64,000 nt of DNA from Streptomyces sp. NRRL F-5123 (GTDB lineage Bacteria; Actinomycetota; Actinomycetes; Streptomycetales; Streptomycetaceae). The translations under genes were made by a program, and so were the position numbers. Within the stretch, counting starts at the first letter, position 1. Every line of letters starts with the position of its first letter. Positions 1-64,000 of this stretch are shown here, piece after piece. Where the stretch lies: NCBI RefSeq assembly GCF_000721495.1, contig NZ_JOHY01000015.1, positions 1 to 64,000 on the forward strand, read 5' to 3'. The notes below the pieces were generated by a model. The model saw nothing but the letters and a program-made list of their open reading frames with translations. It did no database searches and was not told the DNA's origin.

Positions 1-309
1 CGCGCAGAAGGAGTCCTGTGCGGCCGCGTCGGCCCGGCCGCCGGCCTCCACCACCCCGATGTTCTTCGTCGAGTTGTCCGACGAGCGCCGGACCTGGTAG
101 AGGCTCCCGGTGTACGAGCCGTACAGGGCGCGGACGGTGCTGTGCGCGGCCACACAGGGCGTGCCGCCGGAGGCGTAGATGTCACACGGCTGCTGTGTCG
201 CGGCATGCGACGGGGCGGCCGTGCCGGTCAGGACACCGGCGGCGACTGCCACCACGGTGCCCGCCCCCAGGAGTGCGCGCCGCACGCGGCGCATCCACGA
301 TCGGTGCAT
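1..309 (-). CDS. Alpha-L-arabinofuranosidase (GH54 type), N-terminal part, cut by window edge
   Basis: The first 103 codons are visible and the gene runs off the left edge. The start ATG at 309 follows an AAGGAG ribosome site. A twin-Arg-free signal peptide (MRRVRRALLGAG, then a hydrophobic stretch) ends near residue 34 at PSHAA. The mature start CDIYASGGTPCVAAHSTVRA, followed by ALYGS and LYQVRR, is the typical beginning of the GH54 catalytic domain (ArabFuran-catal), which removes arabinose side chains from arabinoxylan or arabinan outside the cell. It diverges from the GH5 gene across a spacer with two identical LacI-type operators, so shared sugar-dependent repression is likely (inference). 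Confidence 0.8.
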   Translation of the reverse strand, partial: MHRSWMRRVRRALLGAGTVVAVAAGVLTGTAAPSHAATQQPCDIYASGGTPCVAAHSTVRALYGSYTGSLYQVRRSSDNSTKNIGVVEAGGRADAAAQDSFCA

Positions 310-521
310 GTTGAGTCGCTCCTTGTCTTCGGAACTCATCGGACGTCGGGGCAGCAGGACCGAGGCGGCCGACCGCGCCCGGGGCTGTCGGATTCCGGTG
401 ATGGTCCACCCGTCGTTGGTGCTGGAGAGGGCCTCCACATCACGGTGGTGGGCGCCGACCGTGGTGCTGTCGGCGCCCTCGTCGGCATCCCGGCGCTGCT
501 GGGGCGTGTGTGCCCGCGCCC

Positions 522-569
522 GGGTGCCGACCGAGACCCGTGGCCGGGTGCCGACCGAGACCCGTGGCC
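522..569. repeat. 24-bp tandem repeat, two perfect copies
   Basis: The 24-base unit beginning GGGTGCCGACCGAGACCCGT occurs twice head to tail (522-545 and 546-569) without mismatch. It lies in non-coding DNA between the GH54 gene and the first operator. Function unknown. Confidence 0.85.
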
Positions 570-730
570 TGGGGTGGGGCGGGCCGTGAGTGGGGCCGTT
601 CGGTGTTCGCTTCGGTTCGGATCAGCTGCGGGTCCACTGCTGGTCGGACTGACCGTTGCCGGCCCGTGGTCCGGCCAAGGCGTTGCCGCCGGTGGGGGAG
701 AGGCGCCAGAGATGTCGAGGTAGGCCGGAC

Positions 731-748
731 GTTGGTTAGCGCTAACAT
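731..748. promoter_or_regulatory. LacI-type operator GTTAGCGCTAAC, left copy
   Basis: A perfect 12-bp palindrome with the central CG typical of LacI/GalR-family operators at 735-746. The surrounding 18 bases (731-748) are identical to the reverse complement of the copy at 1057-1074. It is likely bound by a sugar-responsive repressor of the glycosidase genes. No such repressor is in the window. Confidence 0.7.
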
Positions 749-1056
749 CGCCGTTCGTCATTTTGCGGTGGGATTGCCGAAGGGTTTCGGGGAGACGGTC
801 CTCTCCGTGTCGCGGGCCTGTCAAGGGGTGTGAACCCCGATTCGGACAGCGGTCGTCGGCGTACGGCATGCCCCGGTGCTACGCCTGGCCGTACGGGAAG
901 GGTCGTCGAGCCCGAGCGACTCCGCGGTGCGCTGGCGCTCTCAACTGCGATGGCTGCCGCAAGGGTTGACAGGGTATGCCCGTTGGGGCACGCTGCCGTT
1001 TCGGCCGCCGGACATCCCATCTCCCTGCCGGGAGGCGGCTTGTCTGTTCCGATGGA

Positions 1057-1074
1057 ATGTTAGCGCTAACCAAC
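1057..1074. promoter_or_regulatory. LacI-type operator GTTAGCGCTAAC, right copy (inverted)
   Basis: The palindrome occupies 1059-1070 and the 18-bp extended site is an inverted copy of 731-748. It lies 58 bp upstream of the GH5 start codon, a position suited to blocking transcription of that gene. Confidence 0.75.
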
Positions 1075-1131
1075 AAGTGCCCCGCACAACAGCACCCTTG
1101 GCGTCGTCACCCCCCACCGCCAGGAGACCCG

Positions 1132-2595
1132 ATGAACATCAGAACGTCCCGGCTGACCGCCGGCCTGTCCGCCATAGCCCTCGCCGTGGCCGGCCTCCTC
1201 GCGACCGGCGCCACAGCGCACGCCGCCCCGGCTGCGACCGCCGCGTCCACCAGCCAGTTCCACGGCGTGAACTGGGCGGATCCCAACGACAACTTCATCA
1301 CCGGCCCCAACATCCCGGTGGGACTGTCGCAGTCGGACAGCTACGCGACCGTCTACACGAAGTCGACTTCCATCCTCAAGGGGTTCCAGGGCCTCGGGGC
1401 CAACACCGTCCGCATGGGCTTCAACGCGGCGACGACCTCCGGGTCCTGGTGGAACAGCTACACCGCCGCTCTGGACGCCGCCACCGATCTGGGCATGAAC
1501 GTCATCGTCGCCCCCTGGCTGCAGGGCGGGAAGGTCAGCGACACCGCGTCCTTCTACCAGATGTGGGACACGATGATCAACAAGTACGGCGGCCACGGCA
1601 ACTTCTACTTCGACATCATGAACGAGCCGTACGGCTACAACGCCACGGACCTGACCAACTTCGAGGCCTCCTGGCTGGCCCGCTACCCGAGCCTCTCCCG
1701 CAGCCACGTGATCGTGCCCGGGCTGTGGTCCGACGGGAACCTGTGCGCGGTCGGTTCGGACTCCCGGCTGTCGGGCACCCTGCTGTCGATCCACATCTAC
1801 GGCATGTTCGGTGACTCCCACACCACCGAGGCCGCCTGGGTCAACGACTTCACCAGCAACCTGTGCGGTCACGCCGACCGGGCCGTGCTCACCGAGTTCG
1901 GCGTCCCCATGAACACGGGCGTCGACTACAACGGCCCCAAGGACGGCGTCAACGACCTGTCGTACCTCTACGGCATCACCGACACCGTCCGCAGCCTGGG
2001 TATCGGCTCGGTCCTGTGGACGGGCGTCAAGAACGCGACCCAGACGCAGGGGCCGGGCCCGTGCGAGAACGCCTCCTGCGCCATCACCACCCTGAGCGGC
2101 AGCGGCACCAACCTCTCGGTGAGCGTGACCAACCAGTCCGGTCTCGACCGGCTCCAGTGGGGCTGGGGCACCGGCACCAACCCCGGTGGCAATGGCGGAA
2201 CCGGCGGCACCGGCACGCTGCTGCGCGGCGCCGGCTCCAACCGCTGCCTCGACGTGCCCAACGCCGGCACCGCCAACGGCACCCAGACCGAGATCTGGGA
2301 CTGCAACGGCGGCGCCAACCAGTCCTGGGCCCTCAACGCCTCGAAGGAGCTGGTGGTGTACGGGTCCAAGTGCCTCGACGCCTACAGCGGCGGCACCACG
2401 GCGGGAACCAAGGTCGTCATCTGGGACTGCAACGGCGGGACCAACCAGCAGTGGAACGTCAACGCCGACGGCTCCGTCACCAACGTGAAGTCCGGCCTCT
2501 GCCTGGACGTCACGGGGGCCTCGACCGCCAACGGCGCCCTCGTCGAACTGTGGACCTGCAACGGCGGCAGCAACGAGAAGTGGAGCCGCCAGTAG
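1132..2595 (+). CDS. Secreted GH5 glycoside hydrolase with C-terminal ricin-type CBM13
   Basis: 487 residues. The ATG at 1132 is chosen because AGGAG lies just upstream and a signal peptide follows directly (hydrophobic to about residue 31, ending ATAHAAP). The GH5 catalytic domain spans about 38-345. The acid/base is Glu165 in DIMNEPYG and the nucleophile is Glu255 in VLTEFGVP, with HIYG between them. A Gly/Thr linker near 346-360 leads to a ricin-B/CBM13 domain (361-487) with three repeats marked by CLDV/CLDA and W(D/T)CNGG. It is probably a beta-glycanase of the cellulase or galactanase type. The sugar specificity cannot be read from the sequence. Confidence 0.88.
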   Translation: MNIRTSRLTAGLSAIALAVAGLLATGATAHAAPAATAASTSQFHGVNWADPNDNFITGPNIPVGLSQSDSYATVYTKSTSILKGFQGLGANTVRMGFNAATTSGSWWNSYTAALDAATDLGMNVIVAPWLQGGKVSDTASFYQMWDTMINKYGGHGNFYFDIMNEPYGYNATDLTNFEASWLARYPSLSRSHVIVPGLWSDGNLCAVGSDSRLSGTLLSIHIYGMFGDSHTTEAAWVNDFTSNLCGHADRAVLTEFGVPMNTGVDYNGPKDGVNDLSYLYGITDTVRSLGIGSVLWTGVKNATQTQGPGPCENASCAITTLSGSGTNLSVSVTNQSGLDRLQWGWGTGTNPGGNGGTGGTGTLLRGAGSNRCLDVPNAGTANGTQTEIWDCNGGANQSWALNASKELVVYGSKCLDAYSGGTTAGTKVVIWDCNGGTNQQWNVNADGSVTNVKSGLCLDVTGASTANGALVELWTCNGGSNEKWSRQ

Positions 2596-3084
2596 CCCGG
2601 CCGGTCCCGCCGGCTGCCGGCGCCGGGAGCCGGTCCTGTCCCGCCTGCTGCCCGGCGGGACCGGGACCGGCGGCCCGACACGCCAGGTCGCCCGCGGACC
2701 CGGCCGGTGCAGGTGGTTCGGCACTGCCGAAGAGCGGCACATGCTCCCCGTCCGGGGGAAGCCGTCCACGGCGGTGGGTGAGCAAGCAGCTGGGCGGGGG
2801 AGCTCGCCCCCCGCAATGGGCCTCTCACCCGCAGACCGACGCTCGCCCCATCGCGGATGGTGACCTGCTGTCGCCGACGGGGGTGAGCGAGGGGAGCGCG
2901 GACGCCTTTGGACGGGGCGGACTGACACTGAGCCGGCAGTAAGCCGCACTCCCGGACCGGTCGGCGGGAACAAGCTCCCATTCCCCCTCCCGCACCGGCG
3001 GGTTGTCCTGCAGTTGGAGGGGGACGGGGCCTGCCGGCCCCCGGAACGGGCAGTGTCCACGTCTTCTGCACCTGCCGGCCGGTG
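2596..3084. other. Intergenic stretch with no recognised gene
   Basis: About 490 bases between the GH5 stop and the end of the aldo/keto reductase scar. Open frames here show no recognisable protein on either strand. GC-rich inverted repeats just after 2600 may end GH5 transcription, but none is a clear terminator. Confidence 0.4.
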
Positions 3085-3375
3085 TTAGTTGGACAGTCCC
3101 GAGTAGCGGACCTTCCCGGCCCGTACGGCGTCGTCGAAGAAGGCCAGGGTCTCCTCGACGGGGGTGAGCGGGTCCCAGGCGTGCGCCTGGTACAGGTCGA
3201 CGGCCTCGACGCCGAGGCGGCGCAGCGAGGACTCCGGGCGGGGCCGAGGCTGCGTCGGGAGAGGCCGCTGGCGTTGTCGCGTTCGGGGCCGAAGCGGCCC
3301 TTGGCGGCGATGACCGTGCGGGAGGTGAGGGCGGCGGGCCCGACGGAGATCCAGTGGCCGACGATCACCCCGCCC
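3085..3375 (-). pseudogene. Aldo/keto reductase remnant
   Basis: Two minus-strand frames together resemble the middle of an aldo/keto reductase. One (about 3262-3375) reads [20 protein letters not shown]. The next, after a frameshift near 3240, reads [15 protein letters not shown], then a stretch ending in RYSGLSN and a TAA at 3085-3087. In intact family members the protein continues well past GLSN and starts about 90 residues earlier. Both ends and the frame are therefore lost, and this is a dead fragment. Confidence 0.7.
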
Positions 3376-3456
3376 CGTCGGCCCTGACCCGCCCGGCCTC
3401 GACGGCCCATGATATTCATCGCACGATCTCGACCGCACGCCCCTGACGGAGACCAT

Positions 3457-3948
3457 GTGTCCAGCCCCCTTGCCGCACCGCCGATCGTTCGCCGCGCCGA
3501 TCCGGAGGACGCCGACGCGCTCGTGGAACTGCGCGCACTCATGCTGACCGAGATGGGCATGGCCGTCGGTGGGGCGGACGCGCACTGGCGGGTGGCAGCC
3601 CGTTCCTGGTACGCCGAACACCTCGTACGTCCTGGGGAGTTCGCCGCCTTCGTGGTGGACGACCCGGAGGCCGGTGTGGTGAGCAGCGCCGTCGGCACCT
3701 GTGACCGGCACACGCCCGGTCCGACCAACCTCAGTGGCCTGCACGGCCATGTCTCCAACGTCAGCACGCACCCGGATCACCGGCGCCGTGGGCATGCCCG
3801 GGCCTGTCTGGCTGCTCTGCTGGACTGGTTCGCCACATCGACCGAGGCGCGGGTCATCAATCTCAACGCGACCGGCCAGGGCATCGGCCTCTACCAGTCC
3901 CTGGGGTTCGACGTTCCGCGCCACCCGGCGCTCCAGCTCCGGCTCTGA
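3457..3948 (+). CDS. GNAT-family N-acetyltransferase
   Basis: 163 residues from the GTG at 3457, preferred over the upstream ATG at 3409 because ACGGAGA precedes it and the fold begins soon after ([17 protein letters not shown]). The acetyl-CoA binding motif is [14 protein letters not shown] near residues 104-117, and the C-terminal LYQSLGF is the usual GNAT beta-strand and helix. The acceptor is unknown. It stands alone between the AKR scar and a small membrane protein gene. Confidence 0.8.
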
Positions 3949-4116
3949 CGGGTGTGCCGAGGCCCCCTCCGCCGCGCCGGCCGACAGTCTGTCGGCGCGG
4001 CGCCCCCGGCGGAGCACAGGGGACGGCATCGGAGCCCTCGCGAGGCTGAGCCTCTTCTCCCGCTACGATGTGGGCGCCGGCGTCCGACGGACGGAAAATT
4101 GTTGTCCGGAGCACGC

Positions 4117-4353
4117 ATGCCTAATTCTTCCTTTGTCCGTCTCGCCCGCGGAGCCTCGCCCTGGCTTGCACCGGCCGTCGCCACGGCCGTCGCCGGCCTG
4201 GTCTGCGCTCGCGGGCCGAAGCACGCCTGGGCCATCGCGGTGCCGACTACGGCGCTCGCGGCCGGGGCGCTGTGGTCCTTCCGCGGCCCCGAGGACGAAA
4301 TCGCTCAGGGGCAGAAGACCATCGCGGGCGCGACCCGCCTCGACCGCTGCTGA
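4117..4353 (+). CDS. Small hypothetical membrane protein
   Basis: 78 residues, MPNSSFVRLARGASPW onward, with two hydrophobic segments (about 15-30 and 36-51) and a polar tail. CCGGAG lies about six bases ahead of the ATG. It ends 12 bases before the next membrane protein gene, so the two may be co-transcribed. I do not recognise the family. Confidence 0.5.
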   Translation: MPNSSFVRLARGASPWLAPAVATAVAGLVCARGPKHAWAIAVPTTALAAGALWSFRGPEDEIAQGQKTIAGATRLDRC

Positions 4354-4365
4354 GGCGCGGCCCCA

Positions 4366-5151
4366 ATGCGGCGCAGGAGGGGATCCGCGCAAACCACCTG
4401 GCTCATGGCTGGTGCAAGGCTTGGAGCTTTGGTGGTGGTCATGGCGGGCGCTGCGATCATCCTGATTGTGAACGCACCACCTGGTCTGCTGAGTCCGGGT
4501 GACAGGACGACGGGAGCCGGTCCCACCGCACTCGCTTTCATCGGTATATACGCCGTGGGGACGTGCGTCTTCATTCCCAAGCCCGCGCTGAGCGCTGTCG
4601 CCGGCATTCTCTTCGGCCTGCCGGTCGGGCTACTCGTCGCCGTACTGGGGAACACGGCCGGAGCCCTGCTCGGGTACGTCGCCGCCCGGCTTCTGGGCAG
4701 CGACGCCCTCCACCTGCTGAGCGCCCGTAGCCGTCACGTCGAAACCCTGCGCGCACGCCTTACGCGGCGACCATTCATCAGCATGCTCTGGATGCGCATC
4801 ACGCCTGGTATGCCGTTTGCGGCGGTGAGTGTGGCAGCGGGCTCCAGCCGTCTGCCCGTTCTTCCGTTCGCGGTGGCCACAGCGCTCGGCACGCTCCCTG
4901 CTACAGGTGCGTGTGTCGCGATGGGCACGGTCGCCACGTCGCTGTCGTCCCCGGTGGTCTGGGGTCCCTTCGCAGCTGCTGTGGTTGTCTTCGGCGTCTT
5001 TCTTCTCATCCGACGAAAGGGAAGAAGCCAATCCTGCCCGACCTCGTCGTCGTCCTCGTCCACCTCCGCGAGGTCCGCGGCCCCGACGGCGACCTCGCCG
5101 CCCTCAGCACGGCCACCGGCGGCACCGTCTGATGGGAGTCCGCCTCCATGA
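4366..5151 (+). CDS. TVP38/TMEM64 (DedA/VTT-like) membrane protein with an aberrant tail
   Basis: Residues 1-215 form a multi-span membrane protein of the VTT (SNARE-associated) type: GIYAVGTCVFIPKPALSAVA, FGLPVGLLVAVLGN and the basic loop followed by WMRITPGMPF are family features. These proteins are thought to act in lipid scrambling or membrane homeostasis. The last 45 residues are Ser/Ala/Pro-rich and not family-like. In another frame the same DNA (about 5037-5132) reads PDLVVVLVHLREVRGPDGD. The 3' end may therefore have been replaced by foreign DNA or shifted in frame. The start at 4366 has no clear ribosome site; the ATG at 4405 is an alternative. Confidence 0.65.
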   Translation: MRRRRGSAQTTWLMAGARLGALVVVMAGAAIILIVNAPPGLLSPGDRTTGAGPTALAFIGIYAVGTCVFIPKPALSAVAGILFGLPVGLLVAVLGNTAGALLGYVAARLLGSDALHLLSARSRHVETLRARLTRRPFISMLWMRITPGMPFAAVSVAAGSSRLPVLPFAVATALGTLPATGACVAMGTVATSLSSPVVWGPFAAAVVVFGVFLLIRRKGRSQSCPTSSSSSSTSARSAAPTATSPPSARPPAAPSDGSPPP

Positions 5152-5293
5152 CCCCGCCGAGGGCCGTCGCCCGCTTCGACTACGGGAGACCCTGGCGGCG
5201 TCCCGGGCCGGCCGGCTCCGGCACCGCGACGGCCGCCTTGCGGGCAGTGGACGCCCAGCCCGCTGTCGGTCTGGTCGGAAGGAGAGCCGCTCG

Positions 5294-5407
5294 ATGCGGA
5301 TCCAGGTCATCACCGTGGGCACGACCGGCTCGGTCGCCCCGTACACCGGCCTCGCGCACCGGCTCGTGGCCGAAGGCCGGTCCACCTGGCCGACCGTGGG
5401 GCCCTGA
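5294..5407 (+). pseudogene. 5' fragment of a family-1 glycosyltransferase
   Basis: An ATG at 5294 behind GGAAGGAGAG opens MRIQVITVGTTGSVAPYTGL, then AHRLVAEG. This is the N-terminal beta-strand and loop of GT1/UGT-type glycosyltransferases. Translation stops after 37 codons, whereas intact enzymes have about 400. Only the start of the gene survives. Confidence 0.65.
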
Positions 5408-5847
5408 CCGTCGAGGTCGCCGGCACCTACCTGCTGGAGGAGGCCGGCGCCGCGTTCGACGCCGGCCGCACCGGCCGCACTCGCTGTGAGGGCGTGGGCG
5501 CGGACGTCTCCAGCGGCACCGCGGACGCCGCGCTCGACAAGGCCACAGACTGCCTGGCCTCGCCGACGCTGCCCACCGTGGTGAACCACACCGTGGTCTA
5601 CCACTGGAACGCCGGCCGGACGAGCACGGGCATGTACACCCTCCTCGCAACGGCACGCCTTGCCGGCGGCACGTCCGCGATCGCCGCGCTGGGAAGCGTC
5701 GCCTCGGGCCGCGGCGTCGGTAGCCCCGTCACCCACCTCGGGGCCGTCCCGGTCCTCAACCCGCTGGCCTGCATCACCACCGAGGCCGCCCGGACAACGC
5801 CACCAGACCGGCCCACCGTAGGGCGTGTTTCAGAAGTGGCCTTGTGA
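5404..5847 (+). pseudogene. Remnant of a secreted beta-rich hypothetical protein
   Basis: An open frame without a usable start or ribosome site runs through TVEVAGTYLLEEAG and PTVVNHTVVYHWNAGRTST to PVLNPLACITTEAA. The pattern (VNHTVVYHW, RTST, then NPLACITT) resembles the C-terminal part of secreted proteins of unknown function in Streptomyces, from memory only. It follows the glycosyltransferase scrap directly and probably belongs to the same deletion zone. Confidence 0.35.
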
Positions 5848-6065
5848 GGTGCAGGCCCTCGTTCGTCGGCGCCGATGACGGTGAAGCTTGGCAGCTCGTC
5901 GAAAAATAGTCGGTTGCCTATGGGCGATGGTGGTGGATCCAATGGCCGATGTGATCACCCGGGCGCGCCCGACGCGGCGAGACGTGACGAGTGCGAACCG
6001 CCGGCCGGGCCGGCGCGCGTTCCGGGTGGACCGTGACCGCATCGTCCCAAGGGAGACGCCAGCCG

Positions 6066-7178
6066 ATGAATACACCACCATCGCCGTCCGGAGCAGAGCA
6101 CATAGACGGGTCGTCCATCGGCCTGGGCGCTCTCGTCCCGCTGACACGGCCCGGCTGGGTCGAGGCGGGCCGACACCTGCTCGCAGGACTCGACCTGGCC
6201 GTTCGCGAGGTCAACGAGGCCGGCGGGATCGACGGCAGACCACTGGAGCTGGTGGTCCGGGACACCGCGGCCGATCCGGAGCGGGCCGCGGCGGCCGTGG
6301 ACGAACTGGCCGGCCTGGGCGTGGCCGCCGTGGCGGGGGAGTACCACAGCGTCGTCGCCCGCGCCGCCGCCGCCAGAGCCGGCGCCCTCGGCGTGCCGTT
6401 CCTCTGCTCGTCCGCGGTGCTCGACGCGCTCACCGAGGAGCCGACGGAGTGGGTCGCGCGCCTGGCCCCGGCCCAGTCCCGCGGCTGGCGGATCTATGCG
6501 GACTTCCTCCTCGGCGCGGGCCGGCGTCGGATCGCCTTGGCGACCCAGCCGAGCGTCTACTGGGCGTCCGGGACCCGAGTCCTACGGGACCACCTCGCTT
6601 CCCACGGCGGCAGCGTCCTCGAACTCGACACGAACGCGCTCACCCCCGAGGCCCTGTGCGACGCACTCGTTGAGCACGAGGCGACGGCGCTGCTCCTGCT
6701 GGTCGGCCATCCGGAGCCGGCGGTGCCGATCGTCAGAGCCGTCCGGGGCGACCGGCGGCTCGCGAAGATCCTGATCGGCGCTCCGGCCGGACAACCGGAG
6801 TTCGCCGAATGGGCCTCGGCGCTGGGCGAGGACGGCGCCGGGATCCCGTTCCTGCGCTATCTGCCCGAGCGCCTCGGTCCGCTCGGCGAACGCGTCGGGA
6901 AGGAGCTCCGCGAGCGGCTGGGCGAAGCGCCCTCCTTCGTCGCCTTCGAGGGCTGGGACACCGTCGCCGTCCTCGCCGAGGTGTTGCGTTCCCACGGCAC
7001 GGACCGGGCGGCCATCGCCGCGTCGTGGCCGCGCGTGGTGGTCGAGGGCACCCGCGGGCCGATCCGGTTCTCCCGCACGCCGGGCATCAGCGTGTGGCAA
7101 TGGGCTTGGACACCAATCCAAGTCGTTGACCGGGACCCGGGGGAACCCGATCGTTTTCGTGTCCTCCACGTCGGCTGA
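6066..7178 (+). CDS. ABC-type substrate-binding protein (type 1 fold), no signal peptide
   Basis: 370 residues, with AAGGGAG upstream of the ATG. The fold is that of branched-chain amino acid (LivJ/LivK-like) binding proteins: [20 protein letters not shown] near the N-terminus, [20 protein letters not shown] at 46-65, then [13 protein letters not shown] and [14 protein letters not shown]. The usual lipoprotein or Sec signal is absent: the N-terminus [15 protein letters not shown] is polar. No permease or ATPase gene is adjacent. It may serve as a cytosolic ligand sensor or be an orphan remnant of a transporter (inference). Confidence 0.75.
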
Positions 7179-7209
7179 GAAAGCACGGAGGACCGACGTG
7201 CGTCGGCCC

Positions 7210-7345
7210 GGGCCCGCAGTTGCTCAAAGATGCGATGCCAGGTGCCGTCCCGCTGCCAACGCCGGAACAGCCCGTAGACCGTCTCCCACGGGCCATACCG
7301 CTCAGGCACGTCCCGCCACGGAGCGCCGCCGCGTCCGAGGTCGGC
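7210..7345 (-). mobile_element. IS5-type transposase fragment
   Basis: The minus-strand frame reads [20 protein letters not shown], then [19 protein letters not shown]. This is the N-terminal region of IS5-family (DUF4096-type) transposases. The catalytic part and both ends are missing. The fragment sits between the substrate-binding protein gene and the truncated ThDP enzyme, and probably caused the loss of the latter's 5' part. Confidence 0.7.
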
Positions 7346-7489
7346 GCGGAGGCCGGCTCACGAAGCGGCTCGGCTGTCCGCCTTGCGGCGGAAGGGGCGA
7401 GCCCGGATGCGCGGGCGGGGCGTCCGCCACGGTCCGCGGCGTCCCGGCCGGGAGGTACCTCGGATGTTGCGGCGCCCGCTGCTGCGGCT

Positions 7490-7880
7490 CCCGCGGACCG
7501 GATGTCGGCCGGTGGTCGCGGTCGTGGGTGACGCGGCGTTCGCCATGGGCGGCATGGAGATCCACACCGCGGCGGAACTCGGTCTGGCCGTCGTGTGGAT
7601 CGTGCTCAACAACAGCGGCAACGCCATGGTCGCCAACCTCCAGAACTTGCTGTTCGGCAGGGAGAGCGGGGCGCTGTACACGCATCCGCTCGACGCCGCC
7701 GCCATCGCACGCGGACTCGGTGCCCGGGCGGCACTCGTGAGGACCCTCGGTGAGTTCGCGTCCGCCTTGGACGACGCGCTGCACAGCAACGCCCCCTTCG
7801 TGATCGACGCGCGCGTGGACGGCGACGAGATGCCGTGGTCGCTGCGCGGACGTGCCGAGGCGCTCAGAAGCGGCGGATGA
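7490..7880 (+). pseudogene. C-terminal fragment of a thiamine-diphosphate enzyme
   Basis: The frame from about 7490 reads VVAVVGDAAFAMGGMEIHTA, then VVWIVLNNSGNAMV. This is the ThDP-binding segment (normally GDGxF...NN) of acetolactate synthase-like enzymes, followed by their C-terminal end. About 130 of roughly 550 residues remain. The central Gly of the GDG motif is Ala here. The N-terminal domains are replaced by IS-derived DNA, so this is a dead gene. Confidence 0.7.
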
Positions 7881-7971
7881 CCGCCCAGCCCCCGCGACAC
7901 GGCCGGCGGTCACCGCCTCCGGCCTCGTCGCCGGCCTGGCGCCCGCGACACCGCGGAGGGCATCACGACGC

Positions 7972-8760
7972 TCAGCGGGGCGGTCGTGCCGGCCCTCGTT
8001 GAGGTCTGACGTCCGCCGCGCCGTCCGGGCTCGGGGCGGCATCGTGGCACCGCACCATCGCGTCCAGGCAGACACGTTCGGCGGTGGTGCGGTCCACGAC
8101 CGGCCAGCCGTGGCAACGGGCGAGCGCGGCGAGTTCGGCGTCGGGCTCGAAGGCGATCGGGTGGCCCACCACCGCGAGCAGTCCGGCATCGGACATGCTG
8201 TTGCCCAAGGCGATGGAACGGGCCGGATCGAGCGGCTGGCGCACACCCAGGTCGTGCAGGCAGCGGATCTTCTGCCCGGGACGTCCCGGGGCACGGAGCA
8301 GACGGGCACGGCAGCGTCCCTCGGCCGTCTCCGCCCGGGCCCCGTAGGCATGGGCGATGCCCAGGTCCGACGCCGCCTGCGCCACCGCTTCCTCGGGACT
8401 GCCGGAGACGACGGCCGTGACGTAGCCCCGCCTGGCCGCCGCGGACAGCACCGGCCGCACGAAAGGGAACACGCCGGCCCGGCACTCCTGCCAGGCGCGG
8501 CGGGCGGCCTCCTCGAGGACCTGGTGGGGCAACCCGTCGATCGCGGCCGTGTAGTGGGCGTAGACCGTCTCGACCGTGTCGCGAAAGGACTTCCGGACCG
8601 CGCCGCGGTCGGCGACAGCCGCCAAGGCCGCACCGGCTGCGTTGTCCCGGACGGCGCGCACCCGGACCAACTCGCGCAAGACGGCGGCCCCCACGGTGCC
8701 GGGATGGATCGTGCCGTCCAGGTCGAGCACGAGAACCGGACGCCGGGTCAGTCCCGGCAT
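7972..8760 (-). CDS. HAD-superfamily phosphatase (SerB-like, subfamily IB)
   Basis: 262 residues. Motif I is VLVLDLDGTI at residues 8-17, with nucleophile and acid Asp. Motif II is AVVSGSPEEA, and motif IV is ALGNSMSDAGLL with the Mg-binding Asp. A helical cap lies between motifs I and II. The start at 8760 overlaps the end of the IPP isomerase gene by 13 bases, indicating translational coupling. The substrate is unknown. Because of the coupling, a prenyl phosphate or another isoprenoid-linked phosphate is possible (inference). Confidence 0.8.
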   Translation of the reverse strand: MPGLTRRPVLVLDLDGTIHPGTVGAAVLRELVRVRAVRDNAAGAALAAVADRGAVRKSFRDTVETVYAHYTAAIDGLPHQVLEEAARRAWQECRAGVFPFVRPVLSAAARRGYVTAVVSGSPEEAVAQAASDLGIAHAYGARAETAEGRCRARLLRAPGRPGQKIRCLHDLGVRQPLDPARSIALGNSMSDAGLLAVVGHPIAFEPDAELAALARCHGWPVVDRTTAERVCLDAMVRCHDAAPSPDGAADVRPQRGPARPPR

Positions 8761-9368
8761 CGCAAGGGAGGGGGCAGATCCCGTACGCCCACGACGGGCC
8801 ATTCCCGGGGGTGGGGGCCGAGGCGGCGCAGGCGCTCGATCGTGATGGCGCTCCACGGGGAGAGTTCCAAGCGCTGGTGGTCCACTTCTGCCAGCACCGC
8901 CTCCCAAGGGGCCCACCGTACGCGGTCGACTTCGTCGGGGTTCGGGGCGAGCGGAGCCGCCTGCAGGACCCGTACGGCCGGTCCCACCTCGTTCTCGACG
9001 ATGCCGTTGCCCATCGTGGCCCGGTAGCGCACCGCGCCCAGCACAGGCTCGATGCGCTCCGCCGTCGTTCCCAGTTCCGCCCTCAGCCTGCGGCGTACCG
9101 CGTCCACCAGCGACTCGCCCGGAGCCGGGTGTCCGCACAGACTGTTGGTCCACACGCCGGGCCACGTGCGCTTCGACAGGGCCCTGCGGGTCAGCAGGAG
9201 CCGGCCCGCCTCGTCGAAGACGTAGGCGGTGAAGGCGAGGTGCAGCGGAGTGCTCCGGTGGTGCGCCCGTACCTTCGGGATGCTGCCCACCGCGTTCCAG
9301 CTCTCGTCGAGCAACACAACATGTTCGGCATCACCGGTCATCGCCTGACCGAAGGAGGGATCGTCCAT
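8748..9368 (-). CDS. idi: Isopentenyl-diphosphate delta-isomerase type I
   Basis: 206 residues. This enzyme interconverts IPP and DMAPP in isoprenoid supply. The Nudix-like fold carries the catalytic Cys in TNSLCGHPAPGE, the Glu pair in GIVENEVG and the closing VRWAPWE. The start is uncertain: the ATG at 9368 sits five bases after the stop of a small upstream frame (coupling possible), while the ATG at 9341 would give 197 residues. Neither has a clear ribosome site. It is coupled to the downstream HAD phosphatase. No prenyltransferase or cyclase genes are adjacent. Confidence 0.87.
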   Translation of the reverse strand: MDDPSFGQAMTGDAEHVVLLDESWNAVGSIPKVRAHHRSTPLHLAFTAYVFDEAGRLLLTRRALSKRTWPGVWTNSLCGHPAPGESLVDAVRRRLRAELGTTAERIEPVLGAVRYRATMGNGIVENEVGPAVRVLQAAPLAPNPDEVDRVRWAPWEAVLAEVDHQRLELSPWSAITIERLRRLGPHPREWPVVGVRDLPPPLRCRD

Positions 9369-9373
9369 GGACG

Positions 9374-9571
9374 TCACACAACAGTGACGAGGAAAGGACC
9401 GGGCCGGAGGGCCAGGGAACTGGTGAAGGTGAACCGGGAGGGCTGAGTACCGGGATCGGCCCATGCGACAGTGAGGCCGGGCGAGTAGGAGGTGTTCTGC
9501 ACGCCCAGATGGCAGGTGACGACGCCGCTGCCGTCCGCGGCGACGGCTAACGGGGCAATGGTTCCACGCAT
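9374..9571 (-). CDS. Small hypothetical protein upstream of idi
   Basis: A 65-codon frame, MRGTIAPLAVAADGSGVVTC onward, ends five bases before the possible idi start. GAAGGACGG lies about 11 bases ahead of the ATG. The composition (short beta-like segments, VQNTSYSPGL) looks protein-like, but I do not recognise a family. It could be the leader gene of the idi operon or a remnant. Confidence 0.35.
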   Translation of the reverse strand: MRGTIAPLAVAADGSGVVTCHLGVQNTSYSPGLTVAWADPGTQPSRFTFTSSLALRPGPFLVTVV

Positions 9572-10028
9572 GGCACATACCGTCCTTCGACGACGGGGTG
9601 CGCGGCGGACCGAGGAATCACGGTGCCCGCTGTCGCATCTGGTGGTGACAGGTAAGCGCACGGCTGAACGCCTGACAACACCTCTCACCCACGCGTCCAC
9701 ATCTGGCCAATTGTGTCATCTTTGCGCACACCGATGCGCTGTTTTGCGTGTGAACAGGAAATCTACGATCGGTTCCTCGAACGTTTTCCCGACCCTTCAC
9801 GGACCGGCTCTGTTCTCGCGAGTAAAACGACGCAGTACGCACACCGATGTGTGTCCGGTCGCCGTCGCTGCTTTCATCGCGTTCACGCCTTCCTGCGCCC
9901 GACGCTGTGTACGGGCCGCGGACGGGGAGAGCCGGGCACCGAGGCCGAAGGACGCTTCGTACTCGGTGCACGCCGACGCCGCCGAACGCTGCGTCATCTT
10001 TCCCTTGGCCACCACACGGGAGGAACGA
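9572..10028. other. Divergent spacer, AT-richer, upstream of the decarboxylase-like/acyltransferase operon
   Basis: No gene is seen. The DNA is visibly poorer in GC than its surroundings, as expected for promoters. The 12-mer CGCACACCGATG occurs twice in direct orientation (9725-9736 and 9838-9849), 113 bp apart, and could be a regulator site. Confidence 0.4.
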
Positions 10029-10619
10029 ATGGCACGTATCCCTTACCCGCAAACGCTCGCCGCGGAGGAGCTGCTGGCGCGTTCACCGGTGTCGCTGAAC
10101 GTGTTCCGGATGATCGCTCACGCACCGGCGGTGGCGGGGCCGGCAGTCGACCTCGGTGTCGCTCTGCTGTCGGCGACCGCTCTGCCGCCCCGGCTGCGCG
10201 AGGCGGTCGTCCTGTCCGTCGCCGGACACGCCCGTTGCGTGTACGAGCTGGCGCAGCACACGCCGATCGCCGAGCTGACCGGCATGACCGCCGAGCAGAC
10301 CGCGGCCACGGCGGGCGGTGCCCTGCACGTCGACGGCTTCACGCAGCTCGAGGAGAGCGCGCTGGCGGCGGTCCGCGAACTCATGGAGACCCACACACTC
10401 GACCGCCGGACGCTGTCGACGCTGCGCGAGACCCTCGGCGAGCAGCAGACGGTGGAGTTGCTGATGCTGATCGGTTACTACGTCATGCTCGCGAATTTGC
10501 TGAACGCTCTCGACGTGGACGTCGATCCGGCGAGCGCCGAGATCGCAGCCGCAGCCGGTCGTTCCGCCGAGAAGGCCGACGCCCCGGGCACGACCCGGGC
10601 GGAAGGAGGCACCTTGTGA
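10029..10619 (+). CDS. Carboxymuconolactone decarboxylase-like protein (AhpD fold, lacking CxxC)
   Basis: 196 residues behind GGGAGGA. The helical CMD fold is recognised from ARSPVSLNVFRMIAHAP, LPPRLREAVVLSVAGHARCV, the YELAQHTPIA helix and LLMLIGYYVMLANLLNAL at the end. The redox CxxC of true AhpD is absent (GHARCVYE has one Cys), so peroxidase activity is unlikely. The stop codon overlaps the GTG of the following acyltransferase (GTGA). The pair therefore forms an operon and probably acts together on a small carbonyl or acyl substrate (inference). Confidence 0.75.
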   Translation: MARIPYPQTLAAEELLARSPVSLNVFRMIAHAPAVAGPAVDLGVALLSATALPPRLREAVVLSVAGHARCVYELAQHTPIAELTGMTAEQTAATAGGALHVDGFTQLEESALAAVRELMETHTLDRRTLSTLRETLGEQQTVELLMLIGYYVMLANLLNALDVDVDPASAEIAAAAGRSAEKADAPGTTRAEGGTL

Positions 10620-11587
10620 CCGAATCAGCGCAGTCGGCGTCGACCGGTTTCGCCGGCAGATCACTCCACGTCTTCCCGCCCCAGGGAACGTTCGCGCCCG
10701 CCGCCCTTTTCGCTGCGATACGCCGCAGTGCGCAATTCGCGGGCATCTTCGAGCAGATCGCGAAACAGGCGGACGAAGTGACCGCCCCGCGGGGAGGCGT
10801 GGAACTGGCGCGCTTCCTCACGGATGCCGAGCCGCCCTCCGCCGAAGAGTTACAGCAGGCGCACACCCTCGAACTTGCCTCCTACGCCGCCTCGCTCGCC
10901 GCCCACCGGTCACTGTCCGAGAGGTACGGCAGGCCGGCGGTGGTCCTGGGAGTCAGCGCCGGCGACTTCGCCGCCATGACCGCCGCCGGCGTCTTCGGTC
11001 TGGAGGACGGGATCCACCTGGCGCTCGATGCAGCAGCCGTACAGCGGAGCTGCCCGGGCCGGATGGTCGCCCTGCAGTGCTCCCGGGAGGAGGCCGACGA
11101 GGTCGTCGCACGCAGTAAGGCGCGTGATGCCGTCCTGGCCCTGGTGTTCGACGACCGGTCCGTGGTGGTGACGGTCGCAGGGGCCGACGTGCGGGCGGTG
11201 TGCGAAGCGGCGGCGGGCATGGGCGTCAAGGCCGCGCTTGCACCCGTTCCGTTCGGCTCGCACCATCCGGGCCTGAGCCGCCAGGCGGACGTCCTGTGCG
11301 CCGTGGTGAGCTCCTACCCCCGCAGGCCCGCAGCCCTGCCGGTGCACTCGGCGGCCGGTGGCCGGGTGTACCGGGACGGGGACGCGTTACCACGGGCAAT
11401 GGCGGACAACCTCGTGCTGCCCGTCGACTTCCCGTCGTCGTTGCGGCAGAGCCTCTTCCCGGGAGTGCGCCAGGTCTTCGACCTGGACACCGGAGGCGCG
11501 CTCGCACCCAGCGTCCGCAGAATCCTCGCGCTGTCCGCCGTCGAAGCCGTTCACGCACCCTTCACGGAACCGGATTTCGCCTGGTGA
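10616..11587 (+). CDS. Stand-alone malonyl-CoA:ACP acyltransferase-like protein with two TTA codons
   Basis: 323 residues. The GTG start overlaps the upstream stop and GGAAGGAGG precedes it. The fold is that of FabD/polyketide AT domains: FPPQGTFAP, the nucleophile elbow GVSAGDFAAM (GHSxG in classical enzymes), the acyl-binding QRSCPGRMVALQ and the His region FGSHHPGLSRQA. There is no ketosynthase or ACP gene nearby. TTA leucine codons at 10850-10852 and 11387-11389 make expression dependent on the rare bldA tRNA in Streptomyces, which points to developmental or secondary-metabolic timing. Confidence 0.75.
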   Translation: MTESAQSASTGFAGRSLHVFPPQGTFAPAALFAAIRRSAQFAGIFEQIAKQADEVTAPRGGVELARFLTDAEPPSAEELQQAHTLELASYAASLAAHRSLSERYGRPAVVLGVSAGDFAAMTAAGVFGLEDGIHLALDAAAVQRSCPGRMVALQCSREEADEVVARSKARDAVLALVFDDRSVVVTVAGADVRAVCEAAAGMGVKAALAPVPFGSHHPGLSRQADVLCAVVSSYPRRPAALPVHSAAGGRVYRDGDALPRAMADNLVLPVDFPSSLRQSLFPGVRQVFDLDTGGALAPSVRRILALSAVEAVHAPFTEPDFAW

Positions 11588-11822
11588 ACGCACCTCGGCG
11601 ACCACGACCGAAAGGCGGCGAAATGGGCTCCTCGCCATCGGCCGGGCGGCGGCGACCGCTCGCCGCCGCCCGCCCGCATTGTCGGCTTCGGTGTCCCTCC
11701 TGGTGGCCGCCGCCTGTGCGCTGTCACCGGCCGCTTCGCGTACGTCTTCCCCGACGTCAGGCGCATCTTCCTGGACGGGACGCAGGGCGCTGCTCAGACG
11801 GTCCATCGAGGGCAGCTGCTGG

Positions 11823-13253
11823 TCATCCGGTCTGCGCCAAGTCCTCCAGGCTCCGGCCTCGGGTTTCGGGGACGAGCGTCGCTGTGAAGACCAGGGCGAT
11901 CAGGCAGATACCAGCGAAGAGGAAGAAGGTTCCGGAGGCCCCGATGCCGTCGACGAGGACGGGGAAGAACTGCGAGACGAGATAGTTGCCGCCCCAGAGC
12001 GCGAAGGTCGCCACGGAGGCGGCGACACCGCGGACCCGGGTGGGAAAGATCTCCGAGATGATCACGTAGGCGACCGTGCCGAAAGAGACCGCGAAGAACC
12101 CCACGTAGGCAAGGATCAGAAAGAGAAGCAGGGCGGCGTTCGGGTGGGCCGACCGGAAGACCAGCCCGGTGCCGGCGAGGAGGAGGGTCATCGCGGCGGA
12201 CCCGACCAGGAGTAGGGCGCGGCGGCCCACGCGGTCGATGAGGCGCATGGACACCAGGGTCGCCACGACCAGGACGACGCCGATCAGCACGGTGCTCGTC
12301 ATGGCGCCGTCGGAGCCGAAGCCGGCGGTGTGGAACACCTCGGGGGCGTAGTAGAAGATCGCGTTGATGCCGGTGATCTGCTGGAAGAGTGCCACTCCGA
12401 CCCCGACGACGAGCATGCGGCGCAGTGCCGGTGCCAGCAGCTCGCGCAGCCCGGCATGTTCCTGCGCCAAGGCGCCCTGGATGGCCGTCAGTTCCGAACA
12501 GGCCGCATCCGGCGTGGCGTTGACGTGTTCCAGGACGGTCAGTGCCTCGTCACTGCGTCCCTTCCGGACCAGCCAGCGCGGACTCTCGGGCACCAAGAAG
12601 AGCAGGAGGAAGAAGGCGGCTGCGGGGATCACTCCGAGGGCGAAGATCCAGCGCCACCCCTGACTTATGTTCCACGCCTCGCTGTTGCTGCGGGCGATGA
12701 CCGCGCTGATGGCGAAGACCACCAGGTTGCCTATGGTGTTGAAGAGCTGGTTGAACGAGACGAGGCGTCCGCGGACGGCGGCCGGGGCGACCTCGGCGAT
12801 GTAGAGCGGGGCCACCGTGGTCTCGGTGCCGATCCCGATCCCGACCAGGATGCGGAAGAACACCAGCCAGCCGGAGGACGGGGCGAGCGCCTCGCCGCAG
12901 GCGCCGACGACGAACACGAGGGCCGTGCCGAGCATGACCTTCTTGCGGCCCACCACGTCACTGAGGCGCCCGGCGAACACCACGCCGATGATGCAACCGA
13001 CGACGATGCTGGACGTGACCCAGCCCAGGCCGCCGGGGGAGAGGTGGAAGCGGTCCTGGATGAATCCGGTGGCGCCCGAGACGGCGCCGTTGTCGAAGCC
13101 GAAGAGGAACCCGCCGACCGCGGTGACCATGGTGATGACGATGACGTTGGCCATGTGTCCGCGCCCGTTACCGCGCTGGGGACTGTGGGGACTGTCGATG
13201 GTGCCGGTGTCCCGTCCGGTGGCGGAGCCGGCCGGGGGGGATGTGCTTTCCAT
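11823..13253 (-). CDS. MFS sugar transporter (SP family)
   Basis: 476 residues with twelve predicted membrane helices. GGAGG precedes the ATG at 13253. Sugar-porter marks: FLFGFDNGAVSGA in helix 1, GRLSDVVGRKK between helices 2 and 3, PESPRWLV before the central loop, QQITGINAIFYY in helix 7, RLIDRVGRR, and the C-terminal PETRGRSLEDL. It is probably a proton symporter for a sugar or polyol. It is last in a minus-strand series with the FAD oxidase, FGGY kinase and PfkB kinase, and presumably imports their substrate. Confidence 0.88.
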   Translation of the reverse strand: MESTSPPAGSATGRDTGTIDSPHSPQRGNGRGHMANVIVITMVTAVGGFLFGFDNGAVSGATGFIQDRFHLSPGGLGWVTSSIVVGCIIGVVFAGRLSDVVGRKKVMLGTALVFVVGACGEALAPSSGWLVFFRILVGIGIGTETTVAPLYIAEVAPAAVRGRLVSFNQLFNTIGNLVVFAISAVIARSNSEAWNISQGWRWIFALGVIPAAAFFLLLFLVPESPRWLVRKGRSDEALTVLEHVNATPDAACSELTAIQGALAQEHAGLRELLAPALRRMLVVGVGVALFQQITGINAIFYYAPEVFHTAGFGSDGAMTSTVLIGVVLVVATLVSMRLIDRVGRRALLLVGSAAMTLLLAGTGLVFRSAHPNAALLLFLILAYVGFFAVSFGTVAYVIISEIFPTRVRGVAASVATFALWGGNYLVSQFFPVLVDGIGASGTFFLFAGICLIALVFTATLVPETRGRSLEDLAQTG

Positions 13254-13363
13254 CAGGACCTCCGTCCTGGAGGGCCGCAACGGCCCTGGGGGTGGTTGTC
13301 GGTCTTACGCGTCACGACCTGCGGCCGAGTAGTCCGGCGCCGGTGCCCGCCGCGTGGGGGTCG

Positions 13364-14332
13364 TCAGCCGTCGACGCGGCAGACGGTGACCAGGTCATAG
13401 AGGGAGCGGGCGGGAAGGTCGCTGGACAGCCCCGCAGTGAGCGAGGCCGCGTTGGAGGCTCCGCAGGCGGCGGCGACGCGCAGGTGACGCCCCCAGCCGC
13501 GGTCCGCGGCGGTGACCAGGCTGTGCACGAGACCGGCGCAGAACGCGTCGCCGGAGCCCACCGCGCTGCGGGTGGGGACGTCGGGGGCGGTCACCTCGTA
13601 CGTGCCGTCGGGGGTGAGGGCCAAGGTGGGTCGGGGGCCGTCGGTGACGATGACGCATTCGGTGCCCCGCTCGCGCCAGGCCCGTGCGGTGGCGAGTGTG
13701 GACCTGCCTGCGTCGGACACGGCGGCGAGTTCCTCGGCGTTGACCTTCACGACGTCCGGGCAGGCTCGGATCCCGGCAGCGAGGGCCGGACCGTGCGCGT
13801 CGAGGACCGTGAGAACCGGGTCGGGTGCCGCCTCGATCCAGCGCGCGTACAGGTCGTCCGGTGCCCCGGGGGGCAGGCTGCCGGTGCAGACCAGGGCCTG
13901 GGTGTTGCGGATCGCGCGGTCGAAGGCCTTGTCGAGGGCGTCCAGTTCGGTCTTGTCCACCTCGGCGCCCGTGGCGTTGTACACCGTCGCACCGTCCGGG
14001 TCAGCGAGGTCGACGAGGACCTCGTTGACCCGGGTGGCGCCGCGGGTGGTGACGAGGTCGGCGTCGAGCTTCTCGGTGTCGAGGAGGTCGCGCAGAAGAC
14101 GCCCGGTGGGTCCGCCCGCGAAACCGAACAGGTGCGGCGTCGGGTGCGCGACGGGAGTGACCGGCGGGTCGGTGGCGAGGCTCGCGAGGACCCTGGCCAC
14201 GTTGACCCCTTTGCCGCCGGCGAGGGTCTCGCTCCGGGCGAGGCGGTGGACGCTGCCGGGCCGGTTGCGGTCGACGACGAGGAGCCGTTCGATCGCGGGG
14301 TTGACGGAGGCGATGGCGATGGCGGTGTTCAC
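13364..14332 (-). CDS. PfkB-family sugar kinase (1-phosphofructokinase-like)
   Basis: 322 residues from a GTG that overlaps the FGGY kinase stop (GTGA). N-terminal IASVNPAIERLLVVD and ETLAGGKGVNVARVLASL are the sugar-binding signature of the 1-phosphofructokinase/tagatose-6-phosphate kinase group. The C-terminal RSAVGSGDAFCAGLVHSL holds the catalytic Asp and anion hole. It would phosphorylate a sugar phosphate, giving a bisphosphate that the aldolase encoded across the divergent promoter can split (inference). Confidence 0.85.
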   Translation of the reverse strand: MNTAIAIASVNPAIERLLVVDRNRPGSVHRLARSETLAGGKGVNVARVLASLATDPPVTPVAHPTPHLFGFAGGPTGRLLRDLLDTEKLDADLVTTRGATRVNEVLVDLADPDGATVYNATGAEVDKTELDALDKAFDRAIRNTQALVCTGSLPPGAPDDLYARWIEAAPDPVLTVLDAHGPALAAGIRACPDVVKVNAEELAAVSDAGRSTLATARAWRERGTECVIVTDGPRPTLALTPDGTYEVTAPDVPTRSAVGSGDAFCAGLVHSLVTAADRGWGRHLRVAAACGASNAASLTAGLSSDLPARSLYDLVTVCRVDG

Positions 14333-15717
14333 TGCGGGCCGACTTCCTTGTTCTCGGCGAAGTTCAGGGGTGGTGCGCCCGCCGCGCCGGGCAGCACGGC
14401 GTCCCGGGCGATACGGGCCGCGGACTCCGCCACCGGCTCGGGCACCGTGCGCACATCCAGCGGGACGCCCCACCGCGCCTGGCGGTGGGCGGCCATCTCG
14501 GGGCGGCGCCACAGCGACCCGGTGAGCGCGACGGTGCACGGCCGGATGCCGGCCAGGGCGCACATCTCGCCCAGGACGGTGCGAGTGTGGTCCGCGACCC
14601 GGTCCAGAGCGTGGCGTACGACGTCGGCGGCGCGCAGGCCGGGAGCAAGCCCGGAAATGCTGAGCAGCCCCTCGTCCGAGGCGTCGGGATCGGCGAGGAC
14701 GACGTGCATTCCGGTGTCGGGGCCCGGGGGCTGCGCGGCCAGAGCGGCGAAGAGCGCGTCGAAGTCACCGTCGTAGAACAGGTCGGCGAGCAGCTGGACC
14801 ACCTTGCCGGTCGGAGTGGCGCTGCCGAGGAGATAACCCTGGGCCGACCAGGAGCGGCTGTGGTCGATGCCGAGCTCCCAGGCCCGGCGCTCGGGCGCAT
14901 AGACGTCGGAAGCGACCATCAGGTACTCCGAGGTGCCGATCGAGTCCAGCACGCGGGCCCCGCCGGCGCGGTGGACGCCGTGGGCGGCGACGACCTGGTC
15001 GTGACCGCCGGTGACGACGGGGACCTCGCCCGCCAGCGGAACTCCGGGCAGCGCGTCGGGGTGCAGGGTGCCGGCGACGGCCCCCACCATCAGCGGCTCG
15101 GGGAACATCTCCGGCCTCAGGTCCAGGCGCCACATGACGTCCGTCAGGGGCTCCAGCGTGGCGAGGTCGAAGCACTGGCTGTGGGTCAGCTGGGCGACGG
15201 CGGACGTCCAACGGCCTGTCATCCGGTGCACGGCGAAGCTGCCGAAGTCCGCCCAGCGGGCCGTGGAGCGCCACACCTCTGGTTGCGTGGCCCGCAGCTG
15301 CGCGGTGCGTTCGGGGGTCTGGGCGGGGCGGTGACGCATGCCGGTCGCCGTGTAGTGCTCGTAGGAGTCGAGGAGTTCGACGGTGTCCGGGTCAAGTGCT
15401 GTCCGGGGCGGGTTCTGCCACCAGGCCAGGGACGGGTGGAGCGCCTGGCCGCGCGCGTCCACCGGTACGGCCTCTTCTTGTCCGAAGCTGGCCACGCACA
15501 CGCCGGCGAGCGCTCCGTGGGGGTGCGCGGTGGTGGCCGCGTAGCGGGCGACCAGTTCGGAGGTGCGGGCCCACACCTCCTCGGCATCGTGGAAGGTGAG
15601 CCCGTCACGGGTGACGGTGGGTGTACGGATGCGGCCCGCGGGCAGGACGGTTCCCTCGTCCGTGACGCCGACCGTCTTGAGGTGGGTGGTGCCGATGTCG
15701 ATGCCTAGAAACCACAT
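14329..15717 (-). CDS. FGGY-family carbohydrate kinase
   Basis: 462 residues; GGAG lies ahead of the ATG. The N-terminal MWFLGIDIGTTHLKTVGV is the ATP phosphate-binding loop of the FGGY (xylulokinase/gluconokinase/glycerol kinase) fold. SFGQEEAVPVD and VTGGHDQVVAAHG mark the sugar site, and VALTGSLWRRPEMA is the C-terminal adenosine motif. The sugar is unknown. The gene is translationally coupled to the PfkB kinase, so two phosphorylations appear to follow each other in one pathway. Confidence 0.86.
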   Translation of the reverse strand: MWFLGIDIGTTHLKTVGVTDEGTVLPAGRIRTPTVTRDGLTFHDAEEVWARTSELVARYAATTAHPHGALAGVCVASFGQEEAVPVDARGQALHPSLAWWQNPPRTALDPDTVELLDSYEHYTATGMRHRPAQTPERTAQLRATQPEVWRSTARWADFGSFAVHRMTGRWTSAVAQLTHSQCFDLATLEPLTDVMWRLDLRPEMFPEPLMVGAVAGTLHPDALPGVPLAGEVPVVTGGHDQVVAAHGVHRAGGARVLDSIGTSEYLMVASDVYAPERRAWELGIDHSRSWSAQGYLLGSATPTGKVVQLLADLFYDGDFDALFAALAAQPPGPDTGMHVVLADPDASDEGLLSISGLAPGLRAADVVRHALDRVADHTRTVLGEMCALAGIRPCTVALTGSLWRRPEMAAHRQARWGVPLDVRTVPEPVAESAARIARDAVLPGAAGAPPLNFAENKEVGPQ

Positions 15718-15798
15718 TGTCTCCGGGCCTCCTCACGCGTCGGGGGTGTGGGCACGCCGGCGAAGCGGCGGCGGGGCGGGGAAGGGACGGACGCGGCG

Positions 15799-17199
15799 TC
15801 AGTTCAGTCCGAGCTTGCCGGGGTTGAGGACGCCGTCCGGGTCGAGGGTGTTCTTGAGCCGACGCAGGACGAGGTGGGCGGTTCCGAGGGACTGCCGGGT
15901 GTAGGGGGAGCGCGCCAGGCCGCCGCCGTGGTGGTGGGAGAGTTCGGCGCCGTGCTCGAGAGCCACCGCCATCGCCGTCGCCCAGATCTCACGGAGGCGC
16001 TCCACCGCGGCGCTGTCGGACTCCGCGCTGCCGCGCAGGATGAGGTAGAGGGAGGTGCCCTGTGTGTACACGTGGGAGAAGTGGCCCAGGACCTCGTCGG
16101 CGAGCGGGGCCAAGGCCTTCGTCATCGCGTGGTACAGGGGCAGGATGCCGCGCCAGGTGTGAGCGACCTCGATGGTCTCGGCGAATCCCCCTTCCTGGTC
16201 CAGCAGCATCTCGACCGAGGAGAAGTCGAAGCGGCGCCCCATCCACTTCTGGGCACCTTCGGGCCCGGTGGCACGGCCGCCGTGCTCGGCGACGAGGTGC
16301 CCCAGGGCGTCGAGCTCGGCGCGGGCGATATCGCTCGGTCCCTGTGTCCCGGCGAACATCACGGCGGTGTCGACGGTCTCGTCCTGCAGCGCGTGGCGTG
16401 CCTCCACGGGGTCGTACAGGCGCAGCAGGAACGGGCGAAGCCCGGCGGCGGCCTGGGCGCGCATCACCGCGACGCCGGCCTCCACCGAGGGCAGGGTGTA
16501 CGTCTCCAGGAGGCGGGTCTCGGGCAGCGGGAACACCTTGAGGGTGACGGAAGTGATGACGCCCAGAGTCCCTTCGGATCCGAGGAAGAGACGGCGCAGG
16601 TCAGGGCCCATGGCCGCGCGCGGTGACGCCGTCAGGCGCAGTATTTCACCGGTGGCGAGGATGACGGTGTAGCCGGTCACCAGGTCTTCGATGCCGCCGT
16701 AGTACGAGGAGAACTGCCCGGTCGCGAGGGTCGCGAGCCAGCCGCCGACGCTGGAGCGGTACAGGGACTGCGGGGAGTGGCCCAGGGTGTAGCCGCGGGC
16801 CTGGAGCGCGTCCTCCAACTCGCCGCCGTTGCAGCTCGCCGAGGCGGTGACGACCAGGTCCACCTCGTCCAGTTCGTAGCCGGTCGGCAGCGCCGAGAGG
16901 TCGAGGACGATGCCGCCTCGTACGGGCAGCGGCTGGCCGGTGACGGACGAGCCGAGGCCGCGCGCGGTGACGGGCACGTCGTGCTGCGCCGCGGTGGCCA
17001 GCACGGTGCGGATCTGCTCCTCGTCGGTGGGGCGGACCACCACGTCGCCGCGGTGCTCGTGCCGTCCGAGCCTTGCGAGCTTGGTCGACAGGGGCCAGGA
17101 GTCGTGACTGGAGGAGTCGAGCGTCGTGTCGTCGGTGCGGACGGCCTCCGGCCCCAGCACGCTGGTCAGCGTGGCCAGAGGCGTGGACAGGTCTGCCAT
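15799..17199 (-). CDS. FAD-binding oxidase (alkyl-DHAP synthase/GlcD-like)
   Basis: 466 residues. The vanillyl-alcohol-oxidase-type FAD domain spans about 50-225: GDVVVRPTDEEQIRTVL, the pyrophosphate loop TARGLGSSVTGQPLPV, then GGWLATLATGQFS and LGSEGTLGVI. The C-terminal SHHHGGGLARSPYTRQSL holds the active-site His run of the alkyldihydroxyacetonephosphate synthase subgroup. It probably oxidises a polyol, sugar acid or alpha-hydroxy acid as the first step of the cluster's pathway (inference). It is first gene of the minus-strand operon and diverges from the aldolase gene. Confidence 0.82.
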   Translation of the reverse strand: MADLSTPLATLTSVLGPEAVRTDDTTLDSSSHDSWPLSTKLARLGRHEHRGDVVVRPTDEEQIRTVLATAAQHDVPVTARGLGSSVTGQPLPVRGGIVLDLSALPTGYELDEVDLVVTASASCNGGELEDALQARGYTLGHSPQSLYRSSVGGWLATLATGQFSSYYGGIEDLVTGYTVILATGEILRLTASPRAAMGPDLRRLFLGSEGTLGVITSVTLKVFPLPETRLLETYTLPSVEAGVAVMRAQAAAGLRPFLLRLYDPVEARHALQDETVDTAVMFAGTQGPSDIARAELDALGHLVAEHGGRATGPEGAQKWMGRRFDFSSVEMLLDQEGGFAETIEVAHTWRGILPLYHAMTKALAPLADEVLGHFSHVYTQGTSLYLILRGSAESDSAAVERLREIWATAMAVALEHGAELSHHHGGGLARSPYTRQSLGTAHLVLRRLKNTLDPDGVLNPGKLGLN

Positions 17200-17279
17200 G
17201 GGGAGCTCCTGGGTTGCGGGAACCGGCGTTTGTCGGGGCGGGTCCGTCGTGATGCCGCCGGTGGGCCGGGGCGGCTCGA

Positions 17280-17308
17280 TTGACAGCCGCCGTTCCGGAT
17301 CCTAGGCT
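17280..17308 (+). promoter_or_regulatory. Housekeeping-type promoter of the aldolase gene
   Basis: TTGACA at 17280-17285, a 17-bp spacer and TAGGCT at 17303-17308 match the HrdB (sigma-70) consensus almost perfectly. Transcription would start near 17315, about 40 bases before the aldolase start. Confidence 0.7.
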
Positions 17309-17312
17309 CAAA

Positions 17313-17335
17313 ATGCAATTCTCCGCAAGCTGCAT
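17313..17335. promoter_or_regulatory. Candidate operator ATGCA-N13-TGCAT at the transcription start
   Basis: Inverted repeat with arms ATGCA (17313-17317) and TGCAT (17331-17335) placed over the expected start of transcription, where a repressor would block initiation. The YhfZ-like protein encoded downstream is the obvious candidate ligand sensor (inference). Confidence 0.4.
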
Positions 17336-17356
17336 ATTCAGAAAGCGAGTGTCGTC

Positions 17357-18205
17357 ATGGACGCGCGGACCGGTAAGAAGATCAGGCTCGGGCGGCTGGT
17401 GCGCCCCGAGAGCGGGCGGGCCGTGGTCGTGGCCGCCTCGCACAGTGTCAACGGTGGCCCCACCGAAGGGTTGCGCACCCTCGACGAGATCCGCGCCGTG
17501 TTCGCCCGGATGCGCGGCGCCGACGCGATCATGGTGACGCCGGGGATGGTGCCGCACGTGGAATCCACCTTCGTCGGCCGGGACCGTCCTGGACTCGTCC
17601 TCCACCTGGACTGGAAGAACCATGCGCGCGGCGTCTACACCCCGGGCGTCGACGGGCGCAGCGAGGGCGTGCTCGCCCAGCTCGCCGACCTGGAGTCGGT
17701 GGCCGCGGCCGGTGTCGACGCCGTCATGACGTATCTCTACCTCGGTCAGCGCGACAGCCGTCTGGAGCGTGCGGAGATCGAGCGCAACGCCCGGATCGTG
17801 CGGGACTGCGAGCGCCTCGGCCTGGGCGTCATCATCGAACCGCGTTCGGCGCTGGAGGGCGAGGACCCCGACGCGCTCAGCGCCAAGGTGATGAGCACCT
17901 ACTGCCGCATCTCCGCCGACATCGGCGCCGACCTCGTGAAGGCGCTGTGGCCCGGCTCGGCGGAGGCGTGGCAGGAGGTCACCTCCAGCACGTACGCGCC
18001 GGTTCTCCTCGCGGGCGGCAAGGGCGGGGACGACCCGATGGACACCCTGCGGCTGGCAGCCGACGCGGTGGGCGCCGGCGGCGGGGGCGTGATGTTCGGG
18101 CGGCGCGTGTTCCGCGCCCCCAGCCCCGAGGCCGTGTTGTCCGGACTGGCGGCGGTCGTCCATGATGGGATGTCCGCCGACGCCGCCGGGAAGCTCCTCG
18201 GCTGA
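17357..18205 (+). CDS. Class I aldolase of the DeoC/FbaB/LacD family
   Basis: 282 residues forming a TIM barrel. VVVAASHSVNGG, LVLHLDWKNHARG and GVIIEPRSALEGED are barrel strands. The Schiff-base Lys lies in GADLVKALWPG and the phosphate site in LLAGGKGGDDP and GGGVMFGRRVF. Such enzymes cleave ketose phosphates or bisphosphates to trioses. It is transcribed away from the kinase/oxidase operon under its own strong promoter, and is followed by a hairpin at 18226-18247 and the YhfZ-like regulator. The substrate is unassigned. Confidence 0.8.
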   Translation: MDARTGKKIRLGRLVRPESGRAVVVAASHSVNGGPTEGLRTLDEIRAVFARMRGADAIMVTPGMVPHVESTFVGRDRPGLVLHLDWKNHARGVYTPGVDGRSEGVLAQLADLESVAAAGVDAVMTYLYLGQRDSRLERAEIERNARIVRDCERLGLGVIIEPRSALEGEDPDALSAKVMSTYCRISADIGADLVKALWPGSAEAWQEVTSSTYAPVLLAGGKGGDDPMDTLRLAADAVGAGGGGVMFGRRVFRAPSPEAVLSGLAAVVHDGMSADAAGKLLG

Positions 18206-18225
18206 CGTTCCACCTCACCTCCCTC

Positions 18226-18247
18226 GCGGCCCGTCAACGCGGGCCGC
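18226..18247 (+). terminator. Stem-loop after the aldolase gene
   Basis: Perfect 8-bp stem GCGGCCCG/CGGGCCGC with a 6-base loop, 20 bases after the aldolase stop. No U-tract, as usual in high-GC actinomycetes. It may attenuate rather than end transcription into the regulator gene. Confidence 0.45.
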
Positions 18248-18283
18248 GGGGCACACGGAGTACGCGAGAGCCCCGCAGACCTG

Positions 18284-19249
18284 ATGACAATGCCCTCCAG
18301 CACGCCCATGCACGGCGATCCGTCGGCGGCCATCGCTCGCGACGCCCTGCGCGTCGGGACCGGCGGCCGCCTCCCGACCACCACGCATTACCAGGACACC
18401 TTGGGCGTGGGCTCCGGGACCGTACAGAAGGCGTTGCGCGGACTGCGCGACGAAAGGGCCCTCTCATTGGTGGCCCGGGGGCACCAGGGAACGTTCGTCA
18501 CTGCTCTGGACACCGGGAAACTCTGGTCGGCGGCCCGCCTCGCCCCCGTCCACCTGCTCCTGCCGCCGAACGCGCCACCGGAGGCGACTCATGTCGCCCG
18601 GGCGGTTGCGCGAGTCTTCGCCGGCTGGGGCATCCTCACCACGGTCGGCCATCAGCGCGGCGCGGAAGGCCGGTTGGCGGCGCTGGACCGCCAAGAGGCC
18701 GACCTCGCCCTGGTGTCGGCGGGCGCCGCCAGTGACCTGCTCCGGCCGGACAGCACGCAGGGGCATCGCTCGATCAGTCTGGGGGAGTGGACCTACTACG
18801 CTCCCGGCACCCTGGTCACGGTCTCCCGCGCGGGCGTCACCGCGGGCCACCGCCCCGGGCCCTTGCGTGTGGCCCTCGACCCGGCCTCCGACGACCACCG
18901 CCGGCTCACCGAGGCTCAGTTCCCGCCGAACGGCGTGGAGTACGTGGAAGCCGACTTCACCCAGGTGCCCCGGGCCGTACTGCTCGGCACGATCGACACC
19001 GGCGTGTGGCACACGGTGGACACTCTGATCCCGCTCGAGGCGGCCGGCCTGCGCACGACGCCGCTCTCCACTCCCAAAGCGCTCCAGCTCGCCGCGGCCA
19101 TCTCCGCTGCCGTCCTCGTCGCCACCGAGGACAATCTGCCCGGGATCCTCCTGGAGCGCGCGGCTCCCGAGATCGCGGCTCCTCGTCGCTCCGACAATTC
19201 CACCGCCGGCATGCCCCATCCGCCGATTCGGTTCGACGCAGCCGAGTAA
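18284..19249 (+). CDS. YhfZ-like GntR-type transcriptional regulator
   Basis: 321 residues. A short N-terminal winged helix (about 20-75: GGRLPTTTHYQDTLGVGSGT, then VQKALRGLRDERAL) is joined to a C-terminal effector domain with the fold of YhfZ/periplasmic binding proteins (LGEWTYYAPGTLVTVSRAG, LGTIDTGVWHTVDTLIPLEA). It probably senses an intermediate of the neighbouring carbohydrate pathway and controls the divergent promoter region (inference from position). ATG at 18284 or 18290; neither has a strong ribosome site. Confidence 0.72.
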   Translation: MTMPSSTPMHGDPSAAIARDALRVGTGGRLPTTTHYQDTLGVGSGTVQKALRGLRDERALSLVARGHQGTFVTALDTGKLWSAARLAPVHLLLPPNAPPEATHVARAVARVFAGWGILTTVGHQRGAEGRLAALDRQEADLALVSAGAASDLLRPDSTQGHRSISLGEWTYYAPGTLVTVSRAGVTAGHRPGPLRVALDPASDDHRRLTEAQFPPNGVEYVEADFTQVPRAVLLGTIDTGVWHTVDTLIPLEAAGLRTTPLSTPKALQLAAAISAAVLVATEDNLPGILLERAAPEIAAPRRSDNSTAGMPHPPIRFDAAE

Positions 19250-19265
19250 TTCCGGCAGCAGGGCC

Positions 19266-20060
19266 TCAACAAGATGGTGTCCCCCGCCCGTTGAGAGGGG
19301 TGCGGGGCCGGTTCCAGCTTCGCAGTTTGTCGGGGTTGAGGACGGCCCAGACGTGGGTGACGCGGTGGTCGGTGGCGTCGAAGCTGATGACGGCGGTGGC
19401 TTCGTCGTCGTGGTGGACGACGATTGCGGTGCGGCCGTTGGCGGAGCGGAGGCGCAGGGTGGTGTGGGGGTGGGAGCCGATGAGGGCGAGGAGGGTGCGG
19501 GCAATGTCCTGGCTGCCGTGAATCGGGCGGGTCAGTGCGCGCACTTTGCCGCCGCCGTCGAAGAACGCGGTGGCGTCGGGCGCCAGGAGGGACGCCAGGA
19601 GAGTGACGTCGGTCATGGAGCAGGCTTGCCGGACGGCGCGGACGATCGCGTCGTGCTCCCGCATCGTGGTGGGGCGTGTACGGCTGCTGCGCAGGCTGCG
19701 ACGGGCGTGGTCGGCGAGTTCGGCGCACGGGGGTGACGTCCGGCCCCCGAGGTCGGCGACGGTCCGGAGGGGCGTAGAGAGGGCGACGGCTGCTCGCTCC
19801 GCGTCGGCATGCGCGAGCAGCGGTGCGAGCGGGGACAGGCGTGCCGAGCAGATGGTGCCCGTGGTCCGGGTCAACCAGATGCGCGGCTCGACGATGGCCG
19901 CTCTGCAGGCGTCGGTCAGGCCGTACCAGCGCCGGTAGGTCTCGGCGACGGCGTCTTCTGCTTCGGGGCCGGGGCCCAGCATCCAGTGGGCGACGTCGAG
20001 CAGATGCCGTCGTTCGTCCAGCAGTTCGGCGATCGACACCGTGTCACCGGTCTGGCCCAT
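19266..20060 (-). CDS. ECF41-like sigma factor with SnoaL tail
   Basis: 264 residues. Region 2 is MLGPGPEAEDAVAETYRRWY (about 18-37), region 4 is LSTPLRTVADLGGRTSPPCA (about 90-110), shorter and more divergent than in the two sigma genes beside it. A SnoaL-like domain follows (about 140-255: LLAPDATAFFDGGGKV, VWAVLNPDKL). Such tails regulate ECF41 sigma factors without a membrane anti-sigma factor. A TGTCACA-N16-GGTC site at 20134-20160 suggests control by its own or a sister sigma. It converges on the YhfZ gene with 16 bases between the stops. Confidence 0.75.
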   Translation of the reverse strand: MGQTGDTVSIAELLDERRHLLDVAHWMLGPGPEAEDAVAETYRRWYGLTDACRAAIVEPRIWLTRTTGTICSARLSPLAPLLAHADAERAAVALSTPLRTVADLGGRTSPPCAELADHARRSLRSSRTRPTTMREHDAIVRAVRQACSMTDVTLLASLLAPDATAFFDGGGKVRALTRPIHGSQDIARTLLALIGSHPHTTLRLRSANGRTAIVVHHDDEATAVISFDATDHRVTHVWAVLNPDKLRSWNRPRTPLNGRGTPSC

Positions 20061-20133
20061 GAGGTGTCCTTCCCTCTCGTCCGGCACCACGCCGCCACCT
20101 CCGCGGACGGGTGGCAGTGCCCTCGCCGATACA

Positions 20134-20160
20134 GACCGTGCGGCTACCGACCGTGTGACA
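20134..20160 (-). promoter_or_regulatory. ECF41-type promoter of the sigma gene at 20060
   Basis: -35 TGTCACA at 20154-20160, 16-bp spacer, -10 GGTC at 20134-20137, all on the minus strand, about 74 bases before the start codon. Confidence 0.72.
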
Positions 20161-20357
20161 TCGAGCTGTGCGGGTGGCGGCCGGCGGCCCGCGGAGGTCG
20201 CCGAGGCCCTGGAGAACCACTGGCGCGCGCACGCAGGGGCGTGACCGTCGCCTCCGAGGACGACGGCAACTCCCCCTGACACACGGCCTTCCGGCCCGAT
20301 CACCCGCACCGCGTCCTGCGGCGATGCGACGCGGCCGTCAGTGCTTGCCGGTCCGCC

Positions 20358-21278
20358 TCAGGCACCACCGACGGCCGCGTCGCAGGAGCGGGAATGGAGG
20401 AACGCGGCGATCTTGCTCGGGTTGAAGACCCACATCACCTGATGGATGCCGCGACAGGTGGCAGCGATGGTCATGAAGGTGGCAGGCCGGCCGTTGCGGT
20501 GGAGCAGGACCCCGCTGCGCCCGTTGGCCTCGACCGGTTCGGCCTCGACCGTCGGCCAGAACCGCGGATAGGCCGTCGACAGGTTCGCCACGCGGGCACG
20601 ACCCAGGACGGGCACCCGAGCCGCTCCCCGGATGCCGTTCCCGTCGGACAGGCTGACCACGTTCGGCGTGAGCAGCGCCTCCAGCGAGGCCACGTCCCCC
20701 TGCCGAGCAGCCGCAACGAAGGCCTGGAGCAACTTCCGGTGCTCCGCCGCGTTCACGCTGTCCCGCTGGTCGTCGCTGAGATGCTTGCGCGCCCGGCTCA
20801 CGATCTTCCTCACGTTGACCGGGCTGAGTTGCAGGATCCGCCCGATCTCGGGATAGGCGTAGTCGAAGGCCTCTCGCAGGACGTACGCGGCGCGCTCGGT
20901 CGGGGCGAGCTTCTCCAGCACCAGGAGCAGGGCCAGTTCCAGTGCTTCCGCGCGCTCGGCGCCGACCTCCGGGTCGTTGCTGGTGTCGACGGGCTCCGGG
21001 AGCCACGGACCGATGTATGTCTCGCGGCGGACGCGGGCCGACTGAGCCACGTTGATGGCCAACCGCGTGGTGGTGCTCGACAGGAACGCCACGGGGGAGT
21101 TCACGAGCGTGCGGTCGGTCCTCTGCCAGCGCAACCACGCCTCCTGGACGACGTCCTCGGCCTCCACCGCACTGCCCAGAACGCGATAGGCGATGCCGAA
21201 GAGACGTGGCCGGAGCTCCACGAAGACGGAAACGGCCTCGCTCAAGGTGCTTTCCACGGGGGGCGCCTGCAGATGCAT
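20358..21278 (-). CDS. ECF41-type sigma factor with SnoaL-like C-terminal domain
   Basis: 306 residues. Region 2 is LFGIAYRVLGSAVEAEDVVQ followed by EAWLRW (about 27-52). Region 4 is YVLREAFDYAYPEIGRILQL, then VRKIVSRARKHL (about 137-175). The SnoaL domain (about 190-295) ends in HQVMWVFNPSKIAAF, typical of ECF41. GGAGA precedes the ATG at 21278. The nearest relative in the window is the sigma at 40601-41497. A TGTTACG-N16-GGTC promoter lies 131 bases upstream. The gene diverges from a WhiB gene that also has the motif. Confidence 0.88.
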   Translation of the reverse strand: MHLQAPPVESTLSEAVSVFVELRPRLFGIAYRVLGSAVEAEDVVQEAWLRWQRTDRTLVNSPVAFLSSTTTRLAINVAQSARVRRETYIGPWLPEPVDTSNDPEVGAERAEALELALLLVLEKLAPTERAAYVLREAFDYAYPEIGRILQLSPVNVRKIVSRARKHLSDDQRDSVNAAEHRKLLQAFVAAARQGDVASLEALLTPNVVSLSDGNGIRGAARVPVLGRARVANLSTAYPRFWPTVEAEPVEANGRSGVLLHRNGRPATFMTIAATCRGIHQVMWVFNPSKIAAFLHSRSCDAAVGGA

Positions 21279-21408
21279 GCTGTGGTCTCCGTATCTCTGG
21301 TACCGGTGTCTTCGCGGAGGCGAGCACGTGGCCGTCTGCCGAGGACCGTCGGGAGGGCCCTGCATACGGAGGTCGCGGGAGAGTGCGGCTTTCGCCTCCG
21401 TTCCAAGC

Positions 21409-21435
21409 GACCGACGAGGCCGGCTCTTCGTAACA
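21409..21435 (-). promoter_or_regulatory. ECF41-type promoter of the sigma gene at 21278
   Basis: -35 TGTTACG at 21429-21435, 16-bp spacer, -10 GGTC at 21409-21412 (minus strand). It is the most divergent -35 of the set, yet spacing and -10 are exact. Suggests autoregulation. Confidence 0.6.
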
Positions 21436-21512
21436 GTTCTCGGCGGATTCTTTGCGGACTTCGGGGGCCGGGCAGCCGAGTCGGTCCCGCCGCGGACACT
21501 TCTCGGGCTCGG

Positions 21513-21539
21513 TGTCACACTCACGCCGACCGTCCGGTC
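21513..21539 (+). promoter_or_regulatory. ECF41-type promoter of the whiB-like gene
   Basis: -35 TGTCACA at 21513-21519, 16-bp spacer, -10 GGTC at 21536-21539, about 100 bases ahead of the WhiB start. Confidence 0.75.
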
Positions 21540-21636
21540 TTTCAAGTGAAGCGCGGTCAGGTATCGATCACCGCCTTCTTCGCACATTCCCCACACGACG
21601 AAGTGGTTTCCGCGACCCACGCAGGAGGTGTGTCCT

Positions 21637-21903
21637 ATGGACTGGCGCGTACAGGGCCTGTGCCTACGTGAAGACCCTGATCTCTTCTTCCCGATAGGAA
21701 GTGTCAACAGTGCTGTGGCGCTGCTGCAGACGGAAGAGGCGAAAGCCGTCTGCCGTCGTTGCTCCGTGACGCGGCAGTGCCTGGCGTGGGCCATGGACGT
21801 GGGCCATGTCGAGGGGATCTGGGGTGGCACGACCGAAGGGGAGCGCCGGGCGATGCGGCGCCGTGCCGCGCACGAGCGGGAGGCGACGGACGCCGCCGCC
21901 TGA
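21637..21903 (+). CDS. WhiB-family iron-sulfur regulator
   Basis: 88 residues. Four Cys ligands for a [4Fe-4S] cluster at 9, 39, 42 and 48 (GLCLRED, CRRC, QCLAW), then the family turn GIWGGTTEGERRAMRRR. The ATG at 21637 is chosen because GCAGGAGG lies eight bases ahead; the GTG at 21628 would overlap that ribosome site. WhiB proteins sense redox state or NO and bind the principal sigma factor. Promoter and setting place it in the ECF41-type regulon. Confidence 0.92.
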   Translation: MDWRVQGLCLREDPDLFFPIGSVNSAVALLQTEEAKAVCRRCSVTRQCLAWAMDVGHVEGIWGGTTEGERRAMRRRAAHEREATDAAA

Positions 21904-21943
21904 GTGCGGGAGGGCGGCCCGGGTCCTCGACACGCAGGCTGCC

Positions 21944-21984
21944 CGGGGGCCCGTGCCGGACGCGCACGAAAGGCTGGGCCCCCG
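21944..21984. terminator. Convergent stem-loop between whiB-like gene and flavoprotein gene
   Basis: 9-bp perfect stem CGGGGGCCC/GGGCCCCCG with a 23-base loop between the two converging stop codons. It could terminate both transcripts. Confidence 0.45.
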
Positions 21985-22027
21985 CGCGTGACTCTTTCGA
22001 GCCGGAGCGTCGGGGGCCGGCGGACAG

Positions 22028-23758
22028 CTATTCGACGAGCTTTCCTTCGGTGGAGACATCCGCCATGAGGGAGGCGATCCCTTCCGCAACAGGCGGAATG
22101 CTCTCGCGGGTGATTCCGGTCGTCGGGGACCAGACGAGATTGACGCGGAAGGCGGGGTCCGTGTTCGGGAAATCGCTGCGGTTGTGACAACCGCGGGTCT
22201 CCCGGCGTTCCAGCGCCGCTTCCAGGGTCGCGCGGGCCGCCAGCGCGGCCGACTTGAGGTCGAAGGCGTGGGCCAGGTCCTGGAAGCCGGCGATGTCGGG
22301 GTGGACTCCGACGTTCTCCATGCGCTTCTCGACGGCGTCCAGTTCCGCGAGCCCGGCGCGCAGACCCTGTTCGTCGCGGACGACGCCGGCGTGCTCGGTC
22401 ATGGTGTTGCGGATGGCGCGCTGAAGGGCGCGGACGTTCTCGGGTCCGTCGGCGGCGAGCAGGTCGTCGACTTCGGCGCGGGCCGCGGCCACGGCGGCCG
22501 CGGACCGGGGCTGCGCGGTCAGTGATTCCGAGTAGGCGGCCGCGGCCTGGCCGGTGATGCGGCCGTAGACGAGGAGTTCGACGAGGCTGTTGCCCCCGAG
22601 ACGGTTGGCGCCGTGCAGACCGCTGGAGGCCTCGCCGATGGCGTACAGGCCGTGGACGTCGGTGCTGTGGTCCTCGGGACGGACCCAGACGCCGCCCATC
22701 GAGTAGTGGGCCGTGGGAGCGACCTCGATGGGTTCCCGGGTGATGTCGAGCATCTGCAGCTCGAGGAGCGTCTGATAGACGCGGGGGAGCCGGTTCATGA
22801 TCGTTTGGCGGGGGAGGTGGGAGACGTCGAGCCACACCCCGCCGTTGGGGGTGCCCCGGCCTTCCTTGATCTCGGTGTACGAGGCAAGGGCCACGCGGTC
22901 GCGCGTGGACAGCTCCATGCGCTGAGGGTCGTAGCGGCTCATGTACCGCTCGCCCAGGGCGTTCCGCAGGATGCCGCCTTCGCCGCGCGCAGCCTCGCTG
23001 ACCAGGGTACCGGCGGCATTCTCCGGTTCGAGGATGCCGGAGGGGTGGAACTGGACCAGTTCGGGGTCGCGCAGGCGGGCCCCTGCTTCGACCGCCAGGC
23101 GGAAGGAGTCGCCGGTGTTCTCGTCCCGCCGCGAGGAGGTGCGGCGCCAGATGCGCGTGTGCCCGCCGGCCGCGAGGATCACGGCGTCGGCGTGGACGAG
23201 GTGACGGGCGCCGTTGGTGAGGTCGAAGCCGTAGGCTCCGAAGACGGCACCGTCATGGACCAGCAGGCGGGTGATGTACACGCTGTCGAGGATCGGTATG
23301 CCCAGCTGGCTCGCCCGCCGGACGAGGGTGCGCTGGATCTCCAGGCCGGTGTAGTCGCCGGCGAAGGCGGTGCGGCGGAAGGTGTGGGCGCCGAAGAAGC
23401 GCTGCGAGATCCGGCCGTCCTCTTCGCGGGCGAACGCCATGCCGTACCGCTCCAGGTCGTCGATGCCCAGGGCCGCGCCCTGGGTGACGATCTCGACCGT
23501 GCGGGGGTCGGCGAGCAGGTAGCTCTCCTTGAGGGTGTCGGCGGCGTGCTGCTGCCAACTGTCCTCGGGGTCCATCGTGGCCAGCGCGGCGTTGATCCCG
23601 CCGGCGGCCAGCGAGGTGTGGGTGTCCTCCTTGGGACGCTTGCCGACGGCGATCACATCGACGCCGGCCTCGGCCAGTTCGATCGCCGCCCGCAGGCCGG
23701 CCCCGCCGGTACCGATCACCAGCACCGTGGTGGAAAGTCGTCGTTCGGTGATAGGCAC
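22028..23758 (-). CDS. Orphan SdhA/FrdA/NadB-type flavoprotein
   Basis: 576 residues; GTG start behind GGGAGCAATC. Rossmann GTGGAG at 16-21. THTSLAAGGINAAL has His47 where SdhA/FrdA bind FAD covalently. Catalytic positions are intact: QFHP, the Arg in SEAARGEGG, His351 in TAHYSMGG and the Arg in HGANRLGGNSL. The C-terminal helical domain is complete. It should interconvert succinate/fumarate or oxidise a related dicarboxylate such as aspartate. No iron-sulfur or membrane anchor subunit gene is adjacent. Promoter motif at 23794-23820. A paralogue of equal length lies at 48353-50083. Confidence 0.85.
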   Translation of the reverse strand: MPITERRLSTTVLVIGTGGAGLRAAIELAEAGVDVIAVGKRPKEDTHTSLAAGGINAALATMDPEDSWQQHAADTLKESYLLADPRTVEIVTQGAALGIDDLERYGMAFAREEDGRISQRFFGAHTFRRTAFAGDYTGLEIQRTLVRRASQLGIPILDSVYITRLLVHDGAVFGAYGFDLTNGARHLVHADAVILAAGGHTRIWRRTSSRRDENTGDSFRLAVEAGARLRDPELVQFHPSGILEPENAAGTLVSEAARGEGGILRNALGERYMSRYDPQRMELSTRDRVALASYTEIKEGRGTPNGGVWLDVSHLPRQTIMNRLPRVYQTLLELQMLDITREPIEVAPTAHYSMGGVWVRPEDHSTDVHGLYAIGEASSGLHGANRLGGNSLVELLVYGRITGQAAAAYSESLTAQPRSAAAVAAARAEVDDLLAADGPENVRALQRAIRNTMTEHAGVVRDEQGLRAGLAELDAVEKRMENVGVHPDIAGFQDLAHAFDLKSAALAARATLEAALERRETRGCHNRSDFPNTDPAFRVNLVWSPTTGITRESIPPVAEGIASLMADVSTEGKLVE

Positions 23759-23793
23759 GATTGCTCCCGTCGCTCTGGGTGGTCACTGACTAG

Positions 23794-23820
23794 GACCAGG
23801 TCAGGCCGCGGTTTGTGACA
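23794..23820 (-). promoter_or_regulatory. ECF41-type promoter of the SdhA-like gene
   Basis: -35 TGTCACA at 23814-23820, 16-bp spacer, -10 GGTC at 23794-23797 (minus strand), 36 bases before the GTG start. Confidence 0.8.
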
Positions 23821-23906
23821 ACTGGCTGCGCTCGGTCACGGCACTGACTCCGATGTCGTCGTGGTACGGCGTCCTGGCCGTCACGTTGTCCCCCCTGCGA
23901 TGTCCG

Positions 23907-23933
23907 CGTCACGGATCACTCGCGCACCCGGTC
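23907..23933 (+). promoter_or_regulatory. ECF41-type promoter of the DUF5134 gene
   Basis: -35 CGTCACG at 23907-23913 (two mismatches to TGTCACA), 16-bp spacer, -10 GGTC at 23930-23933. It is divergent to the flavoprotein promoter. Confidence 0.55.
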
Positions 23934-24052
23934 AAAGCTGTGAACCGTCATGGACCACGAAAGGCGCACACAGTGTCACACGAGACGCCGGCGGACGCGT
24001 TCCGCGAACCGCGCGATGGCGTGGCATCGCCTCCCGCCACCTGAACTCAGCC

Positions 24053-24703
24053 ATGGACACCCCTGTTGACGTGGTGCGGTGGATCCTGACGACCCTGTTC
24101 GCCCTGGTGGCGCTGCACGCCCTACACGCCCCGCACGCATGGCTGCGCGGTGCCCGGGTACCGGGGACGGGGCGCCGTGACCGCGTGGACCATCTCCTGC
24201 ACGCCGCCATGGCCGTGGTCATGGCGGCGATGCCGTGGAACCTCGGCCGCTCACTGTCCGGTCCGGCCATGACGATCCTCTTCGCAGCCGCCGCTCTGTG
24301 GTTCCCGCTGACCGCTCTCCATCGCCGCAGGGCGGACACGGTGGCGGCGATCCCCGCCCGACTGCTGCCCGCGGCCGGCATGGCGGCCATGGCCTGGATG
24401 CCGAGGATGCGGCACAGCCAGGCGGTCCCCTCCCACGAGACCCTGGCCGGAAGCGTCCCGGTCTTGCACCACGGTGCGGCCATCGCCCATGTCACGGGTG
24501 GCCCGGCCACCGCCGACCTGGTCACCGGCCTGCTGGCAGTGTTCCTCCTTGCCGGCGGGCTCCGGTCGTTGAACCCGATGCCACCTCGCGTGTCCGCCGT
24601 GGACACCGCGCAGCGCGCCGCAGCGACAGACGACCGGTACGGGCACCTGCGCGACGGGGCGATGGCGCTGGGGACGGCCGTGATGCTGCTCATGCCCCAC
24701 TGA
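24053..24703 (+). CDS. DUF5134 integral membrane protein
   Basis: 216 residues with about six hydrophobic segments. His/Met-rich patches at membrane edges (ALHALHAPHAW, HLLHAAMAVVMAAMPWNL, AMAWMPRMRH) resemble the DUF5134 family of actinobacterial membrane proteins. Such His/Met spacing could bind copper or heme, but no function is established. The ribosome site is weak. It is transcribed away from the SdhA-like flavoprotein. Confidence 0.75.
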   Translation: MDTPVDVVRWILTTLFALVALHALHAPHAWLRGARVPGTGRRDRVDHLLHAAMAVVMAAMPWNLGRSLSGPAMTILFAAAALWFPLTALHRRRADTVAAIPARLLPAAGMAAMAWMPRMRHSQAVPSHETLAGSVPVLHHGAAIAHVTGGPATADLVTGLLAVFLLAGGLRSLNPMPPRVSAVDTAQRAAATDDRYGHLRDGAMALGTAVMLLMPH

Positions 24704-25070
24704 CCGCGAGTCGAGCAGCCCGGTCGAGCCGGTGGCGGAAGCCTGTCGCCGGGGCGAAGTGCCGGCGCACGGCTGCTCGTGACGAACGCGTCGGGGTCGA
24801 CGCCCTCGGACGGTCCGGCGTCCGGAACGGCGGGGGACACGTACGTCATGGGTGACTCTTTCTGTTCATCACAGGTAGACAGCGCAGGCCAGGTTCCCGT
24901 GACACCGTCCTGGCCCCGGTGCGGACGACGGCCGGCTGCCGGCCCTTGTCACAGATCCGCGGGGCGCCCGGTCAGGAGGGTTGAGCGGTCTTCACGACCG
25001 GCCACATGACCACCGTGACGGCGTACGACGCCACGCCGGCACACGGTGGCAGCACGGAAGGTACGACACA
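24704..25070. other. Spacer with one clear and one doubtful ECF41-type site
   Basis: No clear gene. A minus-strand frame from an ATG at 24849 (MTYVSPAVPDAGPSEGVDPD) begins like a protein but runs antisense into the DUF5134 gene without a stop. An imperfect motif (TGTCACG at 24898-24904, TGTC at 24878-24881) points at it. It may be the stump of a lost divergent gene. Confidence 0.35.
24947..24973 (+). promoter_or_regulatory. ECF41-type promoter of the cupin gene
   Basis: -35 TGTCACA at 24947-24953, 16-bp spacer, -10 GGTC at 24970-24973, about 100 bases ahead of the cupin start. Confidence 0.78.
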
Positions 25071-25538
25071 GTGTCGGAGAACTCACAGCACGCCCACCAC
25101 GGCCATGGAGGACACGGTCACGGTACCGCCGGCGAGGACGGGCCGAGCTGGACCCGAGCGGCGAAGATGCTCCAGGACGCCTCCCCGATCACCGTCCCTG
25201 AGGGGGCCTCGGCGATGACCATCCACGTCGAGTGGGAGCCCGGCGACCCCGGCACCCCGCCGCACCGCCACTCCGGCCCGGCGTTCGGGTACGTCATCAA
25301 GGGCGCGGTTCGCTTCGAACTCGAAGGTGAGCCCGAGCGGATCGTCGAGTCCGGCGGAACCTTCTGGGAGCCCGGCGGTGACGCCATCCACTACCAGGAC
25401 GGCAACGCCCTCTCCGACGAGAGGACCGAGTTCGTCGTCACGATGCTGTGCGCCCCCGGCAAGCCGATGCTCGAACTCGTCGGCCAGGAGGAGCTGGAGA
25501 GCCGCGCACACCTGCGCGCCCCGCGGCCCGGCGCCTGA
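25071..25538 (+). CDS. Cupin-domain protein with His-rich N-terminus
   Basis: 155 residues from the GTG at 25071, with GGAAGG about nine bases upstream. A single cupin barrel: TPPHRHSGPAFGYVIKGAVR carries the two metal His and the Glu position is shifted, ending with GGTFWEPGGDAIHYQDGN, which holds the last His. The N-terminal HAHHGHGGHGHG is a probable metal-binding tail. It probably binds a metal and a small ligand; the activity is unknown. A second cupin in the set is at 37937-38425. Confidence 0.82.
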   Translation: MSENSQHAHHGHGGHGHGTAGEDGPSWTRAAKMLQDASPITVPEGASAMTIHVEWEPGDPGTPPHRHSGPAFGYVIKGAVRFELEGEPERIVESGGTFWEPGGDAIHYQDGNALSDERTEFVVTMLCAPGKPMLELVGQEELESRAHLRAPRPGA

Positions 25539-25599
25539 CGTTCGATCCCCCGACGTCCGCTGCCCGAGGTGTTCTGTTCACGGAGGTTGGTGACGCAGG

Positions 25600-25740
25600 T
25601 CTCGGCTGTGTGATCTGGAAATGGTGAAGGCCTTCCGGGTTCGGTGTGGATTGCGACGTCCACACCGGCCGGAAGGCCTTCATGCCACACCGTGATGCAG
25701 CTCTGACCGAGACCGGTCGTCTGCAGGCAGGCCGGAAGAC
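25600..25740 (+). mobile_element. IS481-type element end, remnant
   Basis: An ATG at 25681 opens MPHRDAALTETGRLQAGRK, very like the first residues of IS481-family transposases (MPHRNA.LTETGRLRLA), but the match ends after about 14 codons. Just upstream, GAAGGCCTTCCGGGTTCGGT and a matching inverted arm ending at 25681 form a strong hairpin, a common feature near the left end of such elements. Only this end survives. Confidence 0.55.
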
Positions 25741-25784
25741 CCGCTCCAGCAGCGCCGGACGGCGGGGATCGAAGGTGACCAGGA

Positions 25785-25812
25785 ACGGCCAGGCCGCGAA
25801 CGGCCTGGCCGT
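25785..25812 (-). terminator. Terminator of the AhpD gene
   Basis: 11-bp perfect stem ACGGCCAGGCC/GGCCTGGCCGT with a 6-base loop, starting 11 bases past the AhpD stop codon on the minus strand. Confidence 0.65.
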
Positions 25813-25822
25813 AGCGGCCGGC

Positions 25823-26293
25823 TCAGCCGAACATGCCGGGTCGGTATCCGCCGGCGGGCTGCCGGTTGATGACGTTGATGCGGTTGTAGGCGTTGATGAC
25901 GGCGATCAGCGAGATCAGCGCGGCGAGCTGGTCCTCGTCGTAGTGCTTCGCGGCGTTCGCCCACGCCTCGTCCGACACGCCGCCCGCACCGTCGGCGATG
26001 CGCGTGCCCTGCTCCGTCAGCTCCAGCGCCGCCCGCTCGGCATCGGTGAACACCGTGGCCTCGCGCCACACGGCCACCAGGTTCAGGCGCTGCTGTTCCT
26101 CACCCTCGGCGGCCGCGTCCTTGGTGTGCATGTCGGTGCAGAAACCGCAGCCGTTGATCTGGCTGGCACGGATCTTCACCAACTCCTGGGTGGCCACCGG
26201 AAGGACTCCGCGCACCGCCGCGCCGGCCGAGTTCAGGTGCTTCATGACCTTGCCGGCAACAGCGTTGCCAAAATAGTTGATACGCGCGTCCAC
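25823..26293 (-). CDS. AhpD-family alkylhydroperoxidase-like protein (carboxymuconolactone decarboxylase fold)
   Basis: 156 residues from the GTG at 26293, chosen because AGGAG lies six bases ahead; the ATG at 26308 would put it inside the coding region. The redox centre is Cys49-Gly-Phe-Cys52 with His56 (INGCGFCTDMH), as in AhpD. WREATVFTDAERAALELTE and LISLIAVINAYNRINVIN follow. It likely reduces organic peroxides with a thiol partner. CMD-fold proteins are typical partners of ECF41 sigma factors, and the promoter at 26336-26362 fits. Confidence 0.87.
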   Translation of the reverse strand: MDARINYFGNAVAGKVMKHLNSAGAAVRGVLPVATQELVKIRASQINGCGFCTDMHTKDAAAEGEEQQRLNLVAVWREATVFTDAERAALELTEQGTRIADGAGGVSDEAWANAAKHYDEDQLAALISLIAVINAYNRINVINRQPAGGYRPGMFG

Positions 26294-26335
26294 GGTGGAT
26301 CTCCTCATGTGCCGAACGAACAGTTACCTCTCACT

Positions 26336-26362
26336 GACCGGGAACCCTTGGGATGTGTGACA
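26336..26362 (-). promoter_or_regulatory. ECF41-type promoter of the AhpD gene
   Basis: -35 TGTCACA at 26356-26362, 16-bp spacer, -10 GGTC at 26336-26339 (minus strand), 43 bases before the start codon. Confidence 0.8.
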
Positions 26363-26486
26363 ACCTTGGTGGCCGGTCCACTCTTCCCATCGGACACCGC
26401 GTGACGACAAGCTGTGTTCGCGCCGCCCTTCCGGGGGCCGCCGCGGGCGCGGCGAGCGCACCACCGGCAAACACAAGGTGATCACC

Positions 26487-27275
26487 ATGGCAACCGAAAG
26501 CGTCCTGCACCCGAGTCTCATCGTCCCGATCGGGCACGTCGAGCCCGTTCCCCGCCGCGTCCGGGGAATGATCGGTGGCCGTGTCGCCTTCGACACGCGT
26601 CGCGCGCTGTACGTGTGGGAATGGCAGGCCTATCCCCAGTTCAGCATCCCGGTCGAGGACCTGGTGGACGGTGTGCTCCACGACAACCAGCACACGGAGC
26701 ACCTCGGCGCCGGGCCGGCGCACCGTCACACCCTGCAGGTCGGTCCGGAGGTCCGCGAGGGGGCCGCGTGGGTCTGGGGGGAGGGCGCCCCGGGACCGCT
26801 GCGTGGCACCGTGCGCTTCGAATGGGAGGCGCTGGACTCCTGGTTCGAGGAGGACGAGGCGGTGTTCGTCCATCCCCGGAGTCCGTACTCCCGCGTGGAC
26901 GCGCTGCGTTCCAGCAGCAGCGTCCGCGTCGAGGTGGACGGCGTCGTGCTGGCGGAGGCCACGACATGCGTCAAGCTGTTCGAGACCGGCCTGCCGACGC
27001 GCTACTACCTCGACCGTATGAACGTCGACTGGTCCCGGCTGCGACGCTCGGACACGGTGACCCGATGCCCGTACAAGGGGACGACGAGCAGCTACTGGTC
27101 GTTCGACGGCGGCACCGCGTCCCACCGGGACATCGCCTGGACTTACGACTTCCCCACCATCCCCGCCAACCGCATCGCCGGGCTGACCGCGTTCTACAAC
27201 GAGCACGTCGACCTGTACGTCGACGGCTTCCTGCTGCCGAAGCCCACCCGTCCCGCCCAAGCGACCTCTGACTAG
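26487..27275 (+). CDS. DUF427-domain protein (two copies)
   Basis: 262 residues. The ATG at 26487 is preceded by AAGGTGATC, a near-perfect ribosome site, so the GTG at 26478 is rejected. Two DUF427-like beta domains: VRGMIGGRVAFDTRRALYVW, WEWQAYPQFSIP in the first half and VRVEVDGVVLAEATTCVKLF, PTRYYLDRMNVDW, CPYKGTTSSYWS in the second. The biochemical role is unknown; members often accompany oxidative-stress and cofactor genes. It is divergent from AhpD but I see no exact ECF41-type site for it. Confidence 0.8.
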   Translation: MATESVLHPSLIVPIGHVEPVPRRVRGMIGGRVAFDTRRALYVWEWQAYPQFSIPVEDLVDGVLHDNQHTEHLGAGPAHRHTLQVGPEVREGAAWVWGEGAPGPLRGTVRFEWEALDSWFEEDEAVFVHPRSPYSRVDALRSSSSVRVEVDGVVLAEATTCVKLFETGLPTRYYLDRMNVDWSRLRRSDTVTRCPYKGTTSSYWSFDGGTASHRDIAWTYDFPTIPANRIAGLTAFYNEHVDLYVDGFLLPKPTRPAQATSD

Positions 27276-27285
27276 GAGCTCTGTT

Positions 27286-27307
27286 CAGGGGCGGCGGCCT
27301 GCCCCTG
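27286..27307 (+). terminator. Hairpin after the DUF427 gene
   Basis: 7-bp stem CAGGGGC/GCCCCTG with an 8-base loop, 10 bases after the stop codon. Confidence 0.4.
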
Positions 27308-27450
27308 ACCGCCGTCAGGCGGCGGGCCGCACGCAAGGCGCGGGCCCCCATGGGTGCTCCCGCGCAGGCACGGCAGCCGGGCACCCGCGAATTCGAGACA
27401 GGCGCGGCGGACGTCGAACGCCGGGGTATCGTGACGGCCGGGAGGCTGCC

Positions 27451-30222
27451 ATGGCGAGGGACGGAGCGCGGACCGAGCTCATCGGGCGGCGGGACGAGTG
27501 CCGGGTTCTCGACGACCTCCTCGCCCAGGCGAGGGCCGGGCGCAGCGGGGTTCTCGTGGTGCGCGGTGAGGCGGGCATCGGGAAGACCGAGCTGCTGAAC
27601 CATCTGCTCGTCAGGGCCACCGGATGCCGCGTCGTCAGGGCCGCCGGTGTGCAGTCCGAGATGGAGCTCTCCTACGCCGGGCTGCACCAGCTCTGCGCTC
27701 CGCTGCTGTCCCACCTCGACGATCTTCCCGCGCCGCAGCGGAACGCGCTGCGCACGGCGTTCGGCATGCAGGCCGGTGACGCGCCGGACCGGTTCCTGGT
27801 GAGCCTGGCCACCCTGAGCCTGCTCGCCGGGGCGGTCGGCGACCAGCCGTTGCTCTGCGTCGTCGACGACGCGCAGTGGCTGGACCGGGTGTCGGTCCAG
27901 ACACTCGAATTCGTCGCTCGCCGGCTGCTGGCGGAATCCGTTCTGCTCGTGCTGGCCGTCCGCGAGTCCGGCTCCCGCGAGATCCTCGCCGACCTTCCGG
28001 AGCTTGCGGTCCGTGGACTGAACGAGCGCGAATCGCGCAGGCTCCTCGACTCGGTCGTCGCCGGCCCGCTCGACCGGCGCGTACGGGACCGCATCGTCGC
28101 CGAGACGCGTGGCAATCCGCTGGCGCTGCTGGAGCTGCCGCGAGGCCTGACCGCCGTCGAGATGGCGGGCGGATTCGGCGGACCCGGGACCCGGCCGCTG
28201 TCCAGCCAGATCGAGACGGGCTTCCTCCGCCGGATCCAGTCCCTTCCGCCCGAGGCGCAGCAACTGCTGCTCATCGCCGCCATCGAGCCGATCGGTGACG
28301 TGGCCCTGCTGCGGCACGCCGCCGAGCGCATGGGGATCTCCGTGGACACCGCCGTGACCCACGCCGAGGCGTCCGGCCTGATGACGTTGGGCGCCTGGGT
28401 GCGCTTCCGTCACCCGCTGGTGCGCTCCGCGGTGTACCGCTCCGTCGACTTCGATGAACAGCGGCGCGTGCACCGAGCTCTCGCCCACTCGATCGACGCC
28501 GGCCTTCATCCCGAACGCCGCGTGTGGCACCTGGCGAGCGCGGCGGTGGGACCGGACGAGGCCGTGGCCGCCGAACTGGAGGGATCCGCCGGGCGGGCGC
28601 AGGCGCGCGGCGGGATCGCGGCGGCGGCCGCCTTCCTGCATCGAGCCACCGAACTCACTCCGGATCCCGCACGCCGCGGAGCCAGGGCCCTGGCAGCGGC
28701 GCGGGCCAAGTACCAGGCGGGCGCCTTCGACGCCGCACGGGAACTGGTCGACGCGGCGGAACTGAGCCACCTCGACGAGGTCGGCGCCGGACAGGCGATC
28801 CTGCTCCGCGGACAGATCATGTCCGCGGCCAAGAGCGCCGGCGCCGGACTGCCCCTGCTGCTCGCGGCGGCCCAGCGGCTGCAGCCGTACGACTCCGAAC
28901 TCGCCGCTCAGACCTACCGGGACGCGACCTACGCGGCCCTGACCGCGGGCCGGCTGACCACGGGCGGCGTCCGCGACGTCGCCGAGGCGGTGCTGAGCAC
29001 GCCGGGCCACGTCGACACCGCGAGCCGCGAGGGTCTCCTGCTGACCGGCATCGCGCGGGCGATCACCGAGGGGTACTCCGTGGGCGCGCCGGTCGTCCTC
29101 GAGGCCGTGGCCGCGTTCCGGACGGAAAGCCTCTCGCGGGAGGACGGCCTGGGCTGGCTCCCCCTCGTGTGCCGCATGGCCCACAGCACCTGGGACTTCG
29201 CCGCCTGGTCCGAGCTCTCGGAGCGACTGGTCGACCTCGCCCGCAGCAACGGAGCACTCGCCGTGCTGCCCTCCGCGCTCCTTCTGCGCCTGTCCAACCG
29301 GGTGTTCGCCGGCGACCTCCGCGGCGCCTCCTCCCTCGCCGTGGAGGCGAACGCGATCGGTGAAGCCACGGGCAGCAGCTTCTTCGCCCACTACGGAGCA
29401 CTCGTCGTGGAGCCCTTCAGGGGACGGGAGTCCACGACCCGCGAGGCGATCGAAACGGTCACGCAGGACCGCCGGCTGCAGGACGAGGGCAAGGTGACGA
29501 CGGCCACCCAGTGGGCGGCGGCGGTCCTCTACAACGGCCTCGGACGGTACGAGGAGGCCTACGCCTCCGCCGAACGTGGATGTGAGAATCCGCAGGAACT
29601 CGGACTGTCCCTGCAGTCCCGTGTGGAACTCGTCGAAGCGGCCGTACGGTTGGGACTCACCACGCGCGCCGCCGAGGCCGTGCGGACGATCGAGGAAATG
29701 ACCCGTGTCAGCGGAACCGCCTGGGCGCTCGGTGTCTCCGCCGCCGCCCGTGCCCTGGTGAGTGAGGGGCAGACCGCCGACGCCCTGCACCAGGAGGCCA
29801 TCGAGCGACTCGACACGGCGGACACCCGTATGGACAGCGCCAGGGCCAGGCTTCGCTACGGCGAGTGGCTCCGCCTGAAACGGCGACGGGCGGAAGCCCG
29901 GAGCCAACTGAGCGACGCATACGAGATGCTCGGCGAAGCCGGGGCCGAGGCATTCGCGGAGCGCGCGCGCCGGGAGCTGCAGGCCGCAGGGGTGAAGATG
30001 CGCAAACCCGCCTCGGCGACGCCGGTCGTCCTCACCGCGAAGGAAGTCGAGATCGCACGACTCGCCCAGGAGGGGTATACGAACCCGGAGATCGGCGCCC
30101 GGCTGTTCCTCAGCCCCCACACGGTCGAATGGCACCTGCGCAAGGTCTTCGCGAAGCTGGGGATCTCCTCCCGCAAGGAGATCGGGTCGATGCAACTCGA
30201 AGGCATGGCGATCACGTCCTGA
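27451..30222 (+). CDS. LAL-type LuxR regulator, copy 1
   Basis: 923 residues. AAA-like ATPase: Walker A GEAGIGKT at 39-46, Walker B LLCVVDDAQWLD near 130-142. A long helical TPR-like region follows, and a C-terminal LuxR helix-turn-helix at about 860-915 (LTAKEVEIARLAQEGYTNPE, LSPHTVEWHLRKVFAKLG). These large regulators integrate ATP and small-ligand or protein signals to activate pathway genes. Two further LAL genes occur at 42939-45680 and 50298-53111. Its end overlaps the convergent OsmC gene by 11 bases. Confidence 0.88.
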   Translation: MARDGARTELIGRRDECRVLDDLLAQARAGRSGVLVVRGEAGIGKTELLNHLLVRATGCRVVRAAGVQSEMELSYAGLHQLCAPLLSHLDDLPAPQRNALRTAFGMQAGDAPDRFLVSLATLSLLAGAVGDQPLLCVVDDAQWLDRVSVQTLEFVARRLLAESVLLVLAVRESGSREILADLPELAVRGLNERESRRLLDSVVAGPLDRRVRDRIVAETRGNPLALLELPRGLTAVEMAGGFGGPGTRPLSSQIETGFLRRIQSLPPEAQQLLLIAAIEPIGDVALLRHAAERMGISVDTAVTHAEASGLMTLGAWVRFRHPLVRSAVYRSVDFDEQRRVHRALAHSIDAGLHPERRVWHLASAAVGPDEAVAAELEGSAGRAQARGGIAAAAAFLHRATELTPDPARRGARALAAARAKYQAGAFDAARELVDAAELSHLDEVGAGQAILLRGQIMSAAKSAGAGLPLLLAAAQRLQPYDSELAAQTYRDATYAALTAGRLTTGGVRDVAEAVLSTPGHVDTASREGLLLTGIARAITEGYSVGAPVVLEAVAAFRTESLSREDGLGWLPLVCRMAHSTWDFAAWSELSERLVDLARSNGALAVLPSALLLRLSNRVFAGDLRGASSLAVEANAIGEATGSSFFAHYGALVVEPFRGRESTTREAIETVTQDRRLQDEGKVTTATQWAAAVLYNGLGRYEEAYASAERGCENPQELGLSLQSRVELVEAAVRLGLTTRAAEAVRTIEEMTRVSGTAWALGVSAAARALVSEGQTADALHQEAIERLDTADTRMDSARARLRYGEWLRLKRRRAEARSQLSDAYEMLGEAGAEAFAERARRELQAAGVKMRKPASATPVVLTAKEVEIARLAQEGYTNPEIGARLFLSPHTVEWHLRKVFAKLGISSRKEIGSMQLEGMAITS

Positions 30223-30679
30223 TACGCGCGGCTCCGGCGGGCCCGGTGACCGCGGGGCCGCCCTCCGACGACCAGGTGAAGGCCCCGTCCGGTTCCACCA
30301 GCAGCGCGGGAACGGTGACGACGGTGACCTCCCTGGCCAGGAGGCGGTGGACCGGACAGCGTCCCGCTGCTGCCAGCAACTGCTCCCGCTGAGTCGGCTC
30401 CAGCTCGCCGATCAGACCGACGTTCTTGACGATGGTTCCGAGGTCCCCGAACCGCACGGCCACGTCGACCCGCTCCAGTGGCCACTGGCGCCGGTCCGCC
30501 AGGGACCGAACGGCCATGGAAGTGCACGACCCGAGCGCCGCCAGCAGCAGCTCTCCCGGGGTGGGACCGGCATCGGCGCCGATGGGTACGGGTTCGTCCG
30601 CCGTCAGCCTGTGGGTGCCGATCGCGATGGCTCGGGTGAGCCCGCTGCCTTCGGCGACGGAAACGATGCGCGTGGTCAT
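30212..30679 (-). CDS. OsmC/Ohr-family peroxiredoxin-like protein
   Basis: 155 residues. The two redox Cys of the family are Cys52 in ALGSCTSMAVR and Cys108 in AAGRCPVHRLL. Glu and Arg of the active site lie in PGELLLAALG and the beta-strand VDVAVRFGD. OsmC proteins reduce organic hydroperoxides. It diverges from the NADH dehydrogenase gene, and both carry the ECF41-type motif. Confidence 0.85.
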   Translation of the reverse strand: MTTRIVSVAEGSGLTRAIAIGTHRLTADEPVPIGADAGPTPGELLLAALGSCTSMAVRSLADRRQWPLERVDVAVRFGDLGTIVKNVGLIGELEPTQREQLLAAAGRCPVHRLLAREVTVVTVPALLVEPDGAFTWSSEGGPAVTGPAGAARIRT

Positions 30680-30742
30680 GGGACGACGTCCTCTCGGCCG
30701 GTGTACGGGGGAGCTCGGTGCAGCTCGCACCTCTTCTGCAGA

Positions 30743-30769
30743 GACCGGGCGGTGCACACGCCTGTGACA
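30743..30769 (-). promoter_or_regulatory. ECF41-type promoter of the OsmC gene
   Basis: -35 TGTCACA at 30763-30769, 16-bp spacer, -10 GGTC at 30743-30746 (minus strand), 64 bases before the start codon. Confidence 0.8.
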
Positions 30770-30944
30770 GTCCGGACCGGGTGAGGGCGACGCCACCCGG
30801 CAGCGCGCCGCATTCGTCCTCCGGGAGGGCACGGACCGCCGCCGCACAGACCGGTGACCTGGCGCTTGTGGAGCACGTCCTGGGGAACGACGTCTCGGCG
30901 GCCCTTCAGGAGAGCGCCCCTCCGGTGGTGCATCCAGCGAAGAG

Positions 30945-30971
30945 TGTCACAACGGTTGTTGCTGGCCGGTC
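30945..30971 (+). promoter_or_regulatory. ECF41-type promoter of the NADH dehydrogenase gene
   Basis: -35 TGTCACA at 30945-30951, 16-bp spacer, -10 GGTC at 30968-30971. Transcription would start about 28 bases before the GTG. Confidence 0.82.
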
Positions 30972-31004
30972 TTCACTGTTGAGACCGAGAGAACAGAGGA
31001 CACT

Positions 31005-32354
31005 GTGCGTGAGATCCTGATAGTCGGCGGCGGTTACGCGGGCTTCTACACCGCGTGGGGCCTTGAGAAGAAGCTGCGCCGGGGCGAGGCGCGTGTCACC
31101 GTCGTCGACCCGCGCCCGTACATGACCTACCAGCCGTTCCTGCCCGAGGTGCTGGCAGGATCGGTCGAGGCCCGGCACGCCGCGGTGTCGCAGCGGCGGC
31201 ATCTGCACCGCACCCGGCTCGTCGCGGGCGCGGTGACCGAGATCCGCCACAGCGACCGCAGCGTCACCGTCCAGCCGGACAGCGGTCCGGACCTCGTGCT
31301 GCACTACGACATCCTCGTGATCACCGCCGGCGCGGTCACCCGCACCTTCCCCATCCCGGGGCTGAGCGAGGAGGCGTTCGGCCTCAAGCACGTCGAGGAG
31401 GCCGTCGCCATCCGCGACCGGCTGCTGACGTCGTTCGACCGCGCCGCGGGGCTGCCGCGGGGGCCAGAGCGGGAGAAGCTCCTCACCGTGACCTTCGTCG
31501 GCGGCGGCTTCTCCGGCGTCGAGGGGTTCGGCGAACTCCTCGCCCTCGCGACCGCGCTGGTGGGGCACTACCCGGAGATCGACGCGGACGAGCTGCGCTT
31601 CCACCTGGTCGAGGCGCGGGGGCGGATCCTGCCCGAAGTGGGTGACCGGCCCGGTGAGTGGGTCGTCCGCTCCCTGGAGAGGCGCGGTGGGGTCGTGCAC
31701 CTGAACACCCAACTGCTCTCCGCGGAGAAGGGCCACGTCGTGCTGTCGACCGGTGAGGAGTTCGACTCGGGCCTCATCGTGTGGGCCGCGGGCAATGCCT
31801 CCAACCCTGTCGTGCACAACCACACCGACCTCCCGGTCGACGAACGCGGGCTGCTCGTCGTCCGGCCGGACCTGCGCGTGGGCACCCCCACCCAGCCGGT
31901 GCCGGACGTGTGGGCCGCCGGCGACGACGCGGCCGTGCCGGACCTCGCGGCGGGCCGGCCCGGCGCGCTCACCGTGCCCAACGCGCAGCACGCGGTGCGG
32001 CAGGGCAAGCTCATGGCCAGGAACATCCGGGCCTCGCTCCGGGGCAGGCCCACGAAGAACTACGTCCACCACAGCCTGGGCGTGGTGGCCACGCTGGGCC
32101 TCGGTCGCGGCATCTTCCAGTACCACCGCCTGGTGATCAAGGGCTTCCCGGCCTGGCTCATGCACCGCGGCTACCACGTGCTCGCCATCCCGACGTGGGA
32201 ACGGAAGGCCCGGGTGTTCGCCGTGTGGTGCACCGCCGCCCTCTACGGGCGTGACATCGTCTCGCTCGCCTCGGTACAGCGGCCGCGCGAAGCCTTCGTC
32301 ACCCACGGGAAGCCCCGCCACGCAGAGCGGTCCGCGGATGCTCCCACTCCGTGA
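31005..32354 (+). CDS. ndh: Type II NADH dehydrogenase (single-subunit NADH:quinone oxidoreductase)
   Basis: 449 residues from a GTG behind AGAGGA. FAD site IVGGGYAGFYTAWGLEKK at 6-23; NADH site VTFVGGGFSGVEGFGELLAL at about 163-182; the second FAD motif is DVWAAGDDAAVPD near 304-316. YMTYQPFLPEVLAGS and the quinone/NADH region ALTVPNAQHAVRQGK are family marks. The C-terminal amphipathic part should attach it to the membrane. NDH-2 feeds electrons from NADH to menaquinone without proton pumping, fitting a redox-stress programme with the cytochrome b gene nearby. Confidence 0.88.
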   Translation: MREILIVGGGYAGFYTAWGLEKKLRRGEARVTVVDPRPYMTYQPFLPEVLAGSVEARHAAVSQRRHLHRTRLVAGAVTEIRHSDRSVTVQPDSGPDLVLHYDILVITAGAVTRTFPIPGLSEEAFGLKHVEEAVAIRDRLLTSFDRAAGLPRGPEREKLLTVTFVGGGFSGVEGFGELLALATALVGHYPEIDADELRFHLVEARGRILPEVGDRPGEWVVRSLERRGGVVHLNTQLLSAEKGHVVLSTGEEFDSGLIVWAAGNASNPVVHNHTDLPVDERGLLVVRPDLRVGTPTQPVPDVWAAGDDAAVPDLAAGRPGALTVPNAQHAVRQGKLMARNIRASLRGRPTKNYVHHSLGVVATLGLGRGIFQYHRLVIKGFPAWLMHRGYHVLAIPTWERKARVFAVWCTAALYGRDIVSLASVQRPREAFVTHGKPRHAERSADAPTP

Positions 32355-32418
32355 ACAGGTCGCCCGCAGGCGGGGATCACACGGTGTGGTCGGCACAGCG
32401 CGATCATGCGATGCGGGG

Positions 32419-32925
32419 CTACCCGGCGCGGTAGAGCCCGCGCCCGCTGCGATGGATGCGGGAGGTGCCGACGAGCCGGTCCAGGGTGCTCCGTACCGCG
32501 TTGATACTCCCGTTGTCGGAGTCACGGCCGAGCGCCGCGGCCACGTCCCGTGCGCGGACGTCGGCACCGCCCGTCCCGGCGAAGAATTCCAGGATCTGCT
32601 CGGTGAGCCTGCCGTACGTCTTGTGCTCGTCGTCCTCGGCCGGGGCGCTGTCCGCCGCTGCCGGGGACGGCTCCCCGGCTGGTGGGGGAGCAGGTGGGGC
32701 GGCGGGTGCGGGCGAAGGAGCAGGCGCAGCGGTCTGGGAGGGCAGCACGCTCTGGAGCGTGCCCAGTACGCGCTGGACGGAGCCGAGATGGGCCACGACG
32801 GCGGACAACTCCCGCTCCAGGGCCTGCTTCTGGATCTCCAGACGGGCCAGTTCCTCCTGGAGGCCTTCTGCTGTGACCTCGATGCGATGTGCCGCGTTGG
32901 ATGCCGGGCGGGCTGCAGAGACCAT
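32419..32925 (-). CDS. Coiled-coil and winged-helix protein of unknown function
   Basis: 168 residues. GAGAGGA precedes the ATG. A coiled coil at about 15-60 (ELARLEIQKQALERELSAVV), a Pro/Ala-rich linker at about 62-95, and a C-terminal winged-helix-like domain (YGRLTEQILEFFAG, VRARDVAAALGRDSDN, LVGTSRIHRSGRGLYRAG). The layout suggests a dimeric DNA-binding or HrdB-style adaptor protein. It lies 77 bases downstream of a 54-residue coiled-coil gene that has an ECF41-type promoter, so it may belong to that transcript. Confidence 0.65.
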   Translation of the reverse strand: MVSAARPASNAAHRIEVTAEGLQEELARLEIQKQALERELSAVVAHLGSVQRVLGTLQSVLPSQTAAPAPSPAPAAPPAPPPAGEPSPAAADSAPAEDDEHKTYGRLTEQILEFFAGTGGADVRARDVAAALGRDSDNGSINAVRSTLDRLVGTSRIHRSGRGLYRAG

Positions 32926-33002
32926 GTGTTCCTCTCGACGGCACCATTGTTGCCACCGTTGTATCGAAATGCAACGGCCTGCCGGTGTGGGGGAGCCCCG
33001 CC

Positions 33003-33167
33003 CTAGCGGTCCAGCCGGCGGAGTGCCTCGGTGACCGCGGCGATGCGCGCGTCGACGCTGCCGAGCGCCTCGCGGAGCATCCGCAGGCGGGCTTCGAGCA
33101 GTGCGGCCTCGGCTGCCAGCACGACACCGGTGGCGGGATCGAAACGCTGGTCGGGGTGAAGGGGCAT
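33003..33167 (-). CDS. 54-residue helical (coiled-coil) protein
   Basis: MPLHPDQRFDPATGVVLAAE opens the frame; the rest is a long amphipathic helix with Leu heptads (ALLEARLRMLREALGS) ending in LRRLDR and TAG. AGGAAAGGG lies upstream of the ATG. It is not a shadow: it reads with good codon usage, and an ECF41-type promoter points at it. The partner may be the coiled coil of the protein encoded next (inference). Confidence 0.65.
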   Translation of the reverse strand: MPLHPDQRFDPATGVVLAAEAALLEARLRMLREALGSVDARIAAVTEALRRLDR

Positions 33168-33232
33168 GCGGCCCTTTCCTGGGGTCGGTCGATCGGGTCG
33201 TCGGGCTGCGGCAGGACCGCTGCTACCAGACT

Positions 33233-33259
33233 GACCAGGCAGCCGCGAAGGGCGTGACA
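33233..33259 (-). promoter_or_regulatory. ECF41-type promoter of the 54-residue protein gene
   Basis: -35 TGTCACG at 33253-33259, 16-bp spacer, -10 GGTC at 33233-33236 (minus strand), 66 bases before the ATG. It is divergent to the cytochrome b promoter. Confidence 0.75.
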
Positions 33260-33338
33260 GTCACTTTCCGCGCGGCCGTGTGCCGCCGGACGCGCGAAGA
33301 GCGGGCGCGCGAGCACCACTGTGTGACGGATCACTAAT

Positions 33339-33365
33339 TGTCACATCATTTGGCCCCATCCGGTC
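33339..33365 (+). promoter_or_regulatory. ECF41-type promoter of the cytochrome b gene
   Basis: -35 TGTCACA at 33339-33345, 16-bp spacer, -10 GGTC at 33362-33365, about 48 bases ahead of the first ATG. Confidence 0.8.
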
Positions 33366-33413
33366 TTCCTTGTGTGCCCCGTTCGGCCACGACGCGCCGA
33401 GAGCGATCCAGGA

Positions 33414-34895
33414 ATGAGTGAGGGAATGGGCGACAAGAGTCAGCCGACCACATCGCGACAGGAACCCGCAGGACAGCGGTTCGCCCAGTGGGCGGCGACC
33501 CGCATGGGAACGGATGGGCGGTCGAAGCGCGCGCTGCGCAGGGCCTTCCCCGACCACTGGTCCTTCATGCTGTGGGAGACCGCCCTGTACAGCTTCGTCG
33601 TCCTCGTCGTCACCGGCGTCTACCTGTCCTTCTTCTTCCACCCCTCGGCGGAACCGAAGGTCTACCACGGCAGTTACGGGCCGCTGAACGGGCAGACGGT
33701 GTCGGACGCGTTCGACTCGACCATGCACATATCGTTCGAGGTCCGCGGCGGCCTGCTGATGCGCCAGGCGCACCACTGGGCGGCGCTGATCTTCCTCGCC
33801 GCCGTCATCGCGCATCTGATGCGGGTCTTCTTCACCGGGGCCTTCCGCAAGCCGCGGGAGCTGAACTGGGTGCTCGGCTTCCTGCTGCTGGTCGTCGGCA
33901 TGGTCGAGGGCCTGACGGGTTACGACCTGCCCGGCGACCTGCTGTCCGGCACCGGTCTCGCGGTCGTCAACGGAACCCTGCTGGCCGTCCCGGTCGTCGG
34001 CACGTACCTCTCGTCGTTCCTCTTCGGCGGTGAGTTCCCCGGCCACGCGCTGGAGGCCCGGTTCGCCGTCCTCCACATCCTGGTGCTCCCCGCCGTGCTG
34101 ACCGCGCTCGTCGCCGCTCACCTGGCGCTGCGCCTGCGGCACCGGCACACCCAGTGGGCCGGTCCCGGACGGACCGAACGCAACGTCGTGGGCCTGCCGT
34201 TGCGGGTGTACGCGGTGAAGTCGGCGGGCTACTTCTTCCTGGTCGCCGGGGTGATCTTCACCATGGGGGCGGTCGCGCAGATCAACCCCGTCTGGGAGTA
34301 CGGCCCTTACCGCCCCGACCAGGTGTCGGCGGGATCGCAGCCCGACTGGTACATGGGCGCGCTCGACGGGCTGCTGCGCGTGATGCCCGGCTGGGAGGTC
34401 ACCTTGTGGGGGCACACGCTCGTCCTCGACACACTGGTGCCGCTGCTGGCCGGCGTGAGCCTCTTCCTCGCTCTCGGCGCCTACCCCTTCATCGAGGCCC
34501 GCTTCACCGGGGACCGTCGTGAGCACCATCTGCTGGACAGGCCGCGCAACCGCCCGGTGCGCACCGCGCTGGGCACCGCGTGGCTGAGCATGTACCTTTT
34601 GACGCTCGTCGCCGGGGCCAACGACCTGATCGCCACTCGCTTCGGCGTCTCCGTCAACGCGGTGACATGGGTCGTCCGCATCGGCCTGTTCACCGTGCCG
34701 CCCGTGGTGTACACCGTGACGAAGCGGCTGGCCCTGGGACTCCAGCAACGCGACCGCGACATGGTGCTGCACGGACGGGAGACCGGCGTCATCGTGCGCC
34801 TCCCCAACGGCGGTTACCGCGAACTGCACGAGCGGCTCGACCAGCGGCGGCTGGACGTCCTCACCGCCCACCAGCCGCCCAGGCCGCTGCCGTGA
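33414..34895 (+). CDS. Orphan cytochrome b subunit (QcrB-like)
   Basis: 493 residues, ATG at 33414 or 33426. The four-helix heme-binding core has HISFEVRGGLLMRQAHHWAA and FLAAVIAHLMRVFFTGAFRK in helix 2, and the FAVLHILVLPAVLTALVAAH helix with further His ligands. GYDLPGDLLSGTGL and QINPVWEYGPYRP form the quinol-site loops. The C-terminal part carries further helices, including DWYMGALDGLLRVMPGWEVT, typical of actinobacterial QcrB. The Rieske (QcrA) and cytochrome c (QcrC) genes are absent, so this is a second, stand-alone cytochrome b that could receive quinol electrons from Ndh. Confidence 0.85.
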   Translation: MSEGMGDKSQPTTSRQEPAGQRFAQWAATRMGTDGRSKRALRRAFPDHWSFMLWETALYSFVVLVVTGVYLSFFFHPSAEPKVYHGSYGPLNGQTVSDAFDSTMHISFEVRGGLLMRQAHHWAALIFLAAVIAHLMRVFFTGAFRKPRELNWVLGFLLLVVGMVEGLTGYDLPGDLLSGTGLAVVNGTLLAVPVVGTYLSSFLFGGEFPGHALEARFAVLHILVLPAVLTALVAAHLALRLRHRHTQWAGPGRTERNVVGLPLRVYAVKSAGYFFLVAGVIFTMGAVAQINPVWEYGPYRPDQVSAGSQPDWYMGALDGLLRVMPGWEVTLWGHTLVLDTLVPLLAGVSLFLALGAYPFIEARFTGDRREHHLLDRPRNRPVRTALGTAWLSMYLLTLVAGANDLIATRFGVSVNAVTWVVRIGLFTVPPVVYTVTKRLALGLQQRDRDMVLHGRETGVIVRLPNGGYRELHERLDQRRLDVLTAHQPPRPLP

Positions 34896-34980
34896 TCCTC
34901 GCGCCGGGTGGTCCGTCCCCGGCGCGCGGCCCGCCCTGCAGGCACCCGCTCCCCGCCACAGGAAATCAACCGGATCTCTT

Positions 34981-35007
34981 TGTCACTCTTTTGCCGGATA
35001 TCCGGTC
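34981..35007 (+). promoter_or_regulatory. ECF41-type promoter of the alpha/beta hydrolase pair
   Basis: -35 TGTCACT at 34981-34987, 16-bp spacer, -10 GGTC at 35004-35007, about 47 bases ahead of the first hydrolase ATG. Confidence 0.72.
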
Positions 35008-35054
35008 ATAAAAGGTGAGGGTCACTCGACCCCTCGCATCCCAGGAGGAACCTC

Positions 35055-36011
35055 ATGGACAAGCCCGTACTCGATCCCGCCGCACACGAGTTCGCGGTGG
35101 CCGCCGCCACCCCGCCCTTCACCTACGACCTCGGCCCGGAGGGCGCCCGCAAGCTCCTCGACGACATCCAGTCCGGGCCCGTCGACAAGCCCGAGGTGCA
35201 GGACAAGTGGCTCACCGTGCCGGTGCCCGCGACGTCCGGCGAGGTACGGGTGCGCGTCGTCAAGCCCCTCGGCGTCGAGGGCCCGCTGCCGGCGGTGCTG
35301 TACGTCCACGGCGGCGGCTGGGTGCTCGGCAACGCGGGCACCCACGACCGCCTGGTGCGCGAACTGGCCGTCGGAGCACAGGCCGCCGTGCTCTTCGTCG
35401 AGTACGACCGCGCGCCGGAGGCCCGTTACCCGGTCGCCATCGAGCAGGCCTACGCGGCCGCCCAGTGGATCACCGCGAACGGCGCCAAGGGCCTCCTCGA
35501 CGTCTCCCGTCTCGCCGTCGCCGGCGACTCCGTGGGCGGCAACATGGCCGCGGCGCTGACCCTGATGGCGAAGCAGCGCGGCGACGTGCGCTTCGTCCAC
35601 CAGTCGCTGTACTACCCGGTCACCGATGCGGCCCAGGACACCGCGAGCTACCGGCAGTTCGCCGACGGCCCGCACCTCACCGCGAAGGCCATGGCCTGGT
35701 ACTGGGACTGCTACACCACCGACCCCGCCGAGCGCGCGCAGATCACCGCCTCGCCGCTGCGGGCCACGATCGAGGAGTTGCAGGGCCTGCCGCCCGCGCT
35801 CGTCATCGTCGACGAGAACGACGTCCTGCGCGACGAGGGCGAGGCCTACGCCCGCAAGCTCACCCAGGCCGGCGTGCCCACCACCAGCGTCCGCTACAAC
35901 GGCACGCTGCACGACTTCATGATGCTCGACCCCGTCCGGTCGACGGCCGCCGCCACCTGGGCGATCCGCCAGGCCGCCGGCACCCTGCGCACCGTCCTGC
36001 ACGCCGGCTGA
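35055..36011 (+). CDS. Alpha/beta hydrolase, hormone-sensitive-lipase (HSL) type
   Basis: 318 residues behind AGGAGG. The HSL oxyanion motif is VLYVHGGGWVLGN at about 82-94, the nucleophile Ser lies in VAGDSVGGNMAAAL near 157-170, the acid Asp in IVDENDVLRDEGE and the His in GTLHDFMMLD. It probably hydrolyses small acyl esters. It is followed after 25 bases by a second, secreted hydrolase, with no terminator between. Confidence 0.87.
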   Translation: MDKPVLDPAAHEFAVAAATPPFTYDLGPEGARKLLDDIQSGPVDKPEVQDKWLTVPVPATSGEVRVRVVKPLGVEGPLPAVLYVHGGGWVLGNAGTHDRLVRELAVGAQAAVLFVEYDRAPEARYPVAIEQAYAAAQWITANGAKGLLDVSRLAVAGDSVGGNMAAALTLMAKQRGDVRFVHQSLYYPVTDAAQDTASYRQFADGPHLTAKAMAWYWDCYTTDPAERAQITASPLRATIEELQGLPPALVIVDENDVLRDEGEAYARKLTQAGVPTTSVRYNGTLHDFMMLDPVRSTAAATWAIRQAAGTLRTVLHAG

Positions 36012-36036
36012 GCAATCCCCAACGAGAGGCCCTGCC

Positions 36037-36882
36037 ATGAACAGACCCCCGCTCCTGCGGCACGTCCGCACCCCGCTCACCGTCATGGCGACGGCGGGCG
36101 CCGCCCTCGCCCTCCTCGCCGTGTCCGTCGCGCCCGCGAGTGCGGGCAAGGGGCACGGGTCGCCCGCCCGCAAGCCGACCGTGGTCCTGGTGCACGGCGC
36201 GTTCGCCGACTCCGGCAGCTGGGACGGCGTCGTCAGGCGGCTGAAGCGCGACGGCTACCCCGTCGTGGCCGCGGCGAACCCGCTGCGCGGGCTGGCCGGT
36301 GACGCCGCCTACGTCAAGGCGATCGTCGCCGGTGTCGAGGGGCCCGTCGTACTCGTCGGGCACTCCTACGGCGGCTCGGTCATCAGCGACGCCGCCACCG
36401 GCTCCGCCAACGTCACGGCGCTCGTCTACGTTGCCGCTTTCCTGCCCGACAAGGGCGAGAGCGCGTTCGACCTGTCGGCGAAGTTCCCCGGCAGCACGCT
36501 CGGGGACACCCTGAACGCGGTTCCGATCACCCTGCCCGACGGCGCGAAGGACGTCGATCTGACCATCGACCCGGCCAAGTTCCACGACCAGTTCGCCGCC
36601 GACGTACCCCGGGACGTGACCGATCTGATGGCTGTCTCCCAGCGCCCGGTCACCAACGCCGCCCTGCACGACGGTGCCGGTGAGCCCGCCTGGAAGACCA
36701 TCCCGTCGTGGGCCCTGGTGGCCGCACAGGACCGCAACATCCCGCCGCAGGTCCAGCGCTTCATGGCCGAGCGCGCCCACGCCCACACCGTGGAGGTCCG
36801 CTCCTCGCACGCGGCGAGCGTCTCCCACCCGGGTGACGTCGCCGAGATCATCGAGCAGGCGGCGGCGGGAACCGCCGGCTGA
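36037..36882 (+). CDS. Secreted alpha/beta hydrolase
   Basis: 281 residues. A signal peptide covers about residues 1-36 (hydrophobic stretch ending VAPASAG). VVLVHGAFADSGSWDGVVRR is the oxyanion strand and VVLVGHSYGGSVISDAA holds the nucleophile Ser. The terminal His would be in SSHAASVSHPGDV. It resembles the EstC/salicylate-esterase-like group. The AACGAGAGG ribosome site follows the upstream hydrolase closely, so the two form an operon driven by the motif at 34981. Confidence 0.85.
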   Translation: MNRPPLLRHVRTPLTVMATAGAALALLAVSVAPASAGKGHGSPARKPTVVLVHGAFADSGSWDGVVRRLKRDGYPVVAAANPLRGLAGDAAYVKAIVAGVEGPVVLVGHSYGGSVISDAATGSANVTALVYVAAFLPDKGESAFDLSAKFPGSTLGDTLNAVPITLPDGAKDVDLTIDPAKFHDQFAADVPRDVTDLMAVSQRPVTNAALHDGAGEPAWKTIPSWALVAAQDRNIPPQVQRFMAERAHAHTVEVRSSHAASVSHPGDVAEIIEQAAAGTAG

Positions 36883-36894
36883 CCGGGAACTGCC

Positions 36895-36930
36895 GAAGGG
36901 GCGGGGTGCTCACCGGCGCCCCGCCCCTTC
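36895..36930 (+). terminator. Terminator of the hydrolase operon
   Basis: 12-bp perfect GC-rich stem GAAGGGGCGGGG/CCCCGCCCCTTC with a 12-base loop, 13 bases after the second hydrolase stop. Confidence 0.75.
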
Positions 36931-37021
36931 ACCTGCCGGCAGGCCTCGGGGAAGCCGGGCTGCGCCGAATGGTGGTGTTCAGTGGCAATGAACAGTGTGC
37001 CTTGCCGGCGAGGTGCCGTCA

Positions 37022-37165
37022 GGACGGGATGCCGTCGAGGGGCACCGCGGGATCGTCGAGCCGGGTGTCGTCGACGTCCGCGCCGGGAACGTCCGGGCGG
37101 CGCTGGGAGGGCCCGGTGGCCAGGAGCAGCCTGTGGGAGCCTCATCTCCTTGGCCGGACGAGGGA
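37022..37165 (-). pseudogene. Remnant gene behind an intact ECF41-type promoter
   Basis: The minus-strand promoter at 37195-37221 points here, but no intact frame begins as expected. After AAGGAG near 37160 the DNA reads HRLLLATGPSQRRPDVPGAD in a frame that ends normally in VPLDGIPS and TGA at 37022, yet that frame has a stop just upstream. One frameshift would restore a short protein from the ATG near 37157. I read it as a decayed small gene; I do not recognise the family. Confidence 0.35.
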
Positions 37166-37194
37166 ACTGCCATGCTGCGGCGGTCACCTGAACA

Positions 37195-37221
37195 GACCGT
37201 GTGACCGCGGCCTCTGTGACA
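37195..37221 (-). promoter_or_regulatory. ECF41-type promoter, minus strand, facing a gene remnant
   Basis: -35 TGTCACA at 37215-37221, 16-bp spacer, -10 GGTC at 37195-37198 (minus strand). It is back to back with the ferredoxin promoter, 13 bases between the -35 elements. Confidence 0.72.
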
Positions 37222-37234
37222 GCGGACGGCCCGC

Positions 37235-37261
37235 TGTCACAACGTCGTGGGCCACCTGGTC
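37235..37261 (+). promoter_or_regulatory. ECF41-type promoter of the ferredoxin gene
   Basis: -35 TGTCACA at 37235-37241, 16-bp spacer, -10 GGTC at 37258-37261, 69 bases before the ATG. Confidence 0.8.
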
Positions 37262-37330
37262 AAAGGGACGGCTGGTCCCATCGCACCGGCCGCCCGCGCG
37301 GCGCCGCGGGGGAGGAGAAGGAGAGGAACA

Positions 37331-37519
37331 ATGACGTACGTCATCGCGCAGCCCTGCGTCGACGTCAAGGACAAGGCGTGCCTGATGGAGTGCCCTGTGG
37401 ACTGCATCCACGAGGGCGAGCGGACCCTCTACATCGACCCCGCGGAATGCGTCGACTGCCACGCGTGCGAACCGGTGTGCCCGGTCGACGCGATTTTCCC
37501 CGAGGCCGAACTTCCGTAG
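37331..37519 (+). CDS. fdxA: 7Fe ferredoxin (FdxA-like) ending at an in-frame TAG
   Basis: 62 residues before the TAG at 37517-37519. Eight Cys at 9, 17, 21, 25, 40, 43, 46 and 50 give the [3Fe-4S]/[4Fe-4S] pattern of FdxA (CLMECPVDC, CVDCHACEPVCP). FdxA proteins usually continue some 40-45 residues. Here the same frame continues after the TAG with HWTHYLAVNAEFF and DHPVVAGLPPQ, the normal FdxA C-terminal segment, and runs to a TGA at 37726. This is either a nonsense mutation leaving both cluster sites intact or a programmed stop. The short form would probably still hold its clusters. Confidence 0.8.
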   Translation: MTYVIAQPCVDVKDKACLMECPVDCIHEGERTLYIDPAECVDCHACEPVCPVDAIFPEAELP

Positions 37520-37726
37520 CACTGGACACACTATCTGGCCGTCAACGCCGAGTTCTTCGGGCGACCGGCCGTTGCAGGCGCCGCGCCCGGCGACCATCCG
37601 GTGGTGGCCGGGCTGCCGCCGCAGCACGCGCACAGGAAGGGGATCGCCGCCTTCACCGCCTCCAGGGAAGAGGCGGACGTCGTCGATCTGTGGTTCCCGG
37701 CCGCCCTGGGCGCCCCGGAGTCCTGA
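37520..37726 (+). other. In-frame continuation of the ferredoxin after TAG
   Basis: 69 codons, including the TGA, in the ferredoxin frame without another stop. Residues HWTHYLAVNAEFFGRP and GDHPVVAGLPPQH match the usual FdxA C-terminus. The last 30 or so (HRKGIAAFTASREE to LGAPES) go beyond it. There is no start codon with a ribosome site of its own, so it is expressed only by readthrough, or not at all. Confidence 0.6.
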
Positions 37727-37740
37727 CCGAGCAGTCCGCG

Positions 37741-37775
37741 GCCGGGCCCGGCGGGTAGGACCCGCCGAGCCCGGC
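37741..37775. terminator. Convergent stem-loop between ferredoxin and cupin genes
   Basis: 15-bp stem with one mismatch (GCCGGGCCCGGCGGG against CCCGCCGAGCCCGGC) and a short loop. It lies between the two converging transcripts. Confidence 0.55.
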
Positions 37776-37936
37776 GCCGCCCTCGCGGGCGGCGGCGCGG
37801 GAGACCTCCAGCAGCCGCCGGTGCTCGGCCGGGCCGACCCGCTCGTGCGGCTCGGTCACCAGGCCACCCCCGCGCCGACGACTCCCCGACGGGTCTTTCC
37901 TGCCCGGGAAGGGGCCGGCCGGGCCGGCCCGCGGCG

Positions 37937-38425
37937 TCACTCGACGAAATAGGAGTCGTGCTTGTCGAAGAAGCGGGTGCGTTCCTCCTCCGAGGCGTTC
38001 GCCAGCTGCGAGACCTGCTCGAAGTACTCCTCGCGGGGCGCCCCGGGCGTGAACAGCAGCAGCATGTCGGCGGGCGCGTCGGAGTCGTTGCGGAAGGCGT
38101 GCAGGCCGCCCTGCGGCACATGCAGGAAGTCGCCCTCCTGGGCATCCGTCCACCGCTCGCCGTCGTAGACCCGGACAGTGCCGCCGAGGATGTAGAACGA
38201 CTCCGAGATGGTGCGGTGGAAGTGGGTCCTGGGGCCACCGGCCCGCGGGCCCATCTGGACCCTGTAGAGGCCGAACTCGCCGCGGGTGACGTCGGTTGTG
38301 GCCAGGTAGTGGGTGCCGTTGCCGGGCACGCCCAGGTCCGGCGGCGTGCTCGCGGGGCGGAAACCGGCACTGATCTCGCCGTTCTCGCCGTAGTAGACCT
38401 GATCCGGGTACGACACGGTGATCAC
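37937..38425 (-). CDS. Cupin-domain protein
   Basis: 162 residues from the GTG at 38425; the GTG at 38416, with GGTGATC in front, is nearly as good. Cupin motif 1 is PRTHFHRTISESFYILGGTV (His, His, Glu), motif 2 is GDFLHVPQGGLHAFRNDSD (His). It is followed by LLLFTPGAPREEYFEQV and a charged helical tail. A metal-dependent small-ligand enzyme or sensor of the quercetinase-like type; the substrate is unknown. Divergent from the tail-anchored protein gene; both have ECF41-type promoters. Confidence 0.8.
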   Translation of the reverse strand: MITVSYPDQVYYGENGEISAGFRPASTPPDLGVPGNGTHYLATTDVTRGEFGLYRVQMGPRAGGPRTHFHRTISESFYILGGTVRVYDGERWTDAQEGDFLHVPQGGLHAFRNDSDAPADMLLLFTPGAPREEYFEQVSQLANASEEERTRFFDKHDSYFVE

Positions 38426-38543
38426 CGTCTTTCGGTCGGGGACGCCCCCGGGACGGGGCGCGGGGTTCCTGCGGGCACGGGACCGCGGGGGAGGAGGGGC
38501 GGCAGTCGCCCGGCATCCGGTGCCTGGTGCGTTACACACTATT

Positions 38544-38570
38544 GACCAGGCCGGCCCACGGCCTGTGACA
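38544..38570 (-). promoter_or_regulatory. ECF41-type promoter of the second cupin gene
   Basis: -35 TGTCACA at 38564-38570, 16-bp spacer, -10 GGTC at 38544-38547 (minus strand), about 120 bases before the start. Confidence 0.76.
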
Positions 38571-38631
38571 CGACGGGACGCCTGCCCGTCGGATCCGCCC
38601 GCCGGCACCCCTGCCGCCTGCCAGGGCCACG

Positions 38632-38658
38632 TGTCACAAGAAGGCCCGCTCTCCGGTC
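38632..38658 (+). promoter_or_regulatory. ECF41-type promoter of the tail-anchored protein gene
   Basis: -35 TGTCACA at 38632-38638, 16-bp spacer, -10 GGTC at 38655-38658, 85 bases before the ATG at 38744. Confidence 0.76.
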
Positions 38659-38743
38659 CCTTGATGTGTGCAGCCCGGCGCCGAGCCCTGATCCGGCAGC
38701 CCCGCGGCCGGGTTCCGTTTCCCGTCTTCCTATGGAGCACACC

Positions 38744-39079
38744 ATGGACATTTCTCAGGAGGCCGCCCGAGGCCTGACCGACATCGAGAGCTTCCTGTAC
38801 CGGCAGGCACATCTGCGAGCGGCACGGCAACGGGTACTCGGTTTCACGGCGCGGATGCGGGAGCTCTCCCCGGAACAGAAAGCCGACATCGAGGTCTGGT
38901 ACATCGAGGAACAGATCTACGTCGCCGGCATGGTGACCAGGCACATCGCCGACAGGGTCAGCGCGGCGGAAGAGCGGTATCGCCGCCGTTTCGGGCACTG
39001 GCTGCGAGGCGCACTGTCCGCGGCGATCCTGCTCACCGCGGCAACGGCCGTGTACGTGATCCTCACCGCCCGCGGGTGA
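38744..39079 (+). CDS. Tail-anchored helical membrane protein of unknown function
   Basis: 111 residues from the ATG at 38744, with GGAG six bases upstream. The first 85 residues are charged and helical (LTDIESFLYRQAHLRAARQR, LSPEQKADIEVWYIEEQIYV). One membrane helix sits at the C-terminal end (ALSAAILLTAATAVYVIL), leaving the bulk on the cytosolic side if tail-anchored. I do not recognise a family. Its promoter puts it in the ECF41-type regulon. Confidence 0.65.
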   Translation: MDISQEAARGLTDIESFLYRQAHLRAARQRVLGFTARMRELSPEQKADIEVWYIEEQIYVAGMVTRHIADRVSAAEERYRRRFGHWLRGALSAAILLTAATAVYVILTARG

Positions 39080-39106
39080 ACCGGCCGAGCCGGTCGGCTC
39101 GCAGGC

Positions 39107-39400
39107 TCACACGGTGTCCTCGCCGACGACGACCAGGGTGGGCAGGGCGAGGCCGGACGGTTCCGCCCGAACGTCGACGGCGGGTGCCGCGGCCGCCAAC
39201 GGCGCGCCGGACTCGCGCAGGACCCGCGTGCTCGCCGGTCACCGGCGAGGTGTCGTAGAGGACCGGTGAGCCGACCTGGTCGAAATGGTCGAGGGCGTAC
39301 CGCTGGGCGACGAAGCCCCCCGTGGGATGCCCCGAGCCGGCGACGCGGGAACGCTGCTCGACGAGTGAGGATCCGTGCCGTACGGGGAGCGTGTGGGTAC
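39107..39400 (-). pseudogene. Alpha/beta-hydrolase-like remnant
   Basis: Two minus-strand frames join across a shift near 39230. The upstream one reads TGGFVAQRYALDHFDQVGSP, then VLYDTSPVTGEHAG; the downstream one reads LRESGAPLAAAAPAVDV and ALPTLVVVGEDTV with a TGA at 39107. The last segment resembles the acid-residue strand of alpha/beta hydrolases. The nucleophile and His regions are missing. Confidence 0.4.
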
Positions 39401-39633
39401 CGGTGGACAAGGGGGCCGCGGGATCCGGGGCGGGGAAGGGGAGCGGCGCCGGTACGGAAATTAGGTTCACACTTCCCAGAGGGTGCGCTCGTGATCGGGA
39501 AGGTGTAAGACACTGTGGAGCTTGTCATGACAGTGTGGGCATCGGGTTCGCCCGCGGAACGGCCCGAGGACGGTGCCAGGGCGAACTCACCACCGTGGAA
39601 CGGCAGTTCCTCCGTGTACGCACCGGGAACGCC

Positions 39634-39667
39634 GAAGGTGGCCCCGCCTTCGGACGGGGCCACCTTC
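39634..39667 (-). terminator. Terminator of the NmrA-like reductase gene
   Basis: 13-bp perfect stem GAAGGTGGCCCCG/CGGGGCCACCTTC with an 8-base loop, 10 bases past the stop codon on the minus strand. Confidence 0.75.
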
Positions 39668-39676
39668 AGGGCGCGT

Positions 39677-40423
39677 TCACTGCTGCTGGGCGAGCCAGTC
39701 GGCGAACGTGACCTTACCGATGCGGGCGTTCGGGCCCGGCAGGAGCGTGGTCTCCTGCAACTCGGCATCGAAGTACCGGGCGTGCTCGTCCGTGACGACC
39801 GTACGGGGGTCGTTCCTGGCTGCGAGCCCCTTGCGGATCAGCTCATCGAGCCGGAAGACGTCGGGGCCGGCGATCTCCACCAGGCCGTTGAGTGGCGCGC
39901 CGACGGCGGTACGGCCCACGGTGGCGGCCACGTCGTCGGAGACGACCGGCTGGATCTTGACAGGGGCCAGGCGAACGGTGTCGCCGTCGGTCGCCTCCGC
40001 GGCGATGCCCTTCATGAACTCGAAGAACTGCGTGGCGTGGACGATCGAGTACGGGATGCCGGATTCCTTGATCAGCGTCTCCTGGACCTGCTTGGCGCGG
40101 AAGTACCCGCTCTCCTGGAGGCGTTCGGTCCCGACCACGGAGAGGGCGACGTGGTGCGTCACACCGGCCTCGGTCTCCGCCTTGAGGAGGTTCGTCGTGG
40201 AGGTGCGGAAGAAGTCCATGACGGCCTGGTCCTCGAACGAGGGCGAGTTGGACACGTCGATCACCACGGACGCGCCCTGCAGCACCTCGGCCAGGCCCTC
40301 GCCGGTCAGGGTGTCGACACCGGTTTTGGGCGCGGCCGCGACCGCTTCGTGCCCGTGCTCGCCCAGCCTGGCGATCACCTTCGAGCCGATGAGCCCGGTC
40401 CCACCGATCACTACGACCTTCAT
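39677..40423 (-). CDS. NmrA/SDR-type NAD(P)-binding reductase
   Basis: 248 residues. Dinucleotide motif VVVIGGTGLIGSKVIARLGE at residues 3-22 (GxxGxxG). The atypical extended-SDR body has VVIDVSNSPSFEDQAV, HHVALSVVGTERL, GYFRAKQVQETLI and YSIVHATQFFEFM, as in NmrA-like NAD(P)-epimerase proteins. It may act as an oxidoreductase or redox sensor. Epimerase/oxidoreductase genes typically sit next to ECF41 sigma genes, and this one lies directly downstream of the sigma at 40601. It also has its own motif at 40469-40495. Confidence 0.85.
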   Translation of the reverse strand: MKVVVIGGTGLIGSKVIARLGEHGHEAVAAAPKTGVDTLTGEGLAEVLQGASVVIDVSNSPSFEDQAVMDFFRTSTTNLLKAETEAGVTHHVALSVVGTERLQESGYFRAKQVQETLIKESGIPYSIVHATQFFEFMKGIAAEATDGDTVRLAPVKIQPVVSDDVAATVGRTAVGAPLNGLVEIAGPDVFRLDELIRKGLAARNDPRTVVTDEHARYFDAELQETTLLPGPNARIGKVTFADWLAQQQ

Positions 40424-40468
40424 CACGGATTCCCTTCGGATGGTTCTCGTTGCGTCTGCACCACAAGA

Positions 40469-40495
40469 GACCGATCAGGCCGCGCATCCGTGACA
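40469..40495 (-). promoter_or_regulatory. ECF41-type promoter of the NmrA-like gene
   Basis: -35 TGTCACG at 40489-40495, 16-bp spacer, -10 GGTC at 40469-40472 (minus strand), 46 bases before the ATG. Confidence 0.78.
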
Positions 40496-40600
40496 GCCCG
40501 CCCCGGATGTTGTCACAACATGCGGCTGCGGTGCGGCTGTCCCGGCTGTCCCGTCGGTGAGCGCGGTGTCCCGGTCGTGCCGTGACCGCCGGGTTACTCC

Positions 40601-41497
40601 TCAGGCGTCCAGCGACGCCACGTAAGGGGCCAGTTTCGCCGGGTTCATGACCCACATGATGCGTTCGATGCCACGCGCGGACACGTCGGCGCAGAGCAGC
40701 GCCTTCGCCTCGCCGGCCTCCGAGACGAGGACGGCGGGCATGCCGTTGGCCTCGACCCAGCGGACGTCCGAATCGGGCCAGAAGTACGGGGCGAAGGCGG
40801 CAAGGTAGGCGGAGACGTGCGACAGGCCGACGACGGGGATCTTCGACGCCCCGCGCATTCCACCACCGTCGGAGTAGCTCACGACGTCCTCGGTGAGGAG
40901 CTCCTCCAGCACCGACAGGTCGCCGGTCTGCGCAGCGGCGAGGAACGCCTCGAGCATGCGCCGGTGCTCGGTGCGGCTGACCGGTCCCCGGCGCTCCGCG
41001 GCCAGATGCCTGCGGGCACGTGTCACCAGCTGCCGCGTGTTGGGCTCGCTGGTCTCCAGGATCTCCGCGATGCGGCGGTACGGGTAGTCGAAGGCTTCCC
41101 GCAGCACGTAGGCGGCGCGTTCCACCGGCTTCAGCTTCTCCAGAAGGAAGAGGACCGCCAGATCGAGTGCCTCCGCCCGCTCCGCGCCCAACTGGGGATC
41201 CGCCCCCGTGTCCACGGGCTCGGGAAGCCAGGGGCCGGTGTACGACTCGCGTCGCACCCTGGCGGACTGGGCCACGTTGATCGCGAGCCGGGTGGTGACC
41301 GTGGCGAGGAACGCAGCCGGCTCGTTGATCCCGGCGCGATCGGTGCCCTGCCAGCGCAACCACGTGTCCTGGACGACGTCCTCGGCTTCCACCGCGCTGC
41401 CGAGCACGCGGTAGGCGATACCGAAGAGCCGGGGACGCGCCGCGACGAACTCCCTCGTCGCCCGGTCGAGGGAACCCAGGTCGTCACCGGCGTGCAT
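40601..41497 (-). CDS. ECF41-type sigma factor (SigJ-like) with SnoaL domain
   Basis: 298 residues from the ATG at 41497, preceded by GGAGGACATGC. Region 2 is LFGIAYRVLGSAVEAEDVVQ plus DTWLRW; region 4 is YVLREAFDYPYRRIAEILET plus TRQLVTRARRHLA. The SnoaL tail (about 185-290) ends IERIMWVMNPAKLAPYV. It is the most canonical ECF41 protein of the four in the window, with the classical NAD-epimerase-like gene beside it, and the best candidate reader of the TGTCACA-N16-GGTC sites. A weak motif (AGTC as -10) lies upstream at 41618-41644. Confidence 0.9.
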   Translation of the reverse strand: MHAGDDLGSLDRATREFVAARPRLFGIAYRVLGSAVEAEDVVQDTWLRWQGTDRAGINEPAAFLATVTTRLAINVAQSARVRRESYTGPWLPEPVDTGADPQLGAERAEALDLAVLFLLEKLKPVERAAYVLREAFDYPYRRIAEILETSEPNTRQLVTRARRHLAAERRGPVSRTEHRRMLEAFLAAAQTGDLSVLEELLTEDVVSYSDGGGMRGASKIPVVGLSHVSAYLAAFAPYFWPDSDVRWVEANGMPAVLVSEAGEAKALLCADVSARGIERIMWVMNPAKLAPYVASLDA

Positions 41498-41617
41498 GCA
41501 TGTCCTCCAGTCTCGGACCACATGCTACAAGCCGCGCCGGCGGCTCCCGGGGGACGCCGCGAGCCGGACGACCGTCCCGGAATCGATCGCCGCCGGCGTC
41601 AGGCACGCGCCCTCCAC

Positions 41618-41644
41618 GACTGCGTCGGTGTCAATGTTGTGACA
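41618..41644 (-). promoter_or_regulatory. Imperfect ECF41-type site upstream of the SigJ-like gene
   Basis: -35 TGTCACA at 41638-41644 and correct 16-bp spacing, but the -10 reads AGTC instead of GGTC. It points to the sigma gene 121 bases away. Confidence 0.35.
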
Positions 41645-41703
41645 CCGGACGGTCGGCTGATCGGCGCCGGACGGCGGTCGTGAGGAAGAGCTCGCACCGT
41701 CAC

Positions 41704-41730
41704 TGTCACGGAACCACCGTGTGCCCGGTC
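41704..41730 (+). promoter_or_regulatory. ECF41-type promoter of the ferritin-like protein gene
   Basis: -35 TGTCACG at 41704-41710, 16-bp spacer, -10 GGTC at 41727-41730. The expected start of transcription (about 41737) lies past the GTG at 41735, so translation must begin further down, at 41816. Confidence 0.76.
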
Positions 41731-41815
41731 ATCTGTGAGTGACGCGGATGGAAGGGCCTTCTGGCTCCACCCGGCAACCGGCCGGTCCCCGACGACAACC
41801 GAAGTGAGAACACTC

Positions 41816-42886
41816 GTGAATCACCAGGAACGACTCGAAGCCGCCGAGGCACCCTCGATGGCACCGATAGCGACGCTCGAAAGCCTCCGCGAGCACCTGC
41901 AGTGGGCCTTGGAACTCGAACACGCCACCCTGCCGCCCTACCTCTGCGCGCTCTACTCGCTCGATCCGCAGCGGAACCCCGACGCCGTGGAGGCACTCGG
42001 GGGCGTCTTCGTGGAGGAGATGATCCACCTTGCCCTGGCGGCGAACCTCCTCAACGCCGTCGGCGGCCGACCGCGCCTGGACACGCCGGAGTTGCTGCAG
42101 CAGCATCCCCGCACCCTGCCCCACGGCGACCGCTCCCTGCGCCTGTCCCTCCTCCCGTTCGGCCCCGAGGCACTGGAGATGTTCCTGCGGCTGGAGCGGC
42201 CGGCCCCGCCCGCCGCACCGGCCGAGGGCGACGGCTACGAGACGATCGGCCAGTTCTACGACGCCGTAGAGGAGGGGCTGCGCCACCTGTGCACCGAACT
42301 CGGCGAGGCGGCGGTCTTCAGCGGCGACCCGGCCCGCCAGGTCTCCGGCGGTCCCTTCCGTCACACCGGCGGGCAGCTGGCTCCGGTCACCGACCTCGGC
42401 TCGGCCCTGGCGGCGCTGGAGGAGATCGTCGAACAGGGCGAGGGCACGGCGCGGGGCGAAGTGTGGGACGGCGACCGGGACATCTTCCACCCCGAGCGCG
42501 ACGAGGTCTCCCACTACTACCGGTTCCAGGAACTCAAGCTGGGCCGGCGCTACGTGCGCGGTGACACACCGCAGTCCGGCCCCACCGGGGACCCCGTCAC
42601 GCTCGACCCGGCCGGCGTCAGCCCGATGCGCCCCAACCCCCTGGTGGCCGATCACCCGGTGGGCAGCGCCATCCGGTCCGCCCAGGAGGAGTTCAACCGC
42701 ACCTACTGCGGCCTCCTCCAGGTGTTGGAGCAGGCGTTCAACGGCAGCCCGCAGAACCTCGCGGCCGCAACCGGCACGATGTACGCGCTGAAGTCGCAGG
42801 CCCAGGCCCTGATGGCCATGCCGGACGACGACGGGACGACGGCCGGCCCGACCTTCGAGTACGTCGAACCGGAGCAGCGCGGGTGA
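41816..42886 (+). CDS. Ferritin-like (VioB/iminophenyl-pyruvate-synthase-type) protein
   Basis: 356 residues from the GTG at 41816; the longer frame from 41735 would begin at or before the predicted transcript start. Ferritin-like metal ligands appear as ALELEHATLPPYLCALY (Glu, His), EEMIHLALAANLLNAVGG (Glu, His), YDAVEEGLRHL and DEVSHYYRFQEL. SAQEEFNRTYCGLLQVLEQA closes the bundle. Members of this group bind non-heme iron and act in secondary metabolism or oxygen chemistry. The gene converges on LAL copy 2. Confidence 0.8.
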   Translation: MNHQERLEAAEAPSMAPIATLESLREHLQWALELEHATLPPYLCALYSLDPQRNPDAVEALGGVFVEEMIHLALAANLLNAVGGRPRLDTPELLQQHPRTLPHGDRSLRLSLLPFGPEALEMFLRLERPAPPAAPAEGDGYETIGQFYDAVEEGLRHLCTELGEAAVFSGDPARQVSGGPFRHTGGQLAPVTDLGSALAALEEIVEQGEGTARGEVWDGDRDIFHPERDEVSHYYRFQELKLGRRYVRGDTPQSGPTGDPVTLDPAGVSPMRPNPLVADHPVGSAIRSAQEEFNRTYCGLLQVLEQAFNGSPQNLAAATGTMYALKSQAQALMAMPDDDGTTAGPTFEYVEPEQRG

Positions 42887-42938
42887 CCGCCCCCCGGTGA
42901 CCTGCGGGTCCCGTGGCGGGTCCCGTGCGCGCGGAAGG

Positions 42939-45680
42939 TCACAGGGCCGTGCGCAGGAGCCGCCGGGAGGTGATGCCGAGCTTGGCGTACACCTTCCGAA
43001 GATGCCATTCCACGGTGTGCGGGCTGAGGAACAACTGGGCGCCGATCTCGGAATTGGTGAGCCCCTCGCGGGCCAGATGCGCGATCTGGGTCTCCTGGGC
43101 GGTGAGCGTCGCCGTGGTGGCACCGTCGCGCCGGGCCACCGTCTCGCCGGTGGCCCGCAGCTCGCGGACCGCGCGGTCGGCGAACGCGCGCGCACCGAAC
43201 CGTGTGAACAGTGCGTGCGCGTGGCGCAGCTGCTCCCGGGCGTCGGCGCGACGGCCCTCCCGCCGCAACCACTCCCCGTACAGCAGATGCGCCCGGGCCG
43301 TCTCCATCGCGACCCGGGTACGGCCCAGCCGTTCGATCGCGTCCCGGTACAGTTCCTCGGCCGCGCTCCCCTGGCCGAGCAGCGCCCGGCAGCGCGCCTG
43401 GAGGCCCAACGCCCAGTCCGTGGCGGCGGCATCCGTGGTCTCGGTCAGCCGGACCAGCGCGGCCTCGGCCGCGTCGAGCCGGCTGCTGCGCACACCGGCC
43501 TCCACCAGTTCGACCAGGCCCCAGTGAGCCGCGACCAGGTCCTGCGGATGCGCGCTCGCCAGACGTGCCGCGTCGAACGCCTCCTCGTACCTGCCCAGAC
43601 CGTTGTGCAGCACGGCCCGGGCCCGAAGCGCGATGGCCACGCCGATGCCCTCGCCGCGCTTCAGGGCGTCCTCCGTGCTGGCCTCGATCAGCTGAGCGGC
43701 TTCGCCTCCGCGCCCCTGCCAGGCGGCGAGCGTCATCGTGCCGTACGGCGCGAAGCTGCTGCCGACCGCCTCCTGGAGCCGGTCGATCTCCGCTATGAGC
43801 AGTGCCGCGGCGTCCAGTTCACCGGCGCACGTGTGGACGACGACGAGCGAGTTGAGCGCGAGCGGCAACTCGGTCAGCGCGCCGACGGCGCGGGCGGTCC
43901 GCACATGGCGGGCCGCCAACTCCGTCCAGCCCTCGTAGTCCCACATCTCGGCCGTCAGCGCGGAGGCCAGCCACGACCAGCGCAGGACCTCGTCCGGGTC
44001 GGTCTCCCGGCGGAACGCGTGGAGCGCGTCGCGCGAGACGGCGGCCGCGTCGCGGTACCCGCCGGTGAACCGGGTGGCCAAGGCGTCCAGGAGCAGATCG
44101 GCATTGCCCTGCGGCGTCGTGACGGACGGCGACGTCTTCTGCGCTGCCTCCGCCACCTCGCGTACGCTCGCGCCGGAGGCGAGGCGCCCGGCGAACATGG
44201 CGGCCGACAGGCCGTCCAGGAAGGTCTCCCGGGCCAGGCCGACATCGAGGGGCACCAGGCGCCGCGCGGTGGCCAGCAGCAAGGGGAGCGCCTCGTCGAC
44301 GCGGCTGGAGGCGAGGGCGATCCGGGCGTGGACGAGGTCCACGCGTGCCCGGCCGAGGTCGTCCAGGATTCCGCTCTGCGCCAGCGCCAGCAGGTCGCGG
44401 GCCGCGGTGGGCGCACCGGCGCGGAGTTTCGCCTGCGCCGCGGCGAGCGCACGAGTCGCCTTGCGCCGCGGGTCGGGCGTCAGCACGGCCGCGTGCGCGA
44501 GGAAGGCGGCCGCCGCGGCGGTGCCGCCGCGCGCCATCGCCCGCTCGGCCGACGACTCCAGTTCGGCGGCGATCGCCTCGTCCGGCAGCACCGTCGCCCG
44601 CGCCAGGTGCCAGGCGCGGCGGTCGGGGTCGAGGACGGGGTCGGTCACCTTCGCCAGGACACCGTGGACCTCCCGCAACTCCACGAGCCCGGCCGACCGG
44701 TAGATCGCCGAGCGCAGGAGCGGATGCCGGAAGCGCACCAGGGGCCCGATGTCGAGCAACCCCGCCCTCACCGCCGGGCCGGCCGCGTCCTGGCCGATGT
44801 CCAGCCGCCCGGCGGCACGCCTGAGCAGCGTCGCGTCACCGACCGGCTCGGCGGCGGCCACCAGCAGCAGTCGCTGCGTGGCCGACGGCAGCGAGCGGAC
44901 CCGCGCGAGGTAGTTGCGCTCGATTCGGCCGGTCACCGGTCCGGGACCGGGCAGGCCGAGCCCGCCGGCCGGTTCCGGACCGACCTGGCCGTGCGGGAGT
45001 TCCAGCAGCGCGAGGGGGTTGCCGTGTGCTTCGGCGAGGATGCGTTCGCGGATCCGCTCGTCCATCGGGCCGTCCGCCGCCGCGTCCAGCAGCGCGCGGG
45101 CGTCGGTGTCGCCGAGGCCGTCGAGCGTCAGCTCGGGCAGACCGGAGAAATCGTCGCGTCCCCGCTGCTCGCGGGAGGCGAACACCAGCGCCAGCGGTTC
45201 GGCGAGCATCCGGCGCGCCACGAAGGCCAGCGTCTGGGCGGACACCCGGTCGAGCCACTGCGCGTCGTCCACGAGGCAGAACAGCGGCTGCTCCGCAGCC
45301 ACGTCGGTCAGTAGTCCGAGTACGGCCAGACCGACCAGGAACCTGTCGGGAGGCGGACCGGTGCTCACCCCGAACGCCGTGGACAGCGCTTCCGCCTGCG
45401 GAGGCGGCAGGGAGCCGGCGCGATCGAGGAACGGGGCGCACAGCTGGTGCAGTCCTGCGAACGGGAGCTCCATCTCCGACTCGGCGCCCGCCCCGCGCGC
45501 GACGCGGTGCTCCGCGGCGTGCGCCGCGAGGTGATCCAGCAGAGCGGACTTCCCGATTCCGGCATCGCCGCGCAGGACCAGTACGGCGCTGCGTCCGTTC
45601 TCGACGTCCGAGACCAGCCCTTCGAGCGTCCGGCACTCGCGGCGCCGGCCACGCAGCCGCTCCGGACCGTCCCCACTCAC
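42939..45680 (-). CDS. LAL-type LuxR regulator, copy 2
   Basis: 913 residues from the GTG at 45680. Walker A GDAGIGKS at 38-45; Walker B LFCLVDDAQWLD near 128-139. A long helical repeat region; C-terminal LuxR domain LTAQETQIAHLAREGLTNSE and LSPHTVEWHLRKVYAKLG. It shares the architecture and much local wording (SEMELPFAGLHQLCAPF) with copies 1 and 3, so the three arose by duplication. It is flanked by the ferritin-like gene and divergent from the aldehyde dehydrogenase gene. No ECF41-type site precedes it. Confidence 0.88.
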   Translation of the reverse strand: MSGDGPERLRGRRRECRTLEGLVSDVENGRSAVLVLRGDAGIGKSALLDHLAAHAAEHRVARGAGAESEMELPFAGLHQLCAPFLDRAGSLPPPQAEALSTAFGVSTGPPPDRFLVGLAVLGLLTDVAAEQPLFCLVDDAQWLDRVSAQTLAFVARRMLAEPLALVFASREQRGRDDFSGLPELTLDGLGDTDARALLDAAADGPMDERIRERILAEAHGNPLALLELPHGQVGPEPAGGLGLPGPGPVTGRIERNYLARVRSLPSATQRLLLVAAAEPVGDATLLRRAAGRLDIGQDAAGPAVRAGLLDIGPLVRFRHPLLRSAIYRSAGLVELREVHGVLAKVTDPVLDPDRRAWHLARATVLPDEAIAAELESSAERAMARGGTAAAAAFLAHAAVLTPDPRRKATRALAAAQAKLRAGAPTAARDLLALAQSGILDDLGRARVDLVHARIALASSRVDEALPLLLATARRLVPLDVGLARETFLDGLSAAMFAGRLASGASVREVAEAAQKTSPSVTTPQGNADLLLDALATRFTGGYRDAAAVSRDALHAFRRETDPDEVLRWSWLASALTAEMWDYEGWTELAARHVRTARAVGALTELPLALNSLVVVHTCAGELDAAALLIAEIDRLQEAVGSSFAPYGTMTLAAWQGRGGEAAQLIEASTEDALKRGEGIGVAIALRARAVLHNGLGRYEEAFDAARLASAHPQDLVAAHWGLVELVEAGVRSSRLDAAEAALVRLTETTDAAATDWALGLQARCRALLGQGSAAEELYRDAIERLGRTRVAMETARAHLLYGEWLRREGRRADAREQLRHAHALFTRFGARAFADRAVRELRATGETVARRDGATTATLTAQETQIAHLAREGLTNSEIGAQLFLSPHTVEWHLRKVYAKLGITSRRLLRTAL

Positions 45681-45840
45681 GCTGCACCCTGCACGCGGGG
45701 AGCATAACAACAGCGCGAGCAGTGTCTGCGCCGGTAGCGGGCGGGTGCGGACCAGCGGCCAGGGACGCCCCGCGGGTGACGCGGATCATGGGCACGGGAG
45801 GGCATGGATGCCCGATGCCCGGCGATGTTCTCTTGGCGGC

Positions 45841-47274
45841 ATGAACGCACACTCGCAGTTTCCCTTCCCGGCTCCGTCCCACTGGATCGGCGGCCGCGCC
45901 GTCCGCGGGTCCGGGCCGCTCATCGACGTGGTGAACCCCGCCGACGCATCGGTCATCGCCACCGTGCACGAGGGCACGGCCGAAGACGTGGACATGGCGG
46001 TGGACGCCGCGCTCGCCGCCCTCCCCGGATGGGCGTCGACGTCCCCGCAGCACCGTGCGGACGTCATGCGACGCCTGGCCGAGGGCCTGCAGCAGCACAG
46101 CGAGGAACTGGCGGCCACCATCACCGCGGAGATGGGCGCCCCGATCGCCTTCTCCCGGCAGGCGCAGGTGGGTTTCCCGGTCGCCTCGACCCTGGCCGCG
46201 ATCGCCGCGGCCGAGCAGTTCACATGGACGGCCGAGGTCGAGAACTCGCTCGTCGTCCGCGAGCCCATAGGCGTGGTGGGGGCCATCACCCCGTGGAACT
46301 TCCCGCTCCAGCAGCTGGTGACCAAGGTCGTCCCCGCGATGCTGGCGGGCAACAGCGTCGTCCTCAAACCCTCTGAGCTCTCTCCTCTCAGCGCCCGGGC
46401 GTTCGCGGAGATCGCCACCGAGGCGGGTCTCCCGGACGGTGTGTTCAACGTCGTGCAGGGCACCGGTCTGGTGGTCGGTGAGGCCCTCGCCCGCCACCCG
46501 AAGATCGACATGATCTCGTTCACCGGGTCCACGCGCGCCGGCCGGAGCGTCTCCGTCGCTGCCTCTGCCACCGTCAAGCGGGTCGCCCTCGAACTGGGCG
46601 GCAAGGCGGCCCACATCATCCTCCCCGAGGCCGACCTCGACTCCGCCGTCACCCGTGGACTGTCGTTCGCCTGGGCCAACGGCGGTCAGGCCTGCGGGGC
46701 ATACGTGCGGATGCTCGTGCCCGAGAGTCTCCAGGAGACCGTGGTCGACAAGCTCAGGGCAGCGGCCGAGGAATACGTCGTCGGTGATCCGGCCGACGAG
46801 GGCACGCGGATCGGCCCGCTCGCCTCGGAGACCCAGCGCCGGCGCGTCGACGACTACATCCGGCGTGGCATCGCCGACGGCGCCACGCTCGTGGTCGGCG
46901 GCCCCGGCCGGCCGGAGGGCTTCGAGACCGGCGCCTACGTCAGGCCCACGATCTTCTCCGACGTCGACCCGGAGTCGGTCATTGCCCAGGAGGAGATCTT
47001 CGGCCCCGTCCTCGTTGTCATCCCGTACGTGGACGACGAGCACGCCGTTGAGATCGCCAACGGGACGATCTACGGGCTGAACGCCGCGGTGACCGGTGAC
47101 GAGGAGCACGCCATGGCGATCGCCCGGCGCCTGCGCGTCGGCCAGGTCGACGTCAATGGCGGACAGCACAACTTCCAGGCCCCGTTCGGCGGGTACAAGC
47201 AGTCCGGCAACGGACGGGAGATGGGCCGTGCCGGTCTCGAGGAGTTCCTCGAGACCAAGGCCATCACCCGCTGA
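45841..47274 (+). CDS. NAD(P)-dependent aldehyde dehydrogenase
   Basis: 477 residues. Oxyanion Asn in TPWNFPLQQL, general base Glu251 in LELGGKAAHI, nucleophile Cys285 in NGGQACGAYVR, cofactor Glu in EEIFGPVL. The overall length matches the family. It oxidises an aldehyde to the acid; substrate unknown. The ribosome site is weak. It is followed after 90 bases by an XRE/MmyB-type regulator, a common pairing for locally controlled oxidoreductases. Confidence 0.9.
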   Translation: MNAHSQFPFPAPSHWIGGRAVRGSGPLIDVVNPADASVIATVHEGTAEDVDMAVDAALAALPGWASTSPQHRADVMRRLAEGLQQHSEELAATITAEMGAPIAFSRQAQVGFPVASTLAAIAAAEQFTWTAEVENSLVVREPIGVVGAITPWNFPLQQLVTKVVPAMLAGNSVVLKPSELSPLSARAFAEIATEAGLPDGVFNVVQGTGLVVGEALARHPKIDMISFTGSTRAGRSVSVAASATVKRVALELGGKAAHIILPEADLDSAVTRGLSFAWANGGQACGAYVRMLVPESLQETVVDKLRAAAEEYVVGDPADEGTRIGPLASETQRRRVDDYIRRGIADGATLVVGGPGRPEGFETGAYVRPTIFSDVDPESVIAQEEIFGPVLVVIPYVDDEHAVEIANGTIYGLNAAVTGDEEHAMAIARRLRVGQVDVNGGQHNFQAPFGGYKQSGNGREMGRAGLEEFLETKAITR

Positions 47275-47364
47275 CACAGGCAGCACGGCACACTGTTCCG
47301 GGGAATCAGCGCCTTCTTTGCACTGTTCACACGGCGACGGTGTGATCCGTGAGGAAGGACGACC

Positions 47365-48234
47365 ATGGCGGACCGGGCGGCATTGGCAGCCTTCCTGCGG
47401 GCGCGCCGCGAGGCCCTCCAGCCGGAGGACGTCGGGCTGCCCCGCGGCCGTCGCCGGCGTACCGGCGGGCTACGCCGCGAGGAGGTCGCGGCACTCTGCG
47501 ACATGTCGGTGGACTACTACAGCCGGCTGGAGCAGCCGCGCGGCCCCCGCCCCTCGGAACAGATGCTCGCCGCCATGGCCCGCGGACTGCACCTGTCCAT
47601 GGAGGAACGCGACCTCCTCTTCCAGCTCGCCGGTCACGCCCTGCCGCACCGCGTGTGGCGCGGCGACCACATCGATCCAGGGATGATGCGCATCCTGGAC
47701 CGCCTCGAGGACACCCCCGCCCAGGTGATGAACCACCTGGGCGAGACCCTGAGGCTGACGCGTCCGGCGAGGGCGCTGCTGGGTGACCAGACCGCCTACA
47801 CCGGACTCGCACGCAGCGCCCACTACCGCTGGTTCACCGACCCGGCCTCCCGCCTGGTCCATCCCGAGAGCGACCATGCCGAGCTGAGCCGGCTGATGGT
47901 GGCGGACCTCCACAGCGCCTCCGTGCGCGGCGGCGGCGACCCCCGTGCCGCCGCACTCGTGGACACGCTGACCAGGGACAGCCCCGAGTTCGCCGGCATC
48001 TGGCGCGAGCGCCCGGTCCTCGGGCCATCCTGCGTCGCCAAACGCTTCCGGCACCCGCAGATCGGGACGCTCGAACTGCACTGCCAGACCCTGGTCGACC
48101 CCGACCACTCCCAGCGGCTCGTGGTCTACACCGCGACACCGGGCACCGAGAGCCACACCAGCCTGAGGCTGCTGTCCCTCCTGCCGGTCGCGGAGGAAAC
48201 GCCCGTCCCGGGCGAAGGGGCGCCGACGTCGTAG
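47365..48234 (+). CDS. XRE-family regulator with MmyB-like ligand domain
   Basis: 289 residues; GAGGAAGGA precedes the ATG. Helix-turn-helix at about 30-75 (GGLRREEVAALCDMSVDYYS, RLEQPRGPRPSEQML). The C-terminal PAS-like MmyB domain runs from LEDTPAQVMNHLGETLRLTR through YRWFTDPASRLVHPE to LELHCQTLVDPDHSQRLVVY. Such proteins often repress a neighbouring dehydrogenase gene in response to a fatty-acid or small hydrophobic ligand. Here the likely target is the aldehyde dehydrogenase (inference). Confidence 0.85.
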   Translation: MADRAALAAFLRARREALQPEDVGLPRGRRRRTGGLRREEVAALCDMSVDYYSRLEQPRGPRPSEQMLAAMARGLHLSMEERDLLFQLAGHALPHRVWRGDHIDPGMMRILDRLEDTPAQVMNHLGETLRLTRPARALLGDQTAYTGLARSAHYRWFTDPASRLVHPESDHAELSRLMVADLHSASVRGGGDPRAAALVDTLTRDSPEFAGIWRERPVLGPSCVAKRFRHPQIGTLELHCQTLVDPDHSQRLVVYTATPGTESHTSLRLLSLLPVAEETPVPGEGAPTS

Positions 48235-48352
48235 GCGGGCACCGCCGGGATCAGGCCCTGCGGCGCGCGGTGGAAGGCATCAGCGACTCGGTGCTCTCGG
48301 AGCGGCTCTTTGAACTGCCCGGCGCGGCAGCCGGGGCTGGGCCGGCAGGTGC

Positions 48353-50083
48353 TCATTCCGGCCACCCGGCGTCGGCTGCGACGTCCTGCATCAACTCGGC
48401 GATGTCGGTGGGGATGGGCGGCACAGGCTCGCGGCGCACCCCGGTCACCGGGGACCACACCAGATTGACCTGCAGGTCCGGGTCGGCGTCGGGGTGGTCG
48501 GACCGGTGGTGACAGCCCCGTGTCTCCCGGCGCTCCAGCGCACACTCGAGTGTCGCGCGAGCGGCGAGAACGGTGGACCTGAGGTCGCAGGCGTACGCGA
48601 GTTCCTGGAAACCGCCGATGTCGATGTGCACTCCCGCGTACCACATTCGGCCCTCGATCTCGTCGAGCCGATCGAGTCCGGCCGTGAGCCCGGCCTCGTC
48701 CCGCACGGCACCGGCGTGCTCGGTCATCAGACGGCGCACCGACCGGAGCAGGGCGCGGACGTCCTGATCGCCGTCGCCGGCCAGCAGCCGGTTCACGTCC
48801 GCCTCCGCGGCGCGAACCGCTGCCTGCGACCGGTGCAGGGAGGTGAGCCCGGCCGAGTACTCCGCCGCGGCCCGGCCGGCGATGCGGCCGTAGACGAGCA
48901 GTTCGATCAGGGAGTTCTCCTCCAACCGGCCCGCGCCGTGCAGTCCACTGGCCGCCTCCCCGATCACGTAGAGCCCGTTGACATCGGTGCTGTGGTCCTC
49001 GGGCCGGACCCAGACCCCGCCCAGCGAGTACTGCGCGGTCGGCGCGACCTCGATCGGGTCCTGGGCGATGTCGAGCATCTGCAGTTCCCACAGGGTCTGG
49101 TGCACCCGCGGCAGTCGGGTCAGCACCGTCTCACGCGGCAGGTGGGACACGTCGAGCCACACGCCGCCGTTCTGGGTGCCGCGGCCCTCCTTGATCTCCG
49201 TGGAGGACGCCAGCGCGACGCTGTCCCGGCTACCGAGCTCCATCCGATCGGCGTCGTAGCGTGCCATGAAGCGCTCACCACGGTTGTTGAGCAGGACCCC
49301 GCCCTCGCTGCGGACCGCCTCGCTGACGAGCACGCCGGCCGCGTTCTCCGGCCCGATCAGCCCCAAAGGGTGGAACTGCACCAGCTCGGGGTTCCGCAGC
49401 CGGGCACCGGCCTCGACGGCGAGGCGGAAGGCGTCACCGGTGTTCTCGTGGCGCCCCGAGGACGTGCGCTGCCAGATGCGCGTGTGCCCGCCGGTCGCGA
49501 GGATCACCGAGTCGGCGTGCACCACGTAGTGGGACCCGTCGACGAGGTCGAATCCGTAGGCGCCGAACACGGTCCGGTCGTCGACCAGCAGCTGGGTGAC
49601 GTACACGCTGGACAGGACGGGAATCGCGAGTTGCCGCGCACGTTCGCGGAGGGCTCGGTGCACCTCCACGCCGGTGTATTCGCCGTCGAACGCGCCGAGT
49701 CGGTACGTGAGGTCGGCCGACCGGTGCCGGACGGACCCGCCGTGACCCTGGTGGTCGAGGCCCGTGCTGTGGCGCCCCACGTCGTGGAAGCCGTGCCCCG
49801 CGTACTGGGCCACGACCTGCGCGGTGCGCGGGTCGGCCAGCAGGCTTCCCTCGCGCAGCGTGTCGGCCGCATGCCGTTCCCACGTGTCCCCCCGGCTGCT
49901 GGTGGCGGGCGCACGCCCGAACCCTCCTCGCGCCGTGATCGTGCGCAGGTTCCCCGCCGTGCGCTTGACCACCGCGAGGACCGCGACACCGGCCTCGGCG
50001 ACTTCGATGGCCGCCCGGAGGCCTTCCCTACCAGCCCCCACCACGAGTACGGACGTGGCGAGTTGGTGTCCGAGCGAAGACAA
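48353..50083 (-). CDS. SdhA/NadB-like flavoprotein paralogue with altered active site
   Basis: 576 residues, exactly the length of the paralogue at 22028-23758. The start is a TTG at 50083 five bases after AGGAGG, giving MSSLGHQLATSVLVVGAGRE. The sequence aligns without gaps at the sites checked. His47 (FAD-linking position) is Arg (LRTITARGG), catalytic His351 is Gln (TAQYSLGG), and RLGGNSL has become RLEENSL. QFHP and the Arg in SEAVRSEGG remain. It has probably lost or changed fumarate/succinate chemistry. Its own ECF41-type promoter is perfect, so expression seems to be maintained. Confidence 0.82.
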   Translation of the reverse strand: MSSLGHQLATSVLVVGAGREGLRAAIEVAEAGVAVLAVVKRTAGNLRTITARGGFGRAPATSSRGDTWERHAADTLREGSLLADPRTAQVVAQYAGHGFHDVGRHSTGLDHQGHGGSVRHRSADLTYRLGAFDGEYTGVEVHRALRERARQLAIPVLSSVYVTQLLVDDRTVFGAYGFDLVDGSHYVVHADSVILATGGHTRIWQRTSSGRHENTGDAFRLAVEAGARLRNPELVQFHPLGLIGPENAAGVLVSEAVRSEGGVLLNNRGERFMARYDADRMELGSRDSVALASSTEIKEGRGTQNGGVWLDVSHLPRETVLTRLPRVHQTLWELQMLDIAQDPIEVAPTAQYSLGGVWVRPEDHSTDVNGLYVIGEAASGLHGAGRLEENSLIELLVYGRIAGRAAAEYSAGLTSLHRSQAAVRAAEADVNRLLAGDGDQDVRALLRSVRRLMTEHAGAVRDEAGLTAGLDRLDEIEGRMWYAGVHIDIGGFQELAYACDLRSTVLAARATLECALERRETRGCHHRSDHPDADPDLQVNLVWSPVTGVRREPVPPIPTDIAELMQDVAADAGWPE

Positions 50084-50126
50084 CGGGACCTCCTGTGACG
50101 GCGGACGCTTGACGTAGGCAGTACTC

Positions 50127-50153
50127 GACCGGACAGGGGGCTCGTTTGTGACA
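50127..50153 (-). promoter_or_regulatory. ECF41-type promoter of the flavoprotein paralogue
   Basis: -35 TGTCACA at 50147-50153, 16-bp spacer, -10 GGTC at 50127-50130 (minus strand), 44 bases before the TTG start. Confidence 0.8.
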
Positions 50154-50297
50154 ACCCCGGAGCGCTTCCCGGCGTGGAGTGCGTCACAACATCTGGACAC
50201 AATGTGTGGACACCGACCCGGGTATCGTGGCAAGGATCGTTCCGGCAACCGTTGAGGGGGGCGTTCCGTCCCCGGATTCCCGAAGGAGCCACGTCTC

Positions 50298-53111
50298 ATG
50301 ATCGCCAGCCCGCTTCCGGACATGGTCGGCCGGCTGCGTGAGTGCGCGGCGCTCGACGACCTGCTGGCCGGCCTGCGCGACGGCGGGTCCCGCGTGCTGG
50401 TGGTCCGTGGCGAGGCCGGCATCGGGAAGTCGGTTCTTCTGGAGCACGTGGCCGCGCGGGCCTCCGGCGTGAAGGTGACCTGGGCGCACGGCATCGAGGC
50501 CGACATGGAGCTGCCCTACGCGAGCCTGCACCAGCTGTGTGCGCCGTTCCTGGACGAGCTCGACGAGCTGCCGGAGCCGCAGCGCGACGCCCTCCGCGTG
50601 GCGTTCGGGATGGCGGCCGGAGACCCGCCCGACCGCTTCCTGGTCGGCCTGGCCGTGCTCACCCTGCTCACCAGGGCCTCGGAGACCCGGCCGGTGCTCG
50701 TTCTGGTCGACGACGCGCAGTGGCTGGACCAGGTGTCCTTGCAGACCCTGGAGTTCGTGGCCCGACGACTGCTCGCAGAGGCGGTCGCGATCACGTTCGC
50801 GGTGCGCGACCCCGAGGGGCAGGCCGCACTCACCGGTCTGCCGGCGTTGCACATCGGCGGTCTCGACGCCGTCTCGGCCGGAGAGCTCCTCGAGGCCGCC
50901 GTCGGAGGGAAGCTGGAGAAGCGGGTCCGCGACCGGTTCGTGGCCGAGATGCACGGCAACCCCCTGGCGCTGCTCGAATTCTCCCGCGGTCGCAGCGCCG
51001 CCGAACTGGCCTACGGCCTGGACTCGTCGAGTCACCGGGGCGTCCAGGGGCCGGTGGCGAGCCGTGTCGAACGGGACTTCGCCAGCCGGCTCGGGTCGCT
51101 GCCGGCGGCGACCCGCACGCTGCTGCTGATCGCCGCGGCGGAACCGGTCGGTGACGCACGCCTTCTGGTCCGCGCGGCCTCCCTCCTGGAGATCACTCCC
51201 TATGCCGCACCGGCCAAGGCGGCCGGTCTGATCGAGTTCGGTGAATCCGTTCGGTTCCGGCACCCGCTGGTCCGCTCGGCGGTCTACCACGGAGCCGAGC
51301 CCGAGGAGCGCCGAGCTGCGCACCGGGCGCTGGCAGAGGCCACGGACCCGGTGCTGGACCCCGACCGGCGCGCGTGGCACGCCGCCCAGGCCGCCGACGG
51401 GCCGGACGAGGAGGTGGCCGCGGGGCTGGAGCAGGCCGCCGACCGTGCGCGGCAGCGCGGCGGCATCGCGGCTGAGGCGGTCCTGCTGGAACGCGCGGCC
51501 GAGGTGACGCCGGACCGGTGGCCGCGCGGGCGCCGAGCGCTCGCGGCTGCCGAGGCGCACTTCTCGGCCGCCGCGCCGGACCGGGCCACGGAGCTCGCGA
51601 CGGTGGCCGAACTGTGTCCCCTGAGCGCGCTGGACCGCGCCCGTCTGGCCCGGCTGCGGGCCAGGATCCTCTTCGCCCGCAGCCGCAGCGACGAGGCGGC
51701 ACCTCTGCTCCTGGACGCCGCCGCGCAGTTCACCGCTGCCGGATCGCCACTGGCCCGGGAGACCTATCTGGAGGCGATCAGCGCGACCATCTTCGCGGGC
51801 CGGGTCCACGGTCCCACGGGTGCCCGCGCCGCCGCGATTGCGGCCCGCGCCTCGGGAGCGCCCCCCTCGGACTCCAGGGCCGCCGACCTGCTCCTGGACG
51901 GTGTGGCCGCGCTCCTCGCGGACGGCTACGAGACCGGTGTCCCGGACCTGCGCGGCGCGCTGGACCTGCTCGCACACGAGGAGCTCGGCACCCGGGAGTC
52001 CACCATGCGCTGGCTCCTGCTGGTGCCGGTCGCCCTGGAGGCGTTCATCCATTACGCCTGGGACCTGCACGCGTGGGACACGCTGGCGAGCCGCGCGGTG
52101 CGCCTGGCCCGTGACGTCGGAGCGCTCGGCGCGCTGCCGCCGGCCCTCGTCTACGCGGGCGGAGTGCACATCCACTACGGCGACTTCGCCGAGGCGGCCA
52201 GGATGATCGACGAAGCCGACGCACTCGCCGACGCGACCGGCCATGCCCCCCACAAGTACGCGACGCTGGTCCTCGCCGCGTGGCGCGGCGAGGCGGACGT
52301 CGCCGCCGGAATCATCGAGGAGGCCAGACAACGGGCCGATCAGCGGGGCGAGGTGTCCCTGCTGGGCGCCATGGGCTACATCCAGGGTGTGCTGTTCAAC
52401 GGCCTGGCACGCTATGAGGAGGCGCTGGAGGCCGCTCGCACGGGCATCGAGCACGACGGGTTCAACTTCACCGGCCTGTCGCTGGTCGAACACGTCGAGG
52501 CCGCCGTCCGGTGCGGTGAACTCGCCCAGGCCCGCACCTCGCTGGCCAGGCTCCTCGAACTCACCCGGGCCACCGACTCCGGTTGGGCCCGTGGCGCCGG
52601 CGCCCGCAGCCAGGCCCTCCTGGCCGAGGGCGACGAGGCCGACCTCCTCTACCGGACCGCGATCGAGGAGTTCGGCCGCGGCGGTGTGACCGTGGAAGTG
52701 GCACGCACCCACCTGCTGTACGGCGAGTGGCTGCGCCGCGGCCAGCGCCGCGCGCTGGCCCGCAACCACCTGCGCACCGCGCACGAGATGTTCGACGGGA
52801 TGCGGGCGCACGCGTTCGCCGAGCGGGCCCGCCGCGAACTGCTCGCCACCGGCGAGCACGTCAGGGCGCGGGAGATCAAGCCGGCCGGCGCCCTCACCCC
52901 CCAGGAGTCGCAGGTCGCCGCACTCGCGGCTGACGGCATGACGAACGCGAGGATCGGCGCGGAGCTGTTCATCAGCCCGCACACCGTGGAGTGGCACCTG
53001 CGGAAGGTCTACACGAAACTCGGGATCACCTCGCGTCGCGCGCTGCAGGCGGCGCTGGCGAGCACCTCGGTCATGGACACCAGGGACGAGGACAGGGCGC
53101 GAGCCGGCTGA
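50298..53111 (+). CDS. LAL-type LuxR regulator, copy 3
   Basis: 937 residues; GAAGGAG lies ahead of the ATG. Walker A GEAGIGKS at 38-45, Walker B VLVLVDDAQWLD, helical repeats, and a LuxR domain at the C-terminus (LTPQESQVAALAADGMTNAR, ISPHTVEWHLRKVYTKLG). Divergent from the flavoprotein paralogue. A TATCGT-like -10 (GGGTATCGTG at about 50220) also occurs before LAL copy 1 (27425-27435), suggesting a shared promoter type different from the ECF41-like one. Confidence 0.88.
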   Translation: MIASPLPDMVGRLRECAALDDLLAGLRDGGSRVLVVRGEAGIGKSVLLEHVAARASGVKVTWAHGIEADMELPYASLHQLCAPFLDELDELPEPQRDALRVAFGMAAGDPPDRFLVGLAVLTLLTRASETRPVLVLVDDAQWLDQVSLQTLEFVARRLLAEAVAITFAVRDPEGQAALTGLPALHIGGLDAVSAGELLEAAVGGKLEKRVRDRFVAEMHGNPLALLEFSRGRSAAELAYGLDSSSHRGVQGPVASRVERDFASRLGSLPAATRTLLLIAAAEPVGDARLLVRAASLLEITPYAAPAKAAGLIEFGESVRFRHPLVRSAVYHGAEPEERRAAHRALAEATDPVLDPDRRAWHAAQAADGPDEEVAAGLEQAADRARQRGGIAAEAVLLERAAEVTPDRWPRGRRALAAAEAHFSAAAPDRATELATVAELCPLSALDRARLARLRARILFARSRSDEAAPLLLDAAAQFTAAGSPLARETYLEAISATIFAGRVHGPTGARAAAIAARASGAPPSDSRAADLLLDGVAALLADGYETGVPDLRGALDLLAHEELGTRESTMRWLLLVPVALEAFIHYAWDLHAWDTLASRAVRLARDVGALGALPPALVYAGGVHIHYGDFAEAARMIDEADALADATGHAPHKYATLVLAAWRGEADVAAGIIEEARQRADQRGEVSLLGAMGYIQGVLFNGLARYEEALEAARTGIEHDGFNFTGLSLVEHVEAAVRCGELAQARTSLARLLELTRATDSGWARGAGARSQALLAEGDEADLLYRTAIEEFGRGGVTVEVARTHLLYGEWLRRGQRRALARNHLRTAHEMFDGMRAHAFAERARRELLATGEHVRAREIKPAGALTPQESQVAALAADGMTNARIGAELFISPHTVEWHLRKVYTKLGITSRRALQAALASTSVMDTRDEDRARAG

Positions 53112-53129
53112 GGGCCGTCGCGGGACCAC

Positions 53130-53145
53130 GGACCCCCGGGGGTCC
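53130..53145 (+). terminator. Palindrome after LAL copy 3
   Basis: GGACCCCCGGGGGTCC, a 16-base perfect palindrome 18 bases after the stop codon. It could act as a terminator hairpin with a minimal loop. Confidence 0.4.
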
Positions 53146-53249
53146 CCACGGACTCGACCACGGACATCAAGGGCGCGGCGAGCGGTGGCGCGGACGGAGG
53201 GTGGAACCGTCGCCCCTCATGGGGCGCCCGTCCACGAAGAGGAGTCCCG

Positions 53250-53975
53250 ATGTCCGCGCCCAGCCTCACGACGACGCCTGCCGCACCCCCGTTCGCCCGG
53301 CCGGACGAGGACGACCTGCACCTCGCTCTCGACATCTTCCTGGCCCAGCGGACACGACTGTTCCGCATCGCCTACCGGATTCTGGGCGACGCCCCCGGAG
53401 CCGAGGACGTGATGCAGGAGGTGTGGCTGCGCTGGCAGCTCACCGACCGCGCGACGATCAAGAATCCGGCCGCGTTCCTGACCACGGCCACGACCCGTCT
53501 GGCGATCAACGTCGTCCAGTCGGGGCGGCACCGCCACGAAACGCCGGCCGACCCGCAGGCGGCCGACCTCGGAGACCCGTCCACCCAGGATCCCGTGCTG
53601 GACGTGGAGCGGGCCGCAGCGGTCGACTCGGCCCTGGCCCTGCTCATGGCGCGGCTGACGCCGGATCGCCTGGCCGCCTACGTGCTGCGCAAAGGCTTCG
53701 ACTACACCTATGCGGATCTCGCGGAGTTGCTCCGGATCAGCGCCCCGCACGCGCGGGTGGTGGTACACCGCGCGCAGGCACGCCTCGACTGCGACCGCGA
53801 ACGGCCGGTCACCGCTGAGGCGCACCGTCGCCTCGCCACCGCTTTCAGGACCGCGGCCAGCACCGGGGACCTGGACGGCCTCGTGCGACTTCTCGTCTCC
53901 GAGGGCCGTATGCACCGCCTGCGGTCCCACCGGTCATCTGCCCCCGCTCACCTGCCCGCACAGCACGCGGCGTGA
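53250..53975 (+). CDS. ECF41-like sigma factor with truncated SnoaL tail
   Basis: 241 residues behind AAGAGGAG. Region 2 is LFRIAYRILGDAPGAEDVMQ plus EVWLRW; region 4 is YVLRKGFDYTYADLAELLRI plus ARVVVHRAQARLD. A SnoaL domain begins (TAEAHRRLATAFRTAASTGD, LDGLVRLLVSEG) but breaks off. The rest (MHRLRSHRSSAPAHLPAQHA) is unrelated, about 60-70 residues shorter than its sisters. Because the tail both restrains and supports ECF41 activity, this protein may be constitutive or inactive. No ECF41-type site precedes it. Confidence 0.8.
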   Translation: MSAPSLTTTPAAPPFARPDEDDLHLALDIFLAQRTRLFRIAYRILGDAPGAEDVMQEVWLRWQLTDRATIKNPAAFLTTATTRLAINVVQSGRHRHETPADPQAADLGDPSTQDPVLDVERAAAVDSALALLMARLTPDRLAAYVLRKGFDYTYADLAELLRISAPHARVVVHRAQARLDCDRERPVTAEAHRRLATAFRTAASTGDLDGLVRLLVSEGRMHRLRSHRSSAPAHLPAQHAA

Positions 53976-54047
53976 GAGCAGGCGACGAGTCGGGCCACCC
54001 TCGTGGCGTTGCCGGACATTCGTGGGCGGAAAGCCTGTCACCGCCGG

Positions 54048-54074
54048 TGTCACAGATCGGGTACCTGTTCGGTC
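54048..54074 (+). promoter_or_regulatory. ECF41-type promoter of the VOC (and DyP) genes
   Basis: -35 TGTCACA at 54048-54054, 16-bp spacer, -10 GGTC at 54071-54074, 105 bases before the ATG of the VOC gene. Confidence 0.78.
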
Positions 54075-54179
54075 AATCAGCATTGTGCGGGTCTGATCGC
54101 CGCACCTTTGCGAGCGCCGTGGGTCAGCGAATGCTGACCTGATCCCGGGCAGCTCGGGCCATGGAAGGGATATCGGACG

Positions 54180-54635
54180 ATGAAACCTGACGCGGAGCTT
54201 CCCGCACCTCACCACGGACTCCTCCTCACATATTTCCTGACGGTGCGCGATGTCGCCGTGGCCCGCCGTTTTTACGCCGACGTATTCGGCGGCGAGGTCG
54301 TGCGGGAAGAGAATCCGGCCATGGTCAAGGTCGCCAACAGCTGGATCATCATGAACCCGGGAGGCGGGCCGACCCCCGACAAACCGGGGGTCGTTCTGGA
54401 GGCGCCCCTGCCCGGTGATCGTGTTTCCGGCTTTCTCAATGTGCGTGTGGCCGACATCGCCGCTTTCCACTCGCATGCCGTCGCGAAAGGGGCCGAGTTC
54501 CTCACCGAGCCCATCGACCGTGGAGCCGAGCTGCGTTGCTACCTCCGGGACCCTGACGGCTACCTCATCGAGGTGGGCCAGTCCACCGGACTGCTCGTGG
54601 GGATCCCCGCGGAGACGCCTGCGGGCCGGTCGTGA
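54180..54635 (+). CDS. VOC-superfamily (glyoxalase/dioxygenase-like) protein
   Basis: 151 residues. Two beta-alpha-beta-beta-beta modules: LTYFLTVRDVAVARRFYADV, then FGGEVVREE, and GFLNVRVADIAAFHSHAVAK, then RCYLRDPDGYLIEVGQ. The latter carries the Glu metal ligand. A metal-dependent lyase, dioxygenase or resistance protein; substrate unknown. It is 34 bases upstream of the DyP gene with no terminator between, so both may share the promoter at 54048. Confidence 0.83.
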   Translation: MKPDAELPAPHHGLLLTYFLTVRDVAVARRFYADVFGGEVVREENPAMVKVANSWIIMNPGGGPTPDKPGVVLEAPLPGDRVSGFLNVRVADIAAFHSHAVAKGAEFLTEPIDRGAELRCYLRDPDGYLIEVGQSTGLLVGIPAETPAGRS

Positions 54636-54669
54636 GGAACACGGCCCACGGCATGGAAGAGAGCCGCTG

Positions 54670-56007
54670 ATGGCAACACTCAAACTCACCCTGCTCGGAG
54701 CGGTACGCGAACTCGAAGCCGTGGAACTGCCCGACGTCGCCTCCGCCCACGGCCTCCGCCCGCTGCGCCGATTCGCTTTGGAGCTGCACGTTCCCGACGG
54801 GCGGCACAGGGAACTGGACGCCGAACTGCGGGCGGCCGCATCGCCTGAGGGGAAGCCGCTCCGGGGCGCCGACGCGGTGTGGCGTGTCTCCGGGGGCTGG
54901 ACCACAACCGCGCGCGGCCGCAGGTCCGGGATCCACGTCTACAGGATCGAGGTCCAGGAGGCCGAGGACCTGCAAGCCCCAGAAGAATCCGGTCCGGCCG
55001 TGGAGACGGCGGAGATGAGCACCGGCGCGCGGGCAACGGTCCCTCAGATGGTGCTGGCTCCCCTGACGAGTGCCGCGATCTTCCTGGTCGTCACGGTCGA
55101 CACCGGTGGGGAGGGCGCGGTGCGCGACCTGCTGGCGGACATCGGCTCACTGGAACGGGCCGTGGGGTTCCGCGGCCGGCCCGACGGCGGGTTGAGCTGT
55201 GTCACCGGCATCGGTTCCGACGCATGGGACCGGCTGTTCGCGGGACCGCGTCCGGCCCGGCTGCATCCCTTCCGGGAGGTGAACGGTCCGGTCCACCGCG
55301 CCGTCGCCACGCCTGGCGACCTGCTGTTCCACCTGCGCGCCTCCCGGCTGGACCTGTGCTTCGCGCTCGCCGCAGAGATCATGAATCGGCTGCGCAGAGC
55401 GGTCACGGTCCAGGACGAAGTGCAAGGCTTCAAGTACTTCGACGAACGCGACCTGCTCGGCTTCGTCGACGGCACGGAGAATCCGACGGGCCCCACGGCG
55501 CATGCGGCGGTGCTCGTCGGCGGGGAGGACCCCGCTTTTGCGGGCGGGAGTTATGTCGTGGTGCAGAAGTACCTGCACGATCTCGACGCATGGGAAGCCC
55601 TGCCCGTCGAAGCCCAGGAGAAGGTGATCGGCCGGCGGAAGCTGTCCGACGTGGAACTGGCGGACGACGTCAAACCGGCGAACTCACACGTGGCTCTCAC
55701 CTCGATCACCGATCCGGACGGAAGAGAGCGCGAGATCCTCCGGGACAACATGCCGTTCGGATCCGTGGGCAGCGGGGAGTTCGGTACGTACTTCATCGGC
55801 TACGCGCGCAGCCCCGAGGTCACGGAGACGATGCTGGAGCGTATGTTCCTGGGCACGGAGGACGCCGGTCACGACCGTATTCTCGACTTCTCCGCTCCCG
55901 TCACCGGCTCCCTGTTCTTCATTCCCTCCGCGGACTTCCTGGACGACCTGCCGCAGCCGCCGGACGGCGGAGTCTCCGCCGCTGTGGCAACCGGAAGACG
56001 CGGCTGA
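54670..56007 (+). CDS. DyP-type heme peroxidase with an extra N-terminal domain
   Basis: 445 residues from the ATG at 54670 (GGAAGAGAG upstream). The peroxidase part, about 117-430, has the GFVDGTENP motif with catalytic Asp267, proximal heme His340 in NSHVALTS, and DNMPFGSVGSGEFGTYFIGY with the distal Arg region just before. The first 115 residues (MATLKLTLLGAVRELEAVEL, GGWTTTARGRRSGIHVYRIE) are not part of the usual DyP fold and join by an acidic linker. An internal ATG at 55015 begins exactly at the peroxidase domain but lacks a spaced ribosome site. No Tat signal or encapsulin-targeting tail is evident. Confidence 0.85.
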   Translation: MATLKLTLLGAVRELEAVELPDVASAHGLRPLRRFALELHVPDGRHRELDAELRAAASPEGKPLRGADAVWRVSGGWTTTARGRRSGIHVYRIEVQEAEDLQAPEESGPAVETAEMSTGARATVPQMVLAPLTSAAIFLVVTVDTGGEGAVRDLLADIGSLERAVGFRGRPDGGLSCVTGIGSDAWDRLFAGPRPARLHPFREVNGPVHRAVATPGDLLFHLRASRLDLCFALAAEIMNRLRRAVTVQDEVQGFKYFDERDLLGFVDGTENPTGPTAHAAVLVGGEDPAFAGGSYVVVQKYLHDLDAWEALPVEAQEKVIGRRKLSDVELADDVKPANSHVALTSITDPDGREREILRDNMPFGSVGSGEFGTYFIGYARSPEVTETMLERMFLGTEDAGHDRILDFSAPVTGSLFFIPSADFLDDLPQPPDGGVSAAVATGRRG

Positions 56008-56137
56008 CCACGCTCGCGGAGCGTTCATCCGCACTGATCCCTCACCACCCACGTTTCCTTTCCCTTCGGGCACCCACCCGTGGCACCGCGAAGGGCGAGT
56101 CATCCCGCCAGTTCTGCTGGTAGTTCGAGGAGTACAT

Positions 56138-57556
56138 GTGACCAGCACAGCGCAGGCACACGATTCAGGAGCTGCAGCGGCGAATCCCGGGCATCTCGGG
56201 CATGTCATCTTCATCGCGGCGGCCGCTGCGATGGGTGGCTTCCTCTTCGGCTACGACAGCTCCGTCATCAACGGCGCCGTCGAGGCCGTCCGGGACCGCT
56301 ACGACGTCGGTTCGGCCGTTCTGGCCCAGGTCATCGCCATCGCGCTGATCGGCTGTGCCATCGGTGCCGCCACCGCCGGCCGGATCGCCGACCGGATCGG
56401 CCGTATCCGCTGCATGCAGATCGCAGCGGCCCTGTTCACCGTCAGCGCGGTCGGTTCGGCCCTGCCCTTCGCGCTGTGGGACCTCGCGATGTGGCGGGTC
56501 ATCGGCGGGTTTGCCATCGGCATGGCCTCGGTGATCGGTCCCGCCTACATCGCCGAGGTCTCCCCGCCCGCGTACCGCGGCCGGCTCGGAGCCTTCCAGC
56601 AGGCGGCGATCGTCATCGGTATAGCCGTGTCACAACTCGTCAACTGGGGTCTTCTGCACGCCGCCGGCGGCGATCAGCGCGGCAAGTTGATGGGTGTGGA
56701 AGCGTGGCAGGTCATGCTCGGCGTCATGGTGATCCCGGCCGTCGCCTACGGCCTGTTGTCCCTCGCGATCCCCGAGTCCCCGCGGTTCCTGATCTCCGTC
56801 GGCCGTCACGACCGGGCCCGCGTGATCCTCGACGAGATCGAGGGCGGCAGGGCCGACGTCGACGCCCGCGTCACCGAGATCGAGAACGCGATGAAGGGCG
56901 AGCACCGGTCCACGTTCCGGGACCTGCACGGCGGCACCTTCCTCCTCAAACCGATCGTGTGGATCGGTGTCGGCCTGTCGGTCTTCCAGCAGTTCGTCGG
57001 CATCAACGTCGCGTTCTACTACTCCTCGACCCTGTGGCAGTCGGTCGGCGTCGACCCGACGGACTCGTTCTTCTACTCCTTCACCACGTCGGTGATCAAC
57101 ATCATCGGCACCGTGATCGCGATGATCTTCGTGGACCGCATCGGCCGCAAACCGCTCGCCCTCATCGGCTCCGTCGGCATGGTGATCGGTCTCGCCCTGG
57201 AGGCCTGGGCCTTCTCCCACGACCTCGTCGACGGCAAGCTGCCGGCCGGGCAGGGCTGGGTCGCCCTGGTCGCCGCGCACCTCTTCGTCCTGTTCTTCGC
57301 CCTGTCCTGGGGCGTGGTCGTGTGGGTCATGCTGGGCGAGATGTTCCCGAACCGGATCCGTGCGGCCGCTCTCGGCGTGGGCGCCTCCGCGCAGTGGATC
57401 GCCAACTGGGCCATCACCGCGAGCTTTCCGTCGCTGTCCGACTGGAACCTCTCGGCGACCTACGTGATCTACACGGTCTTCGCGGCGCTCTCCATCCCGT
57501 TCGTCCTGAAGTTCGTCGAGGAGACGAAGGGAAAGTCCCTGGAGGAGATGGGCTGA
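56138..57556 (+). CDS. glcP: Major glucose permease (MFS, SP family)
   Basis: 472 residues from a GTG behind CGAGGAG. Twelve membrane helices. FIAAAAAMGGFLFGYDSSVI, GRIADRIGRIRCMQIAAALF, IGPAYIAEVSPPAYRGRLGA and EETKGKSLEEMG follow the Streptomyces GlcP glucose/H+ symporter closely, from memory of that protein, including its opening MTSTAQA. In Streptomyces GlcP supplies glucose and sets the stage for glucose-kinase-dependent catabolite repression. It is followed by a strong terminator. Confidence 0.9.
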   Translation: MTSTAQAHDSGAAAANPGHLGHVIFIAAAAAMGGFLFGYDSSVINGAVEAVRDRYDVGSAVLAQVIAIALIGCAIGAATAGRIADRIGRIRCMQIAAALFTVSAVGSALPFALWDLAMWRVIGGFAIGMASVIGPAYIAEVSPPAYRGRLGAFQQAAIVIGIAVSQLVNWGLLHAAGGDQRGKLMGVEAWQVMLGVMVIPAVAYGLLSLAIPESPRFLISVGRHDRARVILDEIEGGRADVDARVTEIENAMKGEHRSTFRDLHGGTFLLKPIVWIGVGLSVFQQFVGINVAFYYSSTLWQSVGVDPTDSFFYSFTTSVINIIGTVIAMIFVDRIGRKPLALIGSVGMVIGLALEAWAFSHDLVDGKLPAGQGWVALVAAHLFVLFFALSWGVVVWVMLGEMFPNRIRAAALGVGASAQWIANWAITASFPSLSDWNLSATYVIYTVFAALSIPFVLKFVEETKGKSLEEMG

Positions 57557-57613
57557 CCGCCCCCACCGGACTCGAGGAGCAGGCCACATACCCCGCTGCC
57601 GCTCCTCGAGCGT

Positions 57614-57651
57614 GCTGCCTCCGTCCAGTGCGCGCACCGGACGGAGGCAGC
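57614..57651 (+). terminator. Terminator of glcP
   Basis: 13-bp perfect stem GCTGCCTCCGTCC/GGACGGAGGCAGC with a 12-base loop. A second inverted repeat (CTCGAGGAGC/GCTCCTCGAG, about 57570-57610) lies between it and the stop codon. Confidence 0.8.
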
Positions 57652-57760
57652 CGCGTCCCGCCTTCCTGCCGTCGGCGAGCCCGATCCCGTCGACCGCCGG
57701 TCGGGGCAGTGGTCGAGGAGGCTGCGCCGGAGCCGGCGCTGGTTGTTGCTGTGGGGCCTG

Positions 57761-58894
57761 TCAGCCAGGAGGTGCGGGCGCATCGTCACCGCTGTCCGGC
57801 CGGCTCCCGCAGCGCCCGCACGGGGCCTGACCGGTGCAAGCGGGGGGTCTGGCGCCTTCCGGGTCCAACCACCCCGAGCCGGCGACGTACCAACCCAGCT
57901 GGAAGCGGCTCGAGACGCCGACCTGCTCCATGATCCGGTGCAGTCGTCTCTGGACGGTTCGGTGGCTGAGGCGAAGCTGGCGGGCGATGGCGGAGTCGGT
58001 AAGACCGACGTGCAGGAGGGCGATGATCTTCCGATCGATCGCGTTGAGATCGCCCAACTCGAGAGCGTCATCGGCCGCGACCTGGCCCAGACCGGCCGGG
58101 TGGAGCCGCCAGCCATTGGCGAAGCACTGCTCGAACAGGGAGATCAGGGCGGTGAGCAGGCCGCTGCGGTGGACCACCAGGGCGACGGGCTCGCCCGCGT
58201 CGTCGAGATCCGGGTCGACGGGGATCAGCCCGATGTCGTCGTCGACGATGAGGAGTTTGGTGGGAACCGTGTCGGCGACGGAGATGTCCTGCCCTTCGGC
58301 GACCACCTCCGCCAGGGAGCGTGCGAACGCCGCGTCCTCGAGCCAGGCGCGTTGCACCACGGTCCGCAGCCTGACGCCCCGGCGCATCATGTCACGCTCG
58401 GCCTCATCCAGGTTGTCCTGGTAGTTGATCACGGCCACCGGCATGGCCGGCATCATCGTTCGCACGCTGCTTCGGGCTTCGCGCTGCATCGTCACGAGCC
58501 AGCGCCGTATCGCGACGGCTCCGGACAGCACCTCGACCGGAGCGTCGGAGCGTGCCAGGCGATGGCGGTCGGCGAGGTCGGCCACAAGAAGCTCGACGCC
58601 GTGGAGAGCGGAGCGCTGCGACTCCAGCAGTGGCCCGAGCGCCAGGGTTGGCGGAGTGGCGCGATACCGCGTCCCCTCCGAGTGGTGCTGCGCGCTGGCC
58701 AGTCCTCGGTCGACCAGCGCCGCCAGTGTGCCGGCGACGTCCCGGCCCTCGCCTGCCAGTGGCGGCAGCGCGGCCGGATCGCTGTCGGGGCGGTCAACGA
58801 GGAGGAGGTAGAGCGCGGCCTGATCGGCATCCAGGCCGAGCCGGGACAGCAGCGAGGACTCCACCGGATCCGGTTGCCGGACACCCTCAGCCAC
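57761..58894 (-). CDS. TrmB-like/LuxR-type transcriptional regulator
   Basis: 377 residues from the GTG at 58894, with GAGAGGG about ten bases upstream; the GTG at 58903 is possible. An N-terminal winged helix (LSRLGLDADQAALYLLLVDR, GTLAALVDRGLASA) resembles TrmB sugar-sensing regulators. The centre is an effector domain and the C-terminus a LuxR helix-turn-helix (LNAIDRKIIALLHVGLTDSA, LRLSHRTVQRRLHRIMEQVG). It diverges from the S53 peptidase gene, which is its likely target (inference). Confidence 0.82.
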   Translation of the reverse strand: MAEGVRQPDPVESSLLSRLGLDADQAALYLLLVDRPDSDPAALPPLAGEGRDVAGTLAALVDRGLASAQHHSEGTRYRATPPTLALGPLLESQRSALHGVELLVADLADRHRLARSDAPVEVLSGAVAIRRWLVTMQREARSSVRTMMPAMPVAVINYQDNLDEAERDMMRRGVRLRTVVQRAWLEDAAFARSLAEVVAEGQDISVADTVPTKLLIVDDDIGLIPVDPDLDDAGEPVALVVHRSGLLTALISLFEQCFANGWRLHPAGLGQVAADDALELGDLNAIDRKIIALLHVGLTDSAIARQLRLSHRTVQRRLHRIMEQVGVSSRFQLGWYVAGSGWLDPEGARPPACTGQAPCGRCGSRPDSGDDAPAPPG

Positions 58895-59138
58895 CGGATC
58901 CACTCCCTCTCTCTGCCTGCTCGCAGGCTCATCGTATGCGGCCGGCAGGAGTGCCCGACGCTCGCCAGGGGCCGGTCCACGGCCCGTCGCATTTACGTCA
59001 GGTCGTAAATGCGCTCCGGGATCTTCTTGTTGAGCGAGGCCCCATCGGTGAGAACTGGGGGGCGGCGAACGACGTGTTCGCCGTCGATCCGGGCGGCAGG
59101 CGCGCGGTCGGCCGTCATCACGCTCTCCAGGAGTCACC

Positions 59139-62100
59139 TTGCAAACCCCGCGTCTGTTGCGACGACCAGCCAGAAGAAGAACCTCGGCTCCCCGGGCCCT
59201 TGTCGCCTGCGCCGTGATCGCGGTCCTGGGCGGTGCGGCCCTTCCCCGCGCCGCGGCTGCCACGCCGTCGGATACGACCACGGAGAATGTCAAGCCCGCC
59301 GTCGAGCAGGTCTGCGACCAGCCCCAGCCCGGCCAATTCGGGTGCTTCGCGTTGCGTCGCGCCGACCCCGTCGCGACCAGGTCGCTCGAGCCCGACGCAA
59401 CCGCACCGTCCGGTTGGGGCGCGCAGGACCTGCAAGGCGCGTACGGTCTGCCGAGCGACGGTGGGGCGGGCAGGACCATCGCGATCGTGGACGCCTACGA
59501 CGACCCGACCGCCGAGTTCGACCTGGCCCGCTACCGGGCCCAATTCGGCCTGCCGGCCTGCTCCACCGCCAACGGATGCTTTCGCATGGTCGACCAGCGG
59601 GGCGGCAGCGAATGGCCCGCCACCGACGAGGGCTGGTCCGGCGAGATCTCCCTCGACCTCGACATGGTCTCCGCGGCCGCGCCCGCGGCCCACATCCTGC
59701 TGGTCGAGGCGGACAGCCCCGACTTCGAGGACATGGCCGCCGCGGTCGACGAGGCCGTCGCGCTGGGCGCCCAGTACGTCTCCAACTCCTACGGCAGCGG
59801 CTACAGCAGCACCCCCGGCAGCGGCGAGGACCCCGCCGAGACCACCGAGATGGACGCCCACTACAACCACCCGGGCGTCGCGATGATCGCCTCCTCGGGC
59901 GACAGCGCCTACGGCGTCAGCTACCCGGCCGCGTCACAGTACGTCACCGCCGTCGGCGGCACCTCGCTGAAGAAGGACGCCTCGACCGGGCGGGGCTGGT
60001 CGGAGTCGGTGTGGCACAGCAGCTCCGGGGGCCCGGGATCCGGGTGCTCGGCCTACGAGCCCAAGCCCGCCTTCCAGGGCGACACCGGCTGCGACCAGCG
60101 CACGGTCGCGGATGTCTCCGCGGTCGCCGACCCGGCGACGGGTGTCGCCGTCTTCCAGAGCTTCGGCGGCAACGGCTGGGAGGTCTACGGCGGCACCAGC
60201 GCCTCCTCCCCGATCATCGCGGGCGTCTACGCGGACGCCGGCGCCCCCGCCGCGGGCACGTACCCCAACTCGTACCCGTACCTGAACCCGTCGTCCCTCA
60301 ACGACGTGACCAGCGGTTCGAACGGCACCTGCACGCCGAGCTACCTGTGCACGGCCGGGCCGGGCTACGACGGGCCCACGGGGCTGGGTACCCCCAACGG
60401 TCTGGCCGCTTTCCGCACCGGACCGCACGGCCAGATCACGGGCACGGTCACCGATGCGGCCGGCGCCGCGGTCGCCGGGGCCGGCATCGCGGCGGGCGAC
60501 TACCGGGCCACCACCCGGGCCGACGGCCATTACTCCCTGACGCTGGCTCCGGGCACGTACGACCTGACCGTCTCCGCCTTCGGCTACGCCGACAGGACGG
60601 CGACCGGAGTCGTGGTCGGCGAGGACGGGTCGGTCACCGAGAACTTCGCGCTCGACGCGGTGGCCCGGCAGACCGTCGCGGGCAAGGTGACCGACGGGTC
60701 GGGCCACGGCTGGCCGCTGTACGCCAGGATCACGGTCGACGGCACGCCCGCCCAGCCGGTCTTCACCGACCCCTTCACCGGCAGTTACGCGGTCGACCTT
60801 CCCCAGGGGAAGAGCTACACGCTGAAGATCGACGCTCAGTACCCCGGCTACCGTGAGGTGACCGAGCACGTCACGGTCGCCGGCACGGCCCAGACGGTGA
60901 ACGCCGCAGTTCCGGTGGACATCGACTCGGGCACCGCGAAGGGCTACGACTTCCGGCACACCGGTCCCACCGAGCCGTTCGACTCCACCACCTCGGCGCC
61001 GGACGGCTGGAGCGTGGTCAACGCCGACGGCACCGCGGGCAGCTGGGACTTCTCCGACCCCCACCGCCGGGGCAACCACACGGGCGGCACCGGGGCGTTC
61101 GCCATCGTCGACAGCGACTTCTACGGCTACAACAAGCACCAGGACAGCTCGCTGGTCACCCCGGTGTACGACTTCAGCGGCGACCTCGCACCGGAGATCG
61201 CCTTCGACACCGACTACAAGGCCCACGCCGACCAGACCGCGAGCGTGGACATCACCACCGACGGCGGTGCCACCTGGAAGAAGGTGTGGGCGCCCACCGC
61301 CCCCCTGACCGGACCGGCTCACGTGCAGATTCCGCTCACGGACTACGCCGGCGACCCGGCCGTGCAGCTGCGCTTCCACTTCACCGGCACCTGGGGCTGG
61401 TGGTGGCAGGTCGACGACGTCCACGTCGGCGACCGGCTGCCGGTCCCGGCGACCGGTGGCCTGGTGGCCGGCACCGTCACCGACGGCAACACCGGCAACG
61501 GCGTCGTCGGAGCGACGGTCACGAACACCGACGCCACCGGGCAGTCCGCGGTGACCGCGGCCACGCCGGACGACCCGGGGCTCGGCGACGGCTTCTACTG
61601 GATGTTCTCCGACACCGTCGGCAAGCACGCTTTCACGGCTGAGAAGGGCAGGTACACCACCCGTAGCAAGACCGTGCAGGTAGCGGCCGACAGCGCCACG
61701 GAGGTCGGTTACGCCCTCGACGCGGGCCGGCTGAGCTTCACGCCGGGCGGCGTCGACCAGACCCTGGCCTGGGGCGCCGCCGGCACCACGAAGGTGAAGG
61801 TCGAGAACACCGGGAAGGCGCCTGCGACGCTCGACCTCGGCGAGGCGAGCGGCGGCTTCACGATGCAGACGGCCAAGGGTGCGCCGCTCCAGCTGGTGAA
61901 GGGGCACTACTCGGCGCTGCGCCCCGACCACCTCGCCACCCGCGCGACGGTCGCGCCGGGGGCCGCCGGCGACGCCTGGCAGACGGTCGCGGACCTGCCG
62001 GTGCCCCTGATGGACAACGCGGTGGCAGCCGGCGGAGGCGTGATCTACTCGGCCTTCGGCTGGACCGGCAGCACGGAGAGCACCACCCTGTACGCCTACG

Positions 62101-63308
62101 ACACGGTGACGGGATCGTGGTCCGCGCGCGCCCCGTCGGCCGATGGCCGCGAGGCACCGGCCGCCGGCTTCATCGACGGCAAGTTGTACGCCGTCGGCGG
62201 CTGGGGCTCCTCCGGCCAGCCGGACACCAAGCTGGAGATCTACGATCCCGTCTCGGACAGGTGGACCACCGGCGCCTCCGCGCCGGTCGCGTACGCCGGC
62301 TCGGGCAGCGCGGTCCTGGACGGCAAGCTCTACGTGGTCGGCGGATGCACCATGTCCGCCTGCGGCACCGAGGACGCCTACGTCTACGACCCGTCCGACA
62401 ACTCGTGGTCGGCGATCGCCTCGTACCCCGAGGCCGTCGCATGGAGCGCCTGCGGCGGGATCGGCGGAACGCTCTACTGCGCCGGTGGCGAGACCAGCTC
62501 CGGCACTACGACGCACGGCTACGCCTACAACCCCGACTCCAACAGGTGGTCGCCGATCGCCGACCTGCCGATCGACGTCTGGGGTTCGGCCTACACCACG
62601 GCCAACGGCATGCTGCTCACCAGCGGCGGTGTCGTCGACGGCAGCACTGCCATCACCAACCAGGGCTTCGCCTTCGACCCGTCCACCGGAGTGTGGACCG
62701 CGCTGCCCAACGCCGACACCCCGCTCTACCGCGGCGGGGGAGCGCCGGGCTTCTACACCGTCGGCGGCAACACGGGCGCCGGTCCTGTGCCGGTGGCGAC
62801 CGTCCGACTGCTTCCCGGCTACGACCAGGCGTCCGCGGACGTGACCTGGCTGTCCCTCGGGAGCCGGCACGCAGTTCTCGCTCCGGGCGAAAGCACCACC
62901 GTAACGGTCGCCCTGGACGCCTCGGCCGCAGGGATCACGCAGCCCGGCGCCTACACGGCGAAGCTGAACGTGACCACCGACACCCCTTACCAGATCCCGG
63001 CGATCCCGGTGACCATGACGGTCAACCCCCCGAAGACCTGGGGCAAGTACACCGGTACCGTCCTGGGCACCGACGGCAAGGGCGGAACCGCGCCCCTTGC
63101 GGGTGCCACGGTCGAAATCGACAGCTGGGCGTCGAGCTACACGCTCAAAACGCGCAAGGACGGCACGTACGGCTTGTGGCTCGACACCCGCAACAACCCG
63201 CTCACCGTGATCGTGGCCAGGGACGGCTACAAGCCGACCACCACCACAGTCAAGATCAAGAAGGGGACGACGACCACCGGCGACTTCACGCTCACCGCGA
63301 CATCCTGA
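59139..63308 (+). CDS. Secreted S53 (sedolisin/kumamolisin) peptidase with multiple C-terminal modules
   Basis: 1389 residues from a TTG behind CAGGAG; the signal peptide ends near residue 41. Catalytic Glu169 and Asp173 in GWSGEISLDLDM, oxyanion Asp255 in SSGDSAYG and nucleophile Ser354 in YGGTSASSPIIAG form the S53 centre (about 80-430). The usual long pro-domain is missing. Then come carboxypeptidase-regulatory-like domains (about 430-600), a MAM/jelly-roll-like segment (GWSVVNADGTAGSWDFSD), another regulatory-like domain, a kelch propeller (about 945-1210: GGVIYSAFGW, GKLYAVGGWGS, GKLYVVGGCTM, GTLYCAGGETS) and a final CNA-B-like domain. An extracellular acid-type protease or adhesive enzyme. 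Confidence 0.88.
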   Translation: MQTPRLLRRPARRRTSAPRALVACAVIAVLGGAALPRAAAATPSDTTTENVKPAVEQVCDQPQPGQFGCFALRRADPVATRSLEPDATAPSGWGAQDLQGAYGLPSDGGAGRTIAIVDAYDDPTAEFDLARYRAQFGLPACSTANGCFRMVDQRGGSEWPATDEGWSGEISLDLDMVSAAAPAAHILLVEADSPDFEDMAAAVDEAVALGAQYVSNSYGSGYSSTPGSGEDPAETTEMDAHYNHPGVAMIASSGDSAYGVSYPAASQYVTAVGGTSLKKDASTGRGWSESVWHSSSGGPGSGCSAYEPKPAFQGDTGCDQRTVADVSAVADPATGVAVFQSFGGNGWEVYGGTSASSPIIAGVYADAGAPAAGTYPNSYPYLNPSSLNDVTSGSNGTCTPSYLCTAGPGYDGPTGLGTPNGLAAFRTGPHGQITGTVTDAAGAAVAGAGIAAGDYRATTRADGHYSLTLAPGTYDLTVSAFGYADRTATGVVVGEDGSVTENFALDAVARQTVAGKVTDGSGHGWPLYARITVDGTPAQPVFTDPFTGSYAVDLPQGKSYTLKIDAQYPGYREVTEHVTVAGTAQTVNAAVPVDIDSGTAKGYDFRHTGPTEPFDSTTSAPDGWSVVNADGTAGSWDFSDPHRRGNHTGGTGAFAIVDSDFYGYNKHQDSSLVTPVYDFSGDLAPEIAFDTDYKAHADQTASVDITTDGGATWKKVWAPTAPLTGPAHVQIPLTDYAGDPAVQLRFHFTGTWGWWWQVDDVHVGDRLPVPATGGLVAGTVTDGNTGNGVVGATVTNTDATGQSAVTAATPDDPGLGDGFYWMFSDTVGKHAFTAEKGRYTTRSKTVQVAADSATEVGYALDAGRLSFTPGGVDQTLAWGAAGTTKVKVENTGKAPATLDLGEASGGFTMQTAKGAPLQLVKGHYSALRPDHLATRATVAPGAAGDAWQTVADLPVPLMDNAVAAGGGVIYSAFGWTGSTESTTLYAYDTVTGSWSARAPSADGREAPAAGFIDGKLYAVGGWGSSGQPDTKLEIYDPVSDRWTTGASAPVAYAGSGSAVLDGKLYVVGGCTMSACGTEDAYVYDPSDNSWSAIASYPEAVAWSACGGIGGTLYCAGGETSSGTTTHGYAYNPDSNRWSPIADLPIDVWGSAYTTANGMLLTSGGVVDGSTAITNQGFAFDPSTGVWTALPNADTPLYRGGGAPGFYTVGGNTGAGPVPVATVRLLPGYDQASADVTWLSLGSRHAVLAPGESTTVTVALDASAAGITQPGAYTAKLNVTTDTPYQIPAIPVTMTVNPPKTWGKYTGTVLGTDGKGGTAPLAGATVEIDSWASSYTLKTRKDGTYGLWLDTRNNPLTVIVARDGYKPTTTTVKIKKGTTTTGDFTLTATS

Positions 63309-63337
63309 CGCGCCACTGAGCGAACCACGATCTCCCA

Positions 63338-63367
63338 GTGCGGGCCGGCCCTCGGGCCGGCCCGCAC
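63338..63367. terminator. Terminator after the S53 gene
   Basis: 13-bp perfect stem GTGCGGGCCGGCC/GGCCGGCCCGCAC with tetraloop CTCG, 30 bases past the S53 stop. It could serve the convergent salicylate synthase transcript as well. Confidence 0.78.
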
Positions 63368-63460
63368 GCGATCGCCCCCGCTCCACCACGCAAGCGATCC
63401 GCCGTCCACCCGTCGCTCAGCTCCGGGTGCGGACGTGGAAATGGGTGACACCTTGTGGGG

Positions 63461-64000
63461 TCATGGGCGCCCAGGGGCCGCGGGGACGAGGTGGTGGGCG
63501 ACGCTGCGCAACTTTTCGCAGGTTTCCTCGTGTTCGCGCTCGGGATGGGAGTTCCGTACGAGGCCGGCGCCGGCTTGGAGCCAGCATCGGCCGTCCTGCT
63601 GGAAGACGCTGCGCAGGACGAGCGCCGCGTCGAGGGCGCCGTGCGCGTCGCACGTCAGCACGGCGCCCGCGTACAGGCCGCGGGGTTCGCCTTCGAGGCT
63701 TCGGATGAGGGGGTAGGCGGGGGCTTTGGGGATGCCGGTGGCGGTGACCGCGGGGAAGAGCGCGGTGAACGCTTGCCAGGGGCTGCGGTCCGGCCGCAGC
63801 CGTCCGCTGACCGTGGAGGCCAGATGCTGGACGGTGCCCCGTTCCAGGACAGTCATGTAGTCGCTGACCACGGCGTCGTCGCAGACGGCGGCGAGGTCCT
63901 GAAGAGCCAGTCTGACGGAGATGGCATGTTCGTGAACCTCCTTGGGGTCGCTGAGCAGGTCGGCACGCAACCGGGCGTCTTCGGTCGCCGTTCCGGTGCG
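63461..64000 (-). CDS. Salicylate synthase / chorismate-binding enzyme, C-terminal part (cut by window edge)
   Basis: 180 codons are open to the right edge; the apparent start at 63970 is only an internal TTG. TGTATEDARLRADLLSDPKE, HEHAISVRLALQDL, DYMTVLERGTVQHLASTVSG, FPAVTATGIPKAPA, EPRGLYAGAVL and the ending HEETCEKLRSVAHHLVP are the C-terminal half of MbtI/Irp9-type salicylate synthases (chorismate to salicylate via isochorismate), the usual first step of salicyl-capped siderophores. The Glu that binds Mg2+ in EHEETCEKL is present. The rest of a siderophore cluster probably lies to the right. Confidence 0.85.
   Translation of the reverse strand, partial: RTGTATEDARLRADLLSDPKEVHEHAISVRLALQDLAAVCDDAVVSDYMTVLERGTVQHLASTVSGRLRPDRSPWQAFTALFPAVTATGIPKAPAYPLIRSLEGEPRGLYAGAVLTCDAHGALDAALVLRSVFQQDGRCWLQAGAGLVRNSHPEREHEETCEKLRSVAHHLVPAAPGRP

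Follow-up and report, generated by a model that had tools for sequence, protein, structure and literature searches.

Twenty clustered GGTC-type sites in Streptomyces are likely promoters of an ECF41 sigma subclade with a putative sigma-derived brake

The closest described relatives of the system analyzed here are the ECF41 sigma factors Ecf41Bli and Ecf41Rsp. In the accessible part of the published account, these proteins combine sigma2 and sigma4 with a C-terminal extension and a WLPEP linker, are associated with a TGTCACA −35 element and a 16-bp spacer, have carboxymuconolactone decarboxylase, oxidoreductase, and epimerase-kind neighbors, and control essentially one target each (PMC3426412). 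The −10 element is not uniform, since CGTC is reported but TGTT is also given for Ecf41Bli (PMC3426412). The cluster that we describe lies in a window of 64,000 nucleotides from Streptomyces sp. NRRL F-5123 and shares these protein, −35, spacer, and neighborhood features. It differs from these ECF41 systems in its −10 element, which is GGTC and not CGTC, in having about twenty sites versus essentially one target, and in encoding several sigma copies, among them SnoaL-less and sigma-poor members (PMC3426412). Since essentially a single target is reported per ECF41 factor, we regard the cluster as an expanded ECF41 variant with a changed −10 element.

Further comparisons were made outside the ECF41 family. 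SigG1 of Streptomyces tsukubaensis is likewise a SnoaL-bearing ECF sigma factor; its adjacent partner RsfG is an anti-sigma factor, and its targets include a WhiB-like gene, as do the predicted targets here (PMC7730460). It differs in belonging to ECF56 and lacking NPDKL, and RsfG is not described as sigma-derived in the accessible text of that study (PMC7730460). In S. coelicolor, the co-expression groups of SigJ (SCO1276) and SCO3450 link a sigma factor to genes of one region (SCO1265-SCO1288 and SCO3437-SCO3465, respectively), according to the accessible part of the report (PMC11538686). SCO3450 differs in being described as SigR-like in the text available to us (PMC4367926). The idea that SCO7104-SCO7112 of S. 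coelicolor represents this cluster led nowhere.

A first-pass annotation of the window had proposed twenty promoter-like sites, and the pattern YGTYAC-N17-GGTC matches exactly 20 times, at the annotated positions and on the annotated strands (Table 1). All twenty have the claimed 16-bp spacer and the claimed C or T in front of GGTC (C in 16, T in 4), and none lies inside a called gene. In 100 dinucleotide shuffles the pattern occurred 1.14 times on average and at most four times. With a weight matrix built from the 20 sites, the sites score 16.0–23.8 and the next best place in the window 12.6. The strict motif TGTCACA-N16-GGTC occurs 14 times in the 8.8-Mb genome, each time in the cluster; with spacers of 10 to 22 bp there are 29 strict matches, and the 15 with non-16 spacing are scattered without a pile-up, one of them inside the window at 56628. 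Genome-wide, the loose pattern gave 82 matches versus 30 for a reversed control, but matches outside the cluster are weak evidence. In 80 related loci (1.56 Mb), 373 motifs have the N16 spacing versus 0–12 at each other spacing from 8 to 25. These loci were selected for resemblance to a single gene of the cluster, come mostly from Streptomyces, and partly overlap the genomes searched below, so the two samples are not independent. The shuffles, the strict genome count, and this histogram rule out chance or base composition as the source of the sites.

Table 1. Promoter-like sites and genes of the cluster (positions in the window).
Feature	Position	Strand	Basis or remark
GGTC-type site before SigB gene	20134..20160	-	pattern match
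Site TGTTACG-N16-GGTC before SigA gene	21409..21435	-	pattern match
Site before WhiB-family gene	21513..21539	+	pattern match
Site before fumarate-reductase-like flavoprotein gene	23794..23820	-	pattern match
Site before DUF5134 gene	23907..23933	+	pattern match
Site before cupin gene	24947..24973	+	pattern match
Site before AhpD/carboxymuconolactone decarboxylase-family gene	26336..26362	-	pattern match
Site before OsmC gene	30743..30769	-	pattern match
Site before NADH dehydrogenase-like gene	30945..30971	+	pattern match
Site before 54-residue, coiled-coil-looking ORF	33233..33259	-	pattern match
Site before QcrB-like cytochrome b gene	33339..33365	+	pattern match
Site before alpha/beta hydrolase gene	34981..35007	+	pattern match
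Site facing gene remnant	37195..37221	-	pattern match
Site before ferredoxin gene	37235..37261	+	pattern match
Site before second cupin gene	38544..38570	-	pattern match
Site before small ORF with hydrophobic C-terminus	38632..38658	+	pattern match
Site before NmrA-like gene	40469..40495	-	pattern match
Weaker variant TGTCACA-N16-AGTC before SigC gene (21st candidate)	41618..41644	-	weight-matrix scan
Site before ferritin-like gene	41704..41730	+	pattern match
Site before second fumarate-reductase-like flavoprotein gene	50127..50153	-	pattern match
Site before glyoxalase-family gene	54048..54074	+	pattern match
SigB, ECF41 relative	19266..20060	-	degenerate sigma2/sigma4; WLPEP absent; DGGGK and NPDKL in a SnoaL-type domain
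SigA, full-length ECF41 sigma factor, 306 aa	20358..21278	-	
WhiB-family protein	21637..21903	+	
Fumarate-reductase/succinate-dehydrogenase-like flavoprotein	22028..23758	-	
DUF5134 protein	24053..24703	+	
Cupin	25071..25538	+	
AhpD/carboxymuconolactone decarboxylase-family protein	25823..26293	-	
OsmC-like protein	30212..30679	-	
NADH dehydrogenase-like flavoprotein	31005..32354	+	
QcrB-like cytochrome b	33414..34895	+	
Alpha/beta hydrolase	35055..36011	+	second hydrolase next, at 36037
Ferredoxin	37331..37519	+	
Second cupin	37937..38425	-	
NmrA-like NAD(P)-binding protein	39677..40423	-	
SigC, full-length ECF41 sigma factor	40601..41521	-	above TIGR02957 cut-off
Ferritin-like protein	41816..42886	+	
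Second fumarate-reductase-like flavoprotein	48353..50083	-	
SigD, ECF41-type sigma2-sigma4, without SnoaL, without WLPEP	53250..53975	+	
Glyoxalase-family protein	54180..54635	+	

Nineteen sites lie 33–130 nt upstream of a plausible start codon, the SigA start being taken at 130 nt from its site with an alternative at 43 nt; the remaining site, 37195(−), faces a remnant only, as first annotated. Divergent pairs of sites are present in six intergenic regions and not in five as first counted, the sixth being 21409(−)/21513(+), and the gene downstream of the 21513 site is a complete WhiB-family gene, which corrects the earlier reading. The proposal of one regulon extending over about 34 kb is supported, but roughly one in three genes called between 19266 and 54635 (9/28) lacks its own site. 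Relatives of siteless window genes (three LuxR-type regulators, aldehyde dehydrogenase, the MmyB-type regulator, DUF427, the second hydrolase, and SigD) showed no GGTC site in the 2–28 loci compared for each, several of these genes having few relatives.

The motif is conserved in many Streptomyces and in some other genera. Conservation of its individual columns among the loci carries no evidential weight, because the sites were found by pattern. The flavoprotein gene is preceded by a site in 56 of the 68 loci outside the Microbacteriaceae and in none of the 12 Microbacteriaceae loci, and 55 of 58 flavoprotein sites end 32–37 nt before the start. The 27-mer of the site at 23794..23820 (−) recurs identically in one relative, G005. 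Three of the 68 loci (L117, L123, and L130) contain no site at all, and L117 nevertheless encodes a 55%-identical sigma factor. In a separate plasmid search, 13 records contained flavoprotein relatives; one, from Pseudarthrobacter, has neighbors hinting at aromatic catabolism.

Within the genus, 9 of 35 genomes encode a SigC relative of at least 67% identity, including all seven with at least five sites; in the other 26, the best SigC relative reaches at most 50% identity and 0–2 sites are found. The family sample outside the genus comprised six genomes with at least five sites, ten with three or four, and the rest taken by number, and a sigma factor of the same subclade was present in 6/6 genomes with at least five sites and in 6/54 with fewer. 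Thus, the subclade is present in all 13 genomes found with at least five sites. The sigma factor also occurs with few strict sites (one each in G001, G032, and G065, none in G046), and in G008 and G025 the sites are scattered over the genome, so clustering is no rule.

Instead of a single ECF41-family gene, the cluster contains four. SigC and SigA score 341.8 and 325.7 bits against TIGR02957 (SigX4; cut-off 323.25), SigD reaches 158.7, and SigB matches partially. SigA and SigC align to positions 278–279 of the 281 of this profile and thus include the SnoaL-type extension, with Pfam SnoaL_2 below its own cut-off for both; the profile match of SigD shows no such extension. The WLPEP linker is present in SigA and SigC and absent from SigB and SigD; among distinct relatives it is found in 23/23 full SigA, 56/57 SigC (WLPDP and WIPEP counted), and 0/49 SigB proteins. 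Here and below, class counts refer to distinct proteins after removal of duplicate genes from overlapping stretches and omit partial sigma ORFs (two sets, of 10 and 5). In a tree of 132 of 143 proteins (duplicates and cores below 140 residues removed), SigA and SigC fall into a subclade apart from ECF41 factors encoded beside a canonical CGTC promoter (local support 0.94); L167, labeled in the tree as a sister outside the subclade, also has a GGTC site nearby.

At the sequence level, the ECF41 reading of the first-pass annotation holds: SigA and SigC exceed the TIGR02957 cut-off, and the sites carry the published −35 element with its spacer of about 16 bp. Their −10 element is GGTC in 20/20 window sites, which agrees with a variant differing from the published CGTC in its first base only (PMC3426412). 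At N16 in the 80 loci, this base is G in 373, T in 62, A in 11, and C in 5 cases, C being the rarest (5/451). The canonical TGTCACA-N16-CGTC occurs three times in the organism's own genome, twice beside other ECF41 paralogues. Genes with sites include AhpD/carboxymuconolactone decarboxylase-family, NmrA-like, and oxidoreductase genes, which are typical ECF41 neighbors, and if the sites are used, nineteen genes would have promoters of their own in place of the usual single target. We conclude that the twenty sites are likely promoters, marking putative transcription start points, that are read by the ECF41 subclade encoded in the cluster (SigC and SigA), with the nineteen mostly redox-related genes predicted to be co-activated.

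We predict from adjacency, motif split, and domain loss that SigB acts as a brake in trans. SigB has lost the DNA-reading sequence of sigma2, the WLPEP linker and, in the window copy, most of sigma4, and SigB-type proteins keep NPDKL without its WLPEP partner. The closest solved structure to both SigC (3e-41) and SigB (6.5e-12) by sequence is M. tuberculosis SigJ (PDB 5xe7), whose fold is also the one that the SigB model matches best; SigB differs from SigJ in the losses just named. Alternatively, within a genuine regulon, SigB may be no more than a decaying sigma duplicate without a regulatory role and the SnoaL-less sigma factors chance losses, a reading that we consider a serious though rather doubtful possibility. 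Decay would fit the faster evolution of SigB (median dN/dS 0.48 versus 0.19–0.20 in full sigma factors), the stepwise loss of its sigma parts among relatives, and L092, a counter-case in which SigB is frame-broken and an in-frame stop interrupts SigA but leaves the SnoaL part in place downstream. Yet the SigB median remains below 1, and despite the decay of the sigma parts, DGGGK and NPDKL are nearly invariant (present in 46 and 48, respectively, of the 49 distinct SigB ORFs). Similarly, 30 of 32 SigA genes have an adjacent SigB-type gene, which could stem from tandem duplication, but the adjacency is kept in two orientations, and a site precedes 27 of 46 SigB genes. The shortest SigB, in one Streptomyces, consists of 138 residues of SnoaL only; although a frame error may explain it, its start lies 31 nt downstream of a site. 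SnoaL-less sigma factors arose at least five times on the tree, the losses fall at residue positions close to those of ECF41 truncations published as hyperactive, and the median dN/dS of SnoaL-less SigA is 0.17, like that of full-length proteins. No SigB-type match was found in 7 of 21 sigma-bearing genomes of the subclade, including the site-rich G005 and G017, which favors decay and argues against SigB as an obligate part. Strict SigA-SigB pairing is likewise contradicted by G110, in which SigB is accompanied by a single close sigma match, SigC; SigC may therefore be a further target of SigB.

That the sites are recognized by an unrelated sigma factor from another part of the genome, with the ECF41 genes as bystanders, is very unlikely. 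Sigma genes are indeed numerous (the ECF41 profile has 42 hits at E 0.001, although some hits are fragments of a single gene), but the −35 element is that of ECF41, the subclade accompanies the sites in 13/13 site-rich genomes, and sites precede the sigma genes themselves. It is also very unlikely that the sites are operators of the three large LuxR-type, one MmyB-type, or one WhiB regulator also encoded in the cluster, since the element is asymmetric, gene-directed, and of one fixed spacing with the ECF41 −35 (PMC3426412, in its accessible part), and relatives of the LuxR-/MmyB-type and WhiB regulators occur in only 3–11 and in 23, respectively, of 100 loci and stretches while the sigma subclade follows the sites.

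Returning to the promoter reading with SigB as a brake, SigC would be the input through which a putative signal enters; only 5 of 56 distinct SigC genes have their own GGTC site, and the window copy has just the weaker AGTC variant, so autoregulation of SigC by such a promoter is no rule. SigA, often with a site, would form a positive feedback arm, and SigB, often with a site, a negative one, predicted to act via its SnoaL domain. SigB would keep the SnoaL "key" (DGGGK and NPDKL) without the WLPEP "lock" and the DNA-reading parts, and SigA would keep the "lock" with its own "key" degenerated or cut off several times. The changed −10 element would separate the regulon from ordinary ECF41 promoters in the same cell. 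As a joint reading of the sequence evidence, we tentatively suggest, with slightly less than even confidence, that the built-in brake of ECF41 became a separate, sigma-derived anti-sigma protein, and that the regulon grew from one to about twenty clustered promoters with a switched −10 element, being insulated from ordinary ECF41 promoters by a change in region 2.4.

Earlier reports have each ECF41 factor controlling essentially one gene through its fused regulatory domain; the subclade described here seems to govern an entire cluster, with a presumed redox role, via a new −10 element. A truncation like those that rendered ECF41 hyperactive experimentally appears to have recurred in nature, accompanied by the spread of a SnoaL-type partner protein. 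If this is true, a sigma factor would have given rise to an anti-sigma factor, cis and trans control could be compared in a natural setting, and the promoter/sigma pair would likely be orthogonal to ordinary ECF41.

Searching the window for YGTYAC-N17-GGTC returned 20 matches, which include every site position listed in the first-pass annotation. In 100 shuffled versions of the window, the mean was 1.14 matches and the maximum 4, so shuffled sequence does not carry the motif at equal density. In a weight-matrix scan, the 20 sites scored 16.0-23.8 and the runner-up, a TGTCACA-N16-AGTC upstream of the full-length ECF41 sigma factor gene sigC, scored 12.6. All sites are intergenic (0 of 20 inside called genes) and 19 lie 33-130 nt upstream of a plausible start codon; the one at 37195 on the minus strand faces a gene remnant, as had been claimed. 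Divergent intergenic regions with sites on both strands were also found, but they number six rather than the proposed five. Across the 8.8-Mb genome, the loose pattern has 82 matches versus 30 for a reversed control, and all 14 strict TGTCACA-N16-GGTC sites fall within this cluster. Widening the spacer to 10-22 added 15 genome matches, one of them inside the window.

We then analyzed 80 loci, mostly from Streptomyces, each around a relative of a fumarate-reductase-like flavoprotein of the cluster (the best 80 of 580); the locus counts in this paragraph refer to these best 80. TGTCAC[AG]-N(k)-GGTC, counted for k = 8 to 25, occurs 373 times at N16 and 0 to 12 times at every other k. The first -10 base at N16 is G in 373 sites, T in 62, A in 11, and C in 5. 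Because 62 TGTC sites, 16 of them upstream of NmrA-like genes, share the spacing, the data suggest that T is tolerated at this position. Outside the Microbacteriaceae, 56 of 68 loci carry a site in front of the flavoprotein gene, and three of these 68 are devoid of sites throughout. In 55 of 58 cases, the flavoprotein site ends 32-37 nt upstream of the start. Relatives of window genes follow 256 of 371 sites, most commonly genes for the flavoprotein (58), NmrA-like (33), SigB (24), cupin (21), AhpD-type (19), ferredoxin (17), WhiB (16), and SigA (15) proteins. A candidate ORF follows 107 of the other 115 sites, including NADH-dehydrogenase-like (15), small coiled-coil-like (15), OsmC-type (14), and hydrolase-like ones.

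None of the 12 Microbacteriaceae loci among these 80 has a site before the flavoprotein gene. In these loci (L124, L127, L129, L131-L136, L138-L140), the flavoprotein shows 84-85% identity and no GGTC site is present; the gene therefore predates or escaped the regulon. Genomes G008 and G025 contain 25 and 24 of the strict sites, respectively; many of these are spread over the genome, and the regulon therefore looks dispersed in some species. A relative of the flavoprotein is also encoded on plasmid pACHL02 of Pseudarthrobacter chlorophenolicus, where the surrounding genes are of the maleylacetate reductase, intradiol dioxygenase, NmrA-like, and cupin types; this gives a hint of aromatic or quinone metabolism.

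Within the cluster span, 9 of 28 called genes lack their own site: those for a DUF427 protein, three large LuxR-type regulators, a second hydrolase (starting 25 nt downstream of the first), SigC, an aldehyde dehydrogenase, an MmyB-type regulator, and SigD, an ECF41-type sigma factor without SnoaL domain. With the exception of SigC, relatives of these genes have no GGTC site; the TGTC form was seen in a single relative of the second hydrolase. Site-bearing genes encode the sigma-type proteins SigA (full-length) and SigB (degenerate sigma part), a complete WhiB-family protein, two fumarate-reductase-like flavoproteins, an NADH-dehydrogenase-like flavoprotein, a QcrB-like cytochrome b, a ferredoxin, a DUF5134 protein, two cupins, AhpD/CMD-family, OsmC, hydrolase, NmrA-like, ferritin-like, and glyoxalase-family proteins, and two small ORFs. 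WhiB proteins generally carry Fe-S clusters, and a WhiB gene behind a site would fit a redox regulon.

Selected genes in and beside the cluster
Feature	Window position	Site	Relatives (of 100 loci and stretches)
WhiB-family gene, complete	21637-21903	yes	
Large LuxR-type ATPase regulator	27451-30222	no	11
Large LuxR-type ATPase regulator	42939-45710	no	3
Large LuxR-type ATPase regulator	50298-53111	no	5
Large ORF adjoining cluster, Kelch and carboxypeptidase-regulatory-like repeats	59139-63308		

The genome contains 42 TIGR02957 matches at E 0.001, five of them above the cut-off, including SigA and SigC. The canonical ECF41 promoter TGTCACA-N16-CGTC occurs three times, twice adjoining other ECF41 genes, and 0-6 times per genome in 35 genomes of the genus. 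In a FastTree phylogeny of 132 sigma cores, the SigA/SigC-type proteins fall into a single group with their SnoaL-less relatives (101 tips, local support 0.94). A SigC relative of at least 67% identity is found in 9 of the 35 genus genomes, including 7 of 7 with at least five strict sites; in the other 26, the best relative has at most 50% identity and the sites number 0-2. Of 200 genomes sampled from the family, these 35 included, 13 have at least five sites. Among 60 chosen from the 165 outside the genus, the subclade is present in 6 of 6 genomes with at least five sites versus 6 of 54 others. At SigC position 85, by our reading within region 2.4, Q is found in 73 of 80 full-length subclade proteins and R in 10 of 10 ECF41s next to a CGTC site; at position 84, the residues are A (71 of 80) and L (10 of 10). 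We predict that this difference sets the -10 preference, although other positions also differ and one locus (L088) has ten sites yet R at position 85.

In PMC3426412, activity is reported to have risen about 20- and 120-fold when ECF41 factors were cut back to residue 204 or 206, and to have been abolished when the entire extension was removed. We found 22 SnoaL-less sigma ORFs (21 distinct) in the loci and window. In L092, the SnoaL part is still present after an in-frame stop; the remaining 20 have no convincing SnoaL sequence downstream, with only the ORF covered in L065 and partial downstream sequence in L064 and L128. The match to SigA or SigC ends at residues 197-220 in 16 of 19 ORFs, the exceptions being L189 (169) and L187 and L188 (238); for SigD and its relative in L088, the reference was SigD itself. 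By residue number, these ends appear to lie near the published truncations. Parsimony gives six changes for SnoaL loss; when weak nodes are collapsed, the minimum is five origins. SnoaL-less SigA is constrained in the same way as full-length SigA (median dN/dS 0.17 versus 0.19); ten other SnoaL-less genes have 0.46 and SigB 0.48, all from non-independent pairs.

According to PMC7730460, the SnoaL-domain NPDKL is linked to the linker motif YVGPWLPEP. None of 49 distinct SigB-type ORFs, four of them partial, has a WLPEP-type motif; NP[DE]KL is kept in 48 (the exception is cut by the locus end) and D[GS]GGK in 46. Full SigA has WLPEP in 23 of 23 proteins, NPxK in 11, and NP[DE]KL in none; WLPEP is kept in 10 of 11 SnoaL-less SigA-class proteins, and NPxK occurs in 52 of 57 SigC. 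A SigB gene is found no more than 1.5 kb from 30 of 32 SigA genes (22 of 23 full, 8 of 9 SnoaL-less), 2 of 57 SigC genes, and 1 of 12 other SnoaL-less genes. An own upstream site precedes 21 of 33 SigA-class, 27 of 46 SigB, 5 of 56 SigC, and 0 of 8 other SnoaL-less genes.

In an alignment of 33 sequences, SigB has other residues in place of the sigma2 DNA-reading stretch, sigma4 is missing from several members, and the SnoaL motifs hardly vary. The best fold matches of the AlphaFold model of the window's SigB (mean pLDDT 83.6) are SigJ (5xe7) and SigG1 (7qh5); the poor overall superposition (TM 0.36) is taken as a putative difference in domain placement. SigB lacks sigma2 in S. adustus (L108; 212 residues) and sigma4 in G197 (241 residues). 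In Streptomyces spinosisporus 7R016 (L073), a site is followed by a 138-residue SnoaL-only SigB with DGGGR and NPDKL, and G110 has the same ORF. Among the matches listed, SigB-type matches of at least 400 bits occur in 9 of 61 genomes, and weaker ones near a sigma gene in five more (G000, G064, G110, G128, G197); all belong to the 21 genomes bearing the subclade. The other seven of the 21, including G005 and G017, have no SigB-type match among those listed; in the 40 genomes that lack the subclade, none of the listed matches looks SigB-like, setting aside one of 259 bits in G007. In two Catenulispora MAGs (L117, L125), the immediate neighbour of a full subclade sigma is an ORF with NPxKL whose match to SigB is confined to the SnoaL part; L125 has sites, L117 none.

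We propose that SigC and SigA would guide RNA polymerase to the GGTC sites, that SigA would amplify its own regulon, that SigB would damp it with its SnoaL domain supplied in trans, and that SigD would be a brake-free form. Judged by titles and abstract starts, we found no description of this regulon or of a sigma-derived SnoaL anti-sigma factor in the open-licence literature; earlier notice is possible. According to PMC3426412, ECF41 factors generally have one target each. Since a review (PMC8999054) cites an ECF41 factor, RpoE10, as tied to motility, there may be exceptions to this rule. Judging from the redox functions of the genes, the signal may be oxidative or quinone/thiol in nature.
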